Source of the DNA: Hydrogenophaga sp.
GTDB lineage: Bacteria > Pseudomonadota > Gammaproteobacteria > Burkholderiales > Burkholderiaceae_C
Length of the DNA: 64,000 nt
Assembly: GCF_018780385.1 (NCBI RefSeq)
Contig: NZ_JADMJO010000003.1
Span: forward strand, 558,001-622,000
Direction of reading: 5' to 3'
Shown here: one piece after another, positions 1 through 64,000 of the stretch
Position numbering within the stretch: the stretch's first letter is position 1
How the letters are laid out: each line of letters begins with the position of its first letter
Notes under the pieces: model-generated
The model's database searches: none
Seen by the model: the letters and a program-made list of their open reading frames with translations, nothing else
What the model was told of the DNA's origin: nothing
Program-made: the position numbers and the translations under genes

Positions 1-2111
1 CTGAGCTGCCAGCTCGCGCGCAGGTCCAGCGTGGTGTAGGCCGGCGAGGCGAACTGGTTGGCCGCGCCGGTGGTGTCGATGTCGCTGGCCGCCTTCTTCG
101 CGCTGTGCGCCAGCGAAGCGCCCACCGACCAGTCGCCCATGCGGTGATCCACGCCCAGCACCAGCTTGGCGGGGTTGACCGAGTTCAGCGGCAGGCCGCG
201 CGCCGTGTCGGTGCCCGTGGTCTGCCCGTAGGCCGCGCGCAGTGTGGTACTGGCAGTGACGCGGGCCGAGCCCTTGAGTTCGAAACCGCGCAAGGTGACC
301 GCCTGGCGGTTGACCGACTGGAACTGGATCCTTGGCGTGGTCTGCACCGTCACCAGGTCTTCGATGAAGTCCTTGTAGCGCCCAGTGAAGGCCACCGCCT
401 CCCAGTCAAAACCACCGACCAGCCCGCGCGTGCCCAGCTCCAGCGTGCGGCTCTTCTCCGGGCGCAGGTTGGGGTTGGGGATGGTCTCGTAATTGCCAAT
501 CGGGTTCTGGAAGTAGTTGTTGAGTTGCAGCGGGCTGGGCGACTTGAAGCCCGCTGCAAAGTTGCCGAACAGGCTCCATTGATCGCTGCCGCGAAAGATC
601 ACGCCCAGCTTGGGGGTGACCGCATCGCTGGACAACGAGGCCGGCTGCAACGGATAGAGCGGGCTGGTGCGCGCGTCCAGCGACACGCGGTCGTAGCGCA
701 AGGCTGGAATCACGCTCCAGCGGCCGCTGGCGTACTCGCTCTGCACGAACAGCGCCGAGGTGGTCTCGATGGTTTCGGGAAAGCGCTGCAGCGGGTAGGA
801 CTCATACGCCGGACCGTTGACGCCGGTGACGAGGTTGTCCAGGCTGGCACGCGAGAGGTCGACCCCGTACACCAGTTTCTGCGACCAGTCGCCGCCGAGC
901 GGGCGCAGCTTTTCGGCCTGCAGCACGGCTTGCACGATGCGCTCGCTGTAGGTCACGTCGCGCACCCGGTTCCGGGTGGCCGCGGGCTGCAGCGGGCGGA
1001 ACTCGTGCGTGGTCTCCTGCGATTCGGAGGACTGCAAGCCCACCATGGCGCGGATGTCGTCGGCCCAGGCCGAGACCACCGGGAAACGGCCATCCCAACT
1101 CACCCGGGTGCGCGTCATGTCGGAGGTGCCGTCCAGATCGCCCACATGGGCGGGCGCCGAGACGACGGGCGCGCGCCCGGTGTAGGCCTCCACATCGCTG
1201 CTCTTGTCCACGTGCTCGGCGGTGAACACGTGGCGCTGGCCGCCGCCCGGCGTGAACACCAGCTTGCCCATGAGCGAGGTGTTTTTGTCTTTCTGCGGAT
1301 TGGGTGCGGTGCGGGTGTTGTTGGGCGCGAAGTTGCGGCCCTGGTTGTCCAGTGCTTCGCTGCGCCCCACCTGCACGCTGCCCAGCCACTGCAGGCTGTC
1401 GCTGGCCACACCGGCCAGGGTGAGCCCGAGGCGGCGCGTGTCGTCCTCCCCGTCGTAGGTCAGACCGACGCGCCCACCCAGCGTCTGGCCTGGTTTGAGC
1501 AGGTCCTTGGGCTCGGTGGTGAACATGGCGACCATACCGGCCAGACCGTCGGAGCCATACAGCGCCGAGCTCGCGCCGCGCAAGATTTCCACGCGCGAGA
1601 TCAGGCCGAGGTCGTAGTAGTCGCGACCGAACGCCGCCGGGCCGAAGACGCCACTGCTGAGTTCGCGCGGCACGCGGATGCCGTCGATGGTGAGCAGCAC
1701 GCGGTTGCCCTCCAGCCCGCGGATGTTGAAGCCCGCATTGCCGTCGCGCCCGACGTTGCCGGTGACACCGCCGAAACGCACCGGGGCGCGCTTCACACTC
1801 ACGTTGGGCAGCTCCTGCACCAGATCGCGGATGTTCTGTACTCGCGCGGGGTCCAGGTCTTCACCATCGAGCACGTCGATGGCGGCGGGCACTTCGTCCA
1901 GCACGCGCTCGCTGCGCGCGCCACTGATCACGACCTCGCGCAGGGCGCTGGCGTGGCCGGCTTGTGCAACGGTGGTGGTGGCAGCATCGGGTGCGCTTTG
2001 CGCCTGTGCAGGCCCGGCCATGAGCACGGCGCAGGCCACGGCGAGCGGGCTGAAAGCAAAAGGAGAGGTGGGAACAGCGAAGCGGGGAACGGCAAAGCGG
2101 GTGAGGGTCAC
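1..2111 (-). CDS. TonB-dependent outer-membrane receptor, haem/haemoglobin type (partial, C-terminus outside window)
   Basis: Outer-membrane gated channel that imports a ligand, probably haem or an iron carrier, using TonB energy. I place the start at a GTG (2109-2111): it is followed by a basic stretch, a hydrophobic segment and an AQA-type signal peptidase site. The plug domain follows, with VQNIRDLVQELPNVSV, GFNIRGLEGNRVLLTIDGIR and RGASSALYGSDGLAG, typical of the TonB-dependent haemoglobin/transferrin/lactoferrin receptor family. The frame stays open to base 1, where YTTLDLRASWQL is near the end of the barrel, so only some tens of residues are missing. A Fur-like box lies 94 bases upstream, so iron repression is likely. 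Ligand assignment is family-level inference. Confidence 0.9.
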   Translation of the reverse strand, partial: MTLTRFAVPRFAVPTSPFAFSPLAVACAVLMAGPAQAQSAPDAATTTVAQAGHASALREVVISGARSERVLDEVPAAIDVLDGEDLDPARVQNIRDLVQELPNVSVKRAPVRFGGVTGNVGRDGNAGFNIRGLEGNRVLLTIDGIRVPRELSSGVFGPAAFGRDYYDLGLISRVEILRGASSALYGSDGLAGMVAMFTTEPKDLLKPGQTLGGRVGLTYDGEDDTRRLGLTLAGVASDSLQWLGSVQVGRSEALDNQGRNFAPNNTRTAPNPQKDKNTSLMGKLVFTPGGGQRHVFTAEHVDKSSDVEAYTGRAPVVSAPAHVGDLDGTSDMTRTRVSWDGRFPVVSAWADDIRAMVGLQSSESQETTHEFRPLQPAATRNRVRDVTYSERIVQAVLQAEKLRPLGGDWSQKLVYGVDLSRASLDNLVTGVNGPAYESYPLQRFPETIETTSALFVQSEYASGRWSVIPALRYDRVSLDARTSPLYPLQPASLSSDAVTPKLGVIFRGSDQWSLFGNFAAGFKSPSPLQLNNYFQNPIGNYETIPNPNLRPEKSRTLELGTRGLVGGFDWEAVAFTGRYKDFIEDLVTVQTTPRIQFQSVNRQAVTLRGFELKGSARVTASTTLRAAYGQTTGTDTARGLPLNSVNPAKLVLGVDHRMGDWSVGASLAHSAKKAASDIDTTGAANQFASPAYTTLDLRASWQL

Positions 2112-2204
2112 GACGGCACCTGGATCCAAGGTTGGAGGACAAGGCTGGCGTCACGACCGCGGATGCTGTGCCCGGGTGCTGGCTGGCTGGGAAGCACGCA
2201 TCAT

Positions 2205-2223
2205 ATACGAACGATTCTCATTT
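2205..2223 (-). promoter_or_regulatory. Fur-like box and promoter of the TonB receptor
   Basis: Read on the minus strand the 19 bp are AAATGAGAATCGTTCGTAT, resembling the Fur consensus (TGAGAAT half conserved, second half degenerate). A TATGAT hexamer at 2200-2205 could be its -10 element. It sits in the divergent gap between the receptor and the ParB-like gene. Confidence 0.5.
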
Positions 2224-2328
2224 GCGAAAAGTTCGACTCCCCGCACGCAGCCGGCACTGCGTTGAGCGCCCGGAGACCCATCGCGGTCCATCTACAATTC
2301 GCGCCCCCTTCCCCCCGAACCCCGACCC

Positions 2329-3153
2329 ATGCACATCACCGTCAACCCGGACCTCAAAGCCTACATAGACCCCCTGACGCCAGACGAATTCGAAGCGCTG
2401 GAGCGCAGCATCCTGAGCGAGGGCTGCCGCGATGCGCTGGTGCTGTGGGGCGACGTGCTGATCGACGGGCACAACCGCTACGGCATCTGCCAGCAACACG
2501 GCCTGCCGTTTCAGACCGTGCAGAACACCCACTTCCAGTCAATGGAAGACGTGCACCTGTGGATGATCGACCAGCACCTGGGGCGGCGCAGCGTCTCGGA
2601 CTTCCAGCGCGGCGTGCTGGCGCTGCGCAAGCGCGAAATCATGGCCGAACGGCGCTCGCGTTTTCTGGCGGCGGCCCCGGCGCCCGACGACGTGGCGGCC
2701 GACGAGACGATGCCCACCCCGCCACCAGACTACCCGGTGGCGCCTGCGCCCAGGCCGCTGCACAGCCGCGAAGACATTGCCAAGGCCGCGCGGCTGAGCA
2801 GCAGCCAGGTGGTGCAGATCGAAAAGATCCAGAAGCAGGCCGCGCCCGAACTGGTGGAGGCGCTCAAGGCGGGCGCGATTTCGCTCAACGCCGCAGCCGC
2901 CGTGGCCGGCCTGCCGGTGGACGAGCAGAAAGCCGCAGCCCTGGCCGGCAAGGACGAACTCAAGCTGGCGGCCAAACGCGCGCGCGAATCCCGCCGCAAG
3001 CCGCCGGAAACCGGCGACGAGGCAGCGTCGCTCTCACCCTCCGATGAACTCGCGGCCCTGCGCCTGCAGGTGGTTGAGCTGCAGGCAGACAACACCGCGC
3101 TGCGCGAAGAAGTGACTGCGCTGCGCCTGCAGCTGGACGCGCAGTCCGCCTGA
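2329..3153 (+). CDS. ParB/Spo0J-like nuclease-domain protein
   Basis: 274 aa. The first ~100 residues look like a ParB N-terminal (ParB/Srx) fold: LTPDEFEALERSILSEGCRDALVLWGDVLIDGHNRYGIC, the DGHNRY motif being characteristic. A helical region with a putative helix-turn-helix (REDIAKAARLSSSQVVQIEKI) covers ~140-165, and the last ~40 residues (ELAALRLQVVELQADNTALREE) are a leucine-zipper-like coiled coil. Such chromosomal homologues are often called plasmid partition or replication related; no ParA partner or parS site is visible here, so a segregation role is not supported. There is no clear Shine-Dalgarno before the ATG; a TACAAT at 2293-2298 could be a -10 element. Confidence 0.75.
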   Translation: MHITVNPDLKAYIDPLTPDEFEALERSILSEGCRDALVLWGDVLIDGHNRYGICQQHGLPFQTVQNTHFQSMEDVHLWMIDQHLGRRSVSDFQRGVLALRKREIMAERRSRFLAAAPAPDDVAADETMPTPPPDYPVAPAPRPLHSREDIAKAARLSSSQVVQIEKIQKQAAPELVEALKAGAISLNAAAAVAGLPVDEQKAAALAGKDELKLAAKRARESRRKPPETGDEAASLSPSDELAALRLQVVELQADNTALREEVTALRLQLDAQSA

Positions 3154-3206
3154 GCCAGCTGGCAGCGGCGGGCGGTGCGGGCGGAGCCGCCTGGGTGAGG
3201 GTTGAT

Positions 3207-3773
3207 TCAAATCCCGTTGGGGCCGGGAGCCTGGATGCTGGCCGCGGCAGGACGCAGCGGAAGGCGCCACAGGCGCGAGGCGCGGCCAACGAAGACGCCG
3301 GTGAATGCACCGTACAGTGCAGCAACGCACAGCACGTACGGTGTTTCCTGGACCAGTTGCGGCTCCATGGCGAGATCCACCCCGACCACATACTTCACCA
3401 GAAAGATCCCCACGATCAGCAACAGGGGGACGACGCTGCCCGGCAGGAGATACAACCCCCGCGCCGGGTCGTAACGCGCGGCGTTGCGGCCACGCGCGAG
3501 CAGGGCGAGCGCAAGAGCTGCGGCGACGAGCCAAGCCGCGATGGAAATGGCCCAATGGGGCGTTCCGCCCAAGGCCGAGATCGTGCCCGACACCGAGACG
3601 ATGGTCATCAACAAGGGCAGCAGCGACACACGCGCCAGGCTGGCTGTGCGCTCGCGCAGCTGGCTGATGCCCAGCGCGAGCAGACCAGCGAGCAGGCCCC
3701 ACACCCATATCGGCGTACTGCGCACGATCGGTACCAAGGCTTCGGGATGATTCACAACGAGTTGCAGCAGCAT
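3207..3773 (-). CDS. Predicted multi-pass inner-membrane protein (DUF6622-like)
   Basis: 188 aa with about five hydrophobic segments (for example WVWGLLAGLLALGI, LPLLMTIVSVSGTISAL, AAWLVAAALALALLARG, VVPLLLIVGIFLVKYVVG, LCVAALYGAFTGVFVG). The arrangement resembles the small DUF6622-type membrane proteins of Burkholderiales; no catalytic motif is visible and I do not assign a function. It converges with the ParB-like gene. Confidence 0.7.
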   Translation of the reverse strand: MLLQLVVNHPEALVPIVRSTPIWVWGLLAGLLALGISQLRERTASLARVSLLPLLMTIVSVSGTISALGGTPHWAISIAAWLVAAALALALLARGRNAARYDPARGLYLLPGSVVPLLLIVGIFLVKYVVGVDLAMEPQLVQETPYVLCVAALYGAFTGVFVGRASRLWRLPLRPAAASIQAPGPNGI

Positions 3774-3937
3774 GGGGTTTCCCAGAGGAGATGGATTGAG
3801 GGGAAGGCCGAGGCCGCACTGTGCATGGCGCGACCGCTCATGGACATGGCGCTGCGACGAAACCCCGGCATCGTGCCGCGAACCGCCTCAAAACTGGAGT
3901 GAGTCGCGTTGCCCGCGCCTGAGATCGCGGGTCGTTG

Positions 3938-4345
3938 TCAGATGCGCCCTGCCACGCGGCGACGAAAGGCTTCCTCATCGATCAACGCACTCAGCGTGCC
4001 GGGATCGGCCGGTTTGACGAAGTGGAAATCAAAACCGGCCGACTTTGAGGCTTCTCCGGCCTCTTGCTGTCCCCAGCCAGTGAGAGCTATCAACAACAAG
4101 TCGCCGCTTGCACGCGTCTCGCGCAAGCGTTGAGCCAACTCGACGCCCGACATTCCGGGCATTCCAAGATCGAGAACTGCAACGTCAGGCTTCGCCATGC
4201 CGATAGCGTCGAGCGCCTCCGCGCCATCGAAAGCCACCAGGGTCTGATAGCCGTAGTACTCCATGGCTTCACCAAGCAGGTTCGCCGCGTCCTCATTGTC
4301 ATCAACGATGAAGACCTTGATCTGCCCCCGTTCCGCCCTGCTCAT
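3938..4345 (-). CDS. Receiver-only response regulator
   Basis: 135 aa, a single REC domain: acidic pair VDDNEDAA, phospho-acceptor Asp in VAVLDLGMPG, LTGWG at beta-4 and the KPAD lysine near the C-terminus. No output domain, so it probably passes phosphate within a relay or acts by protein contact. I chose ATG 4343-4345 over an upstream in-frame start because GCAGGGGAT lies at ribosome-binding distance. No sigma-54-like site was found upstream, unlike the receiver gene at 5868. Confidence 0.88.
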   Translation of the reverse strand: MSRAERGQIKVFIVDDNEDAANLLGEAMEYYGYQTLVAFDGAEALDAIGMAKPDVAVLDLGMPGMSGVELAQRLRETRASGDLLLIALTGWGQQEAGEASKSAGFDFHFVKPADPGTLSALIDEEAFRRRVAGRI

Positions 4346-4549
4346 GTGCCATCCCCTGCCAAGCTGTTTTGACTGACTGTCTGCGTACAAAAAATCGATG
4401 CTCGGGCGCTCATCGGTGCGGGCCCGCAATAACTCCATTTTTAGAAGCCGTGAGAGATTCACCATCGAATTCGCTCCGTTGTTCTTGAGACGCTTGTTCG
4501 AGGGGCTGCGCTCTGGCGCCTGCCTTGAAAACAGCTTCTTGCCAATGCT

Positions 4550-5704
4550 TCAGTTCGCCGCTTTCACGTGGACAGTGAGACCGACCAACGCAAGTCGATC
4601 GACCTCGGCGTACTCGGGCAGGGCCAGTTGGTGTGCAGAAACGTCGACCTCGAGCACCTGGTAGCGCAGGGTGGCCGGGCGGGCTGCACGTGTGCGCATG
4701 ATCCGCGGCTCGACGCTGCGCAGCAGAATGTCCACCCCCCGTACGATGGGCGCCACCGCACACATCATCAGCGTACCTCCGGGCAATAGTCGGTCAAGGC
4801 ATTCGTCCACAATTCGCACGGCAGGCCCGGTGCCGAGTTCACCGCCGCCGTGCTGTGAAGTGCGCCGCTGTCTATTGATCAATCCCGGCGGATTCGCGAG
4901 CACCAACAGGGGTGGTTCGGTCACAGCGCCCAGCAAATCCGATCGACGACATTCGAAGTGAGACAGGTTCGCGAGCCGGGCGTTCACTTCAGAAAAACGC
5001 AGCGCGCGAGGATTCTGGTCGATCAACAACACCCGTGTCGGACGCTCGCCAGCCATGGCCGCCCACATGCGCGCCGCAAGGATGCCTGCAGCGCCGCTGC
5101 CGCAGCCCAGGTCCACCAGCGTGAAGGGTCGTGTGGGCGAGGCCGAAGGCGCGGACGGACCCAGCAACTCACGCGCGACAAATGACCCGAATCGCTGCGT
5201 ATCGGGTCCGACAACCACATCCTGATCCGCATGGGCCGGCAAGGCCGAGTGCGCGAGCAAGGTATCGGCAAAGCTGGAGAAGCGCACGCGACTGCGCACG
5301 CTTTCGCCATCGGTGATCTGCAACACGCCGGCTTCGCACAGAGACTCGATCAGCCCCGCTGGCAACTGGCGCGCCAATGTGTCGAACGTGCCGACACGGT
5401 TCCAGCCGAAGAGGTCGGTGAGACCGAGCGCGCGGCGGTTGGTGAAACGTCCGTTGACCAAGGTCTGGGTTTCTATCGAGGGACAGACCCAGGAGTAGTT
5501 CTGCCGCATCAGTTCCCGGCCCAGTTCCACCAGCGCGGCTATCGTTGTTGCTTCGTCGTGCGTTCGCGACGCGACGATCGGCATGGGGTTCAAGCTCGGG
5601 GAGAGCAATTCAGGATGAAGCGAAGAATGGGTTCCAGCGAAGGGCGCCCAGTCCGCTGTCCGCTGTCGGGGTTCTGATCTTGAAGCATCGTGAAGGGGAG
5701 ACAT
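4550..5704 (-). CDS. Class I SAM-dependent methyltransferase with NPPG motif
   Basis: 384 aa from ATG 5702-5704. The SAM-binding glycine motif is VDLGCGSGAAG at ~197-207, an acidic strand end LLIDQNPRA follows, and LANPPG at ~269-274 is the (N/D)PPx motif of N-methyltransferases such as RsmC/RlmG and HemK-type enzymes, so the substrate is probably a base amino group or a glutamine side chain; which one cannot be told. The N-terminal ~150 residues are a separate unrecognised domain. Longer (to 5830) and shorter (5584) starts exist; a sigma-54-like site at 5755-5768 would start the transcript near 5743, excluding the longest and leaving a 39-base leader for this ATG. Confidence 0.82.
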   Translation of the reverse strand: MSPLHDASRSEPRQRTADWAPFAGTHSSLHPELLSPSLNPMPIVASRTHDEATTIAALVELGRELMRQNYSWVCPSIETQTLVNGRFTNRRALGLTDLFGWNRVGTFDTLARQLPAGLIESLCEAGVLQITDGESVRSRVRFSSFADTLLAHSALPAHADQDVVVGPDTQRFGSFVARELLGPSAPSASPTRPFTLVDLGCGSGAAGILAARMWAAMAGERPTRVLLIDQNPRALRFSEVNARLANLSHFECRRSDLLGAVTEPPLLVLANPPGLINRQRRTSQHGGGELGTGPAVRIVDECLDRLLPGGTLMMCAVAPIVRGVDILLRSVEPRIMRTRAARPATLRYQVLEVDVSAHQLALPEYAEVDRLALVGLTVHVKAAN

Positions 5705-5754
5705 GCAAAGGTCCAGGAAGATGGAGGGAGGTGTCAAGACACTCGCAGCGCGGG

Positions 5755-5768
5755 GCAAACGGTGTGCC
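5755..5768 (-). promoter_or_regulatory. Sigma-54-type -24/-12 promoter of the methyltransferase gene
   Basis: Minus strand GGCACACCGTTTGC: GG and GC exactly 10 bases apart, matching GGCACG-N4-TTGC except one base. Predicted transcript start about 5743, 39 bases before ATG 5704. It faces away from the plus-strand site at 5824. Confidence 0.72.
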
Positions 5769-5823
5769 CGCGTCTCGCACCTCCTCAGTGCATCGCCCAT
5801 GTGGTTCGGAGCCAAGCCCCCTG

Positions 5824-5837
5824 GGCACACCCATTGC
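5824..5837 (+). promoter_or_regulatory. Sigma-54-type promoter of receiver gene 5868
   Basis: GGCACACCCATTGC with correct GG-N10-GC spacing. Predicted start about 5849, leaving a 19-base leader that still contains GGAG (5856-5859) before GTG 5868. This fixes the GTG as the likely start. Confidence 0.72.
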
Positions 5838-5867
5838 CCCGCAGTGGAGGTTCCTGGAGTTCAACTG

Positions 5868-6227
5868 GTGCACGTACTGCTTGCCGATGATGACCGCGAC
5901 TCGGCCGAAACTTTGGCGGAGCTGCTCCTGCTTGCCGAATCGCGCCAGGTCACGATCGTCTTTGATGGTGTCGAGTTGTTGGCGGCAGCGACAGGAATCG
6001 GCACACATCCTGATGTCATCGTCACCGATATCGAAATGCCCAGGATGGATGGGTTCACGGCGGCCAAAAGAATCAGGAGCGCGCTGGGCGCTGCCACCCC
6101 GCTCCTCATCGCTGTCACGGGACACATGGGTCTGGCAAAACTTGCCGCACTCCACAAGGTCTTTGATCATGTCCTTCTCAAGCCATTCAAGATCCAAGAC
6201 TTGGTAAAGCTGCTGCCAGACCTTTAG
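5868..6227 (+). CDS. Receiver-only response regulator (GTG start)
   Basis: 119 aa single REC domain: VLLADDDRDSAET acidic pocket, phospho-acceptor in VIVTDIEMPRMDG, AVTGHMG and LLKPFK lysine. It has no DNA-binding domain. The frame is open upstream to 5703, but homology starts only at VQLVHVLLADD; GTG 5868-5870 has a GGAG eight bases before it and lies just after a sigma-54-like promoter. The gene diverges from the methyltransferase, and the shared control region suggests they respond together. Confidence 0.85.
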   Translation: MHVLLADDDRDSAETLAELLLLAESRQVTIVFDGVELLAAATGIGTHPDVIVTDIEMPRMDGFTAAKRIRSALGAATPLLIAVTGHMGLAKLAALHKVFDHVLLKPFKIQDLVKLLPDL

Positions 6228-6267
6228 CTTCCAGGGCTTCTGTCGAGTTGGTTTCCAACGAGGCTGT

Positions 6268-7470
6268 TCATCCCGGAACCACTCTCGGCGCCGCGGCAGT
6301 TCGCTCAACGGGTAGAGACGTCCAGGTACGCATCAGCTGTGGCACCGGCTTGCTTCGCCCCGCCTCCGGGAACAGCACTCGCGCCGTGTGCTCCGGGTCC
6401 AACCGGAACGCCTGGGCGCATGCCGCTGCGATCAGCGAGTCCAGCGCGAGGGTCGGCTGGAGGTCGCGGCCTTCGAACAGGTTTCCCGGCGCGAGGCCCG
6501 GCCAGTCGGTGACGATCCGCCCACCCTGCACGGCGCCACCGATCACCATGGCCGCAGCCGCGGTGCCGTGGTCGGTGCCGCCGGTGCCGTTGACCGCGAC
6601 AGTGCGTCCGAACTCGGTCGCGACCAGAACCACCGTTTGCGACCAGGCCGCGCCCATGCCGTCGCGCAGCGCGCCAACCAGTCCGTCCAGTCCGCGCAGC
6701 TGCGTGGCGAGGCGGGCGTCCTGCCCACTGTGCGTGTCCCAGCCTCTGGTTTCGATCATCGCAACACGCGGCCCGTCCGCACGGGCCAGGAACCCCGCTG
6801 CGATACGTCCGAGCGCCGCCGCATCCTGTCGGTTTCCGCCACCGCCCATTCTTCCGCCCGCCATGCCGCGCGCTTCGAGGGCCGACGTCCACAGGGGCCG
6901 CAGTTGCCTGTCAGGTGCATAAAGCTGCTCCACCCGCATGAGCAGGTCTTCGTTGGCCTCGGGCAATGTGGACGGTGCATAGGTCGTGACATCGACCGCA
7001 CCCTGCAACGCCAGGGGTACGGCGGGTGAGAACGCGATCGCATCCTTGCCGCTGCGTGGCAGCAGGCCCAGAAGCCTGTTCATCCAGCCGTCCTTCAACT
7101 GGTAGGGCGCCTCGCCTCCGGTTTCCAGCACGTTCTGGCCATCGAAATGGGAGCGGTCACGGTACGGCGACGCGACCGCGTGGAGAAACGTGGCCTCGCC
7201 CCCCGCATAGAGTTCACGCAGCCGCGTCAGTGCCGGGTGCAGTGCAAACGTGCCGTCCAGCTTGAGGGCGGCATCCGGGTCGATGGCCAGCTTGCCGCGC
7301 AGCTTGGCATAGGCCGGCTCCGCGTAGGGGATGACGATGTTCAAACCGTCCGCCGCACCACGCTGGATGATGAAAACGAAGCGTCGCTCGGTGGCGGCCT
7401 GCGCGAAAAGCATCTGCGGTGCAGCGAGCAACGAGGCCGCTCCCAGAAAGCTGCGTCGGTCCAGATCCAT
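6268..7470 (-). CDS. DUF1501 family secreted protein (Tat substrate)
   Basis: 400 aa. It begins MDLDRRSFLGAASLL, a twin-arginine signal (RRSFLG) with hydrophobic stretch, cut near FAQA. DUF1501 features follow: FVFIIQRGAADGLN, SHFDGQNVLETG, WDTHSGQDARLATQL and TEFGRTVAVNGTGGTDHGTA; the family belongs to the alkaline-phosphatase/sulfatase superfamily. The start is ATG 7470 with GGAG seven bases upstream. It begins two bases after the stop of the DUF1800 gene, so the two are co-translated. DUF1800/DUF1501 pairs are very common but biochemically uncharacterised; I infer a periplasmic or exported partnership only. Confidence 0.9.
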   Translation of the reverse strand: MDLDRRSFLGAASLLAAPQMLFAQAATERRFVFIIQRGAADGLNIVIPYAEPAYAKLRGKLAIDPDAALKLDGTFALHPALTRLRELYAGGEATFLHAVASPYRDRSHFDGQNVLETGGEAPYQLKDGWMNRLLGLLPRSGKDAIAFSPAVPLALQGAVDVTTYAPSTLPEANEDLLMRVEQLYAPDRQLRPLWTSALEARGMAGGRMGGGGNRQDAAALGRIAAGFLARADGPRVAMIETRGWDTHSGQDARLATQLRGLDGLVGALRDGMGAAWSQTVVLVATEFGRTVAVNGTGGTDHGTAAAAMVIGGAVQGGRIVTDWPGLAPGNLFEGRDLQPTLALDSLIAAACAQAFRLDPEHTARVLFPEAGRSKPVPQLMRTWTSLPVERTAAAPRVVPG

Positions 7471-7472
7471 CC

Positions 7473-8813
7473 CTATCTCCTCAAAAATTCCGGAGAAACC
7501 AGCAGCAGTGCGATCGCCGTGCCACCACTCTCTGCGCGCGCGATGGCGCCTGCAGTGGCATCGCTCAGCACACCGGGCAGCACACGCGGCGCAAGACCGC
7601 GTGCGTCCACCGTGTCGCCCGCTTCCTGCGCGAGCCGTTGTGCGACCTCCACGCGGCGCATCAACGCATCGGGCGCGGCCCAGGTTGCGGCGGCATCGTT
7701 GTAGCCCGCAGGCGAGCCAGGTCGCCATACCGGCTGGCCCAGTTGGGTCAGCAGACTCGCGGCCTGCGCCGGCGCCACCGTGCGGCGGTCAAGTGCTCGC
7801 AGGCTGGAGATCGACCAGTCCCAGGGAGACTTGAACTTGGTGGCGACCGATTGCCAGACTTCTTGCGATGCGATCAATTCGCGGTAGACACTCGCCAGAT
7901 CACCGCCTGTGCGCCCGAAAGTGTCGGCCAGGCGCTGCACCAGCGCTTGTGGGGGATCGTCCGCGACGAAGTGTCGTGCGAGCTTGCGCGCGATGTGAAG
8001 CGCGGTGGCTGGTGCTGAGACCAGCTCGTGGATCACGGCGCGCGCCTGCCCTTCTCCGTCGTCGGCATACGCCTTGCCGAGGAGGGTGCGCGTGCCGGGC
8101 TCGTGCAGCGCAGGTGCAAAGCGGAAAGTGGCGCCGCCGCTGGTTCCGCCATCGCCGGGCAAGGTCCAGCCGGTGAGCGCGCGCGCGAACTCCTTCACGT
8201 CTTCCTGCGTGTAGCCGCTGCGCACGCCCAGCGTGTGCAGCTCCAGGATTTCGCGCGCGAGGTTCTCGTTCAGGCCCCGGCCGCGCGAGCCCATCATGCT
8301 GCCGGGACCGGTCGATTGCGCCTGGTCCAGGTACAGCAGCATGGCCGGGTGCCGCACAACCGCCAACAGCAGATCCTCGAACCGGCCCAGCACATTCGGG
8401 CGGATCGCATCGGCCTCGAAACATCCCGCCAGGCCCACGATCAGCAGCTTGTCGACGGACACCGCGAAGTGGTTGGCCCAGAAGTGCACCAGGCGTTCGA
8501 CGAAGGGGGTGGAGGTCTGCAGCGCGCTGACGGTGCGCGCACCGACCGCCGCCTGGTAAACCCGGCTGCCCTCGCGCAGGTACTCCTCGCGGATACCGCT
8601 GCGCTGACCCTCGGGCGCCTGCCGCACCGAGCGCTGCATGTTGTTCCATACCTCCACGAGCGCGGCCGTGCGTGGCAGCGGCTTCCAGGCCGCCGGCAGT
8701 GGCTCATAGTTCTCCAACTGCGAAAACAGCCAGCGCTGCGGGTTGGCCGGTGGCGCGTCGTCAGGCCGCGCCCCGAGGCCGAAGCGGTTCAGGGCAAGTG
8801 CAGAGGGCGTCAT
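7473..8813 (-). CDS. DUF1800 family protein
   Basis: 446 aa from ATG 8813 (ALALNRFGLGARPDD, the usual DUF1800 opening). Diagnostic stretches are LVHFWANHFAVSVDK, HPAMLLYLDQAQSTGP, GLNENLAREILELHTLGV with YTQEDVKEFARALTGW, and KFKSPWDWSISSLRAL. It is helical without an obvious signal peptide. The preceding inverted repeat at 8827-8855 abuts the ribosome-binding region and may control this two-gene operon. Function is unknown in the family. Confidence 0.9.
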   Translation of the reverse strand: MTPSALALNRFGLGARPDDAPPANPQRWLFSQLENYEPLPAAWKPLPRTAALVEVWNNMQRSVRQAPEGQRSGIREEYLREGSRVYQAAVGARTVSALQTSTPFVERLVHFWANHFAVSVDKLLIVGLAGCFEADAIRPNVLGRFEDLLLAVVRHPAMLLYLDQAQSTGPGSMMGSRGRGLNENLAREILELHTLGVRSGYTQEDVKEFARALTGWTLPGDGGTSGGATFRFAPALHEPGTRTLLGKAYADDGEGQARAVIHELVSAPATALHIARKLARHFVADDPPQALVQRLADTFGRTGGDLASVYRELIASQEVWQSVATKFKSPWDWSISSLRALDRRTVAPAQAASLLTQLGQPVWRPGSPAGYNDAAATWAAPDALMRRVEVAQRLAQEAGDTVDARGLAPRVLPGVLSDATAGAIARAESGGTAIALLLVSPEFLRR

Positions 8814-8826
8814 GGCGTTGATTCTT

Positions 8827-8855
8827 CCAGACAACGCGGCGCCAGCGTTGTCTGG
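8827..8855. promoter_or_regulatory. Perfect 11-bp inverted repeat upstream of the DUF1800-DUF1501 operon
   Basis: CCAGACAACGC and GCGTTGTCTGG are exact reverse complements separated by 7 bases. The repeat ends 13 bases before the DUF1800 ATG, partly covering the weak ribosome-binding region, so it could be a repressor operator or an RNA hairpin hiding the start. Confidence 0.6.
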
Positions 8856-8965
8856 CACGTTACGAACGTGTAAAGCGACCGCTCAGACCGTGATCAGCAC
8901 CAGGGTGACGCACTGTTTCCTCATGATTGAGGGAGGCGCTCAGGCTCTCCCCAGCCAGCGCGGGC

Positions 8966-9568
8966 TCAGCGCCGGGGCTGCCGGCGCAAGAGGCCGAGCC
9001 CGGCCATGCCCACCCCCAGCAGGGCGAGGGTGCCGGGTTCCGGCACGGGCAGGATCTGGCCGCGAATCTCGCCGGCGGGGAATCCTGCGGTGTGGAAATT
9101 GGCGTAAACCAGGCCGGCCAGCAAGCTGGGCAGCTGCGCGGTCAGCGTCGTGCCGTTGCCTTCAAGGGCGTCCCATTTACCGGTGATCGTGCCGCCGACG
9201 TCGCTGGCGAAGGGCGTGACAACGATATCGTTGGGAATGGTGTCGTTGAACGGCGCACCGAAGAAGCCGAACACCACCCCGGCGTTCGACCCGGGAGGCG
9301 CCGCAGCATGCAGATGAGCCGCGAGGAGGTTATCCGTAATGCCGGGAGTCTGCCCCCCCGTGAAGTCCAGACCGTAGATGGTGAAGCTGAAAGTCAGCGC
9401 ATTCTGAGCGTCGTTGAGGACAAAGCTGCCCGTGCCGTAGGCCGTCGATGCATTCGGGATCGACTCCTGGCTGCCGCTGAGCTGGGCCGAGAAGACGATG
9501 CCCGCTTGCACGGCCGAGGCGCCGACCAGCAAACCGAGGGCGATGAGGCAGTTGTGCAACTTGGACAT
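8966..9568 (-). CDS. CHRD-domain PEP-CTERM protein
   Basis: 200 aa. Signal peptide ~1-22 (CLIALGLLVGASAVQA). A CHRD domain (~25-165) shows FSAQLSGSQESIPNASTAYGTGSF, AHLHAAAPPGSNAGVVF and ANFHTAGFPAGEIRGQI, the last being the typical CHRD ending. The C-terminus VPEPGTLALLGVGMAGLGLL plus RRQPRR is a PEP-CTERM exosortase sorting signal, so the protein is exported, processed and probably surface-linked or released with exopolysaccharide. ATG 9568 was chosen as the residue before the signal peptide. No exosortase gene is in the window. Confidence 0.9.
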   Translation of the reverse strand: MSKLHNCLIALGLLVGASAVQAGIVFSAQLSGSQESIPNASTAYGTGSFVLNDAQNALTFSFTIYGLDFTGGQTPGITDNLLAAHLHAAAPPGSNAGVVFGFFGAPFNDTIPNDIVVTPFASDVGGTITGKWDALEGNGTTLTAQLPSLLAGLVYANFHTAGFPAGEIRGQILPVPEPGTLALLGVGMAGLGLLRRQPRR

Positions 9569-9744
9569 GGCGGAAAGCTCCCCAACAGTGGTTGGCCGAC
9601 GCGCGATCGCGTGGCGAGCAAAAGTCAAGCATGGAATGCGCCAGTTCAACAACTCCGTTGCCGATCAACACCTTCGCGATGGCCACCGACGCCGGACCCC
9701 ATCGGCCTGTCAAGTTCTTCGACAGCCCGCGAAGGGGCCCGGGT

Positions 9745-10080
9745 TCACGGGACGGGGTCTTTGGTGGCCGTCACATCCTCGATGCGCGCATCGCGCCATT
9801 CGGTACGCTCGACCTGGTGCATGGCTGCGCCGAAAGGATCGTCTGCCATCTCATGACCCTTGACGTGCCACTCATGCTGGAGCACGACAACGGGTGAGCG
9901 GAGCAGTGTCTTGTGGTGACGGTAACGGTAGCGGCCGGTCAGGGTTCCAATGGTCATGGATTCATCGAGCTGGGGTGCCCAGCCATAGGTAGGTGATTCA
10001 GAAGCGGTGCATGTGACAAAACGTTTCAGATTGTAAGCATACATCCCTTTGAGGACGCAGCCGGCAAGCTCAGTTCGCAT
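9745..10080 (-). CDS. Hypothetical protein
   Basis: 111 aa, not recognised. It has no signal peptide or transmembrane segment and includes RYRYRHHKTLLRSPVVVLQHEWHVKGHE and ERTEWRDARIEDVTAT, a plausible soluble alpha/beta composition. AAGGGG lies about ten bases before its ATG. It diverges from the metallo-hydrolase gene by 83 bases. It could be spurious, but no competing frame covers the region better. Confidence 0.5.
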   Translation of the reverse strand: MRTELAGCVLKGMYAYNLKRFVTCTASESPTYGWAPQLDESMTIGTLTGRYRYRHHKTLLRSPVVVLQHEWHVKGHEMADDPFGAAMHQVERTEWRDARIEDVTATKDPVP

Positions 10081-10163
10081 CGTTGATGCCCCTTGACGAC
10101 TCCTGGTTCCAGCGCTCGCACGTGCGTGACCCGATCAGCTCGCCCATCTGGAACAATCCCCGC

Positions 10164-11288
10164 ATGACCGACACCCCCACTCCCGACGGCCGACCGGACG
10201 ATCCGGCCGCTGCTCCCGACACACCCTACGCGCTGCAATACCCCTGTGGCGAACCACCGGCACCTGGTGAGGTGCGCGAAGTCGCGCCTGGCGTGCTGTG
10301 GCTGCGCATGCCCTTGCCGTTCGCGCTCAATCACATCAACCTCTGGGCCGTGGCCGACGAGGATGAACAGGGCCCGGGCTGGGCCGTCATCGACACCGGC
10401 ACCAAGACACCCGAGGCGCTGAGCGCCTGGCGCCAGCTGATCTCACCCGAGGGCCCGCTGGCCGCCACGCCCCAGGGCGCGCGCATCACGCGCATCTTCT
10501 GCACCCACATGCACCCCGACCACGTGGGCATGGCCGGCTGGCTCACGCGCAAGTTCCAGTGCCGGCTGTGGATGACACGGCTCGAATACCTCACCTGCCG
10601 CACCCTGGTGGCCGACACCGGTCGCGAGGCGCCGGAAGAGGCCATCAGCTTCTACCGGCAGATGGGCTGGAACGAGGAGTCGCTGGACATCTACCGCACC
10701 CGCTTCGGCGGCTACGGCAAGTACATGCACGCGCTGCCCGACAGCTTTCGCCGCCTCACCGATGGCGAGACGGTGCGCATCGGCGCGCACGACTGGCGCG
10801 TGATCGTCGGGCGTGGCCATTCGCCCGAACACGCCTGCCTGGTGAACGACGAGCTGGGCGTGATGGTCTCGGGCGACCAGGTGCTGCCGCGCATCTCGTC
10901 GAACGTGAGCGTCTTCCCCACCGAACCCGACGCCGACCCGCTGGCCGACTGGATCCACAGCATCGAGCACCTGCGCGCCACGCTGGGCGATCACCTGCTG
11001 GTGCTGCCGGCGCACGGCGAGCCCTTCCGCGGTCTGCACGCGCGGCTGGACCGCCTGGCCCACGGCCACGAGCGCGGCCTGCAACGCCTGCGGCGCAGCC
11101 TGGCCGAATCGCCCAAGCGCACGGTCGACGTGTTCGGGGCGCTGTTCGCCCGCTCGATCGACGCCAACGGCGAGCTGCTGGGCATGGCCACTGGCGAAGG
11201 CGTGGCCCACCTGAACCACCTGCTGGTGCGCGGCGAGGCCGCGCGCGAGGTGGGTGCGGACGGCGTGTACCGCTATCGCATGAAATGA
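10164..11288 (+). CDS. Metallo-beta-lactamase-fold hydrolase
   Basis: 374 aa. The metal motif HxHxDH is present as THMHPDHVG, with further ligands in GRGHSPEHACL, VSGDQVLP and LPAHGEPF. The C-terminal ~80 residues include the helical tail of LACTB2-like MBL hydrolases, which act on thioesters or RNA-like substrates; substrate unknown. I use ATG 10164 (MTDTPTPDG) because the longer frame start lacks homology-like sequence. It is single, with no operon partner. Confidence 0.88.
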   Translation: MTDTPTPDGRPDDPAAAPDTPYALQYPCGEPPAPGEVREVAPGVLWLRMPLPFALNHINLWAVADEDEQGPGWAVIDTGTKTPEALSAWRQLISPEGPLAATPQGARITRIFCTHMHPDHVGMAGWLTRKFQCRLWMTRLEYLTCRTLVADTGREAPEEAISFYRQMGWNEESLDIYRTRFGGYGKYMHALPDSFRRLTDGETVRIGAHDWRVIVGRGHSPEHACLVNDELGVMVSGDQVLPRISSNVSVFPTEPDADPLADWIHSIEHLRATLGDHLLVLPAHGEPFRGLHARLDRLAHGHERGLQRLRRSLAESPKRTVDVFGALFARSIDANGELLGMATGEGVAHLNHLLVRGEAAREVGADGVYRYRMK

Positions 11289-11299
11289 GGCCTTGGGCA

Positions 11300-11313
11300 G
11301 GAACGCCGCTTGC
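11300..11313 (+). promoter_or_regulatory. Sigma-54-type promoter of the DUF4142 gene
   Basis: GGAACGCCGCTTGC: GG-N10-GC spacing, with ACG and TTGC conserved. Predicted start near 11325, 23 bases before ATG 11348, with AGGAG inside the leader. Confidence 0.68.
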
Positions 11314-11347
11314 CCGTTATGGCCATCACGATTTCAGGAGTAGCGCC

Positions 11348-11869
11348 ATGAGCAGTCGAACCCTGAGGCGAGGCGTGCAGGTTCTTGCCGTGCTGATCGC
11401 AGGTGCAGCGTTTGCAGACAACCTGGCGCCCCGCGATCAAGTGTTCCTTGAGCAAGCAGCGCAGCATGGGCACGCCGAACAATCGGCCAGCCGCCTGGCG
11501 CTGACGAAGACGCGCGACGCGCGGGTGCGTGCATTGGCCCAACGCATGATCGACGACAACGCCCGTGTGGTGGAGGAATTGCGCACCCTCGCCGCGTCAA
11601 AAAACTACACACCGCCCCGGGAACCTTCGATGCTGCAGAAGGGCAAGGAAATGCTGGTAGGCGGCCTCAGCGAGGACCACTTCGATCGGCGCTACGTCCA
11701 TCAGATGGGCGTTGTGACGAATGAGACGACGGTTCAACTGTTTGAAGAAGCAGCCCGCGAGGCTCGAGACCCTGACGTGAAGGCCTTCGCCACAAGGCAT
11801 CTGCCCACGGTGCGCGACCACCTGCAGACCGCACGGGAACTCAAGGTTGCGTTCGAGCCGGCGCGTTAA
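11348..11869 (+). CDS. DUF4142 domain protein, secreted
   Basis: 173 aa. Signal peptide ~1-22 (VLAVLIAGAAFA). The mature part is an all-helical DUF4142 bundle (ferritin-like): DQVFLEQAAQHGHAEQSASRLALTKTRDARVRALAQRMIDDN, then DRRYVHQMGVVTNETTVQLFEEAAREARDPDVKAFATRHLPTVRDHL. AGGAG precedes the ATG by eight bases. DUF4142 proteins are periplasmic and often stress-linked, but their activity is unknown. The sigma-54-like promoter ties it to the island regulon. Confidence 0.9.
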   Translation: MSSRTLRRGVQVLAVLIAGAAFADNLAPRDQVFLEQAAQHGHAEQSASRLALTKTRDARVRALAQRMIDDNARVVEELRTLAASKNYTPPREPSMLQKGKEMLVGGLSEDHFDRRYVHQMGVVTNETTVQLFEEAAREARDPDVKAFATRHLPTVRDHLQTARELKVAFEPAR

Positions 11870-11885
11870 CCGACAGCGCAGGCCA

Positions 11886-11907
11886 GGTATCCAGTAACCC
11901 GGATACC
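11886..11907. terminator. Hairpin after the DUF4142 gene
   Basis: GGTATCC and GGATACC form a perfect 7-bp stem with an 8-base loop, 16 bases after the stop codon. No T-run follows. Confidence 0.45.
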
Positions 11908-11926
11908 CGGCATGCAGCGCTCCCCG

Positions 11927-11948
11927 GAAGCTTTCGTTAAAAAGCTTC
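11927..11948. terminator. Bidirectional hairpin between convergent genes
   Basis: GAAGCTTT and AAAGCTTC pair perfectly (8 bp, 6-base loop) between the convergent DUF4142 and YflT-like genes; on the minus strand it lies 8 bases after the stop of the YflT-like gene. Confidence 0.5.
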
Positions 11949-11955
11949 GCGGCCC

Positions 11956-12480
11956 TTAGCGGTAGATGTCAGCGCCACGAGCGCCGCGCCAGTGGCCCTC
12001 GAGGTGCGTGGCATCGTCATCGTTGCGTGGGCGAACGCCCATCAGGATGCCCCCCTCGCGAATCCCGGCGTCGTATTTCTTGATGCGCTCCTCCGGAATG
12101 CCCCAACCCACGAGCGCTCCCACCAGACCACCGGCGGCGCCTCCTGCGCCTGCGCCAGCCAAGGCTGCTGCAATGGGCCCGGCGATCACCAGTCCCAAAC
12201 CCGGGATGGCGATGCTGGTGCCCACGGCCGCGATGGCAGCACCCACCGCGCCGATGACGCCGCCAATGCCCGCGCCGATGCCCGCGCCCTCGGACGCCTT
12301 GTTGCCGAGTTCGGTTTCACGACCGTCATCGTTGGCGAAATGGCGCTCTCGCGTCTCCTCCGACATCACGAGGTTCACTTCGTCCTTGTCGTAGCCCCGA
12401 TCGAGGACGCCCTGGTATGCGATCTCGGCGCTCTCGCGGTCGGGAAAAATGCCTGTCAGATATCTGTTGTCGGTGGCCAT
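11956..12480 (-). CDS. YflT-like general stress protein with glycine-zipper region
   Basis: 174 aa. The N-terminal ~60 residues (NRYLTGIFPDRESAEIAYQGVLDRGYDKDEVNLVMSEE) match the heat/stress-induced YflT fold. Residues ~70-130 are a glycine/alanine-rich membrane-inserting segment (GAGIGAGIGGVIGAVGAAIAAV, then AGAGAGGAAGGLVGALVGWGIPEERI). The tail GGILMGVRPRNDDDATHLEGHW closes the fold. AGGAG lies before ATG 12480. A sigma-54-like site at 12547-12560 gives a 55-base leader. It diverges from a 72-aa hydrophilic gene. Confidence 0.88.
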   Translation of the reverse strand: MATDNRYLTGIFPDRESAEIAYQGVLDRGYDKDEVNLVMSEETRERHFANDDGRETELGNKASEGAGIGAGIGGVIGAVGAAIAAVGTSIAIPGLGLVIAGPIAAALAGAGAGGAAGGLVGALVGWGIPEERIKKYDAGIREGGILMGVRPRNDDDATHLEGHWRGARGADIYR

Positions 12481-12546
12481 GATTGCTCCTGTTTCAGTGT
12501 GTGGATCGGTATCGCTATGACCTCGATGGAGATCGATGAACACATG

Positions 12547-12560
12547 GCAATCGCCGCGCC
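12547..12560 (-). promoter_or_regulatory. Sigma-54-type promoter of the YflT-like gene
   Basis: Minus strand GGCGCGGCGATTGC; correct spacing, TTGC intact, one mismatch in the -24 box. Confidence 0.6.
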
Positions 12561-12642
12561 CATGCGTCACGTTCTCGCTTCTGAAGGGCAGGCATCGGGA
12601 ACGGGGCTTGCCTCGGTTCGACAGGTGATGCGGCTCCCGCCA

Positions 12643-12656
12643 GGACTGGTGCCTGC
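12643..12656 (+). promoter_or_regulatory. Weak sigma-54-type site before the 72-aa gene
   Basis: GGACTGGTGCCTGC has correct GG-N10-GC spacing but poor -24 agreement. Predicted start about 12668, 23 bases before ATG 12691. Confidence 0.35.
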
Positions 12657-12690
12657 ATGCCTGAACCGATCCATTGAAAGGACACAGGAC

Positions 12691-12909
12691 ATGTCTGAAC
12701 ACGACAACGCGGCTCGTCAACGTGCGCAACACGAGAGCAACTATGGTTATGAGTCCGACCACCCGTCCTACCGCGCACGCGGCGCTGGAGACTGGAGCGG
12801 ACGCACGGGCAGGAGAGAACGCTTCGAGCAGGGAAGCACCGATCAAAGCGTTGATGACACCCTCAACTCCCGCGAAGCCAACCGGCGGGAGAAGGACACG
12901 AAGAAGTGA
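12691..12909 (+). CDS. Small hydrophilic hypothetical protein
   Basis: 72 aa, highly charged and probably disordered (HESNYGYESDHPSYRARGAGDW, then EANRREKDTKK at the end). GAAAGGA is upstream of the ATG. Not recognised. It sits between stress genes and converges on rpoN with a 13-base gap. The charge and the YESDHPSYRARG core give it the look of a stress-induced disordered protein, which is an inference only. Confidence 0.6.
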   Translation: MSEHDNAARQRAQHESNYGYESDHPSYRARGAGDWSGRTGRRERFEQGSTDQSVDDTLNSREANRREKDTKK

Positions 12910-12922
12910 CGCTGCCGAATCG

Positions 12923-14377
12923 TCAGGCGTCGTGCCGGCGGCGGCGGCCCACCGCTTCGATGCGAAGCATCTGCCGGTATTTGGTGACGGTGCGCCGGGC
13001 CACCACCAAACCTTGCTGAGCCAACTGGCGCTTGATCTCCGCATCAGACAGGGGCTTGTCGGTCGCCTCTTCCGTGATGAGATCCTGTATCAACCCACGG
13101 ATGGCCGTGCCCGAGCAAGCCTTTCCGCTGGCACTTACCATGGCACGCGAGAAAAAGTGCTTGAGCTCGAACACGCCCAGGGGTGTGGCCATGTACTTGT
13201 TGTTGGTCACGCGCGATACGGTGGACTCGTGACTGCCGATCTCCTCGGCGATTTCCCGCAAGCCCAGCGGCTTCATGGCCATGGGTCCGAACTCCAGAAA
13301 ATGGCGCTGTCGTTTCACGATGGCCCGGGCCACGTCCAGAATGGTGGAGAAGCGCTGCTCGACATTGCGCAGGGTCCACTTCGCTTCCTGCAGGTGCGCG
13401 CCCATCTCCGACGTTTCGGCCGTGTGGTGGCGCTGGTAGAGATCGGCGTACATCTGGTTCAGCCTCACCCGCGGCACGATGGCCGGATTCAACTGCACAT
13501 TCCATTCGCCACGGATCTTTTTCACGATCACATCGGGCACCACGTACGCGATGTGCGACGAACCCCAGCGCCACCCCGGGCGGGGATCGAGCCGGCGAAT
13601 GCGGTCACAGACACTTTCGATGAACGCGGGCGTCTTGCCCAGCTGGCGCGCCAGGCCCTGAACGTCTCTGGCGGCGAGCGCGCTGAGATGAGCGGCAACG
13701 ATGGTGTGGGCCACCGCCCTCATCTCCACGCACTCGATCTCGTGCAACTGAAGCTCCAGGCATTCGGCCACGCTGCGCGCGCCGACGCCCGCGGGCTCCA
13801 GCGACTGAACCATCTTCAGCGCGATCTGCATGTCCGCCAACTCCGCAGGCGGGTCCGTGGTCACCACGTCCAGCAGATCAGCCAACGGCGTCCTGAGGTA
13901 TCCATCGTCGTCCAGAGATTCGACAATCACGCGGGCCAGGCTCAGGTCGCGCTCACACAAGGGCATGGTGTTGAGCTGGCTGGTCAGGTGCATGCTGAGT
14001 GAGCTGTCGGCCGTCATCAGATCCAGCGCGGAGGTGTCGCCGTCTGACGACTGGCGGGAACCCGAGCCTGCATCGGCATGCCACAGATCACGATCGCTCT
14101 CCAGGCCGGCATCCGAAGATTCACTCTCCACCCGGGTGTACTCGTCATCCTGGTCCGATCGGTCCTGCTCTGCGGACACCTCCGCATCGGACGCGTCGAA
14201 CTCTTCGGGGTCGTCGGCGCCCTCTTCAACTTCCAGAAACGGGTTGCGGCCCAGGGTGTCTCGCACCACCTGACCGAAGTCGAGAGAAGACATCTGCAAC
14301 AGGCGAACTGCATGCTGCAACCGGGGAGACAGCGTCTGGCTTTGGCGCTGGTCGGCGCGAACGTCCATGTGGATCAC
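12923..14377 (-). CDS. rpoN: RNA polymerase sigma-54 factor (probable second, island-specific RpoN)
   Basis: 484 aa, full length. Region I (QRQSQTLSPRLQHAVRLLQMSSLDF) is the Gln/Leu-rich activator-response segment; an acidic region II (EVEEGADDPEEFDASDAEVSAEQDRSDQDDE) follows; core-binding region; HTH around GLREIAEEIGSHESTVSRVTNNKYM; and the RpoN box ARRTVTKYRQML near the C-terminus. The start is a GTG at 14375-14377 after a perfect AGGAGGT, or ATG 14368. It is not in the usual lptB-rpoN-hpf cluster, which suggests a paralogue. A sigma-54-like promoter precedes it, implying autoregulation, and many island genes carry matching sites. Confidence 0.95.
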   Translation of the reverse strand: MIHMDVRADQRQSQTLSPRLQHAVRLLQMSSLDFGQVVRDTLGRNPFLEVEEGADDPEEFDASDAEVSAEQDRSDQDDEYTRVESESSDAGLESDRDLWHADAGSGSRQSSDGDTSALDLMTADSSLSMHLTSQLNTMPLCERDLSLARVIVESLDDDGYLRTPLADLLDVVTTDPPAELADMQIALKMVQSLEPAGVGARSVAECLELQLHEIECVEMRAVAHTIVAAHLSALAARDVQGLARQLGKTPAFIESVCDRIRRLDPRPGWRWGSSHIAYVVPDVIVKKIRGEWNVQLNPAIVPRVRLNQMYADLYQRHHTAETSEMGAHLQEAKWTLRNVEQRFSTILDVARAIVKRQRHFLEFGPMAMKPLGLREIAEEIGSHESTVSRVTNNKYMATPLGVFELKHFFSRAMVSASGKACSGTAIRGLIQDLITEEATDKPLSDAEIKRQLAQQGLVVARRTVTKYRQMLRIEAVGRRRRHDA

Positions 14378-14439
14378 AGGTACCTCCTCGTTGTTGGTGT
14401 TGTTTTGGTCCGCTGGCAGGCCAAGAAATCAGCACGCTT

Positions 14440-14453
14440 GCAACCACCATGCC
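14440..14453 (-). promoter_or_regulatory. Sigma-54-type promoter of rpoN
   Basis: Minus strand GGCATGGTGGTTGC followed by A; one mismatch to GGCACG-N4-TTGCA. Predicted start about 14428, 51 bases before the GTG start. Confidence 0.7.
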
Positions 14454-14639
14454 GGAAAGGCCGTGTTGACACAAATTCAAACAACTGCCGACGCTCACGG
14501 GCGTGGAGTGCGAGGGGCACAAGATTCGCCAGCCACGTGGTGTTTCATTCAGATGCGAATGAGGCATCTCTTCACCGATCGGCGGCCGTTTGCCGTAAAA
14601 GATGCCGAAACGAGGCACGCCTACCCTGCTGTTTCGGGT

Positions 14640-15569
14640 TCAGCGCTGCGGGTAAATCGCACGCGTGATGTCAAAGCCTTGCTGGTGGGCCTGCGCGAGC
14701 AGAGCCTGGAGGCGGTCCTGCGGCATCGTGGGCTGGCGAGACAGCACCCACATGAAACGCCGCCCGGGCTCACCGACCAGCGCCTCGGTGTAGTCCCCGT
14801 CCACATGCAGGATCCAGTAGTCCGCCCAGGCCAGTGGCAACCAGCGCAACCACGCGGGCCACAGACTCACCTTGAGCCGCGCGCCTCCGCCACCCAGCAT
14901 GGGCACCGCCACCCCCCGGGCCTGCCGCACCCGCCCCGAACGGTCCGTGCACCGGTTGACCACATCCATGCGCAGCCTGCCCGGCGCCTCCCCACGGCGT
15001 CGGCGGTACTCGGCCGTGGGTTGTCCCTTGCACGCACCTTCAAATGGCGCGGGGAGACGGGCCACCTCATACCAGACGCCAGCGTAACGGTCCAGATCCA
15101 CCATGGGTGCCGTGGTCAGAGGTGGGAGCACCTGGCGACCACCGACCACGCGCTCCAGTGCCGGTGCGAGCAAGCCTGCGACTGCCAAGGCTGCGGTGGG
15201 ATGAATGCGCGATCGCCACTGGGCGGGCAACAACGGCAACGCCAGGCCGACATAGCGCATCCAGGATGAACCAGGCTTGGATGAAGCGGTGCGTGCTTGA
15301 ACCGGGGTGGAACGACGACGCGAACGCATCATCCAGAACAGACCGACCAGCGCGGCCAGTCCCACCGATGCCGGGCCGACGAGTCGCCGCGACTCCACCT
15401 CCGCACGCTGGCGCAAACTCACCATGCGCCGGTGCAGGCCCTCTTCCCGCGCGATCAGACGGTGCTCGACGTCCAGGATCTGCTGATCCAGTTCGGACAG
15501 CCCGCGCTCTGTCAGCGGGGGCGTCGCCTTGTCCGAAACCCGGATTTCACGGGATGAAGACTCGGTCAT
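14640..15569 (-). CDS. Lipocalin with membrane-anchored coiled-coil N-terminal extension
   Basis: 309 aa, much longer than bacterial Blc lipocalins (~175 aa). Residues 1-60 are a charged helix/coiled coil (LSELDQQILDVEHRLIAREEGLHRRMV), ~65-81 a transmembrane segment (GPASVGLAALVGLFWMM), ~105-140 further hydrophobic stretches, and ~155-305 a lipocalin domain with the GxW signature (YAGVWYEVARLPAPFEGACKG), NRCTDRSG, YWILHVDGDYTEALVGEP and the final RQPTMPQDRLQALLAQAHQQGFD. It probably binds lipid at the inner membrane's outer face. Its start overlaps the holin-like gene by 23 bases, so it is the last gene of a small membrane-stress operon. Confidence 0.87.
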   Translation of the reverse strand: MTESSSREIRVSDKATPPLTERGLSELDQQILDVEHRLIAREEGLHRRMVSLRQRAEVESRRLVGPASVGLAALVGLFWMMRSRRRSTPVQARTASSKPGSSWMRYVGLALPLLPAQWRSRIHPTAALAVAGLLAPALERVVGGRQVLPPLTTAPMVDLDRYAGVWYEVARLPAPFEGACKGQPTAEYRRRRGEAPGRLRMDVVNRCTDRSGRVRQARGVAVPMLGGGGARLKVSLWPAWLRWLPLAWADYWILHVDGDYTEALVGEPGRRFMWVLSRQPTMPQDRLQALLAQAHQQGFDITRAIYPQR

Positions 15570-16023
15570 GATCGCTGCGCTCTGTTGGGAGGCCGTCGTG
15601 GGTGCGCGGTGTAGGGGTGACCGGACCGGGAGAAGATGAAAACATCAGGTGCCGCCGCGTGGCTGGCAGGCGCAGTTTGGGCAGCAGTGTCTTCACCCGC
15701 AGCACCAGCCATGTGCCGATCATCACGTGCACCGCGAGCGCCAGGGCAAAGGCGCCCATCCAGTGAAGGCCGACCAGGGTGAGTCCCGTGATGATCAGGC
15801 TCCACAGGATCAGCCAGGCCGTGATGCCCACCACCGCCAGGCCGATGCCCAGCACCACGATCTGCAACAACGCCAGGCCCGCGCGGTGCAACTCCAGCGA
15901 GAGCAATTCCACGCGATCACTGAACAAGCGGGGAATGTCATGCCAGAGGCTCCTCAAGGTGTCCATCAAGGAGTCGGGCGTTTCACCCGGTTCCTTGAAG
16001 GACGTTGGCGCGGCCCTGCTCAT
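15547..16023 (-). CDS. Phage holin family (DUF1469-like) membrane protein
   Basis: 158 aa. The N-terminal amphipathic segment SLMDTLRSLWHDIPRLFSDRVELLSLELHRA is typical of holin superfamily III / YqjE-like proteins, followed by two transmembrane segments (LLQIVVLGIGLAVVGITAWLIL and GAFALALAVHVMIGTWLVL). Despite the family name this is a housekeeping membrane protein usually next to YqjD/ElaB-type genes, as here. ATG 16023 lies four bases after the upstream gene's stop. Confidence 0.8.
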   Translation of the reverse strand: MSRAAPTSFKEPGETPDSLMDTLRSLWHDIPRLFSDRVELLSLELHRAGLALLQIVVLGIGLAVVGITAWLILWSLIITGLTLVGLHWMGAFALALAVHVMIGTWLVLRVKTLLPKLRLPATRRHLMFSSSPGPVTPTPRTHDGLPTERSDHDRVFIP

Positions 16024-16027
16024 GGCC

Positions 16028-16252
16028 TCACCGCATGAGGCGCGAAAACAGGACACCTGCCGCCAGTGCCGTCGCGACCGCACCCAGCGGGTTGTCTCGA
16101 ATGGACCGACGTGCTTGCGTCACCCACTCAGGAACTGCGTTCTCGTGGTCGGCCAACTCCGCATGGCGCGCTGAAGCCCGGTCGGGGCTGGCCAGACCAG
16201 CGAAGTCCCCCGGATTGGGAACTCTGAAGTACTCCGACGATTCCTGGTTCAT
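16028..16252 (-). CDS. Small YqjD/ElaB-like (DUF883-type) membrane-anchored protein
   Basis: 74 aa. The C-terminal pattern PEWVTQARRSIRDNPLGAVATALAAGVLFSRLMR is that of DUF883/YqjD proteins: helical soluble part, then a single C-terminal transmembrane helix with a basic end. Members anchor ribosomes at the membrane in stationary phase in E. coli; here that is family inference. It is the first gene of the 16252-14640 operon, probably read through from glsB (42-base gap without its own promoter signal). Confidence 0.75.
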   Translation of the reverse strand: MNQESSEYFRVPNPGDFAGLASPDRASARHAELADHENAVPEWVTQARRSIRDNPLGAVATALAAGVLFSRLMR

Positions 16253-16294
16253 GGGAACTCCTTGTTGAGCGGAAGTTGACTCGGCGCAACGGGA

Positions 16295-16567
16295 TCAGCG
16301 CACGGTGCCTCGACGGAACAGGTTGACGACCGCCAGGAGAATGACCGCGCCCAGGAACGAGACGAACAGTGCGCCCAGGCTGAACGCATCCTGGTTGATC
16401 GTGCCCACGCCCACCAAGGGCGAAATGAGCAAGCCACCCAGCGCAGCTCCCACGATGCCGACCACGATGTTGAGAAAGACGCCTTGCTGCCCGTCCGTCT
16501 TCATGGCCAGGCTGGCCAGCCAGCCAATGACACCGCCCACGACAAGCCAGATGATGAGGTTGATCAT
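16295..16567 (-). CDS. GlsB/YeaQ/YmgE family stress-response membrane protein
   Basis: 90 aa with three hydrophobic helices and the family pattern IIWLVVGGVIGWLASLAMKT, then GVFLNIVVGIVGAALGGLL and SFLGAVILLAVVNLF. The start ATG 16567 follows AGGAG. The family (transglycosylase-associated protein) is general-stress induced. A near-perfect sigma-54-like promoter lies at 16629-16642. It diverges from a hemerythrin gene. Confidence 0.92.
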   Translation of the reverse strand: MINLIIWLVVGGVIGWLASLAMKTDGQQGVFLNIVVGIVGAALGGLLISPLVGVGTINQDAFSLGALFVSFLGAVILLAVVNLFRRGTVR

Positions 16568-16628
16568 GCGAGTTCTCCTAAGGTTGAAACATGAGGCAAG
16601 GGCCCCGGGGTGAAGAGACCTGACGGTG

Positions 16629-16642
16629 GCAAACGGCATGCC
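16629..16642 (-). promoter_or_regulatory. Sigma-54-type promoter of the glsB-like gene
   Basis: Minus strand GGCATGCCGTTTGC preceded by T; one mismatch. Predicted start about 16617, 50 bases before ATG 16567. It is only 32 bases from the opposite-facing site at 16675. Confidence 0.72.
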
Positions 16643-16674
16643 AGCATGCGCAGCACCCGCCTGCGCAACGGCTG

Positions 16675-16688
16675 GGCACATGGGTTGC
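16675..16688 (+). promoter_or_regulatory. Sigma-54-type promoter of hemerythrin gene 16721
   Basis: GGCACATGGGTTGC; one mismatch to GGCACG-N4-TTGC. Predicted start about 16700, 21 bases before ATG 16721. Confidence 0.72.
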
Positions 16689-16720
16689 CGCCCCTTGTGA
16701 CTGCCGTTTCACGAGGGCCC

Positions 16721-17323
16721 ATGACCATGGCTCAGCGCTTTCTCCCCCCCTCCTCACCCGCCGCCACCCGCATCCTGCGCATGGACCATGCGCACGTGCT
16801 GGCGGATTTCCACAAGCTGCGCGCTGACACACCCGCTGCTGCACGGGCTGCCATCTGCCGCAGGATCTGCACGGCCCTGGAGCTGCACACGCAGCTGGAG
16901 GAAGAACTTTTCTATCCCGCCCTGCGAGAACTCACCACCCATCTGCCCTCGCTTGACCACAGCCAGACGGTACATGCGGACATGCGGCGTCAGATGGAAC
17001 GGGTGCGCCAGCTGGATGAACATGCCGCAGAACAAACCGCCGCGCTGCATGCGCTGATCACGCAGATGCTTCAACACGTGCACCTGGAGGAGACGCTGCT
17101 GCTGCCGGCAGCCGAAGAACTGCTGGGAGCCGAGCGTCTGAATGAACTGGGTGTGCGGATGACGCGTCGACGCGTCGAACTGGCCAGGCCGCATGCGGTG
17201 GACATGGCGGCTGACGCGGTCCGCGCCGCCCCCCTGAAGTCCGCCCTCTACGCCGCTGGCACCCTGCTCGCGAGTGGCCTGGTCTTTCAGCACCTCAGGC
17301 GCCGCCGCATCACGAGGCATTGA
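16721..17323 (+). CDS. Hemerythrin HHE-domain protein with C-terminal membrane helix
   Basis: 200 aa. Di-iron hemerythrin ligand pattern: MDHAHVLADFHKL, LELHTQLEEELFYPAL, then HALITQMLQHVHLEETLLLPAAEELL, giving the His/Glu set of HHE proteins. A short hydrophobic helix (SALYAAGTLLASGLVFQHL) near the C-terminus may anchor it. Likely role: oxygen, NO or iron/redox sensing or detoxification. ATG 16721 has GAGGG close upstream; ATG 16727 is equally possible. It converges with the SDR gene with one base between stop codons. Confidence 0.85.
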   Translation: MTMAQRFLPPSSPAATRILRMDHAHVLADFHKLRADTPAAARAAICRRICTALELHTQLEEELFYPALRELTTHLPSLDHSQTVHADMRRQMERVRQLDEHAAEQTAALHALITQMLQHVHLEETLLLPAAEELLGAERLNELGVRMTRRRVELARPHAVDMAADAVRAAPLKSALYAAGTLLASGLVFQHLRRRRITRH

Positions 17324-17324
17324 C

Positions 17325-18230
17325 CTAGATGGCTTCGACACTTCCCGTGATCGGGAGCACGACACCGGTGATGTACCCCGAGCAGGATGGTGCGGCCAGG
17401 AACACATAGGCTGGAGACAGTTCTTCGGGCTGCGCGGGCCTTTTCATGTCGGTCTTTTGGCCGAATTCGGCGACCTTCTCCGCCGGCAGATCGGCGGGAT
17501 TGAGCGGTGTCCACACGGGGCCCGGTGCCACCGCGTTGACCCGGATTCCCCGCTCCAGCAGGTTGCTCGCCAATGATTTGGTGAACGCATGGATGGCGCC
17601 TTTGGTGGAAGCGTAGTCGAGCAAATGGGCACTGCCCTTGAGGCCTGTCACCGACCCGGTGTTGATGATGCACGCGCCCGGCTTCAAATGCGGCAACGCG
17701 GCGCGCGTGAGCCGGAAGTAACCGCCCAGGTTGGTTTCCCAAGTATCGCGCAGGCGTTCGTCGTCGATCTCGTCGATGGAGTCGGCATGCTTTTGCACAG
17801 CGGCGTTGTTGATCAGAATGTCCAGGCCCCCGAGGGTCTGCACGGTCTGCTCCACCGCCTCCTCGCACCATGCCTTGTCTTTCACATCGCCTTGCAGCAA
17901 CAGGCAGCGCTGCCCCTCCTCTTCCACATGGCGCCGTGTTTCCTCGGCGTCTTCGGTGGAAGAGAGATAGGCGATCGCCACATCGGCGCCTTCGCGCGCG
18001 AACAACACGGCCACCGCGCGGCCGATGCCGGAGTCACCTCCGGAAATCAATGCCACCCGGCCCAGCAGCTTCTGGCTGCCCTTGTAGTCGGGCGCCATGA
18101 ACCGGGGCTTGAGCTCCAGATCGGCTTCCTGCTCCCCGTCGGAGAGATGCTGGCTCGGCATGTGGGTGGGCTCTGGACGCGGGCTGGTCTGTACGGCCTC
18201 GTCTTCAATGGTGCTGGTGGGGTCCGTCAT
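17325..18230 (-). CDS. SDR-family oxidoreductase (YdaD/YghA-like general stress type)
   Basis: 301 aa. An N-terminal extension of ~50 residues, then the Rossmann motif ALISGGDSGIGRAVA (TGxxxGxG variant), NNAA in ILINNAAVQKH, catalytic Ser in NTGSVTGLKG, and YASTKGAIHAF containing the YxxxK pair. The C-terminal PEELSPAYVFLAAPSCSGYITGVVLPITGS is typical of the glucose/ribitol dehydrogenase-like stress SDRs. NAD(P)H-dependent; substrate unknown. AAGGAG precedes the ATG. A sigma-54-like site with a perfect GGCACG -24 box lies at 18274-18287. Confidence 0.93.
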   Translation of the reverse strand: MTDPTSTIEDEAVQTSPRPEPTHMPSQHLSDGEQEADLELKPRFMAPDYKGSQKLLGRVALISGGDSGIGRAVAVLFAREGADVAIAYLSSTEDAEETRRHVEEEGQRCLLLQGDVKDKAWCEEAVEQTVQTLGGLDILINNAAVQKHADSIDEIDDERLRDTWETNLGGYFRLTRAALPHLKPGACIINTGSVTGLKGSAHLLDYASTKGAIHAFTKSLASNLLERGIRVNAVAPGPVWTPLNPADLPAEKVAEFGQKTDMKRPAQPEELSPAYVFLAAPSCSGYITGVVLPITGSVEAI

Positions 18231-18273
18231 GGTGAGCTCCTTGCAAGGGAAATGAGAAGAGACTTCACCCTTG

Positions 18274-18287
18274 GCATGGGGCGTGCC
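18274..18287 (-). promoter_or_regulatory. Sigma-54-type promoter of the SDR gene
   Basis: Minus strand GGCACGCCCCATGC: perfect -24 half, ATGC instead of TTGC. Predicted start about 18262, 32 bases before the ATG. Confidence 0.65.
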
Positions 18288-18382
18288 GGCAACCGAAACC
18301 AGGGATGACCGGCGAGTGGAAAAAATTGCCGAAGGTTTGCGCGCGCGGGCCTGACGGGGTTGGCATCATTTCACGGGATGTG

Positions 18383-18396
18383 GGAGCGCCGTTTGC
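18383..18396 (+). promoter_or_regulatory. Sigma-54-type promoter of CBS gene 18424
   Basis: GGAGCGCCGTTTGC: correct spacing and perfect TTGC, -24 box with two mismatches. Predicted start about 18408, 16 bases before the ATG; AAGGAG lies within that leader. Confidence 0.6.
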
Positions 18397-18423
18397 CGCA
18401 GCCCCTGCATCAAGGAGCCCATC

Positions 18424-18900
18424 ATGAAACAGGTCAAGGATGTGATGACGCGGGACGTTCGCTCAATGTCGCCGCACGACTCCCTGCTGGAAGCAGCAAG
18501 GGCCATGGAGGCACTCAACGTGGGCGCGCTGCCGGTGTGTGAGGGTCCACGCGTGATCGGTGTGATCACCGACCGCGACATCGTGGTGCGGGGTGTGGCG
18601 CTGGAAATGCCGATGGCCACGACCCCGATCAGCGAGGTGATGACGCAGCAGGTGCAATGCGTATTCGAAGATGAAGGGCTCGACGAGGTGATCGCCAAAA
18701 TGCAGGAGTCACAGATTCGTCGTCTCCCGGTGCTGGACGACGTGGAGCGGCTCGTGGGCATGCTCTCGCTGGGTGACATGGCGGCCAAATCCGACCCTGC
18801 CGTGGCAGGCTACATGTTGGCCGACATTTCCGAACCCGCGCAACCGACGCGCAATGGTCTGTCGGATGCCAGTGGAGGTGTCGGTGCCGGCGCTTCCTGA
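18424..18900 (+). CDS. Tandem CBS-domain protein
   Basis: 158 aa: two CBS motifs (~residues 1-60 and ~70-125) with VKDVMTRDVRSMSPHDSLLEAARAMEALNVGALPV, GVITDRDIVVRGV and SQIRRLPVLDDVERLVGMLSLGDMA. It has no fused effector domain, so it is a stand-alone adenosine-ligand sensor of the stress-associated type. AAGGAG precedes the ATG. The BrkB gene follows after 27 bases and is probably co-transcribed. A paralogue lies at 35303. Confidence 0.93.
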   Translation: MKQVKDVMTRDVRSMSPHDSLLEAARAMEALNVGALPVCEGPRVIGVITDRDIVVRGVALEMPMATTPISEVMTQQVQCVFEDEGLDEVIAKMQESQIRRLPVLDDVERLVGMLSLGDMAAKSDPAVAGYMLADISEPAQPTRNGLSDASGGVGAGAS

Positions 18901-18927
18901 GGCGCAACACGGCTCGGCAAGCGGTTG

Positions 18928-19800
18928 ATGATCTGGGGTCTCCTCACCTCGACGGTGAACGCGTGGCTTGACGACTTCGCGCCCAGCATGGGTGCTGCAC
19001 TGGCGTTCTACACGCTCTTTTCCGTAGCGCCACTGCTGCTGATCGTGATCTCGGTGGCGGGCCTGTTCTTTGGTGAAGCTGCCGCGCGCACGGAGATCTT
19101 TGCGCAGATTTCCCACCTGGTGGGCGACGACAGTGCCCGAACGGTGCACACCCTGCTGGAGAGCCTGGACCGGCCTGCCGCCAGCGTGGTGGGCACCTTG
19201 ATCGGCCTGGTCACGATGCTGGTGGGCGCCACCACCGTGTTTGCCGAACTGCAGAACGCGATGGACCGCATCTGGCAGGTACCCGCGCGCCCGGGCTCGA
19301 GCGGTATTCTGGACTTCTTTCGGGTGCGCCTGCTCTCGCTCGGTCTGGTGCTGGGCATCGGATTTTTGCTTCTGGTCTCGCTGGTGCTCAGTGCTTCACT
19401 GGCAGCCCTGGGCAAATGGTGGGCGCCCTGGTTTGGAGAACTGGCCGTCATCGCCGACATGGTCAACTTTGCAGTGACACTGGCGTTCATCACCGCGGTG
19501 TTCGCCATGATCTACAAGTGGATGCCCAGAACATCCGTGGCCTGGCGCGATGTGTGGTTCGGCGCGTTCATCACGGCCTTGCTGTTCACGGTGGGCAAGA
19601 CCTTGATCGGCTTGTACATCGGCCGCAGCGGCGTGGCCTCGGTGTTCGGGGCAGCGTCGTCCCTCGTGGTGCTGCTGCTGTGGGTGTACTACTCGGCGCA
19701 GGTGTTTCTGCTCGGGGCGGAGTTCACCTGGGTGTTCGCGCAACGCAGAAAGCCGGCTTCACCCAAGCCTGCGGCTTTGCCAGTGCAGGAACGCGCCTGA
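18928..19800 (+). CDS. YihY/BrkB-family inner-membrane protein
   Basis: 290 aa with six predicted transmembrane segments. Family signatures: DDFAPSMGAALAFYTLFSVAPLLLIVI, LIGLVTMLVGATTVFAELQNAMDRIW, then VFGAASSLVVLLLWVYYSAQVFLLGAEFTWVFA. A start at TTG 18925 is possible, but ATG 18928 is preferred. Often mislabelled ribonuclease BN; a transport or envelope role is more likely but unproven. Probably an operon with the CBS gene. Confidence 0.92.
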   Translation: MIWGLLTSTVNAWLDDFAPSMGAALAFYTLFSVAPLLLIVISVAGLFFGEAAARTEIFAQISHLVGDDSARTVHTLLESLDRPAASVVGTLIGLVTMLVGATTVFAELQNAMDRIWQVPARPGSSGILDFFRVRLLSLGLVLGIGFLLLVSLVLSASLAALGKWWAPWFGELAVIADMVNFAVTLAFITAVFAMIYKWMPRTSVAWRDVWFGAFITALLFTVGKTLIGLYIGRSGVASVFGAASSLVVLLLWVYYSAQVFLLGAEFTWVFAQRRKPASPKPAALPVQERA

Positions 19801-19821
19801 GCACTCTGCGTGCCTGTCACG

Positions 19822-19835
19822 GGCATCTGCCTTGC
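19822..19835 (+). promoter_or_regulatory. Sigma-54-type promoter of the metallopeptidase gene
   Basis: GGCATCTGCCTTGC; GGCA and TTGC intact with 10-base spacing. Predicted start about 19847, one base before ATG 19848, which suggests translation starts further in (GTG 19926) or on a nearly leaderless message. Confidence 0.58.
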
Positions 19836-19847
19836 CCTCTGGCTGCC

Positions 19848-21050
19848 ATGTCCACCCTGTCCACCCCTGCGCGCTCCTCGCCCGCCTCTCCCACACCACA
19901 GCCTCACGCGTCCGACCGAATCAACGTGAACCGTTCGTTCACCTGCCGTTGCGGGCACCCCGTGTTCTTTCGCAACAGCATCTGCCTGGCCTGCATGGCT
20001 CCGCTGGGCTACGACCCGCAGCGCGGTGTGTTGATTCCACTGAGTCCCCTGCCCGATGAGGCAGGGGACACGGAGCTTTGGCAGAGCGCCGAACCCTCGC
20101 AGCACGAGGGGCGGTACGCACGCTGTCGCAACCTCAACTCGGCCGCTGCCTGCAACTGGCTGATCCCGCTCGGTGATGCCACATCGGTGGAGCAAGACCT
20201 GTGTCTGTGCTGCCGGCTCACGCGCCGGCTGCCCGATCTCGGCATCGCCAGCAACGCGGTGTGGTGGGGTCGCATCGAGACCGCCAAAAGGCGGATGCTG
20301 TCGTCGATGCTGGGCATGCATCTGCCCGTGGTCCCGCTGGCCGACGACCCCCAGCAGGGCCTGGCGTTCGACATCCTCACGTCCACCAATGGCATGCCCG
20401 TCATCACGGGCCACGAGAACGGTGTGATCACGCTGGATGCCCAGGAAGCGGACGACCCCACCCGTGAACTGCGCCGCACCCAGTTGCTGGAGCCGTACCG
20501 CACCTTGCTCGGACACCTGCGGCACGAGGCCGGGCACTACTACTGGCACCGCCTGGTGGAGCACACCGAGTGGCTCCCGGCTTTCAGGCTTGAGTTCGGC
20601 GACGAGCGCGAAGACTACCGGGGCGCGCTTCAAAGACACTACGCGCAGGGGCCACGCACCGACTGGAGCCTGCACCACGTCAGCGCCTATGCGAGCTGCC
20701 ATCCCTGGGAGGACTGGGCCGAAACATGGGCCAACTACCTCCACATGACCGACACGCTGGACACGGCCCAGAGCTTCGGCATCGATGGGGAGCGGCTGGA
20801 ACTGACCTATGAGCCCTTCACCGCCGAAGCGTTCGACGACACCGGTGCCGACAGTGCCGAATTCCTGCGCCTGCTCAACCAGTGGATGCAGCTCACCGGT
20901 GTGCTCAACGAGCTCTCGCGCAGCATGGGCGTTCCCGACTTCTACCCGTTCGTGCTCTCGGCACCCGCCGTCCGAAAGCTGCATCTGGTGCACCGCATCA
21001 TCGACGCGGCAGATGCGCGGTGGAACGCCGGTGAGGGATACATGGCATGA
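19848..21050 (+). CDS. Zinc-ribbon plus putative zinc metallopeptidase (Peptidase_Mx-like)
   Basis: 400 aa from ATG 19848, or 374 aa from GTG 19926. The N-terminal zinc ribbon has paired cysteines (FTCRCGHPVFFRNSICLACMAPLGY) and further Cys around RCRNLNSAAACNWL and LCLCCRLTR. A peptidase region carries HEAGHYYWHRLV, an HExxH-type site, with a downstream acidic segment HPWEDWAETWANYLHM supplying a third ligand. This is the PF15887-like family, unknown substrate, cytosolic (no signal peptide). The zinc ribbon homology begins right at the GTG, supporting the shorter form. Confidence 0.88.
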   Translation: MSTLSTPARSSPASPTPQPHASDRINVNRSFTCRCGHPVFFRNSICLACMAPLGYDPQRGVLIPLSPLPDEAGDTELWQSAEPSQHEGRYARCRNLNSAAACNWLIPLGDATSVEQDLCLCCRLTRRLPDLGIASNAVWWGRIETAKRRMLSSMLGMHLPVVPLADDPQQGLAFDILTSTNGMPVITGHENGVITLDAQEADDPTRELRRTQLLEPYRTLLGHLRHEAGHYYWHRLVEHTEWLPAFRLEFGDEREDYRGALQRHYAQGPRTDWSLHHVSAYASCHPWEDWAETWANYLHMTDTLDTAQSFGIDGERLELTYEPFTAEAFDDTGADSAEFLRLLNQWMQLTGVLNELSRSMGVPDFYPFVLSAPAVRKLHLVHRIIDAADARWNAGEGYMA

Positions 21051-21071
21051 CGCTTCCCGACATCACCACGA

Positions 21072-22445
21072 TCAGGCGCCCGAGTGAGCCTCACCTGGGC
21101 CCTGTCCAGCCACCGCGGGCGCACCATCGTTGGTGGTGGCGGGGTGGGACAAGTACTGTTTGGGCAACAGGATCTGAAAGCGCGTGCCTGCACGCCCGGA
21201 CTCAACCTGGATGGTGGCATCCAGCAGCTCACACAACCGCTTGACGATGGCCAGGCCGATGCCTTCGCCATGGCCGGACGGCGCACTGGTGTCGTGGCCA
21301 TCCTCGGCATTGGACGCAGACAAGCCTGCATCTTCGGACGACACATGGGCCACATCACCACTGCGCGCGGCCCGGGCCATGTCGCGTGCGTTGTCGGTGG
21401 CGACTTCCAGTGCATCCAGCACGTCGGACGCCGGGCTGGGCCCCAGGCCCGGCCCCGTGTCTTCCACCTGCAGCGACCAGCGCGCACGATCATTGGGACC
21501 CGCATTCCCCCACGACACCCTCACACCCCCCACCGGGGTGTACCGGATGGCGTTGAGCACAAGGTTCTGCACGATGCGATGGAGTTTGACCATGTCGCTC
21601 TCGACCCAGAACACGGGTTCCCCGGACAGTTCCAGGGACAGTCCCTGCGCTGCGGCGAGTGGTCGAAGGTTCTCGCCCAGATCGGTCAAAAGTGCTGCAA
21701 CATCTACCGTCCCCAGCCGCCGCGGCTCCTGTCCACCTTGCAGCCGAGCCAGGCAGGTGATGTCGTCCAGCAGCTTGTGCAGCGAATGGACGTTGCGTTC
21801 AAGCATGCGCACGAAGTTCTCGCGCCCCGACCCATCCAGGTTGGGATACCCCAGTCCTGCCGTGACGTTGGCCACCACGCCCAGGTTGCCTCGCAGGTCG
21901 TGGGCGGCTTGTTGCCAGAGCAATGCGCGCTGCCGTTCCAGGCTGCGCAGGTCGTTCAACGCGGCCTCGAGTTCGCTCACATAGCTGGCCGCCTCCATCT
22001 GTTGCAGTTTGAAGTACTGGGACGTGCTGCCACTCACGGCCACGCTGAAAATGGAGGCCCACAGCTGCCGTGCGCGGGCCAGGTCCTCGGGCATGGGAGC
22101 AGGCTTCAAAAGGGCGCAAGCGTCGAGCTCCCTCACCACGCATTCGTTGAGATGGCCGAGTTCGCGCGAGACTTCGGCCAACCCGAACCCTTGCTGCCAT
22201 CGGTGCAAGCCGTGCGCGGCGGCGTCGCCCAGGTGGGAAACGTCGGCATCGGGCTCACGCAGCTGGGTTTCGAAACCCTCCAGCAACGACGGAATGTGGT
22301 CGACCAACTGGGCACGTGGCAAGGAGTTGCCCGTGGTCAGTGTGACGTCGGCTTCCACCGAAGCGCGCCACGCTCCCACGATGAGATCGCGGCGCAAAGC
22401 CATGTGGTCGGCCAGTGCGGGAAGTCCTGAATCGAGCGACGGCAT
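21072..22445 (-). CDS. Sensor histidine kinase with RsbRD-like N-terminal domain
   Basis: 457 aa, no transmembrane segments, so a cytosolic sensor. Residues ~15-140 (LIVGAWRASVEADVTLTTGNSLPRAQLVDHIPSLLEGFE) resemble the RsbRD N-terminal domain used in stress signalling. The H-box is WQQAAHDLRGNLGVV with His ~182; then an HATPase with N-box NLVLNAIRYTPVGGV, G1 VEDTGPGLG and G2 GEGIGLAIVKRL. A low-complexity insert of ~45 residues between G1 and G2 (DALEVATDNARDMARAARSGD) is unusual. It converges with the metallopeptidase gene. No sigma-54-like site was seen upstream. Confidence 0.92.
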   Translation of the reverse strand: MPSLDSGLPALADHMALRRDLIVGAWRASVEADVTLTTGNSLPRAQLVDHIPSLLEGFETQLREPDADVSHLGDAAAHGLHRWQQGFGLAEVSRELGHLNECVVRELDACALLKPAPMPEDLARARQLWASIFSVAVSGSTSQYFKLQQMEAASYVSELEAALNDLRSLERQRALLWQQAAHDLRGNLGVVANVTAGLGYPNLDGSGRENFVRMLERNVHSLHKLLDDITCLARLQGGQEPRRLGTVDVAALLTDLGENLRPLAAAQGLSLELSGEPVFWVESDMVKLHRIVQNLVLNAIRYTPVGGVRVSWGNAGPNDRARWSLQVEDTGPGLGPSPASDVLDALEVATDNARDMARAARSGDVAHVSSEDAGLSASNAEDGHDTSAPSGHGEGIGLAIVKRLCELLDATIQVESGRAGTRFQILLPKQYLSHPATTNDGAPAVAGQGPGEAHSGA

Positions 22446-22542
22446 CGGTTACTTTCGGCAAACGAAGTTATCAATTCTGCACGGCTTGACTCGTCTGAGC
22501 CGCGATTATTTGCCCGGACGCTGTCTCCCGGGATGCCGTTGA

Positions 22543-23082
22543 TCATTCGGCATCGCGCTGCGCAGGCTCCGGGCGATCTGACGGAGTGATCACAACACTG
22601 TGGGTGCGCGCCTTGCGCACTTGCAGGCGCCTGAGCCACACGAGCACCAGGAGAATGAACGCGGTGGCCAGCATGGCCGTGCCTTCACGTCCCAGTCCGG
22701 CCGACATGCCCACGGCGGCGGTCGCCCAGATGGTCGCAGCCGTGGTCAGCCCATGAATACGCCCTTCGTTGCCCATCTTGAGCACGGCGCCAGCACCCAG
22801 GAAACCGATTCCGGACACGAGGCCCTGAACGACGCGGCTCAACGCATCGGGGCTCATGCCGGCTTCGGCAGGCACCAGCACGAAGAGCGCGGCTCCCAGC
22901 GAGACCAGCATGTGGGTGCGCAGACCCGCGTCGGCATCGCGGCGCTCGCGGTCCCAGCCGATCACCGCCCCCAGCAACAGGGCCACCGTCATGCGCGCGG
23001 TCACCCGGGTGACCTGCTCCACCTGCAGCAGATCGGAAAACTCGGCACGCAGCGTGGCTCCGATGATCTCGAGTACTGGCAT
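22543..23082 (-). CDS. MgtC/SapB-family membrane protein
   Basis: 179 aa. Family core RMTVALLLGAVIGWDRERRDADAGLRTHMLVSLGAALFVLV, GLVSGIGFLGAGAVLK and GLTTAATIWATAAVGMSAGLG, with four to five transmembrane helices and a short cytosolic tail. AAAGGG lies before ATG 23082. Related proteins modulate magnesium/acid stress survival and F-ATPase; the exact role is unknown here. A 25-base gap after the receiver gene suggests co-transcription with it. Confidence 0.93.
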   Translation of the reverse strand: MPVLEIIGATLRAEFSDLLQVEQVTRVTARMTVALLLGAVIGWDRERRDADAGLRTHMLVSLGAALFVLVPAEAGMSPDALSRVVQGLVSGIGFLGAGAVLKMGNEGRIHGLTTAATIWATAAVGMSAGLGREGTAMLATAFILLVLVWLRRLQVRKARTHSVVITPSDRPEPAQRDAE

Positions 23083-23107
23083 GGACGACCCTTTCGCGAA
23101 TGGACTT

Positions 23108-23545
23108 CTAGGTGTTGTTGGGGGATGACGTCCTGGCATGTTGCCAGGACGCGATGTGCTGGAGCAATCGGGCAGGGTCCACCGGTTTGGTGAAATGCTC
23201 ATCGAAGCCCGCCGCGTGCGCGCGCAGCTTGTCCTCTGCCTCGCTGCGACCGGTCAGCGCGAGGATCAGCATGTGCAAACCGTCCGCGGACTGGCGGATG
23301 CGCCGGGCGACCGCGTGCCCATCCAGTCCCGGCATACCGATGTCCAGAATGCTGACGTGGGGATGGAAGCGCGCCACCTGGTCCAGTGCTTCAAGGCCAT
23401 TGCGCGCAACTTCGACGGCATGGCCTTCCAGGCTTATCAGCATGGCCAGGGTTTCCACGGCGTCAGCGTGGTCGTCTGCGATCAACACCCGCAGCGGGCC
23501 ACCGTCCGTGGACAGCCAAGGTGAAGGCGAATGGGGGGCGGGCAT
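23108..23545 (-). CDS. Receiver-only response regulator
   Basis: 145 aa from ATG 23545 (a TTG at 23572 is possible). REC landmarks: VLIADDHADAVETL, phospho-Asp in VSILDIGMPGLDG, LALTGRSE and TKPVDPARLL. The pattern with a long receiver and no output is very close to the 3938 gene (GMPG motif, KPxDP ending), suggesting paralogues fed by the same kinase. Followed by mgtC-like. Confidence 0.87.
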   Translation of the reverse strand: MPAPHSPSPWLSTDGGPLRVLIADDHADAVETLAMLISLEGHAVEVARNGLEALDQVARFHPHVSILDIGMPGLDGHAVARRIRQSADGLHMLILALTGRSEAEDKLRAHAAGFDEHFTKPVDPARLLQHIASWQHARTSSPNNT

Positions 23546-23654
23546 GGGGGAGACGGAAGGGGATGAAATCAAGAGGATGTCGAAAAGTTACGCTGCCGCA
23601 TTCAAGCACGGCGCTCACGGGAAGGTATGGACGTAGTCGAGCTGTATGGACCCA

Positions 23655-23668
23655 GGCATGCCGATTGC
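23655..23668 (+). promoter_or_regulatory. Sigma-54-type promoter of the BON lipoprotein gene
   Basis: GGCATGCCGATTGC, identical in all 14 bases to the minus-strand site at 28495-28508. Predicted start about 23680, 25 bases before ATG 23705. Confidence 0.72.
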
Positions 23669-23704
23669 CACACTGGTTTTTCCATCACCCCTCTGGAGGC
23701 CCTC

Positions 23705-24019
23705 ATGAAATCCCTTCTTCTAGCCGTGGCTGTCGCCATCGGATCTCTCGTGTCGACCGGTTGCTCCGTGACCAGCGGCCAGAGCAGCGTGGGCCAGTTT
23801 GTCGACGACACCACCATCACGACCCGGGTGAAGGCCCGATTCGCCGAAGACAAGCAGGTGAGTGCCATGCGCATCGGCGTCGAGACGCTCAATGGCACGG
23901 TACAGCTCTCCGGCTTTGCCACCACACAAGTCGAAAAAGACAAGGCCGGTTCCATTGCCCGCGCGGTGCCCGACGTGCGCAATGTGCAAAACAACATCGT
24001 CGTTCGGCCCGCCAACTGA
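23705..24019 (+). CDS. BON-domain lipoprotein
   Basis: 104 aa. Lipoprotein signal: SLLLAVAVAIGSLVSTGC with lipobox cysteine at ~20. One BON domain (~37-104): TTITTRVKARFAEDKQVSAMRIGVETLNGTVQLSGFATTQVEKDKAGSIARAVPDVRNVQNNI. OsmY-like domains bind phospholipid surfaces and occur in osmotic/envelope stress proteins. GGAGG lies six bases before the ATG. Convergent with the OmpA-type gene; separated by a hairpin. Confidence 0.92.
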   Translation: MKSLLLAVAVAIGSLVSTGCSVTSGQSSVGQFVDDTTITTRVKARFAEDKQVSAMRIGVETLNGTVQLSGFATTQVEKDKAGSIARAVPDVRNVQNNIVVRPAN

Positions 24020-24054
24020 GCCTGTAACGCTGTCCTGTCCAGCAAGAAGACGGC

Positions 24055-24082
24055 AGAGGTGGCACACAGGACGGCCACCTCT
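24055..24082. terminator. Bidirectional hairpin between BON and OmpA-type genes
   Basis: AGAGGTGGC and GCCACCTCT form a perfect 9-bp stem with a 10-base loop in the convergent gap. Confidence 0.6.
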
Positions 24083-24106
24083 CTTCGCTTGTCGCTCAGG
24101 CCACGT

Positions 24107-24805
24107 TCAAAAGCGATGCACGTAACCCAGGCTGGTGGTGGTGATGTCGCGTCGTCCGACCCCGACAAAGTTCAGGTCGTAACGATTCCATTCCAGAACC
24201 ACGGACGATCTTGGCGACAGGTTGAAGCCCACGCCCACACCGTACGAGCCTTCCCATCCGCTGTCGCTGCCGGAGCCTATGCCCGCCAACGGACTGGCGT
24301 TCACCTTGGTACGACCGTAGAGCGTGCCCACTTTGGCAAACAGATTGAGACCTCCCAGAGGCAAGTGGCCCACCAGGCTGATGTTCACGCCGTGCGCGTG
24401 CGTACGACCACCGCCGCGGTCGGAACGACCGAAGTCCACATAGCCCAGCTCGGCGCCGAAGTGCTCGTTGAACATGCCGCCGGTGTAGATGTTGTACGAG
24501 GTGTTGCTCTCCGAGCATGCAAACCCGCCACCACCGCAAGGCGTGTCCCAGTCAGGTTTGCCGACATTCAGACCGATGTAGCCATTGGTCGCGTACGGAA
24601 TGACCGAATAGGAGCCTGTGGACGAGTCGTACATACGTCGTTGACCAGTGGAATTCGACGTAGTAGCCTGCGCCATCGTCGCGTCGCTGCTGGACGCGCC
24701 GGGTACTGTGGAGCCCTGCATGGTCTGGGCATGGCCAGCACCCGCACATGCCAAAACAAGTGCTGCCAACGGCCATGTTCTTGAGGAATGGATTGAACGA
24801 TTCAT
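24107..24805 (-). CDS. OmpA-type outer-membrane beta-barrel protein
   Basis: 232 aa. Signal peptide ~1-26 (LAALVLACAGAGHA). The mature protein has a ~35-residue Ser/Thr-rich linker, then an eight-strand barrel-like pattern: GYIGLNVGKPDW, AELGYVDFGRSD, HGVNISLVGHLPLGGLNLFAKVGTLYGRT, SYGVGVGFNLSPRSSVVLEWNRYDLNF and a C-terminal GYVHRF ending in Phe, the BAM insertion signal. No peptidoglycan-binding OmpA domain. Two Cys in the first loop region. The perfect sigma-54-like promoter upstream makes it a regulon member. Confidence 0.88.
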   Translation of the reverse strand: MNRSIHSSRTWPLAALVLACAGAGHAQTMQGSTVPGASSSDATMAQATTSNSTGQRRMYDSSTGSYSVIPYATNGYIGLNVGKPDWDTPCGGGGFACSESNTSYNIYTGGMFNEHFGAELGYVDFGRSDRGGGRTHAHGVNISLVGHLPLGGLNLFAKVGTLYGRTKVNASPLAGIGSGSDSGWEGSYGVGVGFNLSPRSSVVLEWNRYDLNFVGVGRRDITTTSLGYVHRF

Positions 24806-24866
24806 GGTGCAGTCCTGAAGTAGGTTGATGAAAACTGCGTAAAGACTGGCGCAGTCGACTTTCAGG

Positions 24867-24880
24867 GCAAGCCGCGTGCC
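24867..24880 (-). promoter_or_regulatory. Sigma-54-type promoter of the OmpA-type gene
   Basis: Minus strand GGCACGCGGCTTGC, a full match to GGCACG-N4-TTGC. Predicted start about 24855, 50 bases before ATG 24805. The site is quasi-palindromic; a weaker plus-strand reading (24866-24879) could serve the kinase gene at 24918. Confidence 0.75.
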
Positions 24881-24917
24881 CTGATGTTCGAATGCGGGAC
24901 ACAAGGACCATGACGAC

Positions 24918-27164
24918 ATGAAACAGTGGATGCGTTTGCGCTTGAAGCCCCAGTCGATCCGATCGCGCCTGATTCTGTTGGTGCTGGCCATCCTTTTGCC
25001 GTCCCTCGTGGCCGGGTTGTGGGTGGTGGGTCTCACCTTCAGGCTGGCGCGCGACACCAACGAGCGCCATCTTGAAGACACCGCGCGTGCGCTGTCGATG
25101 GTGCTGGACCTCGAACTCGCGAAACGATCGGGGGTGGTGCGTGGCCTGGCGCTCTCACGCATGCTGGATGCCGCACCCAACATTGCCCCCGGCACGCTGC
25201 GCGCATTCGACGAACAGGCGCGTCGCACGCTCACCGGCCTGGAGGGCTGGCTGGAGATGCGCAGCGCCGATCGCGTGTTCATCAATACCCGCTTGACTCC
25301 CGGCGAACTGCCTCGCTCCCTGGCGACAGGGGCCTTGGTGCCGTTGGTCGACACCCCCCAGATCCTGCCGTTGCGGGAAAGCGAGCAACTCGGGATCTAC
25401 CACGCTGCGCTGGTGCAACCGGTGCTGCGCGAAGGTCGCGCCGTGCTCAATCTCACCTTGACCGTGATGCCGCATGAATTCCAGCGCATCATCGACCAGC
25501 AAAAGATCAACGAACAGTGGGTGGCGGCGATCCTTGACAGCGAAGGCCGTCTTGTGGCGCGGCACCCCGGCGGTGCGGCGCATGCCGGACGCTATGCGAC
25601 CGAGGAACTGCGCCAGCGTTTGTCCACCGAACGGGAAGGCCTCCTGCACACGAAGTCGCTCGAGGGCAACGACATCACCATCTTCTTCAGCACGTCCGCA
25701 CAAGGCTGGACGTACGTCACCGGCATGCCCACGGCGCGCTTCGAAGGTGTGGTGCCGGAGGACGTGCGCAACGCGGCGCTCGCCACCTTGCTGATGCTGA
25801 CGCTGGCCATCGCCGCTGCCCTGGGGGTTTCGCGCAGCATCGTGCGCCCGATCCACGCCATCAAGCAACTCGCACTGGGCATGCGGGACGGGGGAGCCGT
25901 GCACGCGGATGCCACCGGCATCACCGAGTGCGACGACGTGGCCCAGGCCCTGGAGCGGGCCAGCGTATCGATTCGAGGTGCTCAGGTCGAGTTGGAGCAG
26001 CGCGTGGCTGAGGCCGTCGCCCTCACCCGCAACGCCGAACAGCGGATGTCGCACAGCCACCGGCTTGAGGCCCTGGGCCGGCTCACGGGTGGCGTGGCAC
26101 ACGACTTCAACAACCTGCTGGGCGTGATCAGCAACAGCGCGCACCTGATGCTGAGAATGACAAGCGACCCGGAGTTCATCTCGGCACTGGAGGCCTCCCT
26201 GCGGGCGGTGGGCGCCGGGAGCCGCCTGACCCAGCACCTGTCCCGGTTCGCCGGACGCCAACCAGTACGTCCTTGCGTCATCCACCTGGCGATCTTTCTG
26301 CCCGAAGCCGCCGATCTGATTCGCGCGTTGATGGGTCGCCATATCAAGCTCACGGTGGTGATCGACCCGTCGATGCCGACGTTGTTCGCCGATCCCAACG
26401 AGCTTGAACTTGCCCTGATCAACCTGGCGCTCAATGCCCGCGACGCCATCGCCGAACGTGGCCATGTCGAGCTTCGGACCTTGCGGGCCGAGCCCGACGA
26501 CTGTGCGGAGCTGGATCAGGAAGACTGCGTGGTCGTGTCCGTCACCGATGACGGACACGGTATGGGCGAGGACATCATCAAGCGGGTGTTCGAGCCCTTC
26601 TTCTCCACCAAGGACCACCTGCAGGCCACTGGGCTGGGGCTCAGCCAAGTGTACGGCTTCTGCCACCAGTCGGGGGGCACCGTCCGGATCAACAGCACGC
26701 CGGGGCTGGGCACCACGGTGAGCATGGTTTTGCCGGCGTCCGGTGCCAGCGAGCCCGCTGTTCCCCCCACCGGTGCCCGCCCATCCATCATCGGCGCCCG
26801 TGTGCTGCTGGTGGACGACAACGAGGAACTTCGCGGTGTCACCGCAGCGCTGCTGGCCACCTTCGGCTGTGAAGTGATTTCCAGCCCATCGCCCCAGGAG
26901 GCACTGCGCATCCTGCAGAACAACGGAAGCATCGACGTGGTGCTCACCGACGTGCTCATGCCCGGCCCCATGGATGGCGTCGCCCTGGCCAAACAAGTGC
27001 GCGAACTCATGCCTGCGTTGCCGGTGGTGTTGATCAGCGGCCACCGGGGCAACGCCGAGGACCTGGACTTCCCTTTCATCCAGAAGCCGTGCACGCCTGA
27101 GGCCCTGGTGGCTGCGCTTGAGAAGGCGATGGCTTTGCAGCGTGAGGGATGCACACCTCCCTGA
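24918..27164 (+). CDS. Hybrid sensor histidine kinase/response regulator
   Basis: 748 aa. TM1 ~18-41, periplasmic Cache-like sensor ~42-285 (WVAAILDSEGRLVARHP is a typical Cache strand), TM2 ~286-305, HAMP ~306-360, coiled coil, HisKA H-box GRLTGGVAHDFNNLLGV with His395, HATPase with NLALNARDA, DDGHGMG and TGLGLSQVYG, then a C-terminal receiver (LVDDNEELR ~631-639, phospho-Asp678 in VVLTDVLMPG, K723). The HDFNN-type H-box is shared by kinases that feed NtrC-like regulators, so the activator at 28535 is a candidate partner. It diverges from the OmpA-type gene over the shared 24806-24917 gap. Confidence 0.94.
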   Translation: MKQWMRLRLKPQSIRSRLILLVLAILLPSLVAGLWVVGLTFRLARDTNERHLEDTARALSMVLDLELAKRSGVVRGLALSRMLDAAPNIAPGTLRAFDEQARRTLTGLEGWLEMRSADRVFINTRLTPGELPRSLATGALVPLVDTPQILPLRESEQLGIYHAALVQPVLREGRAVLNLTLTVMPHEFQRIIDQQKINEQWVAAILDSEGRLVARHPGGAAHAGRYATEELRQRLSTEREGLLHTKSLEGNDITIFFSTSAQGWTYVTGMPTARFEGVVPEDVRNAALATLLMLTLAIAAALGVSRSIVRPIHAIKQLALGMRDGGAVHADATGITECDDVAQALERASVSIRGAQVELEQRVAEAVALTRNAEQRMSHSHRLEALGRLTGGVAHDFNNLLGVISNSAHLMLRMTSDPEFISALEASLRAVGAGSRLTQHLSRFAGRQPVRPCVIHLAIFLPEAADLIRALMGRHIKLTVVIDPSMPTLFADPNELELALINLALNARDAIAERGHVELRTLRAEPDDCAELDQEDCVVVSVTDDGHGMGEDIIKRVFEPFFSTKDHLQATGLGLSQVYGFCHQSGGTVRINSTPGLGTTVSMVLPASGASEPAVPPTGARPSIIGARVLLVDDNEELRGVTAALLATFGCEVISSPSPQEALRILQNNGSIDVVLTDVLMPGPMDGVALAKQVRELMPALPVVLISGHRGNAEDLDFPFIQKPCTPEALVAALEKAMALQREGCTPP

Positions 27165-27176
27165 CGCGTTGTTTCG

Positions 27177-27190
27177 GGAACGCCATGTGC
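27177..27190 (+). promoter_or_regulatory. Sigma-54-type promoter of the PA2169-like gene
   Basis: GGAACGCCATGTGC: correct spacing, same GGAACGCC start as the DUF4142 site, but GTGC at -12. Predicted start about 27202, 66 bases before ATG 27268. Confidence 0.5.
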
Positions 27191-27267
27191 CCATTGAAGG
27201 AGGGTCGAACACGACCAGACAGCCGGCTGACAGGCCCGGTTTCTACCCCAACCTTCAAAGGAATGTC

Positions 27268-27726
27268 ATGGACAACAAAGACGTGATCAAAACACTGAAC
27301 TCACTGATCGAAACTTCGAAAGATGGTGAGTATGGTTTTCGACTCTGCGCCGAGCACGCTCAAACCAGTCAGATCAAGGAGCTCTTTCTGACGAGGGCTG
27401 GCAGCTGCGCCCGGGCTGCCTCGGAACTTCAAACCCTGGTGATCCAGTACGGTGGCAAGGCGGAAACCGAAGGCTCCACGGCAGGCTCTCTGCACCGCGG
27501 CTGGGTCGCGGTCAAAGGCACCTTGGCGGGCTATTCCGATCTGAAAATGCTGGAAGAAGCAGAGCGCGGCGAAGACGCTGCATTGGACGCGTACCGCGAT
27601 GCCCTGCGTGATGAGGACCTGCCTTCGGACGTTCGCGCCGTGGTGGAGCGCCAGTACCAGGGGGTCAAGGAAAACCACGATCAGATGCGCAACTTGCGCA
27701 ACCGTGCGCGCGAGAGCAGCCACTGA
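27268..27726 (+). CDS. PA2169-family four-helix-bundle protein (DUF2383)
   Basis: 152 aa. DUF2383 pattern: VIKTLNSLIETSKDGEYGFRLCAEHAQTSQIKELFLTRAGSCARAASELQTLVIQYGG, then GWVAVKGTLAGYSDLKMLEEAERGEDAALDAYRDAL. It is a ferritin-like four-helix bundle without signal peptide; function unknown, often stress-induced. AAAGGA precedes the ATG. It converges with the 102-aa gene, with a hairpin between. Confidence 0.93.
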   Translation: MDNKDVIKTLNSLIETSKDGEYGFRLCAEHAQTSQIKELFLTRAGSCARAASELQTLVIQYGGKAETEGSTAGSLHRGWVAVKGTLAGYSDLKMLEEAERGEDAALDAYRDALRDEDLPSDVRAVVERQYQGVKENHDQMRNLRNRARESSH

Positions 27727-27735
27727 CCGATCTTG

Positions 27736-27749
27736 CCGGCCTTGGCCGG
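27736..27749. terminator. Hairpin between convergent genes at 27.7 kb
   Basis: CCGGCC-TT-GGCCGG followed by TTT, ten bases after the PA2169-like stop. The tight loop means the outer four pairs form the real stem. Confidence 0.5.
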
Positions 27750-27759
27750 TTTCACCCTC

Positions 27760-28068
27760 TCAACGCCGTGAAGGGCCTTCGCGGGGTTGAGGTGGTCGTT
27801 CCCGCTTCGGCTGTTCGGCGGCCAGTTCCGCATCGCTGTGGCCATCGCCCACCGGGTCGGCCGATTCGTCTTCCACCCCCGGACTTGGGAGCGCCGTGCC
27901 ACCCTCCTCGGGAACAACCGGGGAGGGTGGCACGGTGGCCAGAGGGGCGTGAGGATCCAGCAGCGCGCAGGGCGGGGACTCCGAACCAGGCTGATCTTTG
28001 CGGGTGGCCTGGCACACCACTTCTTCCACACTGGCGCACTCCAGAGCGCTGAGTTTCTTCTCGGTCAT
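27760..28068 (-). CDS. Hypothetical protein translationally coupled to the DUF883-like gene
   Basis: 102 aa, unrecognised. It starts MTEKKLSALECASVEEVVCQATRKD with two Cys, and the rest is Pro/Glu/Asp-rich and probably disordered. Its ATG lies one base after the TGA of the DUF883-like gene, which argues for a real gene. Two other minus-strand frames cross the region but lack a good start. Confidence 0.55.
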   Translation of the reverse strand: MTEKKLSALECASVEEVVCQATRKDQPGSESPPCALLDPHAPLATVPPSPVVPEEGGTALPSPGVEDESADPVGDGHSDAELAAEQPKRERPPQPREGPSRR

Positions 28069-28069
28069 C

Positions 28070-28414
28070 TCAACGGGTCACGCGCGCCACAAGCGCACCG
28101 ACAGCGAAGGCCAGCAGAACAGACGACAACGGATGCTGACGCACCGTCTCGCGCACGCTCTGCGTCCACTCATCGCCGCGTTCGCGCAAATGTTGTGCCT
28201 GTTCATGCAAGGCTTCGCTTGCGTGGGCAACGCCCGACTCCAGTTTCTGCACTGCCGGGCCGGCCTTGTCTGCGAAGCGATCCACAGCGCTGTGTGCACT
28301 ATCGGTCACACGGTTCAGGATGTCCTTGCCCTGGCCTTCCACTGAGGTTTGTCCAGCGGGCCGGGAGAAATCTGATGAGCCCATCGGGGTGGGGCGAGTT
28401 GTGCTGTCAGCCAT
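28070..28414 (-). CDS. DUF883/YqjD-like membrane-anchored protein
   Basis: 114 aa. Helical heptad-rich centre (NRVTDSAHSAVDRFADKAGPAVQKLESGVAHASEALHEQAQHLRERGDEWTQSVRETVRQHP) and a C-terminal transmembrane helix LSSVLLAFAVGALVARVTR, the DUF883 architecture that in E. coli tethers stationary-phase ribosomes. AGGAG precedes the ATG. The sigma-54-like promoter at 28495-28508 is identical to that of the BON gene. Confidence 0.85.
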   Translation of the reverse strand: MADSTTRPTPMGSSDFSRPAGQTSVEGQGKDILNRVTDSAHSAVDRFADKAGPAVQKLESGVAHASEALHEQAQHLRERGDEWTQSVRETVRQHPLSSVLLAFAVGALVARVTR

Positions 28415-28494
28415 TGCGGTCTCCTAAAAGGACGTGAAGGAAAAGAATCTCGCGGGGGCGGCGCTTGGGCCATCCCCGGAGACCCTTTGTCACG

Positions 28495-28508
28495 GCAATC
28501 GGCATGCC
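28495..28508 (-). promoter_or_regulatory. Sigma-54-type promoter of the DUF883-like gene
   Basis: Minus strand GGCATGCCGATTGC. Predicted start about 28483, 69 bases before ATG 28414. Confidence 0.72.
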
Positions 28509-28534
28509 GGGACCAAGCCCCGATCGAGGAAATC

Positions 28535-29974
28535 TCAGCCTTCGCCGCCCTCGGTACCTTTGTCGGCCGTGTACTGTTTGAGACGGTTGTAAAGCGTCTT
28601 CAAACTGATCCCCAATGCCGCCGCCGTGCGCTCCTTTTGATGCCGGTAGTGGCGAAGCGTGGCCAGAATGATGGTCTGCTCCGCCTCGGCGAGCGTCACC
28701 CCCATCGAGATGACGATCGAATCGCCCTGCGCGCGCGGCTCGGCGGGTGCGGGCTCGGGCTCGCGCGTGCTCACCTCCACGGGCACCGGTGTGGCGGCCG
28801 GGACATGGGCATGATCGTCCACCTGCCGGGGCAGCCACTGTGCGTCAATGTGTGAGTCCAGCGACATCACGTAAGCCCGGTACACCGCGTTGCGCAGCTC
28901 CCTCACATTGCCTGGCCATGGGTAGCGGGCGAGTTGCTCGAGCGCCTCGGGTGTGAAGGTCTTGCTCTTGCCCTCCTGCGTGCTGACCATGCGCAGAAAG
29001 TGCTCTGCCAGCAGACCCACGTCCGAGAGTCGCTCACGCAGCGGCGGCAACTCGATGGGAAACACATTGAGTCGATACATCAGGTCTTCGCGCAGGCGCC
29101 CGTTGGCCACCGCTTGTGCCGGAGGTCGGTTGGTGGCGGCGACGATGCGCACGTCGGTCTCCTGGGTCTGGGTGGCGCCCACCCGCATGAAACGCCCGGT
29201 CTCCAGCACACGCAAGAGCTTCACCTGCAGGTCCAGGGGCATTTCCGTTATTTCATCCAGAAACAGGGTGCCGCCCGCGGCACGTTCGAAGAAGCCCTGG
29301 TGTTGGCGCTCGGCGCCCGTGAAGCTGCCCTTCTCGTGGCCAAAGATTTCACTTTCGATCAGGTTGGGCGAGATCGCTCCGCAGTTGACCGCCAGGAACG
29401 GCATCTTGCGCCGGCGGCTCAGCTCGTGAATGGTCTGGGCAACCACTTCCTTGCCGGTTCCACTTTCCCCCGTGATGAACACGGTGACGCCGGTGCCCGC
29501 CACACGGGAAATCTGCTCATACACGCGTCTCATGTTGGGAGCGCGCCCCCAGAGCTGCCCGAAATGCCCGTCGCTGGCAAGTTTTTCCGTCAAATCTGCC
29601 ACTTCGGCCTGAAGCACGGCAGGCTTCGTCACGCGCGAGAGCACGCCTTGCAGATGCTTGAGGTTGATGGGTTTGACGATGTAGTCCACCGCACCCAGAC
29701 GCAGCGCAAGAATGGACGTTTCCAGACTCGCGTGGCCGGTGATGAGCACCACCTCGGAATTGGACAGGAGCTCAGGATCCTTGAACAGGTCCATGCCGCT
29801 CCCGTCGGGCAGGCGCAGATCGAGCAGCACGATGTCGGGCTGTTGAAGCGCGAGCTGTTTGCGCGCATCCAACAAGTTGGAGGCGGTGGACACCGTGAGG
29901 CCTTCGCTGGCGATCAACGCCTTGAGCGACGCGGCCGAATCCACATCGTCCTCGACGATCAAGGCGTGAGTCAT
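28535..29974 (-). CDS. Sigma-54-dependent NtrC-family response regulator
   Basis: 479 aa. REC ~1-115 (VEDDVDSAASL, phospho-Asp52 in IVLLDLRLPDGSG, K101), AAA+ ~140-370 with Walker A GESGTGKE (169-176), the sigma-54 contact loop GSFTGA (216-221, in place of the commoner GAFTGA), Walker B GTLFLDEI (235-242) and sensor RLNVFPIELPPLRER, then a Fis-type HTH near the C-terminus (ERTAAALGISLKTLYNRLKQY). It is an enhancer-binding activator and the only one in the window, so it is the best candidate activator of the -24/-12 promoters found around it. It has no such site of its own. Confidence 0.96.
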   Translation of the reverse strand: MTHALIVEDDVDSAASLKALIASEGLTVSTASNLLDARKQLALQQPDIVLLDLRLPDGSGMDLFKDPELLSNSEVVLITGHASLETSILALRLGAVDYIVKPINLKHLQGVLSRVTKPAVLQAEVADLTEKLASDGHFGQLWGRAPNMRRVYEQISRVAGTGVTVFITGESGTGKEVVAQTIHELSRRRKMPFLAVNCGAISPNLIESEIFGHEKGSFTGAERQHQGFFERAAGGTLFLDEITEMPLDLQVKLLRVLETGRFMRVGATQTQETDVRIVAATNRPPAQAVANGRLREDLMYRLNVFPIELPPLRERLSDVGLLAEHFLRMVSTQEGKSKTFTPEALEQLARYPWPGNVRELRNAVYRAYVMSLDSHIDAQWLPRQVDDHAHVPAATPVPVEVSTREPEPAPAEPRAQGDSIVISMGVTLAEAEQTIILATLRHYRHQKERTAAALGISLKTLYNRLKQYTADKGTEGGEG

Positions 29975-30250
29975 GCATTCACCAATCTGGAAGTTTTCAA
30001 GGCGACCCGCCGCACAGCCGGCGGCAAAGTGGACGGGCGCGCAAGCCGCAGCTTGCAGACTGTTCCGTTGGCCCCGACCCTACCGCCCTTCAAGCGAAGC
30101 GACATGATGCCACTTTCCGCACGATTTCTGAATCCTCAGAGCGCGGCAACGAGCTCTTTGATGATAGGGCGAGCCGGCACTGGCTGATGTGCGCCAGCGC
30201 ACCAACCCAGACGTTTGAAGGAGGGGGCGGCAAATATTACCGACAGTTTT

Positions 30251-30529
30251 TCAAGTCCATCGGGCCATTCCCACGATGATTTGCCCAGGTGTGCTGGGTG
30301 GCTCCTGAACGGGTGCATGTTCGGGTGACACCGGTGGATCGTTCACATCGGGAGGCAACTCCGTCGGCAGCTCTGGCGGTGCCTCGGGAAAAGGTGGTGT
30401 GGGAGAAGGAACACCGGGAGTGGGTGACGGCACGTCTGGTGAATGGTCCATTCGCGCGGGGAAGAACATCGCTTCCTGGTCCGTCGGTGAACCGGGCACG
30501 CGCTGGGCGTGCAAAAACCCGATGGTCAT
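30251..30529 (-). CDS. Small proline-rich hypothetical protein
   Basis: 92 aa. The first ~28 residues (MTIGFLHAQRVPGSPTDQE, then MFFPARMD) precede a Pro/Glu-rich region of alternating PxPP-like units (PSPTPGVPSPTPPFPEAPPELP). No membrane segment; probably disordered. GGAG lies before ATG 30529, and a perfect sigma-54-like promoter at 30605-30618 gives a 64-base leader, which supports a real gene. Function unknown. Confidence 0.6.
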   Translation of the reverse strand: MTIGFLHAQRVPGSPTDQEAMFFPARMDHSPDVPSPTPGVPSPTPPFPEAPPELPTELPPDVNDPPVSPEHAPVQEPPSTPGQIIVGMARWT

Positions 30530-30604
30530 GGTGTTCTCCAGTGACCACGAACACGGAGATGTCCACGGGCACGCGGTTGAGTTGGGGAGGGGGCCCATAT
30601 CGCG

Positions 30605-30618
30605 GCAACTTGCGTGCC
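30605..30618 (-). promoter_or_regulatory. Sigma-54-type promoter of the proline-rich gene
   Basis: Minus strand GGCACGCAAGTTGC, a full match to the consensus. It is 32 bases from the opposite-facing site at 30651. Confidence 0.75.
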
Positions 30619-30650
30619 CGCGCACGATCCGCTGAAAGGTCGCCGCTGTT

Positions 30651-30664
30651 GGCACCTCGATTGC
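30651..30664 (+). promoter_or_regulatory. Sigma-54-type promoter of the Crp/Fnr gene
   Basis: GGCACCTCGATTGC preceded by T; one mismatch. Predicted start about 30676, 53 bases before ATG 30729. Confidence 0.73.
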
Positions 30665-30728
30665 CACACGCAGGAGCCCCTCGCGAAAAGTCAAACAAGG
30701 GCATCTCCCTACCCCACAGGAAACCCAT

Positions 30729-31469
30729 ATGTCACAACACTCCAGCCCCTTCGACAACCGCCTGCTTGCCGCCCTCGGGAAGGTTGAATGGTTGCGCTTG
30801 CAGCCCTATGTGGAACGTGTGGAGCTCCATCGACATCAACCTTTGTATGCGCCGGGCGAAACCATGTCACACGCCTATTTCCCCACCACGGCCATCGTTT
30901 CCATGATGCACGTGACAGAAAGCGGTGCCTGCGCAGAATCAGCGCTGGTGGGCAATGACGGCATGCTGGGCGTGTGCCTCTTCATGAGTGGTGGATCCAC
31001 CTGCGGCAGCGCCCTGGTGATGACCGCGGGCGAGGCCTGGCGTCTGCCGGCAGGCGTGCTCAAGCATGAGTTCAATCTGGCCGGCTCGACCATGCGCATC
31101 CTGCTGCACTACACCCAGGCATTGCTCACACAGACGTCGCAGCGTGCGATTTGCACGCGGCACCACCTGATCACGCAGCAGGTTGCGGTCTGCCTGCTGC
31201 AACAGGCCGACCGCACCACCAGCGCCGAGGTGCTCATGACGCAGGAGCAGATCGCCGCTCGACTGGGCGTGCGGCGCGAAGGCGTCACGGAGGGTGCGGG
31301 GACGCTTCAGAAGCTCGGTCTGATTCGATATGCCCGCGGTCATGTCGAAGTGCTCGACCGGGAAGGCCTGGAAGAACAAGCCTGTGAGTGCTACGCCCTG
31401 CTGCGCGACGAATACCAGCGCCTGCTGCCGATGGCAGCTTGCCAGCAGTGCCTGGAGGTCGCCGCTTAG
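30729..31469 (+). CDS. Crp/Fnr-family transcriptional regulator
   Basis: 246 aa. cNMP-like beta-barrel ~20-130 (LHRHQPLYAPGETMSHAYFPTTAIVSMMHV), dimer helix, C-terminal winged HTH ~165-225 (MTQEQIAARLGVRREGVTEGAGTLQKLGLIRYARGHVEVLD). It lacks the Fnr N-terminal Cys cluster and the cAMP-binding RSA signature, so the ligand is unknown. It has ten Cys overall, with a C-terminal CQQC. A sigma-54-like promoter suggests it is a second-tier regulator in the island cascade. It converges with ku, 18 bases between stops. Confidence 0.9.
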   Translation: MSQHSSPFDNRLLAALGKVEWLRLQPYVERVELHRHQPLYAPGETMSHAYFPTTAIVSMMHVTESGACAESALVGNDGMLGVCLFMSGGSTCGSALVMTAGEAWRLPAGVLKHEFNLAGSTMRILLHYTQALLTQTSQRAICTRHHLITQQVAVCLLQQADRTTSAEVLMTQEQIAARLGVRREGVTEGAGTLQKLGLIRYARGHVEVLDREGLEEQACECYALLRDEYQRLLPMAACQQCLEVAA

Positions 31470-31487
31470 CGTCTCCCATCCACCCAC

Positions 31488-32369
31488 TCAAGCGCGCCGC
31501 TTGTTGGCGGCCTTGGTTGCGGCGCGGCGTTTCGGCGTCGCAGCTGCACTGGGTGGTTCGGGTTTCTCCTTGCGCTGCGCCAGGCTGCGCGCCAGCAGTT
31601 GGGTGAGGTCGACGACATTGGACGGCGCGGCATTTTGCGGCGCGTCTTCCACGGGCGTGACGGATTTCGTGTCGCCTGACGCCAGCTTCTGGTCCACCAA
31701 CGCCTGCACGGCGTTGACGAACCGGTTCTCGTACTGCTGCGCGTCCCAGGGCTGGATCATGTCGCTGATCAACTGGGTGGCCAGCTTCAGTTCGGCCGCC
31801 TTCACGCCCGCCGCGGTCTTGCCCGCGGGCGGCAGCTTCAGCTGGTCCACCGGGCGGATCTCGCTGGCCCAGCGGATGGTGTTGAGCACCAACGCAGACC
31901 CCATGGGAATCAGCGCCGCCAGGTGTTCCTTGGTGTGCATCACCACGCGCGAAATGCCGATCACCCCGGCTTCGAACATGGCTTCGCGCAGCAGCGCGTA
32001 AACCTTCTCGCCCTTGCCGATCGGCTCCAGGTAATACGGCTTCTCCAGCAGCAGGAAAGGAATCTCGGCCGCGGTGACGAAGGCCTCGATCTCGATGGTT
32101 TGGGTGGAGTTGGGGAGCGCGGCCTTGATCTGCTCGTCGCTGATGAGCACGTACTCGCCATCGTCCTGCTGGATGCCCTTGACCACATCGTCGCCGGTGA
32201 TGGGCTTGCCGGTGCGCTTGTTGATGCGCTGGTAGCCCACCGGGTCCATCGAGCGCCGGTCGAGCCAGTCGAAGTCGATGCCGGCGTCTTGCGACGCCGG
32301 GTACACCGCCACCGGCACATGGACGAGTCCAAAGCTGATGGCGCCTTTCCAGATCACGCGTGGACTCAT
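31488..32369 (-). CDS. ku: Ku protein (bacterial NHEJ)
   Basis: 293 aa. Ku-core sequence from the start (RVIWKGAISFGLVHVPVAVYPASQ), GYQRINKRTGKPI, DDVVKGIQQDDGEYVLISDEQI, YLEPIGKGEKVYALLREAM and MGSALVLNTIRWASEIRP. The C-terminus is a Lys/Arg-rich tail (PKRRAATKAANKRRA) that helps DNA binding and LigD recruitment. Homodimeric double-strand-end binder. Its ATG overlaps the ligD stop by four bases (ATGA), so the two are translated together. Confidence 0.97.
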   Translation of the reverse strand: MSPRVIWKGAISFGLVHVPVAVYPASQDAGIDFDWLDRRSMDPVGYQRINKRTGKPITGDDVVKGIQQDDGEYVLISDEQIKAALPNSTQTIEIEAFVTAAEIPFLLLEKPYYLEPIGKGEKVYALLREAMFEAGVIGISRVVMHTKEHLAALIPMGSALVLNTIRWASEIRPVDQLKLPPAGKTAAGVKAAELKLATQLISDMIQPWDAQQYENRFVNAVQALVDQKLASGDTKSVTPVEDAPQNAAPSNVVDLTQLLARSLAQRKEKPEPPSAAATPKRRAATKAANKRRA

Positions 32370-34933
32370 GGTGTGTACCCCAATTTTTTCATGGCGGATG
32401 TGAGGGCGCGCGCCGAGCGGGCGTAACCGCTCCACGGCGCATTGCCCGTGGGCAGACGCTCCTGCACGCTGCGGATGTTCCAGTGGTCCCCACCGCGCAG
32501 CGAGGCCAGCTCGCCCCACTCCACCGGCACCGAGACGCCCAGCCCAGCCCGCGCTCGCGCAGACCAGGCACTCACCGTGGTGGCGCCGCGACCGTTGCGC
32601 AGGTAGTCAACAAAAATCTTGCCCACCCGGTTCTTCGGACCGCTCCTGGCGACGAATCGCTGCGGAATGACCTGGCTCATGTGTTGCACCACCGCCTGCG
32701 AGAAACCCTTGGCCTCGTCCCAGGTGTGTTGCAGACGAATGGGCACGACCACGTGCAGGCCCTTGCCGCCGCTGGTCTTCAAAAAACACGTCAGGCCCAA
32801 CTGCTCAAGGAGCGATTGCGTGAGCAGCGCCGCCTCCTGCACTTGCTCCCAGCCAACACCCTCCCCCGGGTCCAGATCGAACACCAGGCGATTGGGTTTC
32901 TCGAAGCTCTTGACCACCGCGTTCTGGGTATGGAACTCGACCACATTCCATTGCGCGGCCGACAACAGCCCTTCACGTTGGTCCACGGCGATCCAGGGTG
33001 CCTTGCCGGGTGACGACGTGAGCTCGAGTTGCGTGATGCCGGGCAGCGGGTTGGTGAGGTGCTTCTGGAAGAACATCTCACCATCGATGCCCTCGGGCGC
33101 CCGCAGCAGCGCAACCGGGCGCTGCTTGACGTGCTCGATCATCAAGGCGGCCACCGCTTCGTAGTGCTGGAACAGATCGAGTTTGGTCGCGCCGGTGGTG
33201 GCGTCGATGACGCGTTCAGGGTGGCTGATGCGCACCGGGCGCGATGAGGTGGGGGCTTTGGCAGGCACGGGAGCTTTGTCGGGTCTGGGGGTTGGCGCAG
33301 GGGGATCTGCCGGTTGCGGCAACTCCCGTTCCACGGTGTGGGCGGGTTTGTCTTCGCGCAACCCCACAAACACACCATGGCGAACGTGCCCGTCGTGGGT
33401 CCAATCGGAAAAAGTGACTTCTGCCACCAGCGTGGGCTCGATCCAGTGCGCCTTGCCGACCAAGGTCGGTCGCGTGGCGAAAGGGCTGGACGGCCGGGTG
33501 AGAGGCTCCATGCGGCGACGCAGGCTGGTGAGTGTCTTGGTGCTGAAGCCGGTGCCCACGTTGCCCACGTGGCGCAACTCACCCTGCTCATTGAAAACGC
33601 CCAGCAGCAATGCGCCAAAGCCGGTGCGGGCACCCTTGCCTTCGGTGTAGCCACCGATCACGAACTCCTGACGCTGGCCGCACTTGAGCTTCAGCCAGTC
33701 GGTGCTGCGCGTGGTGCGGTAGGTAGAGCCCTTGCGCTTGGCGATCACCCCTTCAAGCCCGAGTCGGCAGGCCGAGAGCAACACCGTGTCCGCCGCTCCG
33801 TCAAACGCGGCGCTGAACTGCACCTCACGCACCGGCGAGCGTGCCAGCACACGCTCCAGAACTTCCCGACGCTCAACCAAAGGAGCAGCCCTGAGATCGT
33901 GTCCATCCACAAAAGGCAGATCAAACAGATAAAACACCACGTCGGACGTGCGTCCGTTGTCGAACGACTGCTGCAGGGCGCCGAAATCGGGCAGGCCTTT
34001 GGCGCCGGGAACCACGATTTCGCCGTCGTACCACCCATTGGGCAAAGCCATGCCCACCAAGGCGTCGTGCAAGGGCTTCAGGCGCGAGGTCCAGTCGTGT
34101 CCGTTTCGGGTGAACAGCTTCACCGCCCCGCCGTCGATGCGGGCCAGCATGCGGTAGCCGTCGAACTTGATCTCGTACATCCAGTCGGCGTCGTCGGTCG
34201 GCGGCCGCTCGACCCGGGTGGCCAGTTGGGGCGACAACTTGTCTGGCAGTTCGCTGGCCACAGCCTTTGAGGGCAAGGTCGGCTGAGCGGAGGCATTGCC
34301 GGCCTTGCTCTTTTTCGGCTTCACGGCAGGGGTGGTGGCCGCTGCGGAAGACACGCTGTCCGGCGCAGCCTCGACAACGCTGTATTCCCGCTCGTCCCGG
34401 GCAAACGCATCACGCTCTTTCAACAGAAGCCAGGCGGGCTTGGCCTCGTTGCCCTTCATGCGCACCAATGCCCAGCGCCCTTGTAGTTTGTGGCCCACGA
34501 GATCGAACTTCAGACTTCCCTTGCGAAGCCCCTCCATCGGATCGCCCAGCGGCTGCCACAGGCCCTTGTCCCACACGATGACGCGGCCCGCGCCGTATTG
34601 ACCGGCAGGAATGGTGCCTTCGAAGGCGGCATAGGCGACCGGATGGTCTTCCACCTCCACGGCCATGCGCTTGACCGACGGATCCAGGCTCGGTCCCTTG
34701 GGCACGGCCCAACTCTTCATCACGCCATCGAGCTCCAGGCGGAAGTCGTAATGCAGGTGACTGGCCCAGTGCTTCTGCACCACAAAGCCCAAGGCGTCGG
34801 ACGCCGTGACCGCCTCACCCGCAGGCTCGGGTGTGACGGAGAAGTTGCGCTTGGACGTGTAGGGCTGCAGCAGCTCCTGCGATTGCAGCGGCTGGGAGGG
34901 CTTGGCGTGTGTTCGCCGGAGTGTGGGGGCCAT
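32366..34933 (-). CDS. ligD: ATP-dependent DNA ligase D (phosphoesterase-ligase-polymerase)
   Basis: 855 aa in the Pseudomonas-type order. 3'-phosphoesterase domain ~30-195 with HWASHLHYDFRLE (55-67) and DHPVAYAAFEGTIPAGQYGAG; a ~50-residue Ala/Lys linker; ATP ligase ~240-540 with adenylation lysine in YEIKFDGYR (Lys ~256), ITRxx-type EGVIAKRKGSTYR and the OB-fold WIEPTLVAEVTFSDWTHDGHVRH; a Pro-rich linker; primase/polymerase ~575-850 with VFDLDPGEG. With Ku it rejoins double-strand breaks. ATG 34933 coincides with the start predicted from the sigma-54-like site at 34945-34958, so the message may be leaderless. Confidence 0.97.
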   Translation of the reverse strand: MAPTLRRTHAKPSQPLQSQELLQPYTSKRNFSVTPEPAGEAVTASDALGFVVQKHWASHLHYDFRLELDGVMKSWAVPKGPSLDPSVKRMAVEVEDHPVAYAAFEGTIPAGQYGAGRVIVWDKGLWQPLGDPMEGLRKGSLKFDLVGHKLQGRWALVRMKGNEAKPAWLLLKERDAFARDEREYSVVEAAPDSVSSAAATTPAVKPKKSKAGNASAQPTLPSKAVASELPDKLSPQLATRVERPPTDDADWMYEIKFDGYRMLARIDGGAVKLFTRNGHDWTSRLKPLHDALVGMALPNGWYDGEIVVPGAKGLPDFGALQQSFDNGRTSDVVFYLFDLPFVDGHDLRAAPLVERREVLERVLARSPVREVQFSAAFDGAADTVLLSACRLGLEGVIAKRKGSTYRTTRSTDWLKLKCGQRQEFVIGGYTEGKGARTGFGALLLGVFNEQGELRHVGNVGTGFSTKTLTSLRRRMEPLTRPSSPFATRPTLVGKAHWIEPTLVAEVTFSDWTHDGHVRHGVFVGLREDKPAHTVERELPQPADPPAPTPRPDKAPVPAKAPTSSRPVRISHPERVIDATTGATKLDLFQHYEAVAALMIEHVKQRPVALLRAPEGIDGEMFFQKHLTNPLPGITQLELTSSPGKAPWIAVDQREGLLSAAQWNVVEFHTQNAVVKSFEKPNRLVFDLDPGEGVGWEQVQEAALLTQSLLEQLGLTCFLKTSGGKGLHVVVPIRLQHTWDEAKGFSQAVVQHMSQVIPQRFVARSGPKNRVGKIFVDYLRNGRGATTVSAWSARARAGLGVSVPVEWGELASLRGGDHWNIRSVQERLPTGNAPWSGYARSARALTSAMKKLGYTP

Positions 34934-34944
34934 GCCCTTGCGGG

Positions 34945-34958
34945 GCAAACGGCGAGCC
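34945..34958 (-). promoter_or_regulatory. Sigma-54-type promoter of ligD-ku
   Basis: Minus strand GGCTCGCCGTTTGC, one mismatch, correct spacing. The transcript would start at the A of ATG 34933. Confidence 0.6.
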
Positions 34959-34986
34959 CGGGTTTGCGACCCTCCTTACCCGTTCG

Positions 34987-35202
34987 TCACTGCGTTCCCG
35001 TGCCGCTTCGAGGCGGGGTAGCGGTTCCGTCCGGCGAGCTCGCCGGCGGCATCGGGGTGGCAGCGGGCGGACGAACGGTGTCATCCCCGGTGGTGGGCCT
35101 CGGTGGGTCCGAGGGGTTGCGGTCGCACGCGGTCAGCAGTGATCCGGATGCCGCGACCAGCACCGCGCAAAGACAAGCTCTGAAAGTGGCAGTGGCGTGC
35201 AT
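34987..35202 (-). CDS. Small lipoprotein
   Basis: 71 aa. Lipoprotein signal with lipobox LLTAC (Cys ~26), then a Pro/Thr-rich disordered tail (NPSDPPRPTTGDD and so on). AGGAGG lies eight bases before ATG 35202. A sigma-54-like promoter precedes it. No recognised family. Confidence 0.72.
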   Translation of the reverse strand: MHATATFRACLCAVLVAASGSLLTACDRNPSDPPRPTTGDDTVRPPAATPMPPASSPDGTATPPRSGTGTQ

Positions 35203-35250
35203 AGAGAGTCCTCCTGGTTGCCCAACAACAGCGTTGGAAACACGAGGCGG

Positions 35251-35264
35251 GCAATTCAGGTGCC
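35251..35264 (-). promoter_or_regulatory. Sigma-54-type promoter of the small lipoprotein gene
   Basis: Minus strand GGCACCTGAATTGC; one mismatch. Predicted start about 35239, 37 bases before ATG 35202. Confidence 0.72.
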
Positions 35265-35302
35265 TGTCACACGACACGCCCATGCCCACCTCGCGTGCTC
35301 CG

Positions 35303-35719
35303 CTACGGCCTCGAAATGCCCACCAGCGCCTTGGCCGTCACCTCGAGGTCATTCACCTCCACGGCAAAGTCCCCGAGCGACACGATCCCGACCAGGCGCT
35401 TGTCGGCATTCACCACCGGCAATCGCCGGATCTGGCACATGCTCATCTTTTTGGCGCCTTCATCCACGGGTTCGTCCTCGTAGGCCCAGACCACCTCTTT
35501 GGACATCACTTCACGAACCAGGGTGTCGCAGCCCATGCCCTCGGCGACGGCACGCACCGCGATGTCGCGGTCCGTCACCGCGCCGATCATCCGGTCGTTC
35601 TCGCTCACGGGGAGCATCCCGAAGCCTTCGTCGCGCATCATCGCGGCGGCATCCCGCAGCGTCGCGTCCGGGCTGATCACCTGAACGTCGCGACTCATCA
35701 CGTCTTTCATTTGCTGCAT
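35303..35719 (-). CDS. Tandem CBS-domain protein
   Basis: 138 aa, two CBS motifs: MKDVMSRDVQVISPDATLRDAAAMMRDEGFGMLPVSENDRMIGAVTDRDIAVRAV, then MCQIRRLPVVNADKRLVGIVSLGDFAV. Close in plan to the CBS protein at 18424. It lies 38 bases after katE on the same strand and has no clear promoter of its own (the nearest GC/CC pair is spaced 9, not 10), so it is probably read from the hemerythrin-katE transcript. Confidence 0.93.
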   Translation of the reverse strand: MQQMKDVMSRDVQVISPDATLRDAAAMMRDEGFGMLPVSENDRMIGAVTDRDIAVRAVAEGMGCDTLVREVMSKEVVWAYEDEPVDEGAKKMSMCQIRRLPVVNADKRLVGIVSLGDFAVEVNDLEVTAKALVGISRP

Positions 35720-35757
35720 GTTCGTCTCCTTGGAACAGCTGATTGCGGCTTGGTGCC

Positions 35758-38169
35758 TTACACCGCCGGCGGGTCGGTTTCGCGTTCGGGGTGGCGGTGT
35801 TTCGCCATGGCCTGAATGAAGGCATCCACGCCGGCGTCCGTCACGATGCCCGGATCGGGGTCCCCCGACGGCAACACCACAGCCACGCCCGCCGCATCGA
35901 GCAAGCTCATCGACGCAGGCATCACCATGATGGCCTTGCAGTGGCGGTGCTGATCGCGGATGAACTCCATCGTATGGCCGTCGCGCGCCAAAGCGGCAAC
36001 CCCAGCATCTCCGTCCGGCAGCACCAGCGAGTCGAACAGGAAGCCCGGCTCGTTTTCCAGGGACGCGTCGGCGTCGATGGCCACGCCGTCACTGGTGGTC
36101 ACGGGCCCGATGCGTGGGGCCACGAAGCGCGGCACGGCACCTTGTGCGAAGAGCGCCGCGTGCACGTTCATGACGCTTTGGCCTTCGACCCCGTCGGCCA
36201 CCAGAATCGCCACCTTCCTGGCTTTGATCGAACCATCGCCCGGACGGGCCAGCAGCGACAGCGTGGGCGACTTGCTCACTTCGGGCTTGGCCGGGTTGTC
36301 CAGCGCCCGGGGCATGGGCGGTGGCATCTGCGCCATGCCCAGGCCCTCGGCCACTTGGGCCGCCAACTTCTCGGAGGCATTGCGCAGTGAAGAGATCATG
36401 CGCTCCCGAATGGCAGGCACCGTCACCTTGGACAGCTCGAAGCGGAAGGCGGCAGCGATGTGCGCCTGCTCCACCGCGCTCTGGCTCTCGAAGAAGAGCG
36501 TGGCCTGGGTGTAGTGGTCGGCAAACTTCTCGGGCTTGGCGCGCACCTTCCCCTGCTCTTCCTTGGCTTGGATGCGCGCTGGAACCGACACGAAGCCTTG
36601 CTGGGCGCCGGCCTGGAACGGGCAACCACCTCCCAGCGAATTGGGTTCGTAGTTGGCGCGGCCCCGGTGAATGGCTTGACGGTGCATGCCGTCGCGCTGG
36701 TTGTTGTGCACCGGCGCCAGGGGGGAGTTGATGGGAATCTCGTGGAAGTTGGGACCACCGAGCCGGGTGATCTGCGTGTCGACATAGGAATGGATGCGCC
36801 CCGCCAACAAGGGATCGTTCGAGAAATCCAGCCCGGGCACGATGTGCGCCGTGCAGAACGCCACCTGCTCGGTCTCGGCAAAGAAGTTGTCGGGGTTGCG
36901 GTTGAGCACCATGCGCCCCACCGGCCGCACAGGGACCAGTTCTTCGGGAATGATCTTGGTTGCGTCCAGGATGTCGAAGCTGAACTCGTCGGCCTGTTCT
37001 TCGGTGAACACCTGAAGGCCCAGTTCCCACTCGGGGAATGCGCCGGATTCAATGCGCTCCCAGAGGTCGCGACGGTGGTAATCCGGATCGGCACCGGAGA
37101 TCTTCACCGCCTCGTCCCACACCAGCGAGTGCGTGCCGTAGATCGGGTTCCAGTGGAACTTCACGAAAACGGAATCACCCGCCTCGTTGACCATGCGGAA
37201 GGTGTGCACGCCAAACCCCTGCATGGTGGCATAGCTGCGCGGAATCCCGCGATCGGACATCGCCCACATCAGCATGTGCGTCGACTCGGGCATGAGCGAG
37301 ACGAAGTCCCAGAAGGTGTCGTGAGCGCTGGCGGCCTGAGGCATCTGGTGATGCGGCTCGGGCTTCACCGCGTGCACCAGGTCCGGGAACTTCATGGCGT
37401 CCTGGATGAAGAACACCGGCATGTTGTTGCCCACCAGATCCCAGTTGCCCTCGTCGGTGTAGAACTTCACCGCAAAGCCCCGCACATCGCGCGCGGTATC
37501 CTTCGAGCCCCGCTCGCCCTGCACGGTGGAAAACCGCACGAACACCGGCGTGACCTTGCCCGCTTCCTTGAAGGGCGCAGCCTTGGTGATGTCGGTCAGC
37601 GGTTCGTAGCACTCGAAGAAACCGTGCGCACCCGAGCCGCGTGCATGCACGATGCGCTCCGGGATGCGCTCGTGGTCAAAGTGCGTGAGCTTCTCGCGCA
37701 GGATGAAGTCTTCCAGCAGCACCGGACCCCGCACGCCGTATTTCAGCGAGTTCTGGTTGTCAGCGATGGGCACGCCCTGGTTGGTCGTGAGCATCTGCCC
37801 GGAAGAATCCACCCGCACGCGGTCGAGCGATTCGATGGTCCAGTTCACGCCTTCGGTCGCCACACCACCCGTCTTCTCGGAGTGATTCTCCTCAGACAGC
37901 GTGCTGCCCGAGGGGAGTCGCGATTCCGGCTCCACAGTGGCGCCAGGCGCGGGCGAGACACCATTCTGGAAACCATGCTCCCCAGCCTTGTTCGGGTTGA
38001 AGGGCATGGATTCGGCAAGGTGTCCGGTCTGCACGGCTTTGGCAGACGCCTGATCGCCCGCTGCCTCGACCTTGGAAGGTGCACTGTCGGTGTTGCGGGT
38101 GGCGGCTTTGGCGGCACTGTTGGCGCCCTTGGAGTCGCCACGGGAATCGGTGTTGCTGGATCTGGGCAC
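35758..38169 (-). CDS. katE: Large-subunit (HPII/KatE-type) catalase
   Basis: 803 aa, clade 2 catalase. A disordered Ser/Ala-rich N-terminus ~1-80, then the catalase core: catalytic His in [15 protein letters not shown], Asn in [17 protein letters not shown], haem-side [18 protein letters not shown], and proximal Tyr in [23 protein letters not shown]. The C-terminal ~150 residues are a flavodoxin/DJ-1-like domain ([27 protein letters not shown]) as in E. coli HPII. Removes hydrogen peroxide in stationary phase/stress. It follows the hemerythrin gene by 36 bases. Confidence 0.97.
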
Positions 38170-38205
38170 GGTGAGGCTCCTGAAATGGGGTCTATCGACA
38201 GGCCG

Positions 38206-38688
38206 TCAGGCCACTTCCACGCCCATGAGCGCTTCCTTGCGTGCCATCAGTTCCTCTCGCATGGCCACCAGGTCGAGTTCACGTGCAGCCCTCGCCTTGG
38301 GGAACATCTCGTTGCGCTCTTCCTTGACGTGGTGGTCGATGTATTCACCGAGCACCTTGACCTTGGCGTCAAACATCTCGTCGGCTTGCTCCATGGACCC
38401 GATCTGCGCGATGAGGTCTTTGGCGCTGGCGTGCTCCACCTCGGCCTCGGCCAGCAGGTCGGTGTCTTTGAGCGCCGCGCGCAAGGCGGGATAGAAAATT
38501 TCTTCCTCGATGGTGGCGTGAACGGTCAGCTCATGGCAGATCTGGTGCGCCAGATCGAGCTTCTTCTGGTCCACGCCGCGGGCCTTGGAGCCCACGAGTT
38601 CTTCATAGGCTTTGAACATTTTCTTGACCGCCTTGTGGTCGGAATCGAGCAAGGTGCATGCGTCTGCTTCTTGGCGAATGGTGGCCAT
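38206..38688 (-). CDS. Hemerythrin HHE-domain protein
   Basis: 160 aa, no membrane helix. Di-iron ligand pattern: LLDSDHKAVKKMFKAYEEL, ICHELTVHATIEEEIFYPALR, AEVEHASAKDLIAQIGSM and IDHHVKEERNEMFPKAR. A cytosolic oxygen, NO or iron-handling protein. AGGAG precedes ATG 38688. First gene of the hemerythrin-katE(-CBS) operon under the sigma-54-like promoter at 38778-38791; the pairing of a di-iron protein with catalase suggests a peroxide/iron defence unit. Confidence 0.93.
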   Translation of the reverse strand: MATIRQEADACTLLDSDHKAVKKMFKAYEELVGSKARGVDQKKLDLAHQICHELTVHATIEEEIFYPALRAALKDTDLLAEAEVEHASAKDLIAQIGSMEQADEMFDAKVKVLGEYIDHHVKEERNEMFPKARAARELDLVAMREELMARKEALMGVEVA

Positions 38689-38777
38689 TGGGATCTCCTG
38701 GATCGGTGTGTGTGGTGGGGGTAAGGGAATCGGGTGATTTGCGTCGGTCGTGTTGCAACCTGGCGCACGGCTCGGTG

Positions 38778-38791
38778 GCAAGCCGTGTGCC
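38778..38791 (-). promoter_or_regulatory. Sigma-54-type promoter of hemerythrin-katE
   Basis: Minus strand GGCACACGGCTTGC; one mismatch. Predicted start about 38766, 78 bases before ATG 38688. Confidence 0.72.
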
Positions 38792-38933
38792 TGATCACCC
38801 TCCCGGTGAGGTCCGAGCACCGGGGGCGAGCCCTGGCGTCGGCCCTTCCCTTTGCCGCAAATTTTTCTGAACGAGCCGGCACGCGGCGGGTTTTTACAAT
38901 CGCCAGAATCCCCAGCCACTACGATGTAACCCC

Positions 38934-39173
38934 ATGAAACTGCCCCACAAGCTCACCGGCATCGCGTTCGCCGCCTACATGGCCGGGATCATTGCCTTCG
39001 TGATGAGTGCTGTGCTGACGGCCATCAACACGGGCGTGGCCGCGGGGTTCTTCTCACGTGTGCTTCATGCCTACGCGGTTGCATTCCCGGTCGCCTTCAC
39101 CTGCGTGGTGATCTTCAGACCCCTTGTCGTCTTGCTGGTGAAGAAGACGGTGCAGGCGCCACCCTTGCGGTGA
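38934..39173 (+). CDS. DUF2798 small membrane protein
   Basis: 79 aa, two transmembrane helices (LTGIAFAAYMAGIIAFVMSAVLTAI and AVAFPVAFTCVVIFRPLVVLLV), with the DUF2798 FxxW/PxxxL-type layout. Function unknown. It diverges from the hemerythrin gene; I saw no sigma-54-like site facing it with exact spacing. Confidence 0.85.
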   Translation: MKLPHKLTGIAFAAYMAGIIAFVMSAVLTAINTGVAAGFFSRVLHAYAVAFPVAFTCVVIFRPLVVLLVKKTVQAPPLR

Positions 39174-39254
39174 CCGATGCGCTTGGCCACGCCCCTCGGA
39201 TGCGGCTGCACCTTGGGATGACAAGGATGCCTTCGTAAACACGGGGGCGTCGGA

Positions 39255-39284
39255 CGCCCGGGTGCGCCATGGCTCACCCGGGCG
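39255..39284. terminator. Hairpin between DUF2798 and PEP-CTERM genes
   Basis: CGCCCGGGTG and CACCCGGGCG pair perfectly (10 bp, 10-base loop) in the convergent gap, 6 bases from the PEP-CTERM stop. GC-rich stem without T-run. It also marks the border between the stress island and the PEP-CTERM block. Confidence 0.6.
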
Positions 39285-39290
39285 ACCCGC

Positions 39291-40259
39291 TCACTTGCGG
39301 CGACGCCGCTGTGCGGTGGCCCCCATCAAGACCAGACCGGCCAGCAACATGGCGTAGGTCTCTGGCTCCGGCACGGGCGCCGCCAGCACGAACAGCCGCG
39401 AATTCCCGGTTCCCGAGTCTTCAGCGACCAGATACAGGTTGCCCAGATCGTCCACGGTCACGCCTTCAATGGCCTGCGAGGTGATGCCCGACAAGTCCAG
39501 GCTGCTGAGCACCTGACCGCTGCGGGTCACCTCAAGCAGCTTGCGCGAGTCCAGGCTCAGGATCAGCAGGTTGTCGGCACCGTCGGTGCCGGCCAGCGCC
39601 GTGACGGGTGAGAGCGTCTGCACGTCGGACAGGCTGACCACGCCCAGCAGCGCCGGATCGAACAAGGCACCCATGGTGGACGCACCCGTGGCGAAGTTCA
39701 GCGTGCCGCCCAACACGCCTTGGGGTACAGCCTGCTTCACCGACACGAAGCTGCCGTTGCGGGGGTCGTACGAAAGGCCTTCGAGGCCGTTGTTGCCCAC
39801 GCTGCCGCTGCCGATCGAGGCCGACGGCGCGGTGGCCAGGTTGATGCTGCCGCCCGCCACATAGCCGAACCTGAAAGCGTCCTGCAAGCGCTCTTCGGCC
39901 ACCACCAGAACACCGTTGCCCAGGTACGTCAGGCCTTCAGAATCCCGGTTGCTGCTGGTGGTGGGCCAGCCGAGGTTGGTGCCACCACTGAACGACATGC
40001 TGCTCAACGTCTGGCCGGTGAGCGATATTTCGACCACACCGGTGCCTTCATCACCCACGAAGAACAGGGTTCCGTTCGTGCCACGGTCGCGCGCGAACGT
40101 GACGGCAGAAGCCTCAAGGCCAGAGACCCCGTTGCCCGGATTGGCGTCAAGCGTGTAGTTGCCCGTGACCTGATAAGCCGACAGATTGATGCTGCTGGCC
40201 GCGAAAGCATTGAAGCCGAGCGCGCACGTGGCGGTCAGCAGGATGGAGACGAGTTTCAT
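39291..40259 (-). CDS. SdiA-regulated-like beta-propeller PEP-CTERM protein
   Basis: 322 aa. Signal peptide ~1-20. The body is a repeated propeller pattern (GVSGLEASAVTFARDRG, EGLTYLGNGVLVVAEERLQ, GLEGLSYDPRNGSFVSVKQ, AIEGVTVDDLGNLYLVAEDSG) resembling SdiA-regulated/esterase-like phytase-type domains. C-terminal sorting signal VPEPETYAMLLAGLVLMG plus AQRRRRK. An exported exosortase substrate; ligand unknown. It starts 18 bases after the neighbouring PEP-CTERM gene's stop, so they form an operon. Confidence 0.88.
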   Translation of the reverse strand: MKLVSILLTATCALGFNAFAASSINLSAYQVTGNYTLDANPGNGVSGLEASAVTFARDRGTNGTLFFVGDEGTGVVEISLTGQTLSSMSFSGGTNLGWPTTSSNRDSEGLTYLGNGVLVVAEERLQDAFRFGYVAGGSINLATAPSASIGSGSVGNNGLEGLSYDPRNGSFVSVKQAVPQGVLGGTLNFATGASTMGALFDPALLGVVSLSDVQTLSPVTALAGTDGADNLLILSLDSRKLLEVTRSGQVLSSLDLSGITSQAIEGVTVDDLGNLYLVAEDSGTGNSRLFVLAAPVPEPETYAMLLAGLVLMGATAQRRRRK

Positions 40260-40277
40260 GGGTGTTCCAGGTGACGT

Positions 40278-40949
40278 TCAAGCCTTGCGGCGGCGGGTGG
40301 CCGCACCGATCAGACCCAGGCCTGCCAACAACATCGCATAGGTCTCGGGCTCGGGTACCAGCGAGGGTGAGCCGATCTCCAGGCCGGAAGCGATCACGAA
40401 TGCGCCGTTGGTGCCAGCCGTGCTGAGCGTGCCGAGCAACACATTGTTCAGGCCTGCCGAGTTGTCGAAGGTCTGGAAAGGTGACGAGGCGTCGGAGGCG
40501 CCAAAGTCCACACGGGCCTGCAGTGCGCCCGCGGCGTTGAAGATGTTCAGCGAGTCACCACCCGTGCCCAGGCCGATGCCCGCGCCGCTGTAGGTGCCCA
40601 CCACCACGCCCGCGAAGGACGGGGAGCCGAACCAGTTGCTCCGGAAGCTGCTGGCGGTGGCTGCGGAACCTTCAATGAAGATCACCGACTGACCAGCGCC
40701 GATGGTGGACACGCCGGAGAGGTTGATGGCCGAGGCAAACGCGTTGGAGCTGTCGTCCACCTTCCAGCCCGCGATGTTGACGGCGGCATTGCCAAAGTTG
40801 GTCAACTCGAACCAGTCAGCGGAGACCACGGAGTTGCCGCTGCTCCAGGGCGCGACTTCGGTGATGCGGACCTGGGCGGTGGCGGCGGTGGCCGTCAGGA
40901 CAAGCGCAGAAAACACGGTGGACAGGGAGAGTGCGGAACGCAGCGACAT
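40278..40949 (-). CDS. Lamin-tail-domain PEP-CTERM protein
   Basis: 223 aa. Signal peptide ~1-25 (VFSALVLTATAATA). A lamin-tail (LTD) domain ~27-140: VRITEVAPWSSGNSVVSADWFELTNFGNAAVNIAGWKVDDSS with GAGQSVIFIEG and DSLNIFNAAGALQARVDFG. Ends VPEPETYAMLLAGLGLIG plus RRRKA, an exosortase signal. Probably cell-surface or matrix. Upstream are an inverted repeat (40992-41043) and conserved box D (41057-41077). Confidence 0.9.
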   Translation of the reverse strand: MSLRSALSLSTVFSALVLTATAATAQVRITEVAPWSSGNSVVSADWFELTNFGNAAVNIAGWKVDDSSNAFASAINLSGVSTIGAGQSVIFIEGSAATASSFRSNWFGSPSFAGVVVGTYSGAGIGLGTGGDSLNIFNAAGALQARVDFGASDASSPFQTFDNSAGLNNVLLGTLSTAGTNGAFVIASGLEIGSPSLVPEPETYAMLLAGLGLIGAATRRRKA

Positions 40950-40991
40950 GGGGGCCTTTGCTGGGGGGATGGGATGAAATGAAATGGCGAA

Positions 40992-41043
40992 AAACCGCCG
41001 TGCTTGACCCCCTTAGGCTAAGCAGGGTGTGCAACGGCGGTTT
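40992..41043. promoter_or_regulatory. Long-range inverted repeat upstream of the LTD/PEP-CTERM operon
   Basis: AAACCGCCGT (40992-41001) and ACGGCGGTTT (41034-41043) are exact reverse complements 32 bases apart, 43-94 bases before ATG 40949. It could be two operator half-sites or a leader RNA stem. Confidence 0.4.
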
Positions 41044-41056
41044 GACAAGGTTCCCT

Positions 41057-41077
41057 CACCGGCATGGTCCGAATGGA
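41057..41077 (-). promoter_or_regulatory. Conserved PEP-CTERM/EPS box, copy D
   Basis: Minus strand begins TCCATTCGGACC and ends ATGCCGGTG. One of five copies with shared core TCCAAACGG...CCATGCCGSTG. About 108 bases before ATG 40949. Confidence 0.5.
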
Positions 41078-41149
41078 CAACGACCGGAGACCCGGAGAAG
41101 GGGCCAACGAGCCGCGAACGCGCGAGGCACCCGTGCTCCGTGTTTGAAC

Positions 41150-41725
41150 TCAGGCCTTGCGGCGGCGGCGCGTGATCCAGCCCACCATGCCCAGGCCGCT
41201 GAGCAGCATGGCCAGGGTCTCGGGCTCCGGCACGGCCGACGTCACGGTGATGTTCAGGGTGTCGCCCACATTCAGACCCGCAATGGTCCAGTTCACACCA
41301 CCATGGCCCAGCGGGTCACCGATCTCAACGTCCAGAAACTCCAGTGGCGAAAACGTCACGATGGCATCTGCGCCATTGAACGCAATGCTGCTGCTGTAAC
41401 CGAACTGGCGCGTCACGGTGCCCAGGTCGCCGAAGCTGCCCGAGCTCAGGCCGAACGTGTAGCGGCCGATGCCCCCGCCCGTGTAGTTGCGCAGCACAGC
41501 GTTGAAGGACAGGCCGCCCAGCACATCGGCGTCGTCGATCGTGTAGCCCAGCGTGGCCGAGGTGAGCGAGGAGAAGTCGATGTCGAAGGAGATCAGGCCA
41601 TCGGTGCTGAAGTCGGCAACGTCGGCTGAGGTGCTGCCGACAACACCGGTAAAGGTGGCAGCTTGGGCGGGAGCAAGACCAGCCAGCGAGGCCGCCGCAA
41701 CCAGGGCGAGAAGGTGTTTGTTCAT
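41150..41725 (-). CDS. PEP-CTERM protein of unknown domain
   Basis: 191 aa. Signal peptide ~1-22 (LLALVAAASLAGLAPAQA). The mature region is beta-rich (DFSTDGLISFDIDFSSLTSATLGYTIDDADVLGG, WTIAGLNVGDTLNITVTS) without a recognised domain. Ends VPEPETLAMLLSGLGMVGWI plus TRRRRKA, an exosortase sorting signal. The gene starts 26 bases after the PhoX-like gene's stop and is probably co-transcribed with it. Confidence 0.88.
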   Translation of the reverse strand: MNKHLLALVAAASLAGLAPAQAATFTGVVGSTSADVADFSTDGLISFDIDFSSLTSATLGYTIDDADVLGGLSFNAVLRNYTGGGIGRYTFGLSSGSFGDLGTVTRQFGYSSSIAFNGADAIVTFSPLEFLDVEIGDPLGHGGVNWTIAGLNVGDTLNITVTSAVPEPETLAMLLSGLGMVGWITRRRRKA

Positions 41726-41751
41726 GGTGTTCGTTTTTCTGGTGAGAGGGT

Positions 41752-43299
41752 TCAAAGGGTGCCCTTGGTCCACGGGCCGGTGATGGCCAGCGTGACGCCG
41801 GTGTAGATGTTCACGAACAGCACACGGCCATCGGGGCTGAACACGCTGCCGGCCCATTCGGTGTTGAGCTGGTTGCCACTGCTGGCACCCGTCTTGCCCA
41901 CCGCGTCGAGCTGGGCGCGCGTGAAGTTGTAGTTGTTCTTGGCGAAGATGTAGCTGCGGCCGTTGGGCGCCAGCACCTTGAGGTGTTGCGAGGCGATGGG
42001 GGCGCTGGTGGGGCTGCCGTCGCCACCGTCTTCGTTGAACAGCAAGCCACCGCGTGGGCTGATGCAGATGTTGTCGGGCGAGTTGCCCACGACACGATCG
42101 CGGCTCACGAAGATGGCCTTGAGCACCATGGTGGCCAGGTCCAGCGACCAGATCACGCCGGCGCGGGCAGGGGCGGTGGCGGTGGCGGAGCTGGTGGCCT
42201 TGTCGGTGAAGAACACCACGCCGTTGGCAACCCAGCAACCTTCGTTGGCGCCGAAGATGGCGCCTCCGTTGGCATAGGCGCCACGGAAAGGGCCGCTGCC
42301 CGTCACCGATCCGATGGTGGTGCTGATGGAAGCGCGGTCCGCATCGGGATCGGCCACTTCAACCCATTCGCACTGGAATTCCTGGCACAGCGTGGGATAG
42401 CGCAGATCGGCACCTGGCTGACCGGTCACGGCCAGACCTTGCATGCGGCCGCCTTCGTGCAGCGAGCCCAGACCACCCTCGATGTTGTTGGGCAAGAAGC
42501 GGTACAGGGTGTTCGCGCTGCCTTGATCTTCGGTGAGGTACCAGTAGCCGGTGTCGAGGTCGAGCGCGCTGGCCTCGTGCGCCATGCGGCCCATGGCAAT
42601 GATGGGGTTCACGTTGGCCGCGTTCTCGCTGGTGTCGGCCGGAATTTCAAAGATGTAGCCGTGCTTCTTGCCGGTGGAGCTGATGCTGTTGCTGCCGATT
42701 TCCTCGTTGCTGAGCCAGCTGCCCCAGCTCGACGAACCCCCTGCGCAGGGGCGGTAGATGCCACCGAAAGATGCGTAGCTCTCCACCCAGTTGCCGTCGC
42801 GGAACACCAGGTTGGTGTTGCCACCGATCTGGTAGCTGCCGCCCGTGAGGCCGGTGTCGTACTTGGCCACGTTGGCGCGGCCGTTGCCGATGATGTTGTT
42901 CACGTTGGTGGACAGCGACTGCTCGTGGTTGCGCACGAGGATGATCTCGTTGCTGCGACCCACACGGCGCGACACCACCACACCCATGCCGTCGTGCGCA
43001 CCCGGCGTTGGCAAGCCGTCGCTCATGATGTCGCCGCGCCAGCCGTAGCTCTTGTAGGTGAAGCCAGCGGGCAGCTCGATCAGGGGCAGGCCGGTGGTCA
43101 GGTCTTTCACTGGCGCCGTGGGGCCGTAGGGGCTGGTCATCAGTGAGGAAGCATCGGCCGGCGCGCAGTTGGTGTTGTAGCCTTGGTCGATGGTGCTGGC
43201 CATCGCGGTGACGGGACCGGTGAACGCTGCGGTGATGGCCGCAGCGCCTCCGCCGATCAGCAGATGGCGGCGGGAGAGTTCGGGTGTTTGGTCGGACAT
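41752..43299 (-). CDS. PhoX-like (DUF839) Tat-exported protein
   Basis: 515 aa from ATG 43299. Twin-arginine signal LSRRHLLIGGGAAAITAAF. DUF839/PhoX landmarks: LPAGFTYKSYGWRGDIMSDGLPTPGAHDGMGVV, EIILVRNHEQS, WGSWLSNEEIG (Cys/Glu metal region), GRMAHEASALDLDTGYWYLTEDQG, and SPDNICISPRGGLLFNEDGG. PhoX enzymes are Ca/Fe-dependent phosphatases, but many DUF839 members are uncharacterised, so phosphatase activity is only possible. Followed by a PEP-CTERM gene in the same operon; conserved box C lies upstream. Confidence 0.9.
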   Translation of the reverse strand: MSDQTPELSRRHLLIGGGAAAITAAFTGPVTAMASTIDQGYNTNCAPADASSLMTSPYGPTAPVKDLTTGLPLIELPAGFTYKSYGWRGDIMSDGLPTPGAHDGMGVVVSRRVGRSNEIILVRNHEQSLSTNVNNIIGNGRANVAKYDTGLTGGSYQIGGNTNLVFRDGNWVESYASFGGIYRPCAGGSSSWGSWLSNEEIGSNSISSTGKKHGYIFEIPADTSENAANVNPIIAMGRMAHEASALDLDTGYWYLTEDQGSANTLYRFLPNNIEGGLGSLHEGGRMQGLAVTGQPGADLRYPTLCQEFQCEWVEVADPDADRASISTTIGSVTGSGPFRGAYANGGAIFGANEGCWVANGVVFFTDKATSSATATAPARAGVIWSLDLATMVLKAIFVSRDRVVGNSPDNICISPRGGLLFNEDGGDGSPTSAPIASQHLKVLAPNGRSYIFAKNNYNFTRAQLDAVGKTGASSGNQLNTEWAGSVFSPDGRVLFVNIYTGVTLAITGPWTKGTL

Positions 43300-43360
43300 G
43301 GGACTGACTCTTTCTGTGGGTTGAAAACAGCCACAAGCTTGATGTGGCGTGTTGAAACCG

Positions 43361-43386
43361 CAGTGACATGCCCGATGTCGTTTGGA
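43361..43386 (-). promoter_or_regulatory. Conserved PEP-CTERM/EPS box, copy C (5-bp insertion)
   Basis: Minus strand begins TCCAAACGACA and ends GCATGTCACTG; aligns with copies A, B and D if five bases are looped out. It ends 62 bases before ATG 43299. Confidence 0.42.
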
Positions 43387-43412
43387 CCCGCTCTTTAACA
43401 GGATTTCACACT

Positions 43413-43434
43413 GCATGAGCCGATCGGCTCATGC
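43413..43434. terminator. Perfect palindrome downstream of the DsbC-like gene
   Basis: GCATGAGCC-GATC-GGCTCATGC, 22 bp fully self-complementary (9-bp stem, GATC centre), 20 bases after the DsbC-like stop. Terminator, or an operator for the PhoX-like gene beyond it. Confidence 0.55.
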
Positions 43435-43453
43435 TGAAGCGCCCCTCACGTGC

Positions 43454-44233
43454 TCAACGGACGCTGGCGTTGAGCGCCTGTTCGATCGCTGGCGCACCCA
43501 CAGCACCGTCAATCCGAACGCCACCGGCGGTGAAGAGCGTGGGTGTGCCGGCCACGCGGTATTTGCTGGCCAGTTCGCTGTTGCGATCCAGCGCGTGCAG
43601 GTCGCACTTGGACCCATCCAGCGAAGGAGGTATGTCCCTCATCACGTCGTTCCAGGCTTTGCTGCGGTCCGACGCGCACCAGATCGCTTCGTTCATCGCA
43701 CGCGATTGGGGCCCCAGGAACGAGACCGGAAAGGTGTAGAGCACCAGATCGGGAACGTCACTGAGCGTTTGATGCAGCCGCTTGCAGAACCCGCAGCGCG
43801 GATCTTCAAACGTGACCAGCACACGCCCCGGCATCTCGCGGCCCTTGACGGTCTTGATGGCATCGGCCAGGTTGAGTTGGGCGATGTCCATCACCGGTGT
43901 GGTCGCAATTTCATGCTCTTGCTTGCGCCTGGCTGTCACCGATGTTCGGGTGGCCACCTCCAGCACCTGCCCGTCCACGAGGTGGGTGCCGGTGGAGTCG
44001 ATGTAGAGGATGTTGCCCTTGACGATGACTTCAAAAAGTCCCGCCACCGGGGACGGCGCGATCGACTCCACCTTGGCGCCCACCAGGCGCTCGACGATGG
44101 CGGAGAGCGCCTGGGTGTCTGGCGCAACGGTCTGTGCCGTGGCGGGCGCCGCCATGAGAAGGGACGCGCAGGCCAGTGCAGCGCCGCAGAGCGCGGCCCA
44201 CCGCGTTCTGCAATGGAAGGAAGAAAAGTTCAT
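43454..44233 (-). CDS. DsbC/DsbG-family thiol:disulfide isomerase-like protein
   Basis: 259 aa. Signal peptide ~1-34 (LCGAALACASLLMAAPATA). N-terminal DsbC-type dimerisation region (VESIAPSPVAGLFEVIVKGNILYIDSTGTHLVDGQVLEV) and C-terminal thioredoxin fold with redox motif CGFC in FEDPRCGFCKRLHQTL, cis-Pro in RVAGTPTLFTAGG and an extra pair Cys (IWCASDRS, KCDLHAL). Periplasmic disulfide repair. Copy A of the conserved box lies 82 bases upstream, linking it to the exopolysaccharide/PEP-CTERM units. Confidence 0.93.
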   Translation of the reverse strand: MNFSSFHCRTRWAALCGAALACASLLMAAPATAQTVAPDTQALSAIVERLVGAKVESIAPSPVAGLFEVIVKGNILYIDSTGTHLVDGQVLEVATRTSVTARRKQEHEIATTPVMDIAQLNLADAIKTVKGREMPGRVLVTFEDPRCGFCKRLHQTLSDVPDLVLYTFPVSFLGPQSRAMNEAIWCASDRSKAWNDVMRDIPPSLDGSKCDLHALDRNSELASKYRVAGTPTLFTAGGVRIDGAVGAPAIEQALNASVR

Positions 44234-44314
44234 GGTGCGGATCGGGTGGGAGCTCACAAGCGAGCGGTGGCTGAATGCTGCTCCGCCGATGTGACACCCG
44301 CTCGAAGACCGCGG

Positions 44315-44335
44315 CAGCGCCATGGTCCAAACGGA
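44315..44335 (-). promoter_or_regulatory. Conserved PEP-CTERM/EPS box, copy A
   Basis: Minus strand begins TCCGTTTGGACC and ends ATGGCGCTG. It lies between the DsbC-like start and the manC stop, 82 bases before ATG 44233. Confidence 0.48.
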
Positions 44336-44342
44336 TGGTGGC

Positions 44343-44362
44343 CATGGGCCGAACGGCCCATG
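44343..44362. terminator. manC terminator hairpin
   Basis: CATGGGCC-GAAC-GGCCCATG: perfect 8-bp stem, 4-base loop, directly after the manC stop codon (44363-44365) on the minus strand. No T-run. Confidence 0.6.
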
Positions 44363-45847
44363 TCAAACCACCGGGCTGCGTCCGTACACGTCTTCGAACC
44401 GCACGATGTCGTCTTCGCCCAGGTACGAACCCGACTGGACTTCGATCATCTCCAGATCGAAGCGGCCCGGGTTCTCCAGCCGGTGCACCTTGCCCAGGGG
44501 AATGTAGGTGGACTCGTTCTCGGTGAGCAGGAACTGCCGCTCACCACAGGTGACCTGGGCGGTCCCCTTCACCACGATCCAGTGTTCAGCACGGTGGTGG
44601 TGCATTTGCAGCGACAAGGACGCACCGGGCTTCACCAGGATGCGTTTGACCTGGAAACGCGCTCCCGCATCCACGCTGTCGTACCAGCCCCAGGGACGGT
44701 GAACCTTGCGATGGGTCTGCCATTCGCCCCGGCCCTCGCGCTTGAGGCGGTCCACCACCTGCTTGACGTCCTGCGCGCGGTCCTTGTGCATCACCAGGAC
44801 CGCATCGGCGGTTTCCACCACCACCAGATCGTCCACGCCGCAGCAACTGACCAGGCGACGCTGCGACAACACCAGTGAATTGTGCGAATCCACCATGAGC
44901 ACGTCACCCGCCACCGCATTGCCTTGTGCGTCCTTGGCCATGGCCTGCCAGACCGCGTTCCACGCCCCCACATCGGACCAGCCGGCATCCAGCCTGACCA
45001 CCACGCCGGCGGGCAGTGCCGGGTCACGAGGGCCGTCACCCGCCAAACGCTCCATCACCGCGTAGTCGATGGAGTCGCTCGGGCAGGCGGCAAAGAGCGC
45101 GGCGGGCACACGCACGAAATCCTGGTCGGCGCTGCGCGCGCTCCATGCGGCCTGCACCGCCGAGGCCATGTCGGGCCGGCAGATGCGCAGCGCGGACAAC
45201 CACACCGAAGCGCGCACCATGAACAAGCCGGCGTTCCACAAATGATCGCCTGAGCGCAGCAGCCGCTCGGCTGTCGCACTGTCGGGCTTCTCGGTGAATC
45301 GTTGGATCGTCCAGGCGATCCCGGCCTCCCCCTGTTCCGAGGCGGTCAGCGCCTCCCCACACTGGATGTAGCCGTAAGCCGTTTCAGCGGAAGTCGGATG
45401 GACACCAAAGGTCACCATGGCGCCAGACATGGCCATCGGAACAGCCATCTGGATGGCTCGGCAGAAGGCCGCGGTGTCCTGCACGATGTGGTCGGCCGGC
45501 ATCACCAGAAGCACGGGGTCTTCGTGATCCTCCATTGCCTGGAGTGCCGCCAGGGCCATGGCGGGCGCGGTGTTGCGCCCCATGGGTTCCAGCACGATCC
45601 GGCCCGGTCGCTTCATCTGCAACAGCTGTTCGGCGATCACGAAACGGTAGTCCTCACCGCAGACGATCAGCGCGGGGGCCACGTTCATGCGCGGCAGATC
45701 GTCCACCCGCCGCAGCGTGGCCTGCAACAGCGAATCGGTGCCGATGAGGGACAGCAGCTGCTTTGGAAACTGGTCGCGGGACAGCGGCCACAGGCGGGTC
45801 CCGGAGCCACCCGAGAGCACCACGGGCAAGACAGAAATGGAGGTCAT
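44363..45847 (-). CDS. manC: Mannose-1-phosphate guanylyltransferase / mannose-6-phosphate isomerase
   Basis: 494 aa, the bifunctional type II family (ManC/AlgA/XanB). Nucleotidyltransferase N-terminus with LSGGSGTRLWPLSRDQFPKQ (~11-30), MPADHIV, FTEKPD and WNAGLF. The C-terminal cupin PMI domain has PWGWYDSVD, FQVKRILVKPGASLSLQMHHHRAEHWIVVKGTA and ENESTYIPLGKVHRLENPG with metal-binding His and Glu. Supplies GDP-mannose for exopolysaccharide. It diverges from the sugar-phosphate transferase gene; box B lies in the gap. Confidence 0.95.
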   Translation of the reverse strand: MTSISVLPVVLSGGSGTRLWPLSRDQFPKQLLSLIGTDSLLQATLRRVDDLPRMNVAPALIVCGEDYRFVIAEQLLQMKRPGRIVLEPMGRNTAPAMALAALQAMEDHEDPVLLVMPADHIVQDTAAFCRAIQMAVPMAMSGAMVTFGVHPTSAETAYGYIQCGEALTASEQGEAGIAWTIQRFTEKPDSATAERLLRSGDHLWNAGLFMVRASVWLSALRICRPDMASAVQAAWSARSADQDFVRVPAALFAACPSDSIDYAVMERLAGDGPRDPALPAGVVVRLDAGWSDVGAWNAVWQAMAKDAQGNAVAGDVLMVDSHNSLVLSQRRLVSCCGVDDLVVVETADAVLVMHKDRAQDVKQVVDRLKREGRGEWQTHRKVHRPWGWYDSVDAGARFQVKRILVKPGASLSLQMHHHRAEHWIVVKGTAQVTCGERQFLLTENESTYIPLGKVHRLENPGRFDLEMIEVQSGSYLGEDDIVRFEDVYGRSPVV

Positions 45848-45913
45848 GGGGAGATCCGTCGAAATCCGCCAATCTAGGACCTCCGCGTGTGTGCTTGATG
45901 ACAAGGGCGTCCA

Positions 45914-45934
45914 CAGCGGCATGGGCCGTTTGGA
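45914..45934 (-). promoter_or_regulatory. Conserved PEP-CTERM/EPS box, copy B
   Basis: Minus strand begins TCCAAACGGCCC and ends ATGCCGCTG. It lies in the divergent 224-base manC/transferase gap, 67 bases before ATG 45847 and 138 before TTG 46072. Nothing else in the gap is recognised. Confidence 0.5.
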
Positions 45935-46071
45935 CCAGCCCGCATGTCGCGCGACCGAATTCAAGGTGTCACATACGGCCTTCAAACTGCCTGCTCGGAT
46001 TCTGCCGTCGTTGACGACAGAGACCTGGATTCCCGTCCGTTGCGAACGTCCGCTGTACCGAGGGAGCGCCC

Positions 46072-47493
46072 TTGAACCACACAACTTCCTCAGCCCCCCC
46101 CTCCGGCACCATTGCACGCGGCGCACAAGGCGCGTCCAGCCGGGGCAGCCTGTTGCACGCACTCGAGACATCACTGAGCCCCCTGATGGGCGTGAGCTGC
46201 CTGTGGGCGCTGGCCATGGGCATGGACGGGGGCATCCACACGGAGTACTTCCTGCTCGGCTTGGCGGTGTTCGCGCTCACCTATCCAGGACCATCGCGCC
46301 TCAACCTGTCGGCACAGGCCACGTTTGTCGACCTGCTGCTCAGCTGGATCACGACGATGGGCCTGCTGTTTGCCGCGGGCTGGGTGACCGGCTATGTGCG
46401 CATCTTCCCGCTGGACGTGATCCTCACCTGGCTGGCTGTCACGCCCGTGGTCGACTTCGCGGCCTGGATGCTGCTGCGCTGGACAGCACCGACGCTGGTG
46501 CGCCTGCAGGGTCCTGCGGAGCGTGCACTCGTGGTGGGGATGAACCACCAGGGTCTGGCACTCGCCAGCAACCTCGCGGCCACCCGATTCAACAACATCG
46601 AGGTGGTCGGCTTCGTGGACGACCGCAGTCGCGAGCGGTTGGAAGCGGGCGACCGGTTCACCCTGCTGGGCCGCTTCGATCACCTGGTCGAAGTGATCAA
46701 CAGCCAACGCATCAGCCTGATCTACATCTCGCTGCCCATGGCCTCGCAGCCACGCATCCTGAAGATTCTCGATGACCTCAAGGACACCACGGCGTCGATC
46801 TATTTCGTGCCCGACATGTTCGTGACTGACCTCATTCAGAGCAAGCCCACCGTGCTGTGTGGTGTCCCCGTCATCTCGGTCTGCGACACACCCTTTCACG
46901 GCATCAACGGCGCGCTCAAACGAGGCAGCGATGTGGTGCTCTCGTCGTTCATCCTGCTGGCACTGGCGCCGGTGCTGCTGGCGATCGCAACCGCGGTCAA
47001 GCTCGGCTCGCCCGGGCCCGTGATCTTCAAGCAGCGCCGCTACGGCCAGGACGGTGAAGAGATCGTTGTCTACAAGTTCCGCTCGATGACGGTGGCCGAA
47101 GACGGCCCCGAAGTCCGCCAGGCGCAACGCGACGACAAGCGCATCACCGCCCTGGGCGCTGTCCTGCGCAAGACCTCGCTCGACGAACTGCCCCAGTTCA
47201 TCAACGTGCTGCAGGGGCGCATGAGCATCGTGGGGCCGCGCCCGCACGCCGTGGCGCACAACGAGCTCTACCGCAAGCTCATCAAGGGTTACATGGTGCG
47301 TCACAAGGTCAGGCCGGGCATCACCGGCTGGGCCCAGGTCAACGGCTTTCGCGGCGAGACCGACACCCTGGAAAAGATGGAGGGGCGCATCGAGCGCGAC
47401 CTCGACTACCTGCGCAACTGGTCGCTCAAGCTCGACGTGTTGATCATCCTCAAGACCATCCGCCTGGTGTTCCGCGACCAGCAGGCTTATTGA
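46072..47493 (+). CDS. Undecaprenyl-phosphate sugar-1-phosphate transferase (WcaJ-type)
   Basis: 473 aa from a TTG start (46072-46074) with GAGGGAG six bases upstream; later ATGs would cut the first membrane helices. Four to five N-terminal TM segments, a CoA-binding/Rossmann-like domain (ERALVVGMNHQGLALASNLAATRFNNIEVVGFVDD), then the bacterial sugar transferase domain with one TM and KFRSM, DELPQFINVLQGRMSIVGPRPH, VRPGITGWAQVNGFRG and RIERDLDYLRNWS. It loads the first sugar (probably glucose-1-P) onto the lipid carrier for exopolysaccharide. epsL follows directly (TGA then ATG with no gap), so the two are coupled. Confidence 0.94.
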   Translation: MNHTTSSAPPSGTIARGAQGASSRGSLLHALETSLSPLMGVSCLWALAMGMDGGIHTEYFLLGLAVFALTYPGPSRLNLSAQATFVDLLLSWITTMGLLFAAGWVTGYVRIFPLDVILTWLAVTPVVDFAAWMLLRWTAPTLVRLQGPAERALVVGMNHQGLALASNLAATRFNNIEVVGFVDDRSRERLEAGDRFTLLGRFDHLVEVINSQRISLIYISLPMASQPRILKILDDLKDTTASIYFVPDMFVTDLIQSKPTVLCGVPVISVCDTPFHGINGALKRGSDVVLSSFILLALAPVLLAIATAVKLGSPGPVIFKQRRYGQDGEEIVVYKFRSMTVAEDGPEVRQAQRDDKRITALGAVLRKTSLDELPQFINVLQGRMSIVGPRPHAVAHNELYRKLIKGYMVRHKVRPGITGWAQVNGFRGETDTLEKMEGRIERDLDYLRNWSLKLDVLIILKTIRLVFRDQQAY

Positions 47494-48735
47494 ATGAAAC
47501 ACCCCACGCATCGCCTCCGGCCGCTCGGTGTCTGCCGGACCATCTGGGTACCCGCACTGCTGGCCTGCGGCGCCCTGGGCACGGCCACCGCCCAGGAAAC
47601 CGACGGCCTGACCCTTCGGGCGGGCTATTCGCTGCAGCGCGACGACAACCTCTTTCGCTTGCCCGACGGGGTGGATCCGCAGACCGTGCTGGGACGCCCC
47701 AGCGCGGCCGAAAGCGTCGGCATCAGCACGCTGGGCATGAGCTATGCGCACAACTACAGCCTTCAGCGACTGGAACTGGATGTCAGCCTGATGGACTACC
47801 GTTACCGCACCTACAGCCGCCTGAACCTGCTCGCCACCAACTACGACGTCACCTGGCGCTGGGCCCTCACGCCGCGCTTTCGCGGGACCCTGACCGCCGA
47901 ACGCGATGAAAGCGTCAACAGCTTTGATGACACCAGCGTCCTCACGCGCGGCAACCAACGCGTTCGCCGCCATGAAGGCTTCGATGCGCTCTACGAGCTG
48001 GACGGCGTCTGGCGGCTGGTCGCGGGCGTCCAGAGCACTCGCCACCAGAACGAGCAACCCCTGGTCGGGGAAGACAGCTACGTGTCCAGATCGGCCGACG
48101 TGGGGCTGCGCTTTGACGCGCGCTCGGGCAGCTCGGTCACCGCGAGGTTGCGAAACGGCAGCGGCAACACCACCACGGGCGCGGCGCTTCCCGCCCCGCT
48201 GAGCGATCCGGATTTCAATCAACGCGAGCAGGTGCTCGACGTCCGGTGGCTGCTAACCGAGAAGGCCACCGCCGACCTCAGCCTGGTGCGAATCGATCGC
48301 ACACACGCACGCCTGGCCACCCGCGACTACAGCGGCACCAACTCGGCGCTCTCGCTGCGCTGGGCCGCCACCGCCAAGACCCAGTGGACGCTGCAGTGGG
48401 CTTCCGATCTCTCCAGCTACCAGACCACCAACGCCAGCCACGCACGCACCGACCGCATCACCGCTTCCCACGTCTGGCAGATCGCGGCACGAACCAGCCT
48501 GCAAGCCAGCGTGAGCGAATCGCGCCGCCGGTTCCTGGGCCCGCCTCCCGGGCAGCGCCCCGACCCTCAGCGCGACACCACCCGCGACGCGTCGCTGGGC
48601 CTGCGCTGGAACGCCACCCGCAACGTCGCACTCAACGCCTCGGTGCAGCACACGCAACGCCGCAGCAACCGGCCCGGGCTGGCGTTTTCGAGCACGCAGG
48701 CGGTGGTGGGTGTGAGTGTCTTCACGAACCAGTGA
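47494..48735 (+). CDS. epsL: XrtB/PEP-CTERM-associated polysaccharide outer-membrane protein EpsL
   Basis: 413 aa. Signal peptide ~1-33 (ALLACGALGTATA). A repetitive barrel pattern of alternating strands (LTLRAGYSLQRDDNLFRLPDG, LDVSLMDYRYRTYSRLNLLATNYDVTWRW, GTLTAERDES), QRRSNRPGLAFSSTQAVVGVSVF at the end. DDNLFR and YRYRTY are characteristic of the EpsL-type proteins found with exosortase B systems. Probable exopolysaccharide exit or surface role. Confidence 0.85.
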   Translation: MKHPTHRLRPLGVCRTIWVPALLACGALGTATAQETDGLTLRAGYSLQRDDNLFRLPDGVDPQTVLGRPSAAESVGISTLGMSYAHNYSLQRLELDVSLMDYRYRTYSRLNLLATNYDVTWRWALTPRFRGTLTAERDESVNSFDDTSVLTRGNQRVRRHEGFDALYELDGVWRLVAGVQSTRHQNEQPLVGEDSYVSRSADVGLRFDARSGSSVTARLRNGSGNTTTGAALPAPLSDPDFNQREQVLDVRWLLTEKATADLSLVRIDRTHARLATRDYSGTNSALSLRWAATAKTQWTLQWASDLSSYQTTNASHARTDRITASHVWQIAARTSLQASVSESRRRFLGPPPGQRPDPQRDTTRDASLGLRWNATRNVALNASVQHTQRRSNRPGLAFSSTQAVVGVSVFTNQ

Positions 48736-48757
48736 CGACAGCGCGGCCTCGGGCCCC

Positions 48758-48778
48758 TCCAAACGGATCAATTCGGTG
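48758..48778 (+). promoter_or_regulatory. Conserved PEP-CTERM/EPS box, copy E
   Basis: Plus strand begins TCCAAACGGATC and ends ATTCGGTG; 16 of 21 bases match copy D. It lies 22 bases after epsL and 57 before ATG 48835 of the PEP-CTERM relic. Confidence 0.45.
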
Positions 48779-48834
48779 CCGGGCGCATGCAAGCACCCAC
48801 GCAACAAAACGTAAGCAAACTTACAAGCAAGACC

Positions 48835-48948
48835 ATGTCTTCCCGTCTTCCTGTTTGTTAGGCCGAGCCAGAAACCTACGCCATGCTGTTGGCCGGTCTG
48901 GGCTTGATGGGGGCTGTCGCACGCCGCCGCAAGAACCGGTCGGCGTGA
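48835..48948 (+). pseudogene. Collapsed PEP-CTERM gene: start codons plus sorting-signal relic
   Basis: ATG 48835 opens MSSRLPVC and hits TAG at 48859-48861; in the same frame 48862-48948 then reads AEPETYAMLLAGLGLMG followed by AVARRRKNRSA and TGA. That is a complete PEP-CTERM sorting signal (hydrophobic helix and Arg cluster) with no protein in front. The usual VPEP is replaced by a stop plus AEPE. It looks like an internal deletion that joined the 5' end to the 3' end of a PEP-CTERM gene. Box E upstream fits a former promoter region. Confidence 0.72.
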
Positions 48949-49044
48949 GCGGGTACAGATAAGGGTTTACCCTGTTAGCATACAAACGGGAGACAGGAGC
49001 CCCGCTCCGCACAATGCATCCCCCTTGTTCTCAGAGGAGTCCCC

Positions 49045-49299
49045 ATGCTTGCTGTCAAGAAAGTCCGCAAACTCATTCAAACCAACCCCGAGAGCCCCAG
49101 TGCCAAAGTGCTGTCTGCGCTGGTGATTGCGCTGGAATCCAACCAGGCATTTCCCCTGAACCAGCTCTACACCTTGAACTACTCGCAGTTCGAACTGGCG
49201 CTTGAAATTCTGTCGGAGTGGCGACTGGACCGCTACTACAGCAGCAAAGGTCGGTTGCTGGATCTGTCGGTGCATGCTGCGGAACTTCACAGCGCCTGA
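49045..49299 (+). CDS. Small hypothetical protein
   Basis: 84 aa, soluble, mainly helical: VKKVRKLIQTNPESPSAKVLSALVIALESNQAFPLNQLYTLNYSQFELALEILSEWRLDRYYSSKGRLLDL. AGAGGAG is six bases before the ATG. Not recognised, but the composition is that of a folded protein. It converges with the DUF3047 gene (24-base gap). Confidence 0.75.
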   Translation: MLAVKKVRKLIQTNPESPSAKVLSALVIALESNQAFPLNQLYTLNYSQFELALEILSEWRLDRYYSSKGRLLDLSVHAAELHSA

Positions 49300-49323
49300 A
49301 CCTGTGGGCCCGGTGAGTTCCAT

Positions 49324-50181
49324 TCAGTCCCGTCGAGCTGCCACCCCTGCGTCAGAACGAAGCGGCGACAGCACCAACGGACCGAACCATGCACTGACCC
49401 GCTCACCGGTGTTGTTGGAGTCGGTCATCACCCCCACGGCCGTCACGGGGCCGGGCAGTTCGCCGAACACCAGACGGTAGTCGGCCTCGATGTCGCGTTC
49501 GTGGTCGACCCACTGGTTGAGCCGCCCCGGCCCCGAGTCGATCACCAGCTTGCGGATGCGCTGGGTGTGTGGGTTGGGAATCACGCTGCCCACGGGGTAG
49601 CGGTGGTCCCACACGTACATGAGCGTGGCGAACGGCAGAGGCTCGCCCGTGACCAGGTTCGCCAGCTCCGACAGCATGTTGTCCCGCATGCTCAGGCGAT
49701 CACGGTCGCCGTCGAAGGTGACGATCACCCGCACCACCGCGTCGTCGATGTCCTGGTCCCGCAGGTCGGCCTTTTCGTTGAGCGCGGGCACGAACCACGA
49801 GAACGCCAGGCGAGCAGGTGCGGGCTGGCCATCAGCGGGCAGGCGAAGGCGCAAGGTGCTGTTGCCGGCGTCGCTGCTCGCATGCACCGCCACGCGCCCC
49901 TCGTGCACGGTGGATTGGTAGCGGGTCGGCCTGTGATTGCCGTAGCGCCGATGCACCCAGGTGCCCGTGGTCTCGTTGCCCAGGCTCTGGCTGGCTCTGG
50001 CCCAGGCCGACCCGGCCAGTTCGGCGGCCTCAGCCTCTCGCAAGGCGTGTTGCGCGGCGTCGTCGGCTTCGTCCGAATTGTCGTTCGGCAACGACGCACA
50101 ACCGGCCAGCAGGGTGAGTGCCACGGCGGACACCCACCGCAGGCACCCCACGCGCATCAGGGAAGCGGGTGTGCCATGCAT
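49324..50181 (-). CDS. DUF3047 lipoprotein
   Basis: 285 aa. Lipobox LLAGC (Cys ~28). A DUF3047 domain ~55-280: RLAFSWFVPALNEKADLRDQDIDDAVVRVIVTFDGD, PFATLMYVWDHRYPVGSVIPNPHTQRIRKLVIDSG and WVDHERDIEADYRLVFGELPGPVTAVGVMTDSNNTG. Function unknown. Last gene of the FHA-Ton operon, 13 bases after the coiled-coil gene's stop. Confidence 0.88.
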   Translation of the reverse strand: MHGTPASLMRVGCLRWVSAVALTLLAGCASLPNDNSDEADDAAQHALREAEAAELAGSAWARASQSLGNETTGTWVHRRYGNHRPTRYQSTVHEGRVAVHASSDAGNSTLRLRLPADGQPAPARLAFSWFVPALNEKADLRDQDIDDAVVRVIVTFDGDRDRLSMRDNMLSELANLVTGEPLPFATLMYVWDHRYPVGSVIPNPHTQRIRKLVIDSGPGRLNQWVDHERDIEADYRLVFGELPGPVTAVGVMTDSNNTGERVSAWFGPLVLSPLRSDAGVAARRD

Positions 50182-50194
50182 GGGCCTGCAGGTC

Positions 50195-50848
50195 TCAGGG
50201 GGCCGCGCGGCTGGCGGCCGGCGTCTTGTGCTCGTCGAGCTTGTCGCGGTGCGTCTCCAGCATGTTCTCGATGCCCACGCGGCTCATGCCGGTGAAGGGC
50301 TCCAGGCGCAGAACGGTGTCCTTGGCGCTGCGGTCGCGGCATTGTTCGATCAGCGAGCGGCCCGTGGCGTACAGCTGCGTGTTGCGAACCTCGCAGGCCG
50401 CCACCTGCTCGCGAAGCCCGGCACCCTGGGTGTCGAGCTGCTGGCCGCGTTGCCGTGCGCTGGCCAGGTCGCGATCCAGTTGCGCGAGCTTGGCGGTGAG
50501 TTCCTGCAGCTTGCGCTCCTGCTCGGCGTTGCGCGCCTGCAGCGCATCGCGTTCGCTGGTCGCGGTCTTCAGGTCGCGTTGCAAGCGCTGGGCTCTCGCC
50601 GATTCGTTTTGGGCGCGGCTCTGTGCGCCACCCACCTCCTCGGTCAGTTTGGTGCGCTCCAGTTCGGCCGCGTCAAATTTCTGCTGCAGCGCGCTCAGGT
50701 CTTGAGTGGATTTCTGCACCTGCTGCTGGGCGCGGCGCAAAGCCTCACGCTCGCGGCTGGCCCGTTTGTCTTCCTGCGCCATCGCGGGCAACGCCAGACT
50801 GGTGGAAAGCAGCGCGAACAGCAGGGCACGCATGACGGTGGGCAACAT
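50195..50848 (-). CDS. Secreted coiled-coil protein
   Basis: 217 aa. Signal peptide ~1-24 (LLFALLSTSLALPAMA). Residues ~25-155 are one long heptad-rich coiled coil (REREALRRAQQQVQKSTQDLSALQQKFDAAELERTKL). The C-terminal ~60 residues form a small domain with two Cys (VAACEVRNTQLYATGRSLIEQCRDRSAKDTVLRLEPFTGMSRVGIENML). Start ATG 50848 overlaps the ankyrin gene's TGA by one base (TGATG), so it is translationally coupled. Periplasmic; probably a scaffold for the FHA-Ton system (inference). Confidence 0.82.
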   Translation of the reverse strand: MLPTVMRALLFALLSTSLALPAMAQEDKRASREREALRRAQQQVQKSTQDLSALQQKFDAAELERTKLTEEVGGAQSRAQNESARAQRLQRDLKTATSERDALQARNAEQERKLQELTAKLAQLDRDLASARQRGQQLDTQGAGLREQVAACEVRNTQLYATGRSLIEQCRDRSAKDTVLRLEPFTGMSRVGIENMLETHRDKLDEHKTPAASRAAP

Positions 50849-51708
50849 CAGAAATCCTCCTTGGGATAGGGACGGCTGGCACGCAAAACCACGCGCGGCC
50901 GATCGCCTTGGGCGCCTGCCTGCACGAGCTGCTGGGCCAGCGTTTCGCGTTTGAGCTGGTGGGCCCAATACAAAGGCGTGAGGCCATCGGCATCGGGTTG
51001 GTTCGGATCCAGCCCATGGCGGAGCAACACCGCCAGCACCTCGGGCAGGTTGTCGTTGATGGTCACCAGCAGCAGGCCGGCACCGGTGCGGTCCTTCACC
51101 CGCGTGTTCGCGCCCGCTTTGAGCAGCAGGCCGACCACCTCGGGGTGGTTGAGCTTGGCCGCGTTCATCAGGGGCGTGTGTTCGTTCAGCCCACTCGCGT
51201 CCACCCGCGCACCGGATCGCAGCAGCAGACGCGCCATGTGCGTGTGGCCGCGCAGCGCCGCTTGACCCAGCGGCGTGAGTGGTCCACCGCGTCCGTCCAC
51301 ATCGGCGCCCGCGCGCAGCAGCGCACGCGCGGTCTCCACATCCCCTTCACGCGCGGCCAGCAGCAAGGCGGTGTTGCCCCATTCGTCCACCGCATTCACC
51401 TGCGCGCCGTCCTTGATGAGCTGGCGCAAGGCCACCACGTCGGCCCGACCGGCTGCGCCGATGAGTTGCTGGTCGATCCCGCTGGCCAGACGGACCATGG
51501 GGTCGTTGGCGCTGGCCACGGCCGCCTGCCGCTGCCGCTCGGAGGTTGGGTAACGCTCGCTGTCTTCGGGCGTGAGGGCGCCCTGCTCGATGCGATCGCG
51601 CAGCGCGAGCTGATCGGGCGCGTGCCGCGCGCAGCCCACCAGAGCGACACACACCGCGCCGACAAGCCATGCCCGCCCGACGTGGGTCACCAGGTCAGAA
51701 CTTCGCAT
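50848..51708 (-). CDS. Ankyrin-repeat lipoprotein
   Basis: 286 aa. Lipobox ALVGC (Cys ~26). At least five ankyrin repeats ~85-265: WGNTALLLAAREGDVETARALLRAGADV, TPLGQAALRGHTHMARLLLRSGARV, TPLMNAAKLNHPEVVGLLLKAGANT, TGAGLLLVTINDNLPEVLAVLLRHGLDP, TPLYWAHQLKRETLAQQLVQAGAQ. A periplasmic or outer-membrane-attached protein-binding module. Overlaps the porin gene's end by 14 bases. Confidence 0.92.
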   Translation of the reverse strand: MRSSDLVTHVGRAWLVGAVCVALVGCARHAPDQLALRDRIEQGALTPEDSERYPTSERQRQAAVASANDPMVRLASGIDQQLIGAAGRADVVALRQLIKDGAQVNAVDEWGNTALLLAAREGDVETARALLRAGADVDGRGGPLTPLGQAALRGHTHMARLLLRSGARVDASGLNEHTPLMNAAKLNHPEVVGLLLKAGANTRVKDRTGAGLLLVTINDNLPEVLAVLLRHGLDPNQPDADGLTPLYWAHQLKRETLAQQLVQAGAQGDRPRVVLRASRPYPKEDF

Positions 51709-53254
51709 TGAGGTACACCTGCAAGGTGTTGATCGACAACGGCAGACCCCTGATCTCGCGGCTGGAAAGCCAGCGTGCGTTGATCCAGGTGTTGCGGCTC
51801 AGACCGTACTGCGCACCCACGATGAAGCCCTTGTTGTTGGTGCCACCCAGGTGGAAGTCGGAATCGTTGAAGGCATCCAGCGTGGCATCGGCTTCCAGGT
51901 AGCGGTAGGCCAGCGAGAGCTGCCAGTCGTTCTTGAGCAGCATGGCGGGCATGCCCACCGCGACCCGCACCATGTAGCCGGTGGTCTGCGGCGTCACAGT
52001 CAGGCCGGAGCGCGCGAGCGCCTTGCTGCTGCTGAAGCCGATGTTGCGCACATAGTCGCCACTGACGATCAGGTGAACCGGGTTGTAGAGGTTGAAGTCC
52101 ACCGCGCCGGTGAGGTTGAGCACCTGGTAGTCGGCAGCCAGCCCGTACAGATTGGTGTTGGGATTGCCGTCGTTGTCGATGTTGAAGAGCGTGTTGCCCT
52201 TCTGCCGGTAGTCGGGCGCGGTCTCGTTGGTGGTGGTGCTGTTGAAGGCATTGCGCACACCGCTGATGTTGCGGTAGTCGTACACGCCCAGACCCACCTT
52301 GGCACGCAGGTCGTTGCTCGGCACCCATTCCACACCGCCCTGCGCACCGATCAGCCACTTGCTCTTGGCCTCGTTGCTGAGCGAGCGCTGCACCTCCTGC
52401 AGCGGAAACAGGCCCAAGGTGGCGAACGGTCGCCATACCCGGGCCGACGCCGTGGGGTCTTCGTACTGCAGCGCCAGACCGTCCAGGTTCAGGTCGTCGT
52501 CCCACACCAGGTCGGTGCTGAAAAACGGATTGGGCATGCGCCCGGCCGTGGTGGTCAGCCACGGCAGGAAGTCCTGTGAGCGGCCTTTGAGGAAAGCGCG
52601 ATCGAGCGAGAAGTTGGACTTGTTGTTGAAGTTGCCCAGTGTCTGGTTGGTCGACACCGGTTCGAACTGGCTGCCGGTGGCCAGGCGCAAGCCGGCCGTG
52701 ATGTCGGGGGTGACGCGCGCGGTGAAGCCGAAGCGGGCACGCAGGCGGGCGCGGTCGCGGTCTTCAAGGGTGTTGTCGATGTCCTGGCCTTGCACCTGGA
52801 AGAACACCTCGGGCGCATTGGATTGGGAGAACATGTCGCGCTGCAGACCCAAGCGCAGGTCGCCCTCGAACTTGAACCGGTCCACCCACTCCGGCACGGC
52901 GTTCACGTCGCCCCAGCGCTCGGCCTTGGCCTGGGCCACCACCTCTTCGCGCACCTCGTCAGCGATCTGCTTGCGCACGGACTCGGGCACAAATTGCACG
53001 CGCACGGTGGACTGCTCGGTCTTCTTGGCCTCGGCCACCGAGGCCTTGGCCTTGGCCTCGGCTTGTTTGACCAGCGCATCGGCCTTGTCGGCCGGCAACA
53101 CACCTTGCTGCACCAGTGCCTGGATGAGGTTGATCGTGGTCTGCTTGAGCGTCTCGAGATCTTCTCGCTCGTCGGCCTGGGCGGCACCGAGGCCAACGGT
53201 GATCAAGGCAGCCAGGGTCACTTGGCGCATGGCGTGGTGCAAAGGTCGTTTCAT
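51695..53254 (-). CDS. Putative porin (Porin_5-like)
   Basis: 519 aa. Signal peptide ~1-27 (AALITVGLGAAQA), a ~100-residue Ala/Lys-rich coiled-coil (LVKQAEAKAKASVAEAKKTEQ) and a barrel: FKFEGDLRLGLQRDMFSQ, DRARLRARFGFTARVTPDITAGLRLATGS, SLDRAFLKGRSQ, GVEWVPSNDLRAKVGLGVYDY, WQLSLAYRYLEADATLDAFNDSDFHLGGTNNKGFIVGAQYGLSRNTWINARWLSS, ending NAKF with terminal Phe. The periplasmic coiled coil suggests contact with TonB or peptidoglycan. Member of the FHA-Ton operon; may be the energised outer-membrane partner. Confidence 0.88.
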   Translation of the reverse strand: MKRPLHHAMRQVTLAALITVGLGAAQADEREDLETLKQTTINLIQALVQQGVLPADKADALVKQAEAKAKASVAEAKKTEQSTVRVQFVPESVRKQIADEVREEVVAQAKAERWGDVNAVPEWVDRFKFEGDLRLGLQRDMFSQSNAPEVFFQVQGQDIDNTLEDRDRARLRARFGFTARVTPDITAGLRLATGSQFEPVSTNQTLGNFNNKSNFSLDRAFLKGRSQDFLPWLTTTAGRMPNPFFSTDLVWDDDLNLDGLALQYEDPTASARVWRPFATLGLFPLQEVQRSLSNEAKSKWLIGAQGGVEWVPSNDLRAKVGLGVYDYRNISGVRNAFNSTTTNETAPDYRQKGNTLFNIDNDGNPNTNLYGLAADYQVLNLTGAVDFNLYNPVHLIVSGDYVRNIGFSSSKALARSGLTVTPQTTGYMVRVAVGMPAMLLKNDWQLSLAYRYLEADATLDAFNDSDFHLGGTNNKGFIVGAQYGLSRNTWINARWLSSREIRGLPLSINTLQVYLNAKF

Positions 53255-53304
53255 GGGATGTCTCGCAAGGGGCGGTGTTTGAATGGAACTCAGGACCGCG
53301 TGTG

Positions 53305-53985
53305 TCAGGAGCGGGTGGAGATGCGCAGTCGAATGGGTTGCGGCATGTCGCCCGGCGCGCCCTCGCGCACGGGTGGGAGGTTGCGCAGGGCAACGCGCAG
53401 CGCCTCGTCGAGTTCGGGTTTGTCGCCGGCGCCCACCAGCTCGACCCGGGTGACCAGACCGCTGCTGTTGACCCACACATTGACCACGCGCTGGTACTCG
53501 GCGGCTTCGCGCAACTTCTTGTCGCGCTGCACGGCGTCACTGATGCGGTCCTTCACGAGCGCGCCGTACCAGGCGAAGCGGTTGCCACCACCCCCGCCAC
53601 CACCGCTGCCGATCAGGTCGCCACCGCCCGGTTTGCCCACCAGGCCGAAGTTGTCGCCACCACCGCTGCCGGCGGCATCCACGCCCAGGTTGGGACCCGG
53701 GGGCGGCGCCTCTGAAGGCTGGTCGGGTGCGGCTTCCGGCTTGGGCACGTCGATCTTTTCCTGCTTCTGCTCGGGTGGGGGCGGAGGCGGCGGTGTCTTG
53801 GGCGGGGGTGGTGGCGGCGGCGGCTTGAGCAGCGAGATCTCCTGCACCGTGCGCTTCTTCGTCGGCTCGGTGGGTTTGGACATCACGCCATAGAGCCACA
53901 CGGCACCTGCGATCAACAGGGCCACTAGCAGCACCAGCGCCACCGCGCGGCCATGGCGCCGCAGGAACGAATCGTCCGGTTTCAC
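53305..53985 (-). CDS. TonB-type energy transducer
   Basis: 226 aa. A cytosolic start, TM ~14-34 (VALVLLVALLIAGAVWLYGVM), a poly-Pro/Lys periplasmic spacer (~50-95), an unusual Gly-rich linker ~104-134 (GSGGGDNF, GSGGGGGGGN), and a TonB C-terminal domain ~138-220 (ALVKDRISDAVQRDKKLREAAEYQRVVNVWVNSSGLVTRVELVGAGDKPELDEALRVALRNL). It overlaps exbD by four bases and serves the operon's own motor. Confidence 0.92.
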   Translation of the reverse strand: MKPDDSFLRRHGRAVALVLLVALLIAGAVWLYGVMSKPTEPTKKRTVQEISLLKPPPPPPPPKTPPPPPPPEQKQEKIDVPKPEAAPDQPSEAPPPGPNLGVDAAGSGGGDNFGLVGKPGGGDLIGSGGGGGGGNRFAWYGALVKDRISDAVQRDKKLREAAEYQRVVNVWVNSSGLVTRVELVGAGDKPELDEALRVALRNLPPVREGAPGDMPQPIRLRISTRS

Positions 53986-54392
53986 TTGACCAGCCGCTGC
54001 GTGACGAGACCGATCTGGTTGAGTTCGAGCCGCCCGAGAAGATCGAGCACCTCGACCACCTTTTCGTACTGCACAGCGGAGTCGCCTTTGACCACGATGG
54101 GGAACTCGGGCGTGCCCGCCTTGAACTGCAGCAGGCGCGCCTCCAGATCGGCCAGCGTGGCCATCGGGTAGGCGTCGAGGTACAGCGCACCGGTCTCGGT
54201 GATGGTGATGGCGCGCGTGGCCGGCTTGGCGAGGCTGGGGGTGTCGCTGGCCTTGGGCAGGTTCACCTTGATGCCCTGCACCGAGGCTGTCGTCATGAGA
54301 ATGAAAATGACCAGCAGCACATACGACAGGTCCAACATCGGGGTGATGTTGATGTCGTCGTAGATCGCGCCGTCTTCCTGGGCTTTGGACAT
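53982..54392 (-). CDS. exbD: ExbD-type biopolymer transport protein
   Basis: 136 aa. One N-terminal TM helix with the essential Asp in DINITPMLDLSYVLLVIFILMTTASVQGI, then the periplasmic ExbD domain (ITETGALYLDAYPMATLADLEARLLQF, PEFPIVVKGDSAVQYEKVVEVLDLLGRLELNQIGLVTQ). With the ExbB part of the upstream gene it forms the proton-driven motor for TonB. It starts 11 bases after the ExbB gene's stop. Confidence 0.94.
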   Translation of the reverse strand: MSKAQEDGAIYDDINITPMLDLSYVLLVIFILMTTASVQGIKVNLPKASDTPSLAKPATRAITITETGALYLDAYPMATLADLEARLLQFKAGTPEFPIVVKGDSAVQYEKVVEVLDLLGRLELNQIGLVTQRLVK

Positions 54393-54403
54393 GTTCGTGT
54401 TCC

Positions 54404-56137
54404 TCAGTCGCCGTAGGTTTCGGCCATCTTGGTCACGAACTCGTCCACGAACACATTCATGTCGTTGGAGATCGACTTGATGCGCGTCTGCAGGTAGTTG
54501 TAGCCAAACAGCGCGGGGATCGCCACGCCCAGGCCGGCCACCGTGGCCACCAGCGCGGCGGCAATGCCGGGCGCAATCGCGTTCACGTTCACGTCGCCCG
54601 CCGCGGCAATGGCGGCGAAGGTGATCATCACGCCCACCACCGTGCCCAGCAGGCCCAGGAACGGGCCGCCCGAGATGGCAATGGTGAGCATCACCATGCC
54701 CTTGTCCAGGCGCTGGCGTTCGCGCGTGAGCTGCGCGTCCAGGCTGGAGCGCACCGCGAGCATGGCGCGCTCGCCCACCGAAGGTGCCACCACGCCGTCG
54801 TGTTCCACCGTGGCGCCGTCGGCATGAAAGCGCGACTTGAGTTCGCGCGCACCGACCTGGAAGATGCGGTGCAGCGGCGAGTCTTTGTATTGATCGCCCT
54901 GCGAGGCAAGCTGGTCGAGCTGGCTGGCGTGCAGGGACGGGCCACCTTCGAGCGTGCGCAGGCGGGTGGCGAGCTGGTCAAAGGCCTCGGTGAAGCGGGG
55001 ATTGCTGCGGTCCTGGCGCGTCAGCAGCACCGCCTTGGCCCACATGATGTAGATCGCGATGAAGAACATGAACACGCAGATCACCACCACCACCCAGCCG
55101 TCAACGGTGAGGTTGTTCATGGTGGCCATGAAGTAACCGGTCTGTGCGCCCTGCTTGGTGGTCTCTTCCTCACCCATGCGCACCAACTTGCCCGACTGGC
55201 CCTGGCTGTCGGCCTGCGCGGCGATCCAGGCCTCGGGGCGCTGTTCGGTGGAGATCTGCACCTCGTCAATCTCGCCCACCAGGCCTGCGCCCACGCGCAG
55301 GGCGCCCGCGGGTGCAAAGGCGGTGGCGACATTGGCGACGGCTTTGCCGTCGACGTACAGCACGGCATTGGTTCCAGAGCTCACGGCCACATGGCGCCAG
55401 GCATTCAGCGCCAGTGGCGCCCCGCCCTGGGCCACCGTGCCGCCCGCGCTCAGCACCGGAACACCGCCCCGAAGCGACAGCGTCAGGCCGCCAAAGGCCA
55501 GCAACTCGCCGTCGACCCGCTCCGGCTTGATCCAGGCCGAAAACGTGAAGCCGGTGGCCGCCTGCAATGTGGCGTCGCCGACCTGCAAACCGCCGTCGGC
55601 ATTGAGCCGCGCCGATCCACCGATCAGGCCGCTGGGCACGAAGGTGGCGGTGCCACCCGACATGTGATGGCCTGCGGCGGTGGCGTCTTGCGGCAGGCCG
55701 CTGGCGTCACCGAGGTGGTACACGGCCCACTGCGCGGCGTCGTACAGGCCCGATGCCGGCACGGGTTGCGCCGATTCGTTGCCGTAGTACAGCCACACGT
55801 GCTGCACGGCGCTGCTGCCCGCCACGCGCGGCACCTGCACCCACACGAAGGCCAGTTCATTCGTGCTGTCGAAGCGCTCGATGTGGTGCGCGAGCACCGT
55901 CTTGTCGTCCTCGGCCACGAAACGCAGGTCGGAGCCGTTTTCGTTGGAGGCGAGGAAGTCGAAGTTGCCGGTGGACAAGCGCACCAGCACGGGCACGCCC
56001 GTGGCCTCGGCCGTGATGCCGGCGGCCTGCGTGTCCAGCGTGATCTTCTTGCGGATCGTCCAGCCCTCGTCCCACCAGGCGTGGGCGGAGAGCGGCAACA
56101 TCAACACGCAAAGGGCGAGAGCAAAAAAGCGTTTCAT
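54404..56137 (-). CDS. DUF2341-LamG-ExbB (MotA/TolQ) fusion protein
   Basis: 577 aa, more than twice a normal ExbB. Signal peptide ~1-20, DUF2341 domain ~21-125 (WWDEGWTIRKKITLDT, VPVLVRLSTGNFDFLASNENGSDLRFV), a concanavalin/LamG-like domain ~135-320 (FTFSAWIKPERVDGELL, NAWRHVAVSSGTNAVLYVDGKAVANV, GLVGEIDEVQISTEQRPEAWI), then the MotA/TolQ/ExbB channel ~345-577 with TMs WVVVVICVFMFFIAIYIMW, GPFLGLLGTVVGVMITFAAI and IAPGIAAALVATVAGLGVAIPALFGYNYL. The lectin-like half would be periplasmic. First gene of the motor after the giant FHA. Confidence 0.93.
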   Translation of the reverse strand: MKRFFALALCVLMLPLSAHAWWDEGWTIRKKITLDTQAAGITAEATGVPVLVRLSTGNFDFLASNENGSDLRFVAEDDKTVLAHHIERFDSTNELAFVWVQVPRVAGSSAVQHVWLYYGNESAQPVPASGLYDAAQWAVYHLGDASGLPQDATAAGHHMSGGTATFVPSGLIGGSARLNADGGLQVGDATLQAATGFTFSAWIKPERVDGELLAFGGLTLSLRGGVPVLSAGGTVAQGGAPLALNAWRHVAVSSGTNAVLYVDGKAVANVATAFAPAGALRVGAGLVGEIDEVQISTEQRPEAWIAAQADSQGQSGKLVRMGEEETTKQGAQTGYFMATMNNLTVDGWVVVVICVFMFFIAIYIMWAKAVLLTRQDRSNPRFTEAFDQLATRLRTLEGGPSLHASQLDQLASQGDQYKDSPLHRIFQVGARELKSRFHADGATVEHDGVVAPSVGERAMLAVRSSLDAQLTRERQRLDKGMVMLTIAISGGPFLGLLGTVVGVMITFAAIAAAGDVNVNAIAPGIAAALVATVAGLGVAIPALFGYNYLQTRIKSISNDMNVFVDEFVTKMAETYGD

Positions 56138-56244
56138 GGGAAGACAGAAAAGATGGCGTGCTGCCCGCGGCGCGGGTCATGCACGAAAGGTACGAAGGAA
56201 CGATGGCGGTGGCGTTACAAAAGTGGGAAGACCATCCGTTCGGA

Positions 56245-59200
56245 CTACTCGCCAAAGCCCAGCACGTCGACCCGCACCACCGATGGACGCATCGCCGAAG
56301 CCATCTCTTGCGCCGCCTTGGCCGATTCGGCCGCCGCCTGGTTGAGCGCTTCGACCACCTTGCCGGTGTCGTCACCACCCGAGGTGGCGCCCGACGAGGC
56401 TGCCGTGACAGCACTGGTGTCGGCGATCGGCGTACCCGCCGAGGTGCCCGAGACCGATATGTTGTCGGCGCCCAGCACCACCAGCGCGGCGATGTTGAGG
56501 TTGCCGGCACGGATGCCGGCGTCGCCGGCGTTGACCGTGCCTTTGGGTGCGATCAGGTCGACGTCGCCAGCGACCACGCCGCCGGACGACAGTGCACCGA
56601 TGCCGCTGCCCGACACGGCACCTTGAAGCACCTGCGTGACGTTGCCCTCGTCGTCCACCGAGATCAGCGGCGGGGGCACGGCCGTGGCCGTCTTCTTGCC
56701 CTTGCCGGCGTCGATGTCGCCTTCGCTGGACCACAGCAACACGTCGCCACCACCCACGGTGAGAATGCGCGACTGGTTGACCAGCATGTCGTCGCGCGCG
56801 AAGCCCCGCACGGTGCCTTCAGCCGCCGCCACGATGCCCAGCACGTTGCTGCCGGTCTTCACCAGGTCTGCGGGCGTGTTGGCCAGGCCGACGATCAGAT
56901 TGCCGCCGGGGATGAGGAACTCGATGTTGCCGTTGCGCTCGGTCTTGATGCGGCTGGCGAACAGATCGATGTTGCCAACGTAGGCGGCACCCGCACCGCC
57001 CGCGGTGGTGTCGGAAACGCCCGGGAACAACACCTCCAGAGCCGCGTAGCCCCGGCCGTAGTCGCCCGCAAACCCGCTGCTGACCTGGTTGGAGTCGCGC
57101 CCGGTGGTGCGCAGCGCGGTGAACACCATGCTGCGCACGCGCTCGCGCTGGGCTTCGGGTGTGAGGGCTGCCACCGCCTGCACGGCGCCGGGCGCAGCGC
57201 TGGCGGACAGCGTGTCGTCACCCGCCAGCCAGCGCGCCAGCCACAGGTGGGTCGTTGAGCCGGGCTCGGCTTGAAGACGCGCCGCCAGGCGGTTGACCGC
57301 AGCGGTGTAGTCCACACCCGCCGGGCCGCTGCCGGCCAACAGTTGCAGATCGGCGCCCGAGGCGGCCAGGTTGTTGTTGTCCAGGTCGCCCCGGCTGACC
57401 ACCCCACCCGACGTGCCCAGGTCGATGTTGCGCCCGGCATTCACCTCCAGCCGACCCTGGCCACCGATCCAGATCTTCGAGTTGTCGCGCCGGTTCACAC
57501 CGGAGAACTTCACGTCCCGACCGGCCTCGACGCGGCTCACTTCGGAAGCGCTGCTGTGCTGCACCACCAGATTGAAGTCCTTCACGTCGCGCCCGGCGCG
57601 CACCAGCGTGGCCTTGGGCGCCGTCACACCACCATAGAGATGCTCGGACCGGCTGTCGTAGAAGCCGCTCACATCACCCTGCACGGCGTACAAGCGCGCA
57701 GGGGTGGTGTCGCCGGTGTGCACCGGCACGGATGCATGGTCGATGGCAGCCGGATCCTCGGGGTTCACGATCAAACCGGGGATCAGCAACTCGCTCGTGG
57801 TCGGGTTCACCGTGTTGGCCGGACGCAGTGGCGAAGGCACCAGCGCCGGGTCCTGATCGCCCATCGTGAGCGTGGAATTCACCTGGACCGATTGGGCGGC
57901 AAGCACCGACAGCTGACCGGTCGCCGATGGACTCATGGTCAGGTTGCGGGTGTTGGTGCCGATCGAGACACTGCCCTGGAACGCCGTGGTCGACAGACTG
58001 GATGGCAGCAGGAAGGCGAGGTTGAAGAGTCCGTCGCGTTTGCCTTCGGACGTTTGCAACAACGTGGTGCCGAAGGCCGTGGTCAGATCTTCCTCGTTCT
58101 CGCGCAACACCACCTGGCCGGTCAGGCTCGACATCGAGACCGCGCTGGCATCGCCATAGGTCGAAAACAGACTGCGAGCAGGCTGAACGCCTACGCCCGG
58201 GAGGAGGTTGCGCTGCGTCTGCACCAGCAGGTGCGGATTGAGCAGATTGCTCACGATGACATCGCCATTCGCCACCACGCGGGCTTGGGCATTGCCCAGC
58301 GCGATCAGGGGCGCCAAGGGCTGCGAGACGCTGTTCACCGTCTGGTCGCTGGTGCCGACCTTGCCCTGCGCCTTGACCACCAGTTCGTCACGCGCCGCGT
58401 AGTACTGGCCACCGAGCACATCACCGCCCGCTTCCACGCGCAGGTCACCGCCACCGGTTTCAGTGAGCTGGGCGGTCTGCGGATTCGTGCCCGACACCCT
58501 GCCCTGCGTCGGCGTGCTGGCCGACACGTCCTTGATGTCCAGTCCTGCGCGAAGCGTCACATCACCGCCGCCGAGCGCGCCCACGCCTTGCTCGAACTGG
58601 TCGTAACGCACCCACCAGGCGGGCTGGCGGGTGTAAGCACCGGTCGTGCTGTTGAGCGCGCCCTGGCGAAACAGCCACTGCGAGTACAGCTGCGCCGACG
58701 GCTTGCCCTCGATGCTGCCAAGCGCCCGCAAATCGACATCACCCCCACCCTGAGCAAACACCGGGTTCAGGTTCGTCTGTGGCGTGGTGAAACCCGCCAC
58801 CGCGTCGGCCACACGGCCGGCCGTGTAGATCACCGATTTGTTGCTCTCCAGCACGATGTTGCCGCCCGCAGCGACCTGGATGTCACCGGTGCCCGTGCGC
58901 ACCAGTTTGCCGCCAGCCAGTGTCACGTTGCCCGCGTCCCGGACGACCGCCAGTGGATCAGCCGCAGCCGAATCGGCGCCGGCCACCAGGCGGTACGACC
59001 ACGAGTTGCCCGCCCGCAGGGCAGCCGGGGAAGGCGTGGTGGCATTGCACGGGGTCGTGGTGCACGCCGTGGCGGTGCTGAAACCGTCGGAGAGGTTGTT
59101 GTTGAGCTTGAGATCGCCCTGCGCACGCAAGGTCAACACACCCGGCTCGCCCGCGGCGCGCGCCGGGTCCAGGTTCCAGTCCTCGGCCAGGGTCAGGTCT

Positions 59201-62200
59201 CGGCCAACGCCCCCATCGGTGCGCACCTCCACACCGCTGAGCACGTGGAATCCGGCCTGTCCGGTCTGGCCCAGCTTGGTCTTGATGGCTGCGTGGTACT
59301 GGGCGAAACCGGTGGTGCCGGCGGCGTTGCCGTTGTCGGCACGGATCGTGTCCAGCGACAGCGTATTGGCCACGCCGCTGCCCGTCTTCGTCAGGGTGTT
59401 GATCTTGTCGTACACCCGCACCGCCTCCACCGACACCGAGCGCGCGCTGCTCATCGCACTGTCGAGCGCGCCCGGCTCTGCCGTCACCGCCACATCGGTG
59501 TACCCGGCAATGCGCGGTGCGCGCAGCAGCACGGTACCGCCCTGGCCGCCCACGCCGCCACCCACCTGAATGGTTCCGCCATTCAAGCGGACGGTGCCAT
59601 CGCGGGTGCCGATCACCACGTCGCCGCCGTCCTGGCCTTTGCCGCTGGACACCGCGACCATGCGCGCGCCGGCTTCCACCGTCACGTCGTTCTTGGCAAA
59701 CAGCTCGACGCGGCCCGCATCACCACCCGAAGCATCGAGCTGGCCGGCCAAGGTCAGTGCACCGTCATCCACCGACACTCGGATGTCCTTCGCTTTCGTG
59801 GTGTCGCCCGCGGCAATGTCCACACTGCCCTGGCGCACGCGCAGGGTGCGCTCGCCGTCGAAGCCGGCCGTGAAGCTGCCGCTGCTCTCGACACCGCCCT
59901 GGTTCAGCGCCCGGTTGAGGTCGCTGTAGCTGGCCAGGGTGCCGATGTCGATGTCGACCCGGGCGCCATCGCCACGCTGGCCCGATGCATCGGCCACCGC
60001 CGCCCCGCGCACCGTGCCATCGGCCAGACCGACCGTGCCGTTGACGGCACGAACGACCAGTGCGCCCGCATCACCGCCGGCCGCCGATGACACGTCCAGG
60101 CGCGCACCGCTCTCCACGGTCACGTTGCCGGCGGTGCTGTCCAGCGTGATCTGGCCCGCCTGGGCAGCCTCGCTGGCATCGAAGAAGCGGACCGTGCGCC
60201 CGGCCACGTCCACCACCGCGTTCGCGCCAACGGTGAGGTCGCCGCCAGTGGCTTTCAGGCTCACCGAACCCGAGGGCAACGTGGCCAGCGTGTTGAAGTC
60301 AACCGATGCGCCAGAGAACGCGAGCTTGGCGCCGAGCGCGGTCACGTCGGCCAGCGCGGCCGTGGCCGCGATGGGGTTGGCCACCAGGGCTCCCGTGCTG
60401 GCAATTTCCTGGCTCGACAGGCTCTCGCCGCTGAACCGGGCTACGTTGAAGGTGGTGGGTGCGCTGAAGCGGGTCTTGCCCTTGCCGGCTGTGGCCACCA
60501 CCTCGTTGCTGGTCACATTGACCTGTCCGAAGCCCTGGATGTCCTTGTCGCCGGCGCCCAGCTTGAGTTTGTCGGTCACCACATTCAGCGTGCCGTTGCC
60601 CAACACACCGCCAGCGACGAAGTCGACCGGCGATGTGTTGTTCAGCGTGAGCTCCCGGGCCCGCACGGTGGCGGTGGCACCGGTGTTGTCGACGCCGGCC
60701 AGCCCGGCGCCTTGCAGGGTCAGGCTTTGCAGGGTGGCTTTGCCATCGCTGCCCACGCCACCGACCTCCACATCACCGTACAGATCGAAGGTGCTGTAGC
60801 TGGTGAGCACCAGATTTCTGGTGTTGGTCAACGCCTTCAGATCGTCCTCGCTGTAGGTGATGCCCTCGGCGGCCGCGGGTGCCGCGCCGAAATTGATCCG
60901 GGTGGCGCCCACCGACAGGTCGGCCGCCACCTCCACGCCGTTCTTGCGGAACTCGGTGTTGCCCTTGAAGGCGTTGTTGCGCGTGGCGTCGATGGTGATC
61001 GCGCCCGCCGCGCGCACCAAGCTGCCGGTTTCGACGACCTTGCCATTGCTGTCGATCACGTCGGCCTCGCCAATGAGCGTTCCCTGAGAACGGTCCGGGC
61101 TGCCGGTGCGCTGGAAGCGCGCCGAGGTGGACGCGGCACGCACCAGGGCACCATTGCCCGCCGTGGTGTAGGTGCCCGCGTCGCCCGCGTCGCCCTGGGC
61201 ATCGATCACGCTGCCTTTCCTGAGCGTCAACGTGTCCTTGGCCGCCAGGATCACCTCGGGCGCCGCCAGCGCATGGCCGGCATCGTTCGCGAGGATCACG
61301 TTGTCGGCGCCCACGGTGATCACCGTGGCGTCGTTCCCCACCGAGCGCGTGCCACCAATCAGCAGACTGCCCGCGCCCAGGGCATTGAGCTTGTCCACAT
61401 CGATCACCGTGGTGGTGGATGGAATGCCGCTCGGTGTGCCGCTGGTCACAGCCAGGTTGGTGGCGCTGATGTCCACCGCCGCGGCCCGCCCACCCTGGCC
61501 TGCTGCGAGATTGAAGCTGGCGTCCAGCTTCAGGCTTTCACTGCCCGCGCCGGTGGTCGCCACCGACAGCAGGCCCGCGTCTTGCGGGCGGTGCTTGGTG
61601 CCGGCGAAAAAGTTCGAGGCTGTGGAGAGCGTGAACTCCGAACGCTCCCTCACCTGGTCGCCGGTGAGCACCTGCACACCTTGCCAGCGCGCATCGCGCG
61701 GGGCGCCACCGCGGCTGTCGGTCAGGTACCCGGCGGCCACACGCACGCCGTCCTGAGCGGTGTAGGCCTGCCCAGGCATCAGGTCTTGCACACCCATGTT
61801 GACCTGCACCGCCATGGCACCGGGCAGCAGCGCGTAGTGGGCTGGCAGCAGGGTGTAGACCCCATCGGCCAGGCCCGGCACGCCCGAGAGGTACACCGCG
61901 TCGCCGGCCTTGCGGTCGAAACCCTGCCCCTCCTGAACCTCGCTCGGTGCGATGCCGCCTTTGTAGCCAGGCAGGATGGCGTAGGTGTCGGGCAGCGCGA
62001 GGATGTCGCGCAGACCGCCCGGCCCCACGGTCCATTCGTAGGCCTGCAGGTCGCCACCGCCGGCCAGATCGACCTTGGCGCCAGCCTGCAGATTGACCAC
62101 GCGGCCGCTGGTTCGAATGGACTTTTCGCCCAGTGCGGTCTGTTCGAGTTGACCCGCCGGCACCCGGTCGGCATCCACGTCATACACCCAGGTGCGGCCG

Positions 62201-64000
62201 TTGAGCACCTTGCCGAAAGGCAGCACGGAGCCCGGCAGGGCAGACACCGCGGTGGTGCTACCGGCCGTCAGGGTCACCGTGTCGGTGGCCTGCAGGTCGA
62301 TGCGCCCGAACGGCGCCCACAGGTTGCCGCCCTGGGTGATGTTGGCAGCCTGCACCGTGAGTGCGCCCAGGGCCGACATCGGTTGTACCGGCGCGTCGGT
62401 GTTGCGGCTGAACGTGACATCGCGTCCGCTGGCCACCACCGTGTAGTCGCTGTAAGTGGTGGGAGACACCACCGCACCGCTGAAGCTCAGGTCGGCCGTG
62501 GTGCGGAGTTCACCGATCGGGCGGGTGGTGCCCGCGCTCACACCCGCCAGCGCGATCTGCTCGGTGCCCTGCAGCTGCGCGCTCTGCATGCCTTCCAGGC
62601 GCAGTTTGCCGGCGAGCTCGAGTTGTTGCGCCTGCAGCGTGAGCGTGCCGGTGCCCGTGATGGCGCCGCGGTTGCTCACGCGAGACGGGTCCTGGTTGCC
62701 CACGCGCAGGGTTTCGGCCTGGATCGATGCATTGCCACCCTCGGTGCGGATCAGCGCCGCGTCGAGTGTGACTTCCCGCAACGCCTGGGCCGGGCCGGCA
62801 CCCAGCGCCACGCCGTCCTTGATCTCGATCGCATCGCGGCTGACCAGGCGAATGCGGTCGAAACCGGCCGCCTCCAACGCTTGTGCGCCGAGCTTGACGC
62901 GTTCCACATCCGCATTGGGCACGGCCGAATCGGCCGTCAAGCCGGTGGCCTGGGGGCCCACACTGGCTGCCAGACTCAGCGTGATGTCGGGTTGCGGCGG
63001 TTGGCCCAGCCCGGGCGCAACGTATTGGCTGAGCGTCAGGTCAAAGTCGCCGCCCCGCTGGCTGGCGCTGCCACCCGCGGCACGGATTTCCCCATCCAGC
63101 AATGCACCCTGCTCGACGAACATCTTCACCGTGCCGGCGTCACTGCCCACCGGGCGGCCCAGGCCACCAGCGTCGTTGGTCATACCCAGCACCACCGGTG
63201 CCGCGCCGGACACATCGATGCGCGATCCGGCCTGGGTGATCACATAGCCACTGCGGGCATTGAGTTCGACGATTCCGCCGTTCACCACCTGGCCTTGCGT
63301 AAGTCCCCGGTCATCGACCGTGGTGAGGGCCCGGCCCGCCACGTCGAGCACCGCAGAACTGCCCAGGTAGATCGCATTCACATTGGTCGCGCCGTTCACC
63401 TGTCCCTGCGTGCGATCCAGCGTGGCCGTGATGCTGCCGCCTGCGGCCTTCACCGTTCCCAGGATTTCGATCTTGTTGCGCGCTGCAAATGCAACGCTGC
63501 TCAGCGGATCGGTTTCGATGCGCGCGCCCTCGCCCACCACCACCTCGCCAGTGCCCCGTGCGCTTTGCTGAGCAGTGAGGGTGAGCTGGGTGGTCTGGCG
63601 CTGCAGGTCGTCGCGCCGCACCACGTTGGCGATCTGCTCGATCGGTGTCCCCGTGACCACCACAGGGTGGTTGCCCTGCAGTTCCAGGCTTTGCACGGTG
63701 GGTCGGATCACGGCGCCGGCCTCCACGCTGAGCCGATTCAACGCATTGAGATTGACCTGGGCAAAGCCACCGGTCTGAAAGAATCCTTCGTCCAGGTTGA
63801 GCACGCCGGCCGTGGCGTCCGGCGTGCCGCCGATGCGGATGTCGTTGCTGCCGAGGGTCAGCGTGCCGCCCTTCTCCGTGCCATGGGCGCGCAGATTGCG
63901 GTCCACGCCGTTCACCTCGAAACCCGACACGCCGATGTCGCCGCCGTCACCCAGCGCCAGTTCGCCTTGAGCATTCAGGCGGGCACCCCCGGTGACATCG
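56245..64000 (-). CDS. Giant filamentous haemagglutinin family protein with DUF3739 C-terminus (partial, N-terminus outside window)
   Basis: At least 2584 aa; the frame is open to the window edge, so signal peptide and TPS domain are not seen. Most of it is a right-handed beta-helix made of haemagglutinin-type repeats (GNVTVESGARLDVSSAAGG, GGNIVLESNKSVIYTAGR, GGDLTVGANAVVDVAGR) with almost no Cys. The last ~600 residues fit DUF3739 (DVKDFNLVVQHSSASEVSRVEAGRDVKFSG, FAGDYGRGYAALEVLFPG, GGNLIVGLANTP), ending in a Ser/Ala linker and VVRVDVLGFGE. A surface adhesin/matrix protein. The motor genes follow 107 bases later on the same strand. Confidence 0.93.
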   Translation of the reverse strand, partial: DVTGGARLNAQGELALGDGGDIGVSGFEVNGVDRNLRAHGTEKGGTLTLGSNDIRIGGTPDATAGVLNLDEGFFQTGGFAQVNLNALNRLSVEAGAVIRPTVQSLELQGNHPVVVTGTPIEQIANVVRRDDLQRQTTQLTLTAQQSARGTGEVVVGEGARIETDPLSSVAFAARNKIEILGTVKAAGGSITATLDRTQGQVNGATNVNAIYLGSSAVLDVAGRALTTVDDRGLTQGQVVNGGIVELNARSGYVITQAGSRIDVSGAAPVVLGMTNDAGGLGRPVGSDAGTVKMFVEQGALLDGEIRAAGGSASQRGGDFDLTLSQYVAPGLGQPPQPDITLSLAASVGPQATGLTADSAVPNADVERVKLGAQALEAAGFDRIRLVSRDAIEIKDGVALGAGPAQALREVTLDAALIRTEGGNASIQAETLRVGNQDPSRVSNRGAITGTGTLTLQAQQLELAGKLRLEGMQSAQLQGTEQIALAGVSAGTTRPIGELRTTADLSFSGAVVSPTTYSDYTVVASGRDVTFSRNTDAPVQPMSALGALTVQAANITQGGNLWAPFGRIDLQATDTVTLTAGSTTAVSALPGSVLPFGKVLNGRTWVYDVDADRVPAGQLEQTALGEKSIRTSGRVVNLQAGAKVDLAGGGDLQAYEWTVGPGGLRDILALPDTYAILPGYKGGIAPSEVQEGQGFDRKAGDAVYLSGVPGLADGVYTLLPAHYALLPGAMAVQVNMGVQDLMPGQAYTAQDGVRVAAGYLTDSRGGAPRDARWQGVQVLTGDQVRERSEFTLSTASNFFAGTKHRPQDAGLLSVATTGAGSESLKLDASFNLAAGQGGRAAAVDISATNLAVTSGTPSGIPSTTTVIDVDKLNALGAGSLLIGGTRSVGNDATVITVGADNVILANDAGHALAAPEVILAAKDTLTLRKGSVIDAQGDAGDAGTYTTAGNGALVRAASTSARFQRTGSPDRSQGTLIGEADVIDSNGKVVETGSLVRAAGAITIDATRNNAFKGNTEFRKNGVEVAADLSVGATRINFGAAPAAAEGITYSEDDLKALTNTRNLVLTSYSTFDLYGDVEVGGVGSDGKATLQSLTLQGAGLAGVDNTGATATVRARELTLNNTSPVDFVAGGVLGNGTLNVVTDKLKLGAGDKDIQGFGQVNVTSNEVVATAGKGKTRFSAPTTFNVARFSGESLSSQEIASTGALVANPIAATAALADVTALGAKLAFSGASVDFNTLATLPSGSVSLKATGGDLTVGANAVVDVAGRTVRFFDASEAAQAGQITLDSTAGNVTVESGARLDVSSAAGGDAGALVVRAVNGTVGLADGTVRGAAVADASGQRGDGARVDIDIGTLASYSDLNRALNQGGVESSGSFTAGFDGERTLRVRQGSVDIAAGDTTKAKDIRVSVDDGALTLAGQLDASGGDAGRVELFAKNDVTVEAGARMVAVSSGKGQDGGDVVIGTRDGTVRLNGGTIQVGGGVGGQGGTVLLRAPRIAGYTDVAVTAEPGALDSAMSSARSVSVEAVRVYDKINTLTKTGSGVANTLSLDTIRADNGNAAGTTGFAQYHAAIKTKLGQTGQAGFHVLSGVEVRTDGGVGRDLTLAEDWNLDPARAAGEPGVLTLRAQGDLKLNNNLSDGFSTATACTTTPCNATTPSPAALRAGNSWSYRLVAGADSAAADPLAVVRDAGNVTLAGGKLVRTGTGDIQVAAGGNIVLESNKSVIYTAGRVADAVAGFTTPQTNLNPVFAQGGGDVDLRALGSIEGKPSAQLYSQWLFRQGALNSTTGAYTRQPAWWVRYDQFEQGVGALGGGDVTLRAGLDIKDVSASTPTQGRVSGTNPQTAQLTETGGGDLRVEAGGDVLGGQYYAARDELVVKAQGKVGTSDQTVNSVSQPLAPLIALGNAQARVVANGDVIVSNLLNPHLLVQTQRNLLPGVGVQPARSLFSTYGDASAVSMSSLTGQVVLRENEEDLTTAFGTTLLQTSEGKRDGLFNLAFLLPSSLSTTAFQGSVSIGTNTRNLTMSPSATGQLSVLAAQSVQVNSTLTMGDQDPALVPSPLRPANTVNPTTSELLIPGLIVNPEDPAAIDHASVPVHTGDTTPARLYAVQGDVSGFYDSRSEHLYGGVTAPKATLVRAGRDVKDFNLVVQHSSASEVSRVEAGRDVKFSGVNRRDNSKIWIGGQGRLEVNAGRNIDLGTSGGVVSRGDLDNNNLAASGADLQLLAGSGPAGVDYTAAVNRLAARLQAEPGSTTHLWLARWLAGDDTLSASAAPGAVQAVAALTPEAQRERVRSMVFTALRTTGRDSNQVSSGFAGDYGRGYAALEVLFPGVSDTTAGGAGAAYVGNIDLFASRIKTERNGNIEFLIPGGNLIVGLANTPADLVKTGSNVLGIVAAAEGTVRGFARDDMLVNQSRILTVGGGDVLLWSSEGDIDAGKGKKTATAVPPPLISVDDEGNVTQVLQGAVSGSGIGALSSGGVVAGDVDLIAPKGTVNAGDAGIRAGNLNIAALVVLGADNISVSGTSAGTPIADTSAVTAASSGATSGGDDTGKVVEALNQAAAESAKAAQEMASAMRPSVVRVDVLGFGE

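Follow-up and report, generated by a model that had tools for sequence, protein, structure and literature searches.

The window, which is the whole stretch of 64,000 nucleotides of Hydrogenophaga sp. DNA that was analysed, contains a 33-kb island in which a second sigma-54 factor, RpoN2, is encoded together with signalling genes and a series of putative -24/-12 promoters. RpoN2 scores 424.5 bits against TIGR02395 (cut-off 277) and has the RpoN box ARRTVTKYRQ. The other rpoN gene of the host genome is located at C131. The regulatory genes of the island are as follows:

12923..14377, minus strand, RpoN2, second sigma-54 factor of 484 aa (Pfam Sigma54_AID, CBD and DBD)
21072..22358, minus strand, histidine kinase (Pfam HATPase_c)
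23108..23488, minus strand, single-domain response regulator (Pfam)
24918..27164, plus strand, hybrid histidine kinase-receiver, possible input to the activator (Pfam HATPase_c and Response_reg)
28535..29974, minus strand, NtrC-type enhancer-binding protein, putative cognate activator (Pfam, translation and co-occurrence)

The 28535-29974 protein is composed of a receiver, an AAA+ domain with a Walker A motif and a GSFTGA loop (a variant of the GAFTGA type), and a Fis-type HTH. In a survey of at most 26 candidates per genome, in which absence is no proof, it had a match with E <= 1e-110 in 7 of the 8 genomes with full-length RpoN2 versus 1 of the 52 others; one genome (G016) lacks RpoN2 but has a fragment of the activator. 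It is plausible that this protein is cognate to RpoN2. A dyad search upstream of the targets revealed no clear activator site: the top dyad was the promoter motif itself, and the others resembled coding or divergent-gene sequence. No good site precedes the hybrid kinase gene in the window; 11 of its 41 relatives have one.

The promoters and the genes that they precede are listed below. Scores, where noted, are those of the matrix scan described below. Counts of relatives exclude the family members in the window, and strict-site counts leave out internal operon genes and weaker sites.

5755..5768, minus strand, RpoN2-type promoter with C at -11, methyltransferase gene 4550-5704
5824..5837, plus strand, RpoN2-type promoter, receiver protein 5868-6227 (or start 5844); site in 19 of 25 relatives
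11300..11313, plus strand, RpoN2-type promoter, DUF4142 gene 11348-11869; strict site in 0 of 8 relatives
12547..12560, minus strand, RpoN2-type promoter, unknown gene of 174 aa 11956-12480; strict site in 2 of 17 relatives
12598..12611, plus strand, RpoN2-type promoter absent from the original prediction, ORF 12691-12909
14440..14453, minus strand, rpoN2 -24/-12 promoter GGCATGGTGGTTGC with A at -11 (purine class)
16629..16642, minus strand, RpoN2-type promoter, GlsB/Transgly_assoc 16295-16567, behind which lie ORF 16028-16252 and Holin-X and lipocalin genes; site in 14 of 18 relatives
16675..16688, plus strand, RpoN2-type promoter, hemerythrin 16721-17323; site in 21 of 45 relatives
18274..18287, minus strand, RpoN2-type promoter, SDR 17325-18230; strict site in 3 of 39 relatives
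18383..18396, plus strand, RpoN2-type promoter with a weak left half (score <9.5), CBS protein 18424-18900, then BrkB; site in 10 of 26 CBS relatives
19822..19835, plus strand, RpoN2-type promoter, Peptidase_Mx 19962-21050; strict site in 0 of 11 relatives
23655..23668, plus strand, RpoN2-type promoter, BON protein 23705-24019; site in 11 of 21 relatives
24867..24880, minus strand, RpoN2-type promoter, OmpA-like protein 24107-24805; site in 13 of 17 relatives
27177..27190, plus strand, weak RpoN2-type promoter (score <9.5), DUF2383 27268-27726; strict site in 9 of 46 relatives
28495..28508, minus strand, RpoN2-type promoter, DUF883-like protein 28070-28414; site in 13 of 27 relatives
30605..30618, minus strand, RpoN2-type promoter, proline-rich ORF of 92 aa 30251-30529
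30651..30664, plus strand, RpoN2-type promoter, Crp/Fnr-type regulator 30729-31469; site in 11 of 11 relatives
34945..34958, minus strand, RpoN2-type promoter, LigD 32366-34933 and Ku 31488-32357; strict site in 0 of 5 LigD and 0 of 2 Ku relatives
35251..35264, minus strand, RpoN2-type promoter, lipoprotein-like ORF 34987-35202 (no Pfam match)
38778..38791, minus strand, RpoN2-type promoter, hemerythrin 38206-38688, followed on the same strand by catalase 35758-38169 (strict site in 2 of 8 relatives) and CBS 35303-35719, a gene that itself has no site in the window

The label DUF883 of 28070-28414 comes from the original prediction, and Pfam gives no DUF883 match. The proline-rich ORF has neither a Pfam match nor a homologue in the loci of relatives, so that this gene is uncertain.

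It had been claimed from the sequence that 19 sigma-54 sites lie between the genes of this island. All 19 have GG-N10-GC, exactly where predicted or 1-2 bases off, and all lie outside the called genes. A matrix was made from the sigma-54 consensus of the literature, and the window was not used for training. At a score of at least 12, it matched 16 times in the 4,292 bp of intergenic DNA of the island versus 6 times in 29,208 bp of coding DNA, and in the rest of the window 0 times in 2,116 bp and 5 times in 28,369 bp, respectively. The 16 matches represent 15 places, since the pair at 18272/18273 is a single site matched on both strands. In 300 Markov shuffles, the mean was 0.53 matches and the maximum 3. 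Seventeen of the listed sites score at least 9.5, the exceptions being 18383 and 27177. The plain consensus with two mismatches was not enriched in the whole window (52 matches versus 43 expected; 10 of 100 shuffles were equally high), and the signal emerges only with intergenic position or a stricter pattern. Of the latter kind, GGCAY-N5-TTGCC has 69 matches genome-wide, 13 of which are inside the 33 kb of the island; beyond the window there are 55, of which 8 are intergenic.

The sites had also been said to lie mostly 20-80 bases upstream of start codons. With the first gene calls, 13 of the 19 are at 12-90 bp, and after re-reading of the starts at 5704, 24805, 28414, 30529 and 35202 five further sites are at 49-81 bp, but site 19822 remains 127 bp away. 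Site 34945 and the start called for LigD are just 12 bp apart, and this call may be too early. A weak site proposed at 12643 is not supported; the gene in question has a better one at 12598 (GGAACGGGGCTTGC). Persistence before orthologues was seen in many families but not in DUF4142, Peptidase_Mx, LigD and Ku, and rarely in SDR and catalase.

In the surroundings of 80 RpoN2 genes, where the sites of rpoN2 itself were counted apart, the strict motif occurs at 336 intergenic places (1.74/kb) versus 46 coding ones (0.034/kb). This is a 51-fold greater density in intergenic DNA, not the equal density inside coding sequence that had been named as speaking against the sites. The reversed pattern gave 2 intergenic and 10 coding matches in the same loci. 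Start codons peak 20-60 bp downstream of the strict sites, and at this distance 179 genes run in the direction of the site and 29 in the other. A spacing of N5 has 406 intergenic matches, and every other spacing from 2 to 9 has 3-24. The half-sites are dissimilar, with A against C/T in 294 of 372 intergenic pairs and like letters in 20; because they differ, the motif is directional. Thus, the sites have the GG-N10-GC, conserved flanks, position upstream of starts, orientation and fixed spacing of sigma-54 promoters. For DUF2383, a site scoring at least 9 was found at -37 to -79 in 6 of 8 genomes with RpoN2, whereas none scoring 9 was found within 110 bp in RpoN2-less genomes (9 loci in 8 genomes).

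In a tree, 9 RpoN2 and 23 RpoN1 proteins split with support of 100/100, so RpoN2 forms a clade separate from the housekeeping RpoN1, from which it differs by nearly fixed changes in the recognition helix and the RpoN box. NCBIfam PRK12469 was rejected as a label for this clade since the three RpoN1 proteins tried also exceed its cut-off. The clade is present in many Burkholderiales genera. Full-length RpoN2 is found in 8 of 60 genomes of the family, and this patchy occurrence is compatible with loss and transfer alike. A second RpoN2 copy in one genome (G053) has no strict site nearby, and another genome (G011) has only an RpoN2 fragment and no intergenic strict site. The island had been called mobile-looking, which is not supported: there is no tRNA within the window, no integrase or transposase Pfam name among the 50 proteins scanned to 48.7 kb, and the GC content is barely lower (0.643 versus 0.662; GC3 0.795 versus 0.837-0.863). 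A plasmid origin was rejected, as no PLSDB record matches at >=60% identity. No Ralstonia record is among the PLSDB matches listed, and therefore the RpoN2 clade may still occur in Ralstonia.

Directly after TTGC, at -11, C is present in all but one of the 19 listed sites (18 of 19), and the sole exception is the A in the promoter of rpoN itself. The original prediction had overlooked this base and the contrast between the rpoN2 promoter and the target promoters. What is new here is that target promoters have C/T at -11 and rpoN2 promoters have A/G. In the RpoN2 loci, the 336 target promoters have C294, T34, A6 and G2 (328 C/T, 8 purines), and the 70 rpoN2 promoters with a strict site have G44, A24, T2 and C0 (68 purines); 10 of the 80 loci have no strict site ahead of rpoN2. 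Counted as unique 15-mers, the targets have C157, T31, A6 and G1 versus G24, A17 and T2 for rpoN2. The split between purine and pyrimidine is perfect in 60 of 70 loci. Since the rpoN2 promoters are orthologous, their purine is perhaps one inherited event. T is preferred to C in 3 of the 30 site-bearing families. Before rpoN2, 50 of 70 cases have an upstream element whose position peaks at -160 to -120, compared with 41 of 294 targets.

These results are best explained by a dedicated sigma-54 paralogue located beside its own regulon, with a putative activator, a mark at -11 and an rpoN2 gene read by RpoN1 (probability of about 0.7). From the sites, their placement, orientation and conservation at many genes, the co-occurrence and the -11 split, all read directly in the DNA, we infer which sigma-54 factor reads which class: RpoN2 would read the C/T target promoters, and RpoN1 would transcribe rpoN2 from its purine promoter. 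A signal, probably via the local kinases, would arrive at the NtrC-type activator 28535-29974, which would open RpoN2-polymerase complexes at about 19 promoters near GGCAY-N5-TTGCC. The products would be protective and include hemerythrins (with catalase behind one), GlsB, DUF883-like, BON, OmpA-like, CBS, SDR and DUF2383 proteins, a Crp-type regulator, Ku/LigD and others. Promoters for RpoN2 would be marked by a pyrimidine at -11, mainly C. For rpoN2, with its purine, the most likely reader is the housekeeping RpoN1, and the two sigma-54 factors would then form a cascade of two steps. More tentatively, and at slightly less than even odds, this may be an undescribed two-tier system of Burkholderiales, in which RpoN1 and an upstream activator fire the purine rpoN2 promoter, and RpoN2 and its own activator fire a stress regulon with C at -11. 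The proposal of a sigma-54 regulon that is largely self-contained, conserved across genera and encoded next to an RpoN and an NtrC-type activator of its own is supported; the word stress is drawn from gene content, which suggests stress as the trigger.

Instead of an RpoN1 cascade, RpoN2 may weakly read its own purine promoter in a damping feedback. The site is located upstream of rpoN2 within the same island, and the purine is mostly G, which is less usual among the RpoN1-like sites of the host. However, the lack of C at -11 in all 70 rpoN2 promoters argues against autoregulation, and the -160 to -120 element suggests that rpoN2 and the targets are controlled differently. We regard autoregulation as unlikely. 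It is rather improbable that the gene set is an envelope or biofilm programme and no stress response. The targets include OmpA, BON, AsmA-like, PRC-barrel and mechanosensitive proteins, but the hemerythrins, catalase, DUF2383 and NHEJ genes, by the roles generally ascribed to them, suggest oxidative, metal or DNA-damage stress; the catalase and NHEJ genes, members of the stress type, seldom retain the site in relatives. An envelope role is also consistent with the title of one paper, in which control of the bacterial exterior is ascribed to sigma-54 (PMC3162934). We give little credence to the idea that these are ordinary promoters read by either RpoN, with RpoN2 being a redundant copy and GC drift accounting for the base at -11. 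The two factors have the same domains, and in Bradyrhizobium DOA9 most of the promoters examined by EMSA are reported to have been bound by both RpoNs (PMC13207237). However, C reaches about 88% at -11 whereas the flanking positions are near background, none of the 70 rpoN2 promoters, which stand in the same DNA, has C there, the 19 T-led intergenic sites that the host genome has beyond the window comprise A7, T7, G3 and only C2, and the DUF2383 relatives of RpoN2-less genomes lack the site. A palindromic operator for a dimeric repressor or activator is very improbable and was rejected: most sites are GGCA-N7-TGCC inverted repeats and this dyad heads the upstream search, but the half-sites are unlike, the N5 spacing is exactly that of sigma-54, the sites point at genes 20-60 bp away, and the rpoN2 promoter departs from the palindrome.

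Stress responses are usually ascribed to RpoS, SigB or ECF-type factors. A sigma-54 paralogue running a conserved stress island, as preferred here, would extend these by a class with strict gating by an activator. The RpoS general stress regulon has broadly similar protective gene types, but RpoS belongs to another sigma class and has no activator requirement. RpoN2 as a general replacement of RpoS was rejected, since RpoS-level matches (>=356 bits, the next being at 282) occur in 5 of 8 genomes with RpoN2 versus 15 of 52 others; the host genome has no RpoS above cut-off. If the two-tier reading is true, the stress response would be all-or-nothing and ATP-gated, and one base of the promoter would shield it from nitrogen control. 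The natural -11 contrast in tens of genomes would make the avoidance of cross-talk by duplicated sigma-54 factors testable with single-base swaps. RpoN2 would also be a probable regulator for poorly understood families such as hemerythrin-domain, GlsB, BON, DUF2383 and unnamed ones.

No description of this RpoN2 regulon in Burkholderiales was among the listed matches (titles and abstract beginnings) in the open-access literature. In Cereibacter (Rhodobacter) sphaeroides, excerpts describe the paralogues RpoN1, RpoN2 and RpoN3, which have separate activators and gene sets, and an effect of -11 on the choice between RpoN1 and RpoN2 (PMC11999139, PMC3162934). Likewise, the Hydrogenophaga RpoN2 is a separate paralogue and -11 differs between the two promoter groups. 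A cascade from RpoN1 to RpoN2 in which RpoN2 has a -11 code specific to it would resemble that report; the likeness is one of descriptions, not of compared proteins. C. sphaeroides is alphaproteobacterial, however, and its sigma-54 factors are described as controlling nif, flagella and a CtrA regulator rather than a stress island. The RpoN2 proteins of Ralstonia solanacearum and Xanthomonas are likewise second rpoN copies, but the titles and abstract beginnings listed concern virulence, motility and growth. RpoNp of Bradyrhizobium DOA9 is described in excerpts as a second sigma-54 factor with a small predicted regulon, an altered motif and a proposed stress role, but its motif is altered ahead of GG and ahead of GC rather than at -11, and it is borne on a megaplasmid (PMC13207237). 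Two Bradyrhizobium plasmid copies among the PLSDB matches listed, DOA9 not being among those compared, are about 33% identical to RpoN2.

Two rpoN genes are present in the host genome, and the one in the window encodes a second sigma-54 (RpoN2) that is distinct from the housekeeping RpoN1. The features concerned are as follows.

12923-14377, minus strand: RpoN2
28535-29974, minus strand: NtrC-type enhancer-binding protein (the activator)

Full-length relatives of the window RpoN, 55-70% identical, were found in eight of the 60 family genomes, the window's own included. Genome G053 has two RpoN2 copies, G011 has only an RpoN2 fragment (75% identical), and the remaining matches, pieces included, are 30-49% identical. 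In a tree of nine RpoN2 and 23 RpoN1 proteins, the groups were split at 100/100. The RpoN box carries fixed changes (ARRTVTKYRQ in RpoN2 versus ARRTVAKYRE or -D in RpoN1) and the -12 recognition helix a nearly fixed one, being mostly VTNNK in RpoN2 and VTTAK or VTTQK in RpoN1. R389 of the window RpoN2 aligns with the arginine known from E. coli as R383, and three and four residues later NN stands instead of TQ. The second G053 copy (G053:C36:87156-88631) is divergent (55%) and adjoined by a 46% activator; no strict promoter sites lie around it, and none was found before this rpoN2 in the family-island check. It is perhaps a further specialised sigma-54.

The original prediction of some nineteen -24/-12 promoters spread along 33 kb, together with RpoN, an activator and kinases, was borne out as to the sites: GG-N10-GC is present in 19/19 and none lies inside a called gene (genes called with a codon model, proteins named via Pfam). 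The predicted site at 12643 is weak and 12598 is better, and five sites that at first seemed distant from genes are 49-81 bp upstream of re-read starts. The proposed matrix scan, run with a literature-based sigma-54 consensus at a score of at least 12, showed enrichment of island intergenic DNA (16 matches in 4,292 bp, at 15 places) over island coding DNA (6 in 29,208 bp) and over 300 shuffles (mean 0.53, maximum 3). The rest of the window gave 0 intergenic matches in 2,116 bp and 5 coding matches in 28,369 bp, and in a 180-kb control region of this contig 10.7 kb of intergenic DNA held 9 matches, about one quarter of the island density. A crude two-mismatch consensus showed no enrichment over the whole window (52 found versus 43 expected). 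GGCAY-N5-TTGCC occurs 69 times in the 5.38-Mb host genome, 13 of them within window 5.7-38.8 kb. Since 12 of these 13 are intergenic and only 8 of the 55 outside the window, all of which were examined, the sigma-54 programme of the island is largely self-contained.

Scanning named genomes with an RpoN2 alignment gave 352 relative-encoding stretches, RpoN1 possibly among them, and the best 80 (57-77% identical) were analysed. These are mostly from Burkholderiales (Hydrogenophaga, Roseateles/Pelomonas/Mitsuaria, Rubrivivax, Azohydromonas, Aquabacterium, Methylibium, Caldimonas and Comamonas terrae); outside this order are Propionivibrio, one Rhodocyclaceae MAG and another MAG that bears the label Methylotenera. 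The nearest named ones belong to Hydrogenophaga, so the host probably stands close to that genus. In these 80 loci, counted as independent although the genomes are related and the rpoN2 promoters orthologous, and with rpoN2's own promoter left aside, 193 kb of intergenic DNA holds 336 copies of GGCAY-N5-TTGC and 1,359 kb of coding DNA holds 46; for the reversed pattern the numbers are 2 and 10, respectively. Among spacings 2-9, only N5 was prominent (406 intergenic, rpoN2 sites included, versus 3-24 each). Every one of the 80 loci carries one or more non-rpoN sites, a site upstream of rpoN2 is present in 70, and start codons peak 20-60 bp downstream of the sites (179 in the site's direction versus 29 opposite).

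The base directly after TTGC (-11) separates the targets from rpoN2 itself. In the best 80 of 352 loci, -11 was C 294, T 34, A 6 and G 2 at targets versus G 44, A 24 and T 2 at rpoN2's own promoters, where C was absent; for unique 15-mers the counts were C 157, T 31, A 6 and G 1 versus G 24, A 17 and T 2. The split was perfect in 60 of 70 loci, and among target families with at least three scored sites C was the majority in 27/30 and T in 3/30. T is also more frequent at rpoN2 promoters than at targets at -10 (0.53 versus 0.13) and -9 (0.61 versus 0.22). In the window, C is found in 18/19 sites, the lone exception being the rpoN2 promoter, and all eight rpoN2 promoters found in family-genome islands, the window's included, have A or G. 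At T-led intergenic sites of the host genome outside the window, -11 was A 7, T 7 and G 3 (17 of 25 matches being intergenic), with C at 2 more; the genes behind them are presumably gltB-like, nirB-like and transporter genes, as named from their sequence starts.

TTTRCCG or its complement CGGYAAA lies within 260 bp upstream of the rpoN2 promoter in 50/70 of these loci (best 80 of 352), peaking at -160 to -120, versus 7/70 for the reversed pattern; at targets the counts were 41/294 and 10. This element is a candidate enhancer for some activator. By eye, a variant form is seen upstream of the window rpoN2 (14455-14610, minus strand).

Both the DUF2383 site and the activator are linked to RpoN2. 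DUF2383 relatives have a site scoring at least 9 at -37 to -79 in 6/8 RpoN2-positive genomes, whereas at nine loci of eight RpoN2-less genomes the best score within 110 bp was 6.8 and none reached 9 (Fisher p = 0.002, genomes taken as independent despite relatedness). Two RpoN2-less loci have matches of 9.0 and 10.3 farther upstream, at -239 and -211. The incomplete G043 (DUF2383 site at -89, RpoN2 not found) was excluded from this comparison. An activator match at E<=1e-110 was found in 7/8 RpoN2-positive genomes versus 1/52 others (at most 26 candidates scored per genome), the latter being G016, a fragment.

The simplest account, to which we give a probability of roughly 70% from sequence comparison, is that RpoN2 would serve as a dedicated sigma-54 that has both a promoter flavour and an activator of its own, and that the housekeeping RpoN1 would set off this system. 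In C. sphaeroides, base -11 is reported to influence the RpoN1/RpoN2 choice (PMC11999139, PMC3162934), and for Bradyrhizobium DOA9 a second RpoN is reported whose motif is altered and for which a role in stress is proposed (PMC13207237). No published description of the gene content, spread or -11 split of the RpoN2 system was found among the literature matches listed.

Persistence of sites before orthologues held for many target families and failed for DUF4142, Peptidase_Mx, LigD and Ku.

Relatives with a strict site (best 80 of 352 loci; window members excluded, operon-internal genes and weaker sites uncounted)
Crp-type: 11/11
GlsB: 14/18
OmpA-like: 13/17
Receiver protein: 19/25
AsmA-like: 10/16
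171-aa protein without known function: 12/20
BON: 11/21
DUF883-like: 13/27
Hemerythrin: 21/45
CBS: 10/26
Hybrid kinase: 11/41
DUF2383: 9/46 (weaker site common)
Catalase: 2/8
174-aa protein without known function: 2/17
SDR: 3/39
DUF4142: 0/8
Peptidase_Mx: 0/11
LigD: 0/5
Ku: 0/2

The low or zero counts (catalase, the 174-aa protein, SDR, DUF4142, Peptidase_Mx, LigD and Ku) are evidence against a uniform regulon. Small or uncharacterised proteins without a Pfam match are encoded at 11956-12480, 12691-12909, 16028-16252, 30251-30529 and 34987-35202, four of the five directly behind RpoN2-type sites.

The proposed stress programme would be a sigma-54 regulon whose stress label derives from domain names, and in relatives several of the most stress-like genes (catalase, Ku and LigD) are direct targets rarely or not at all. 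The suggestion that the island looks mobile found no support in plasmid-database, GC and tRNA checks. No RpoS over the curated cut-off was found in the whole host genome; across the 60 family genomes, 20 have a match of at least 356 bits, 13 of them over the cut-off. Adjoining the island, three consecutive PEP-CTERM proteins are encoded at 39291-41755, with polysaccharide genes farther right. A 2,561-aa ORF at 56245-63930 (minus strand) has a C-terminal match to DUF3739 (filamentous haemagglutinin family).
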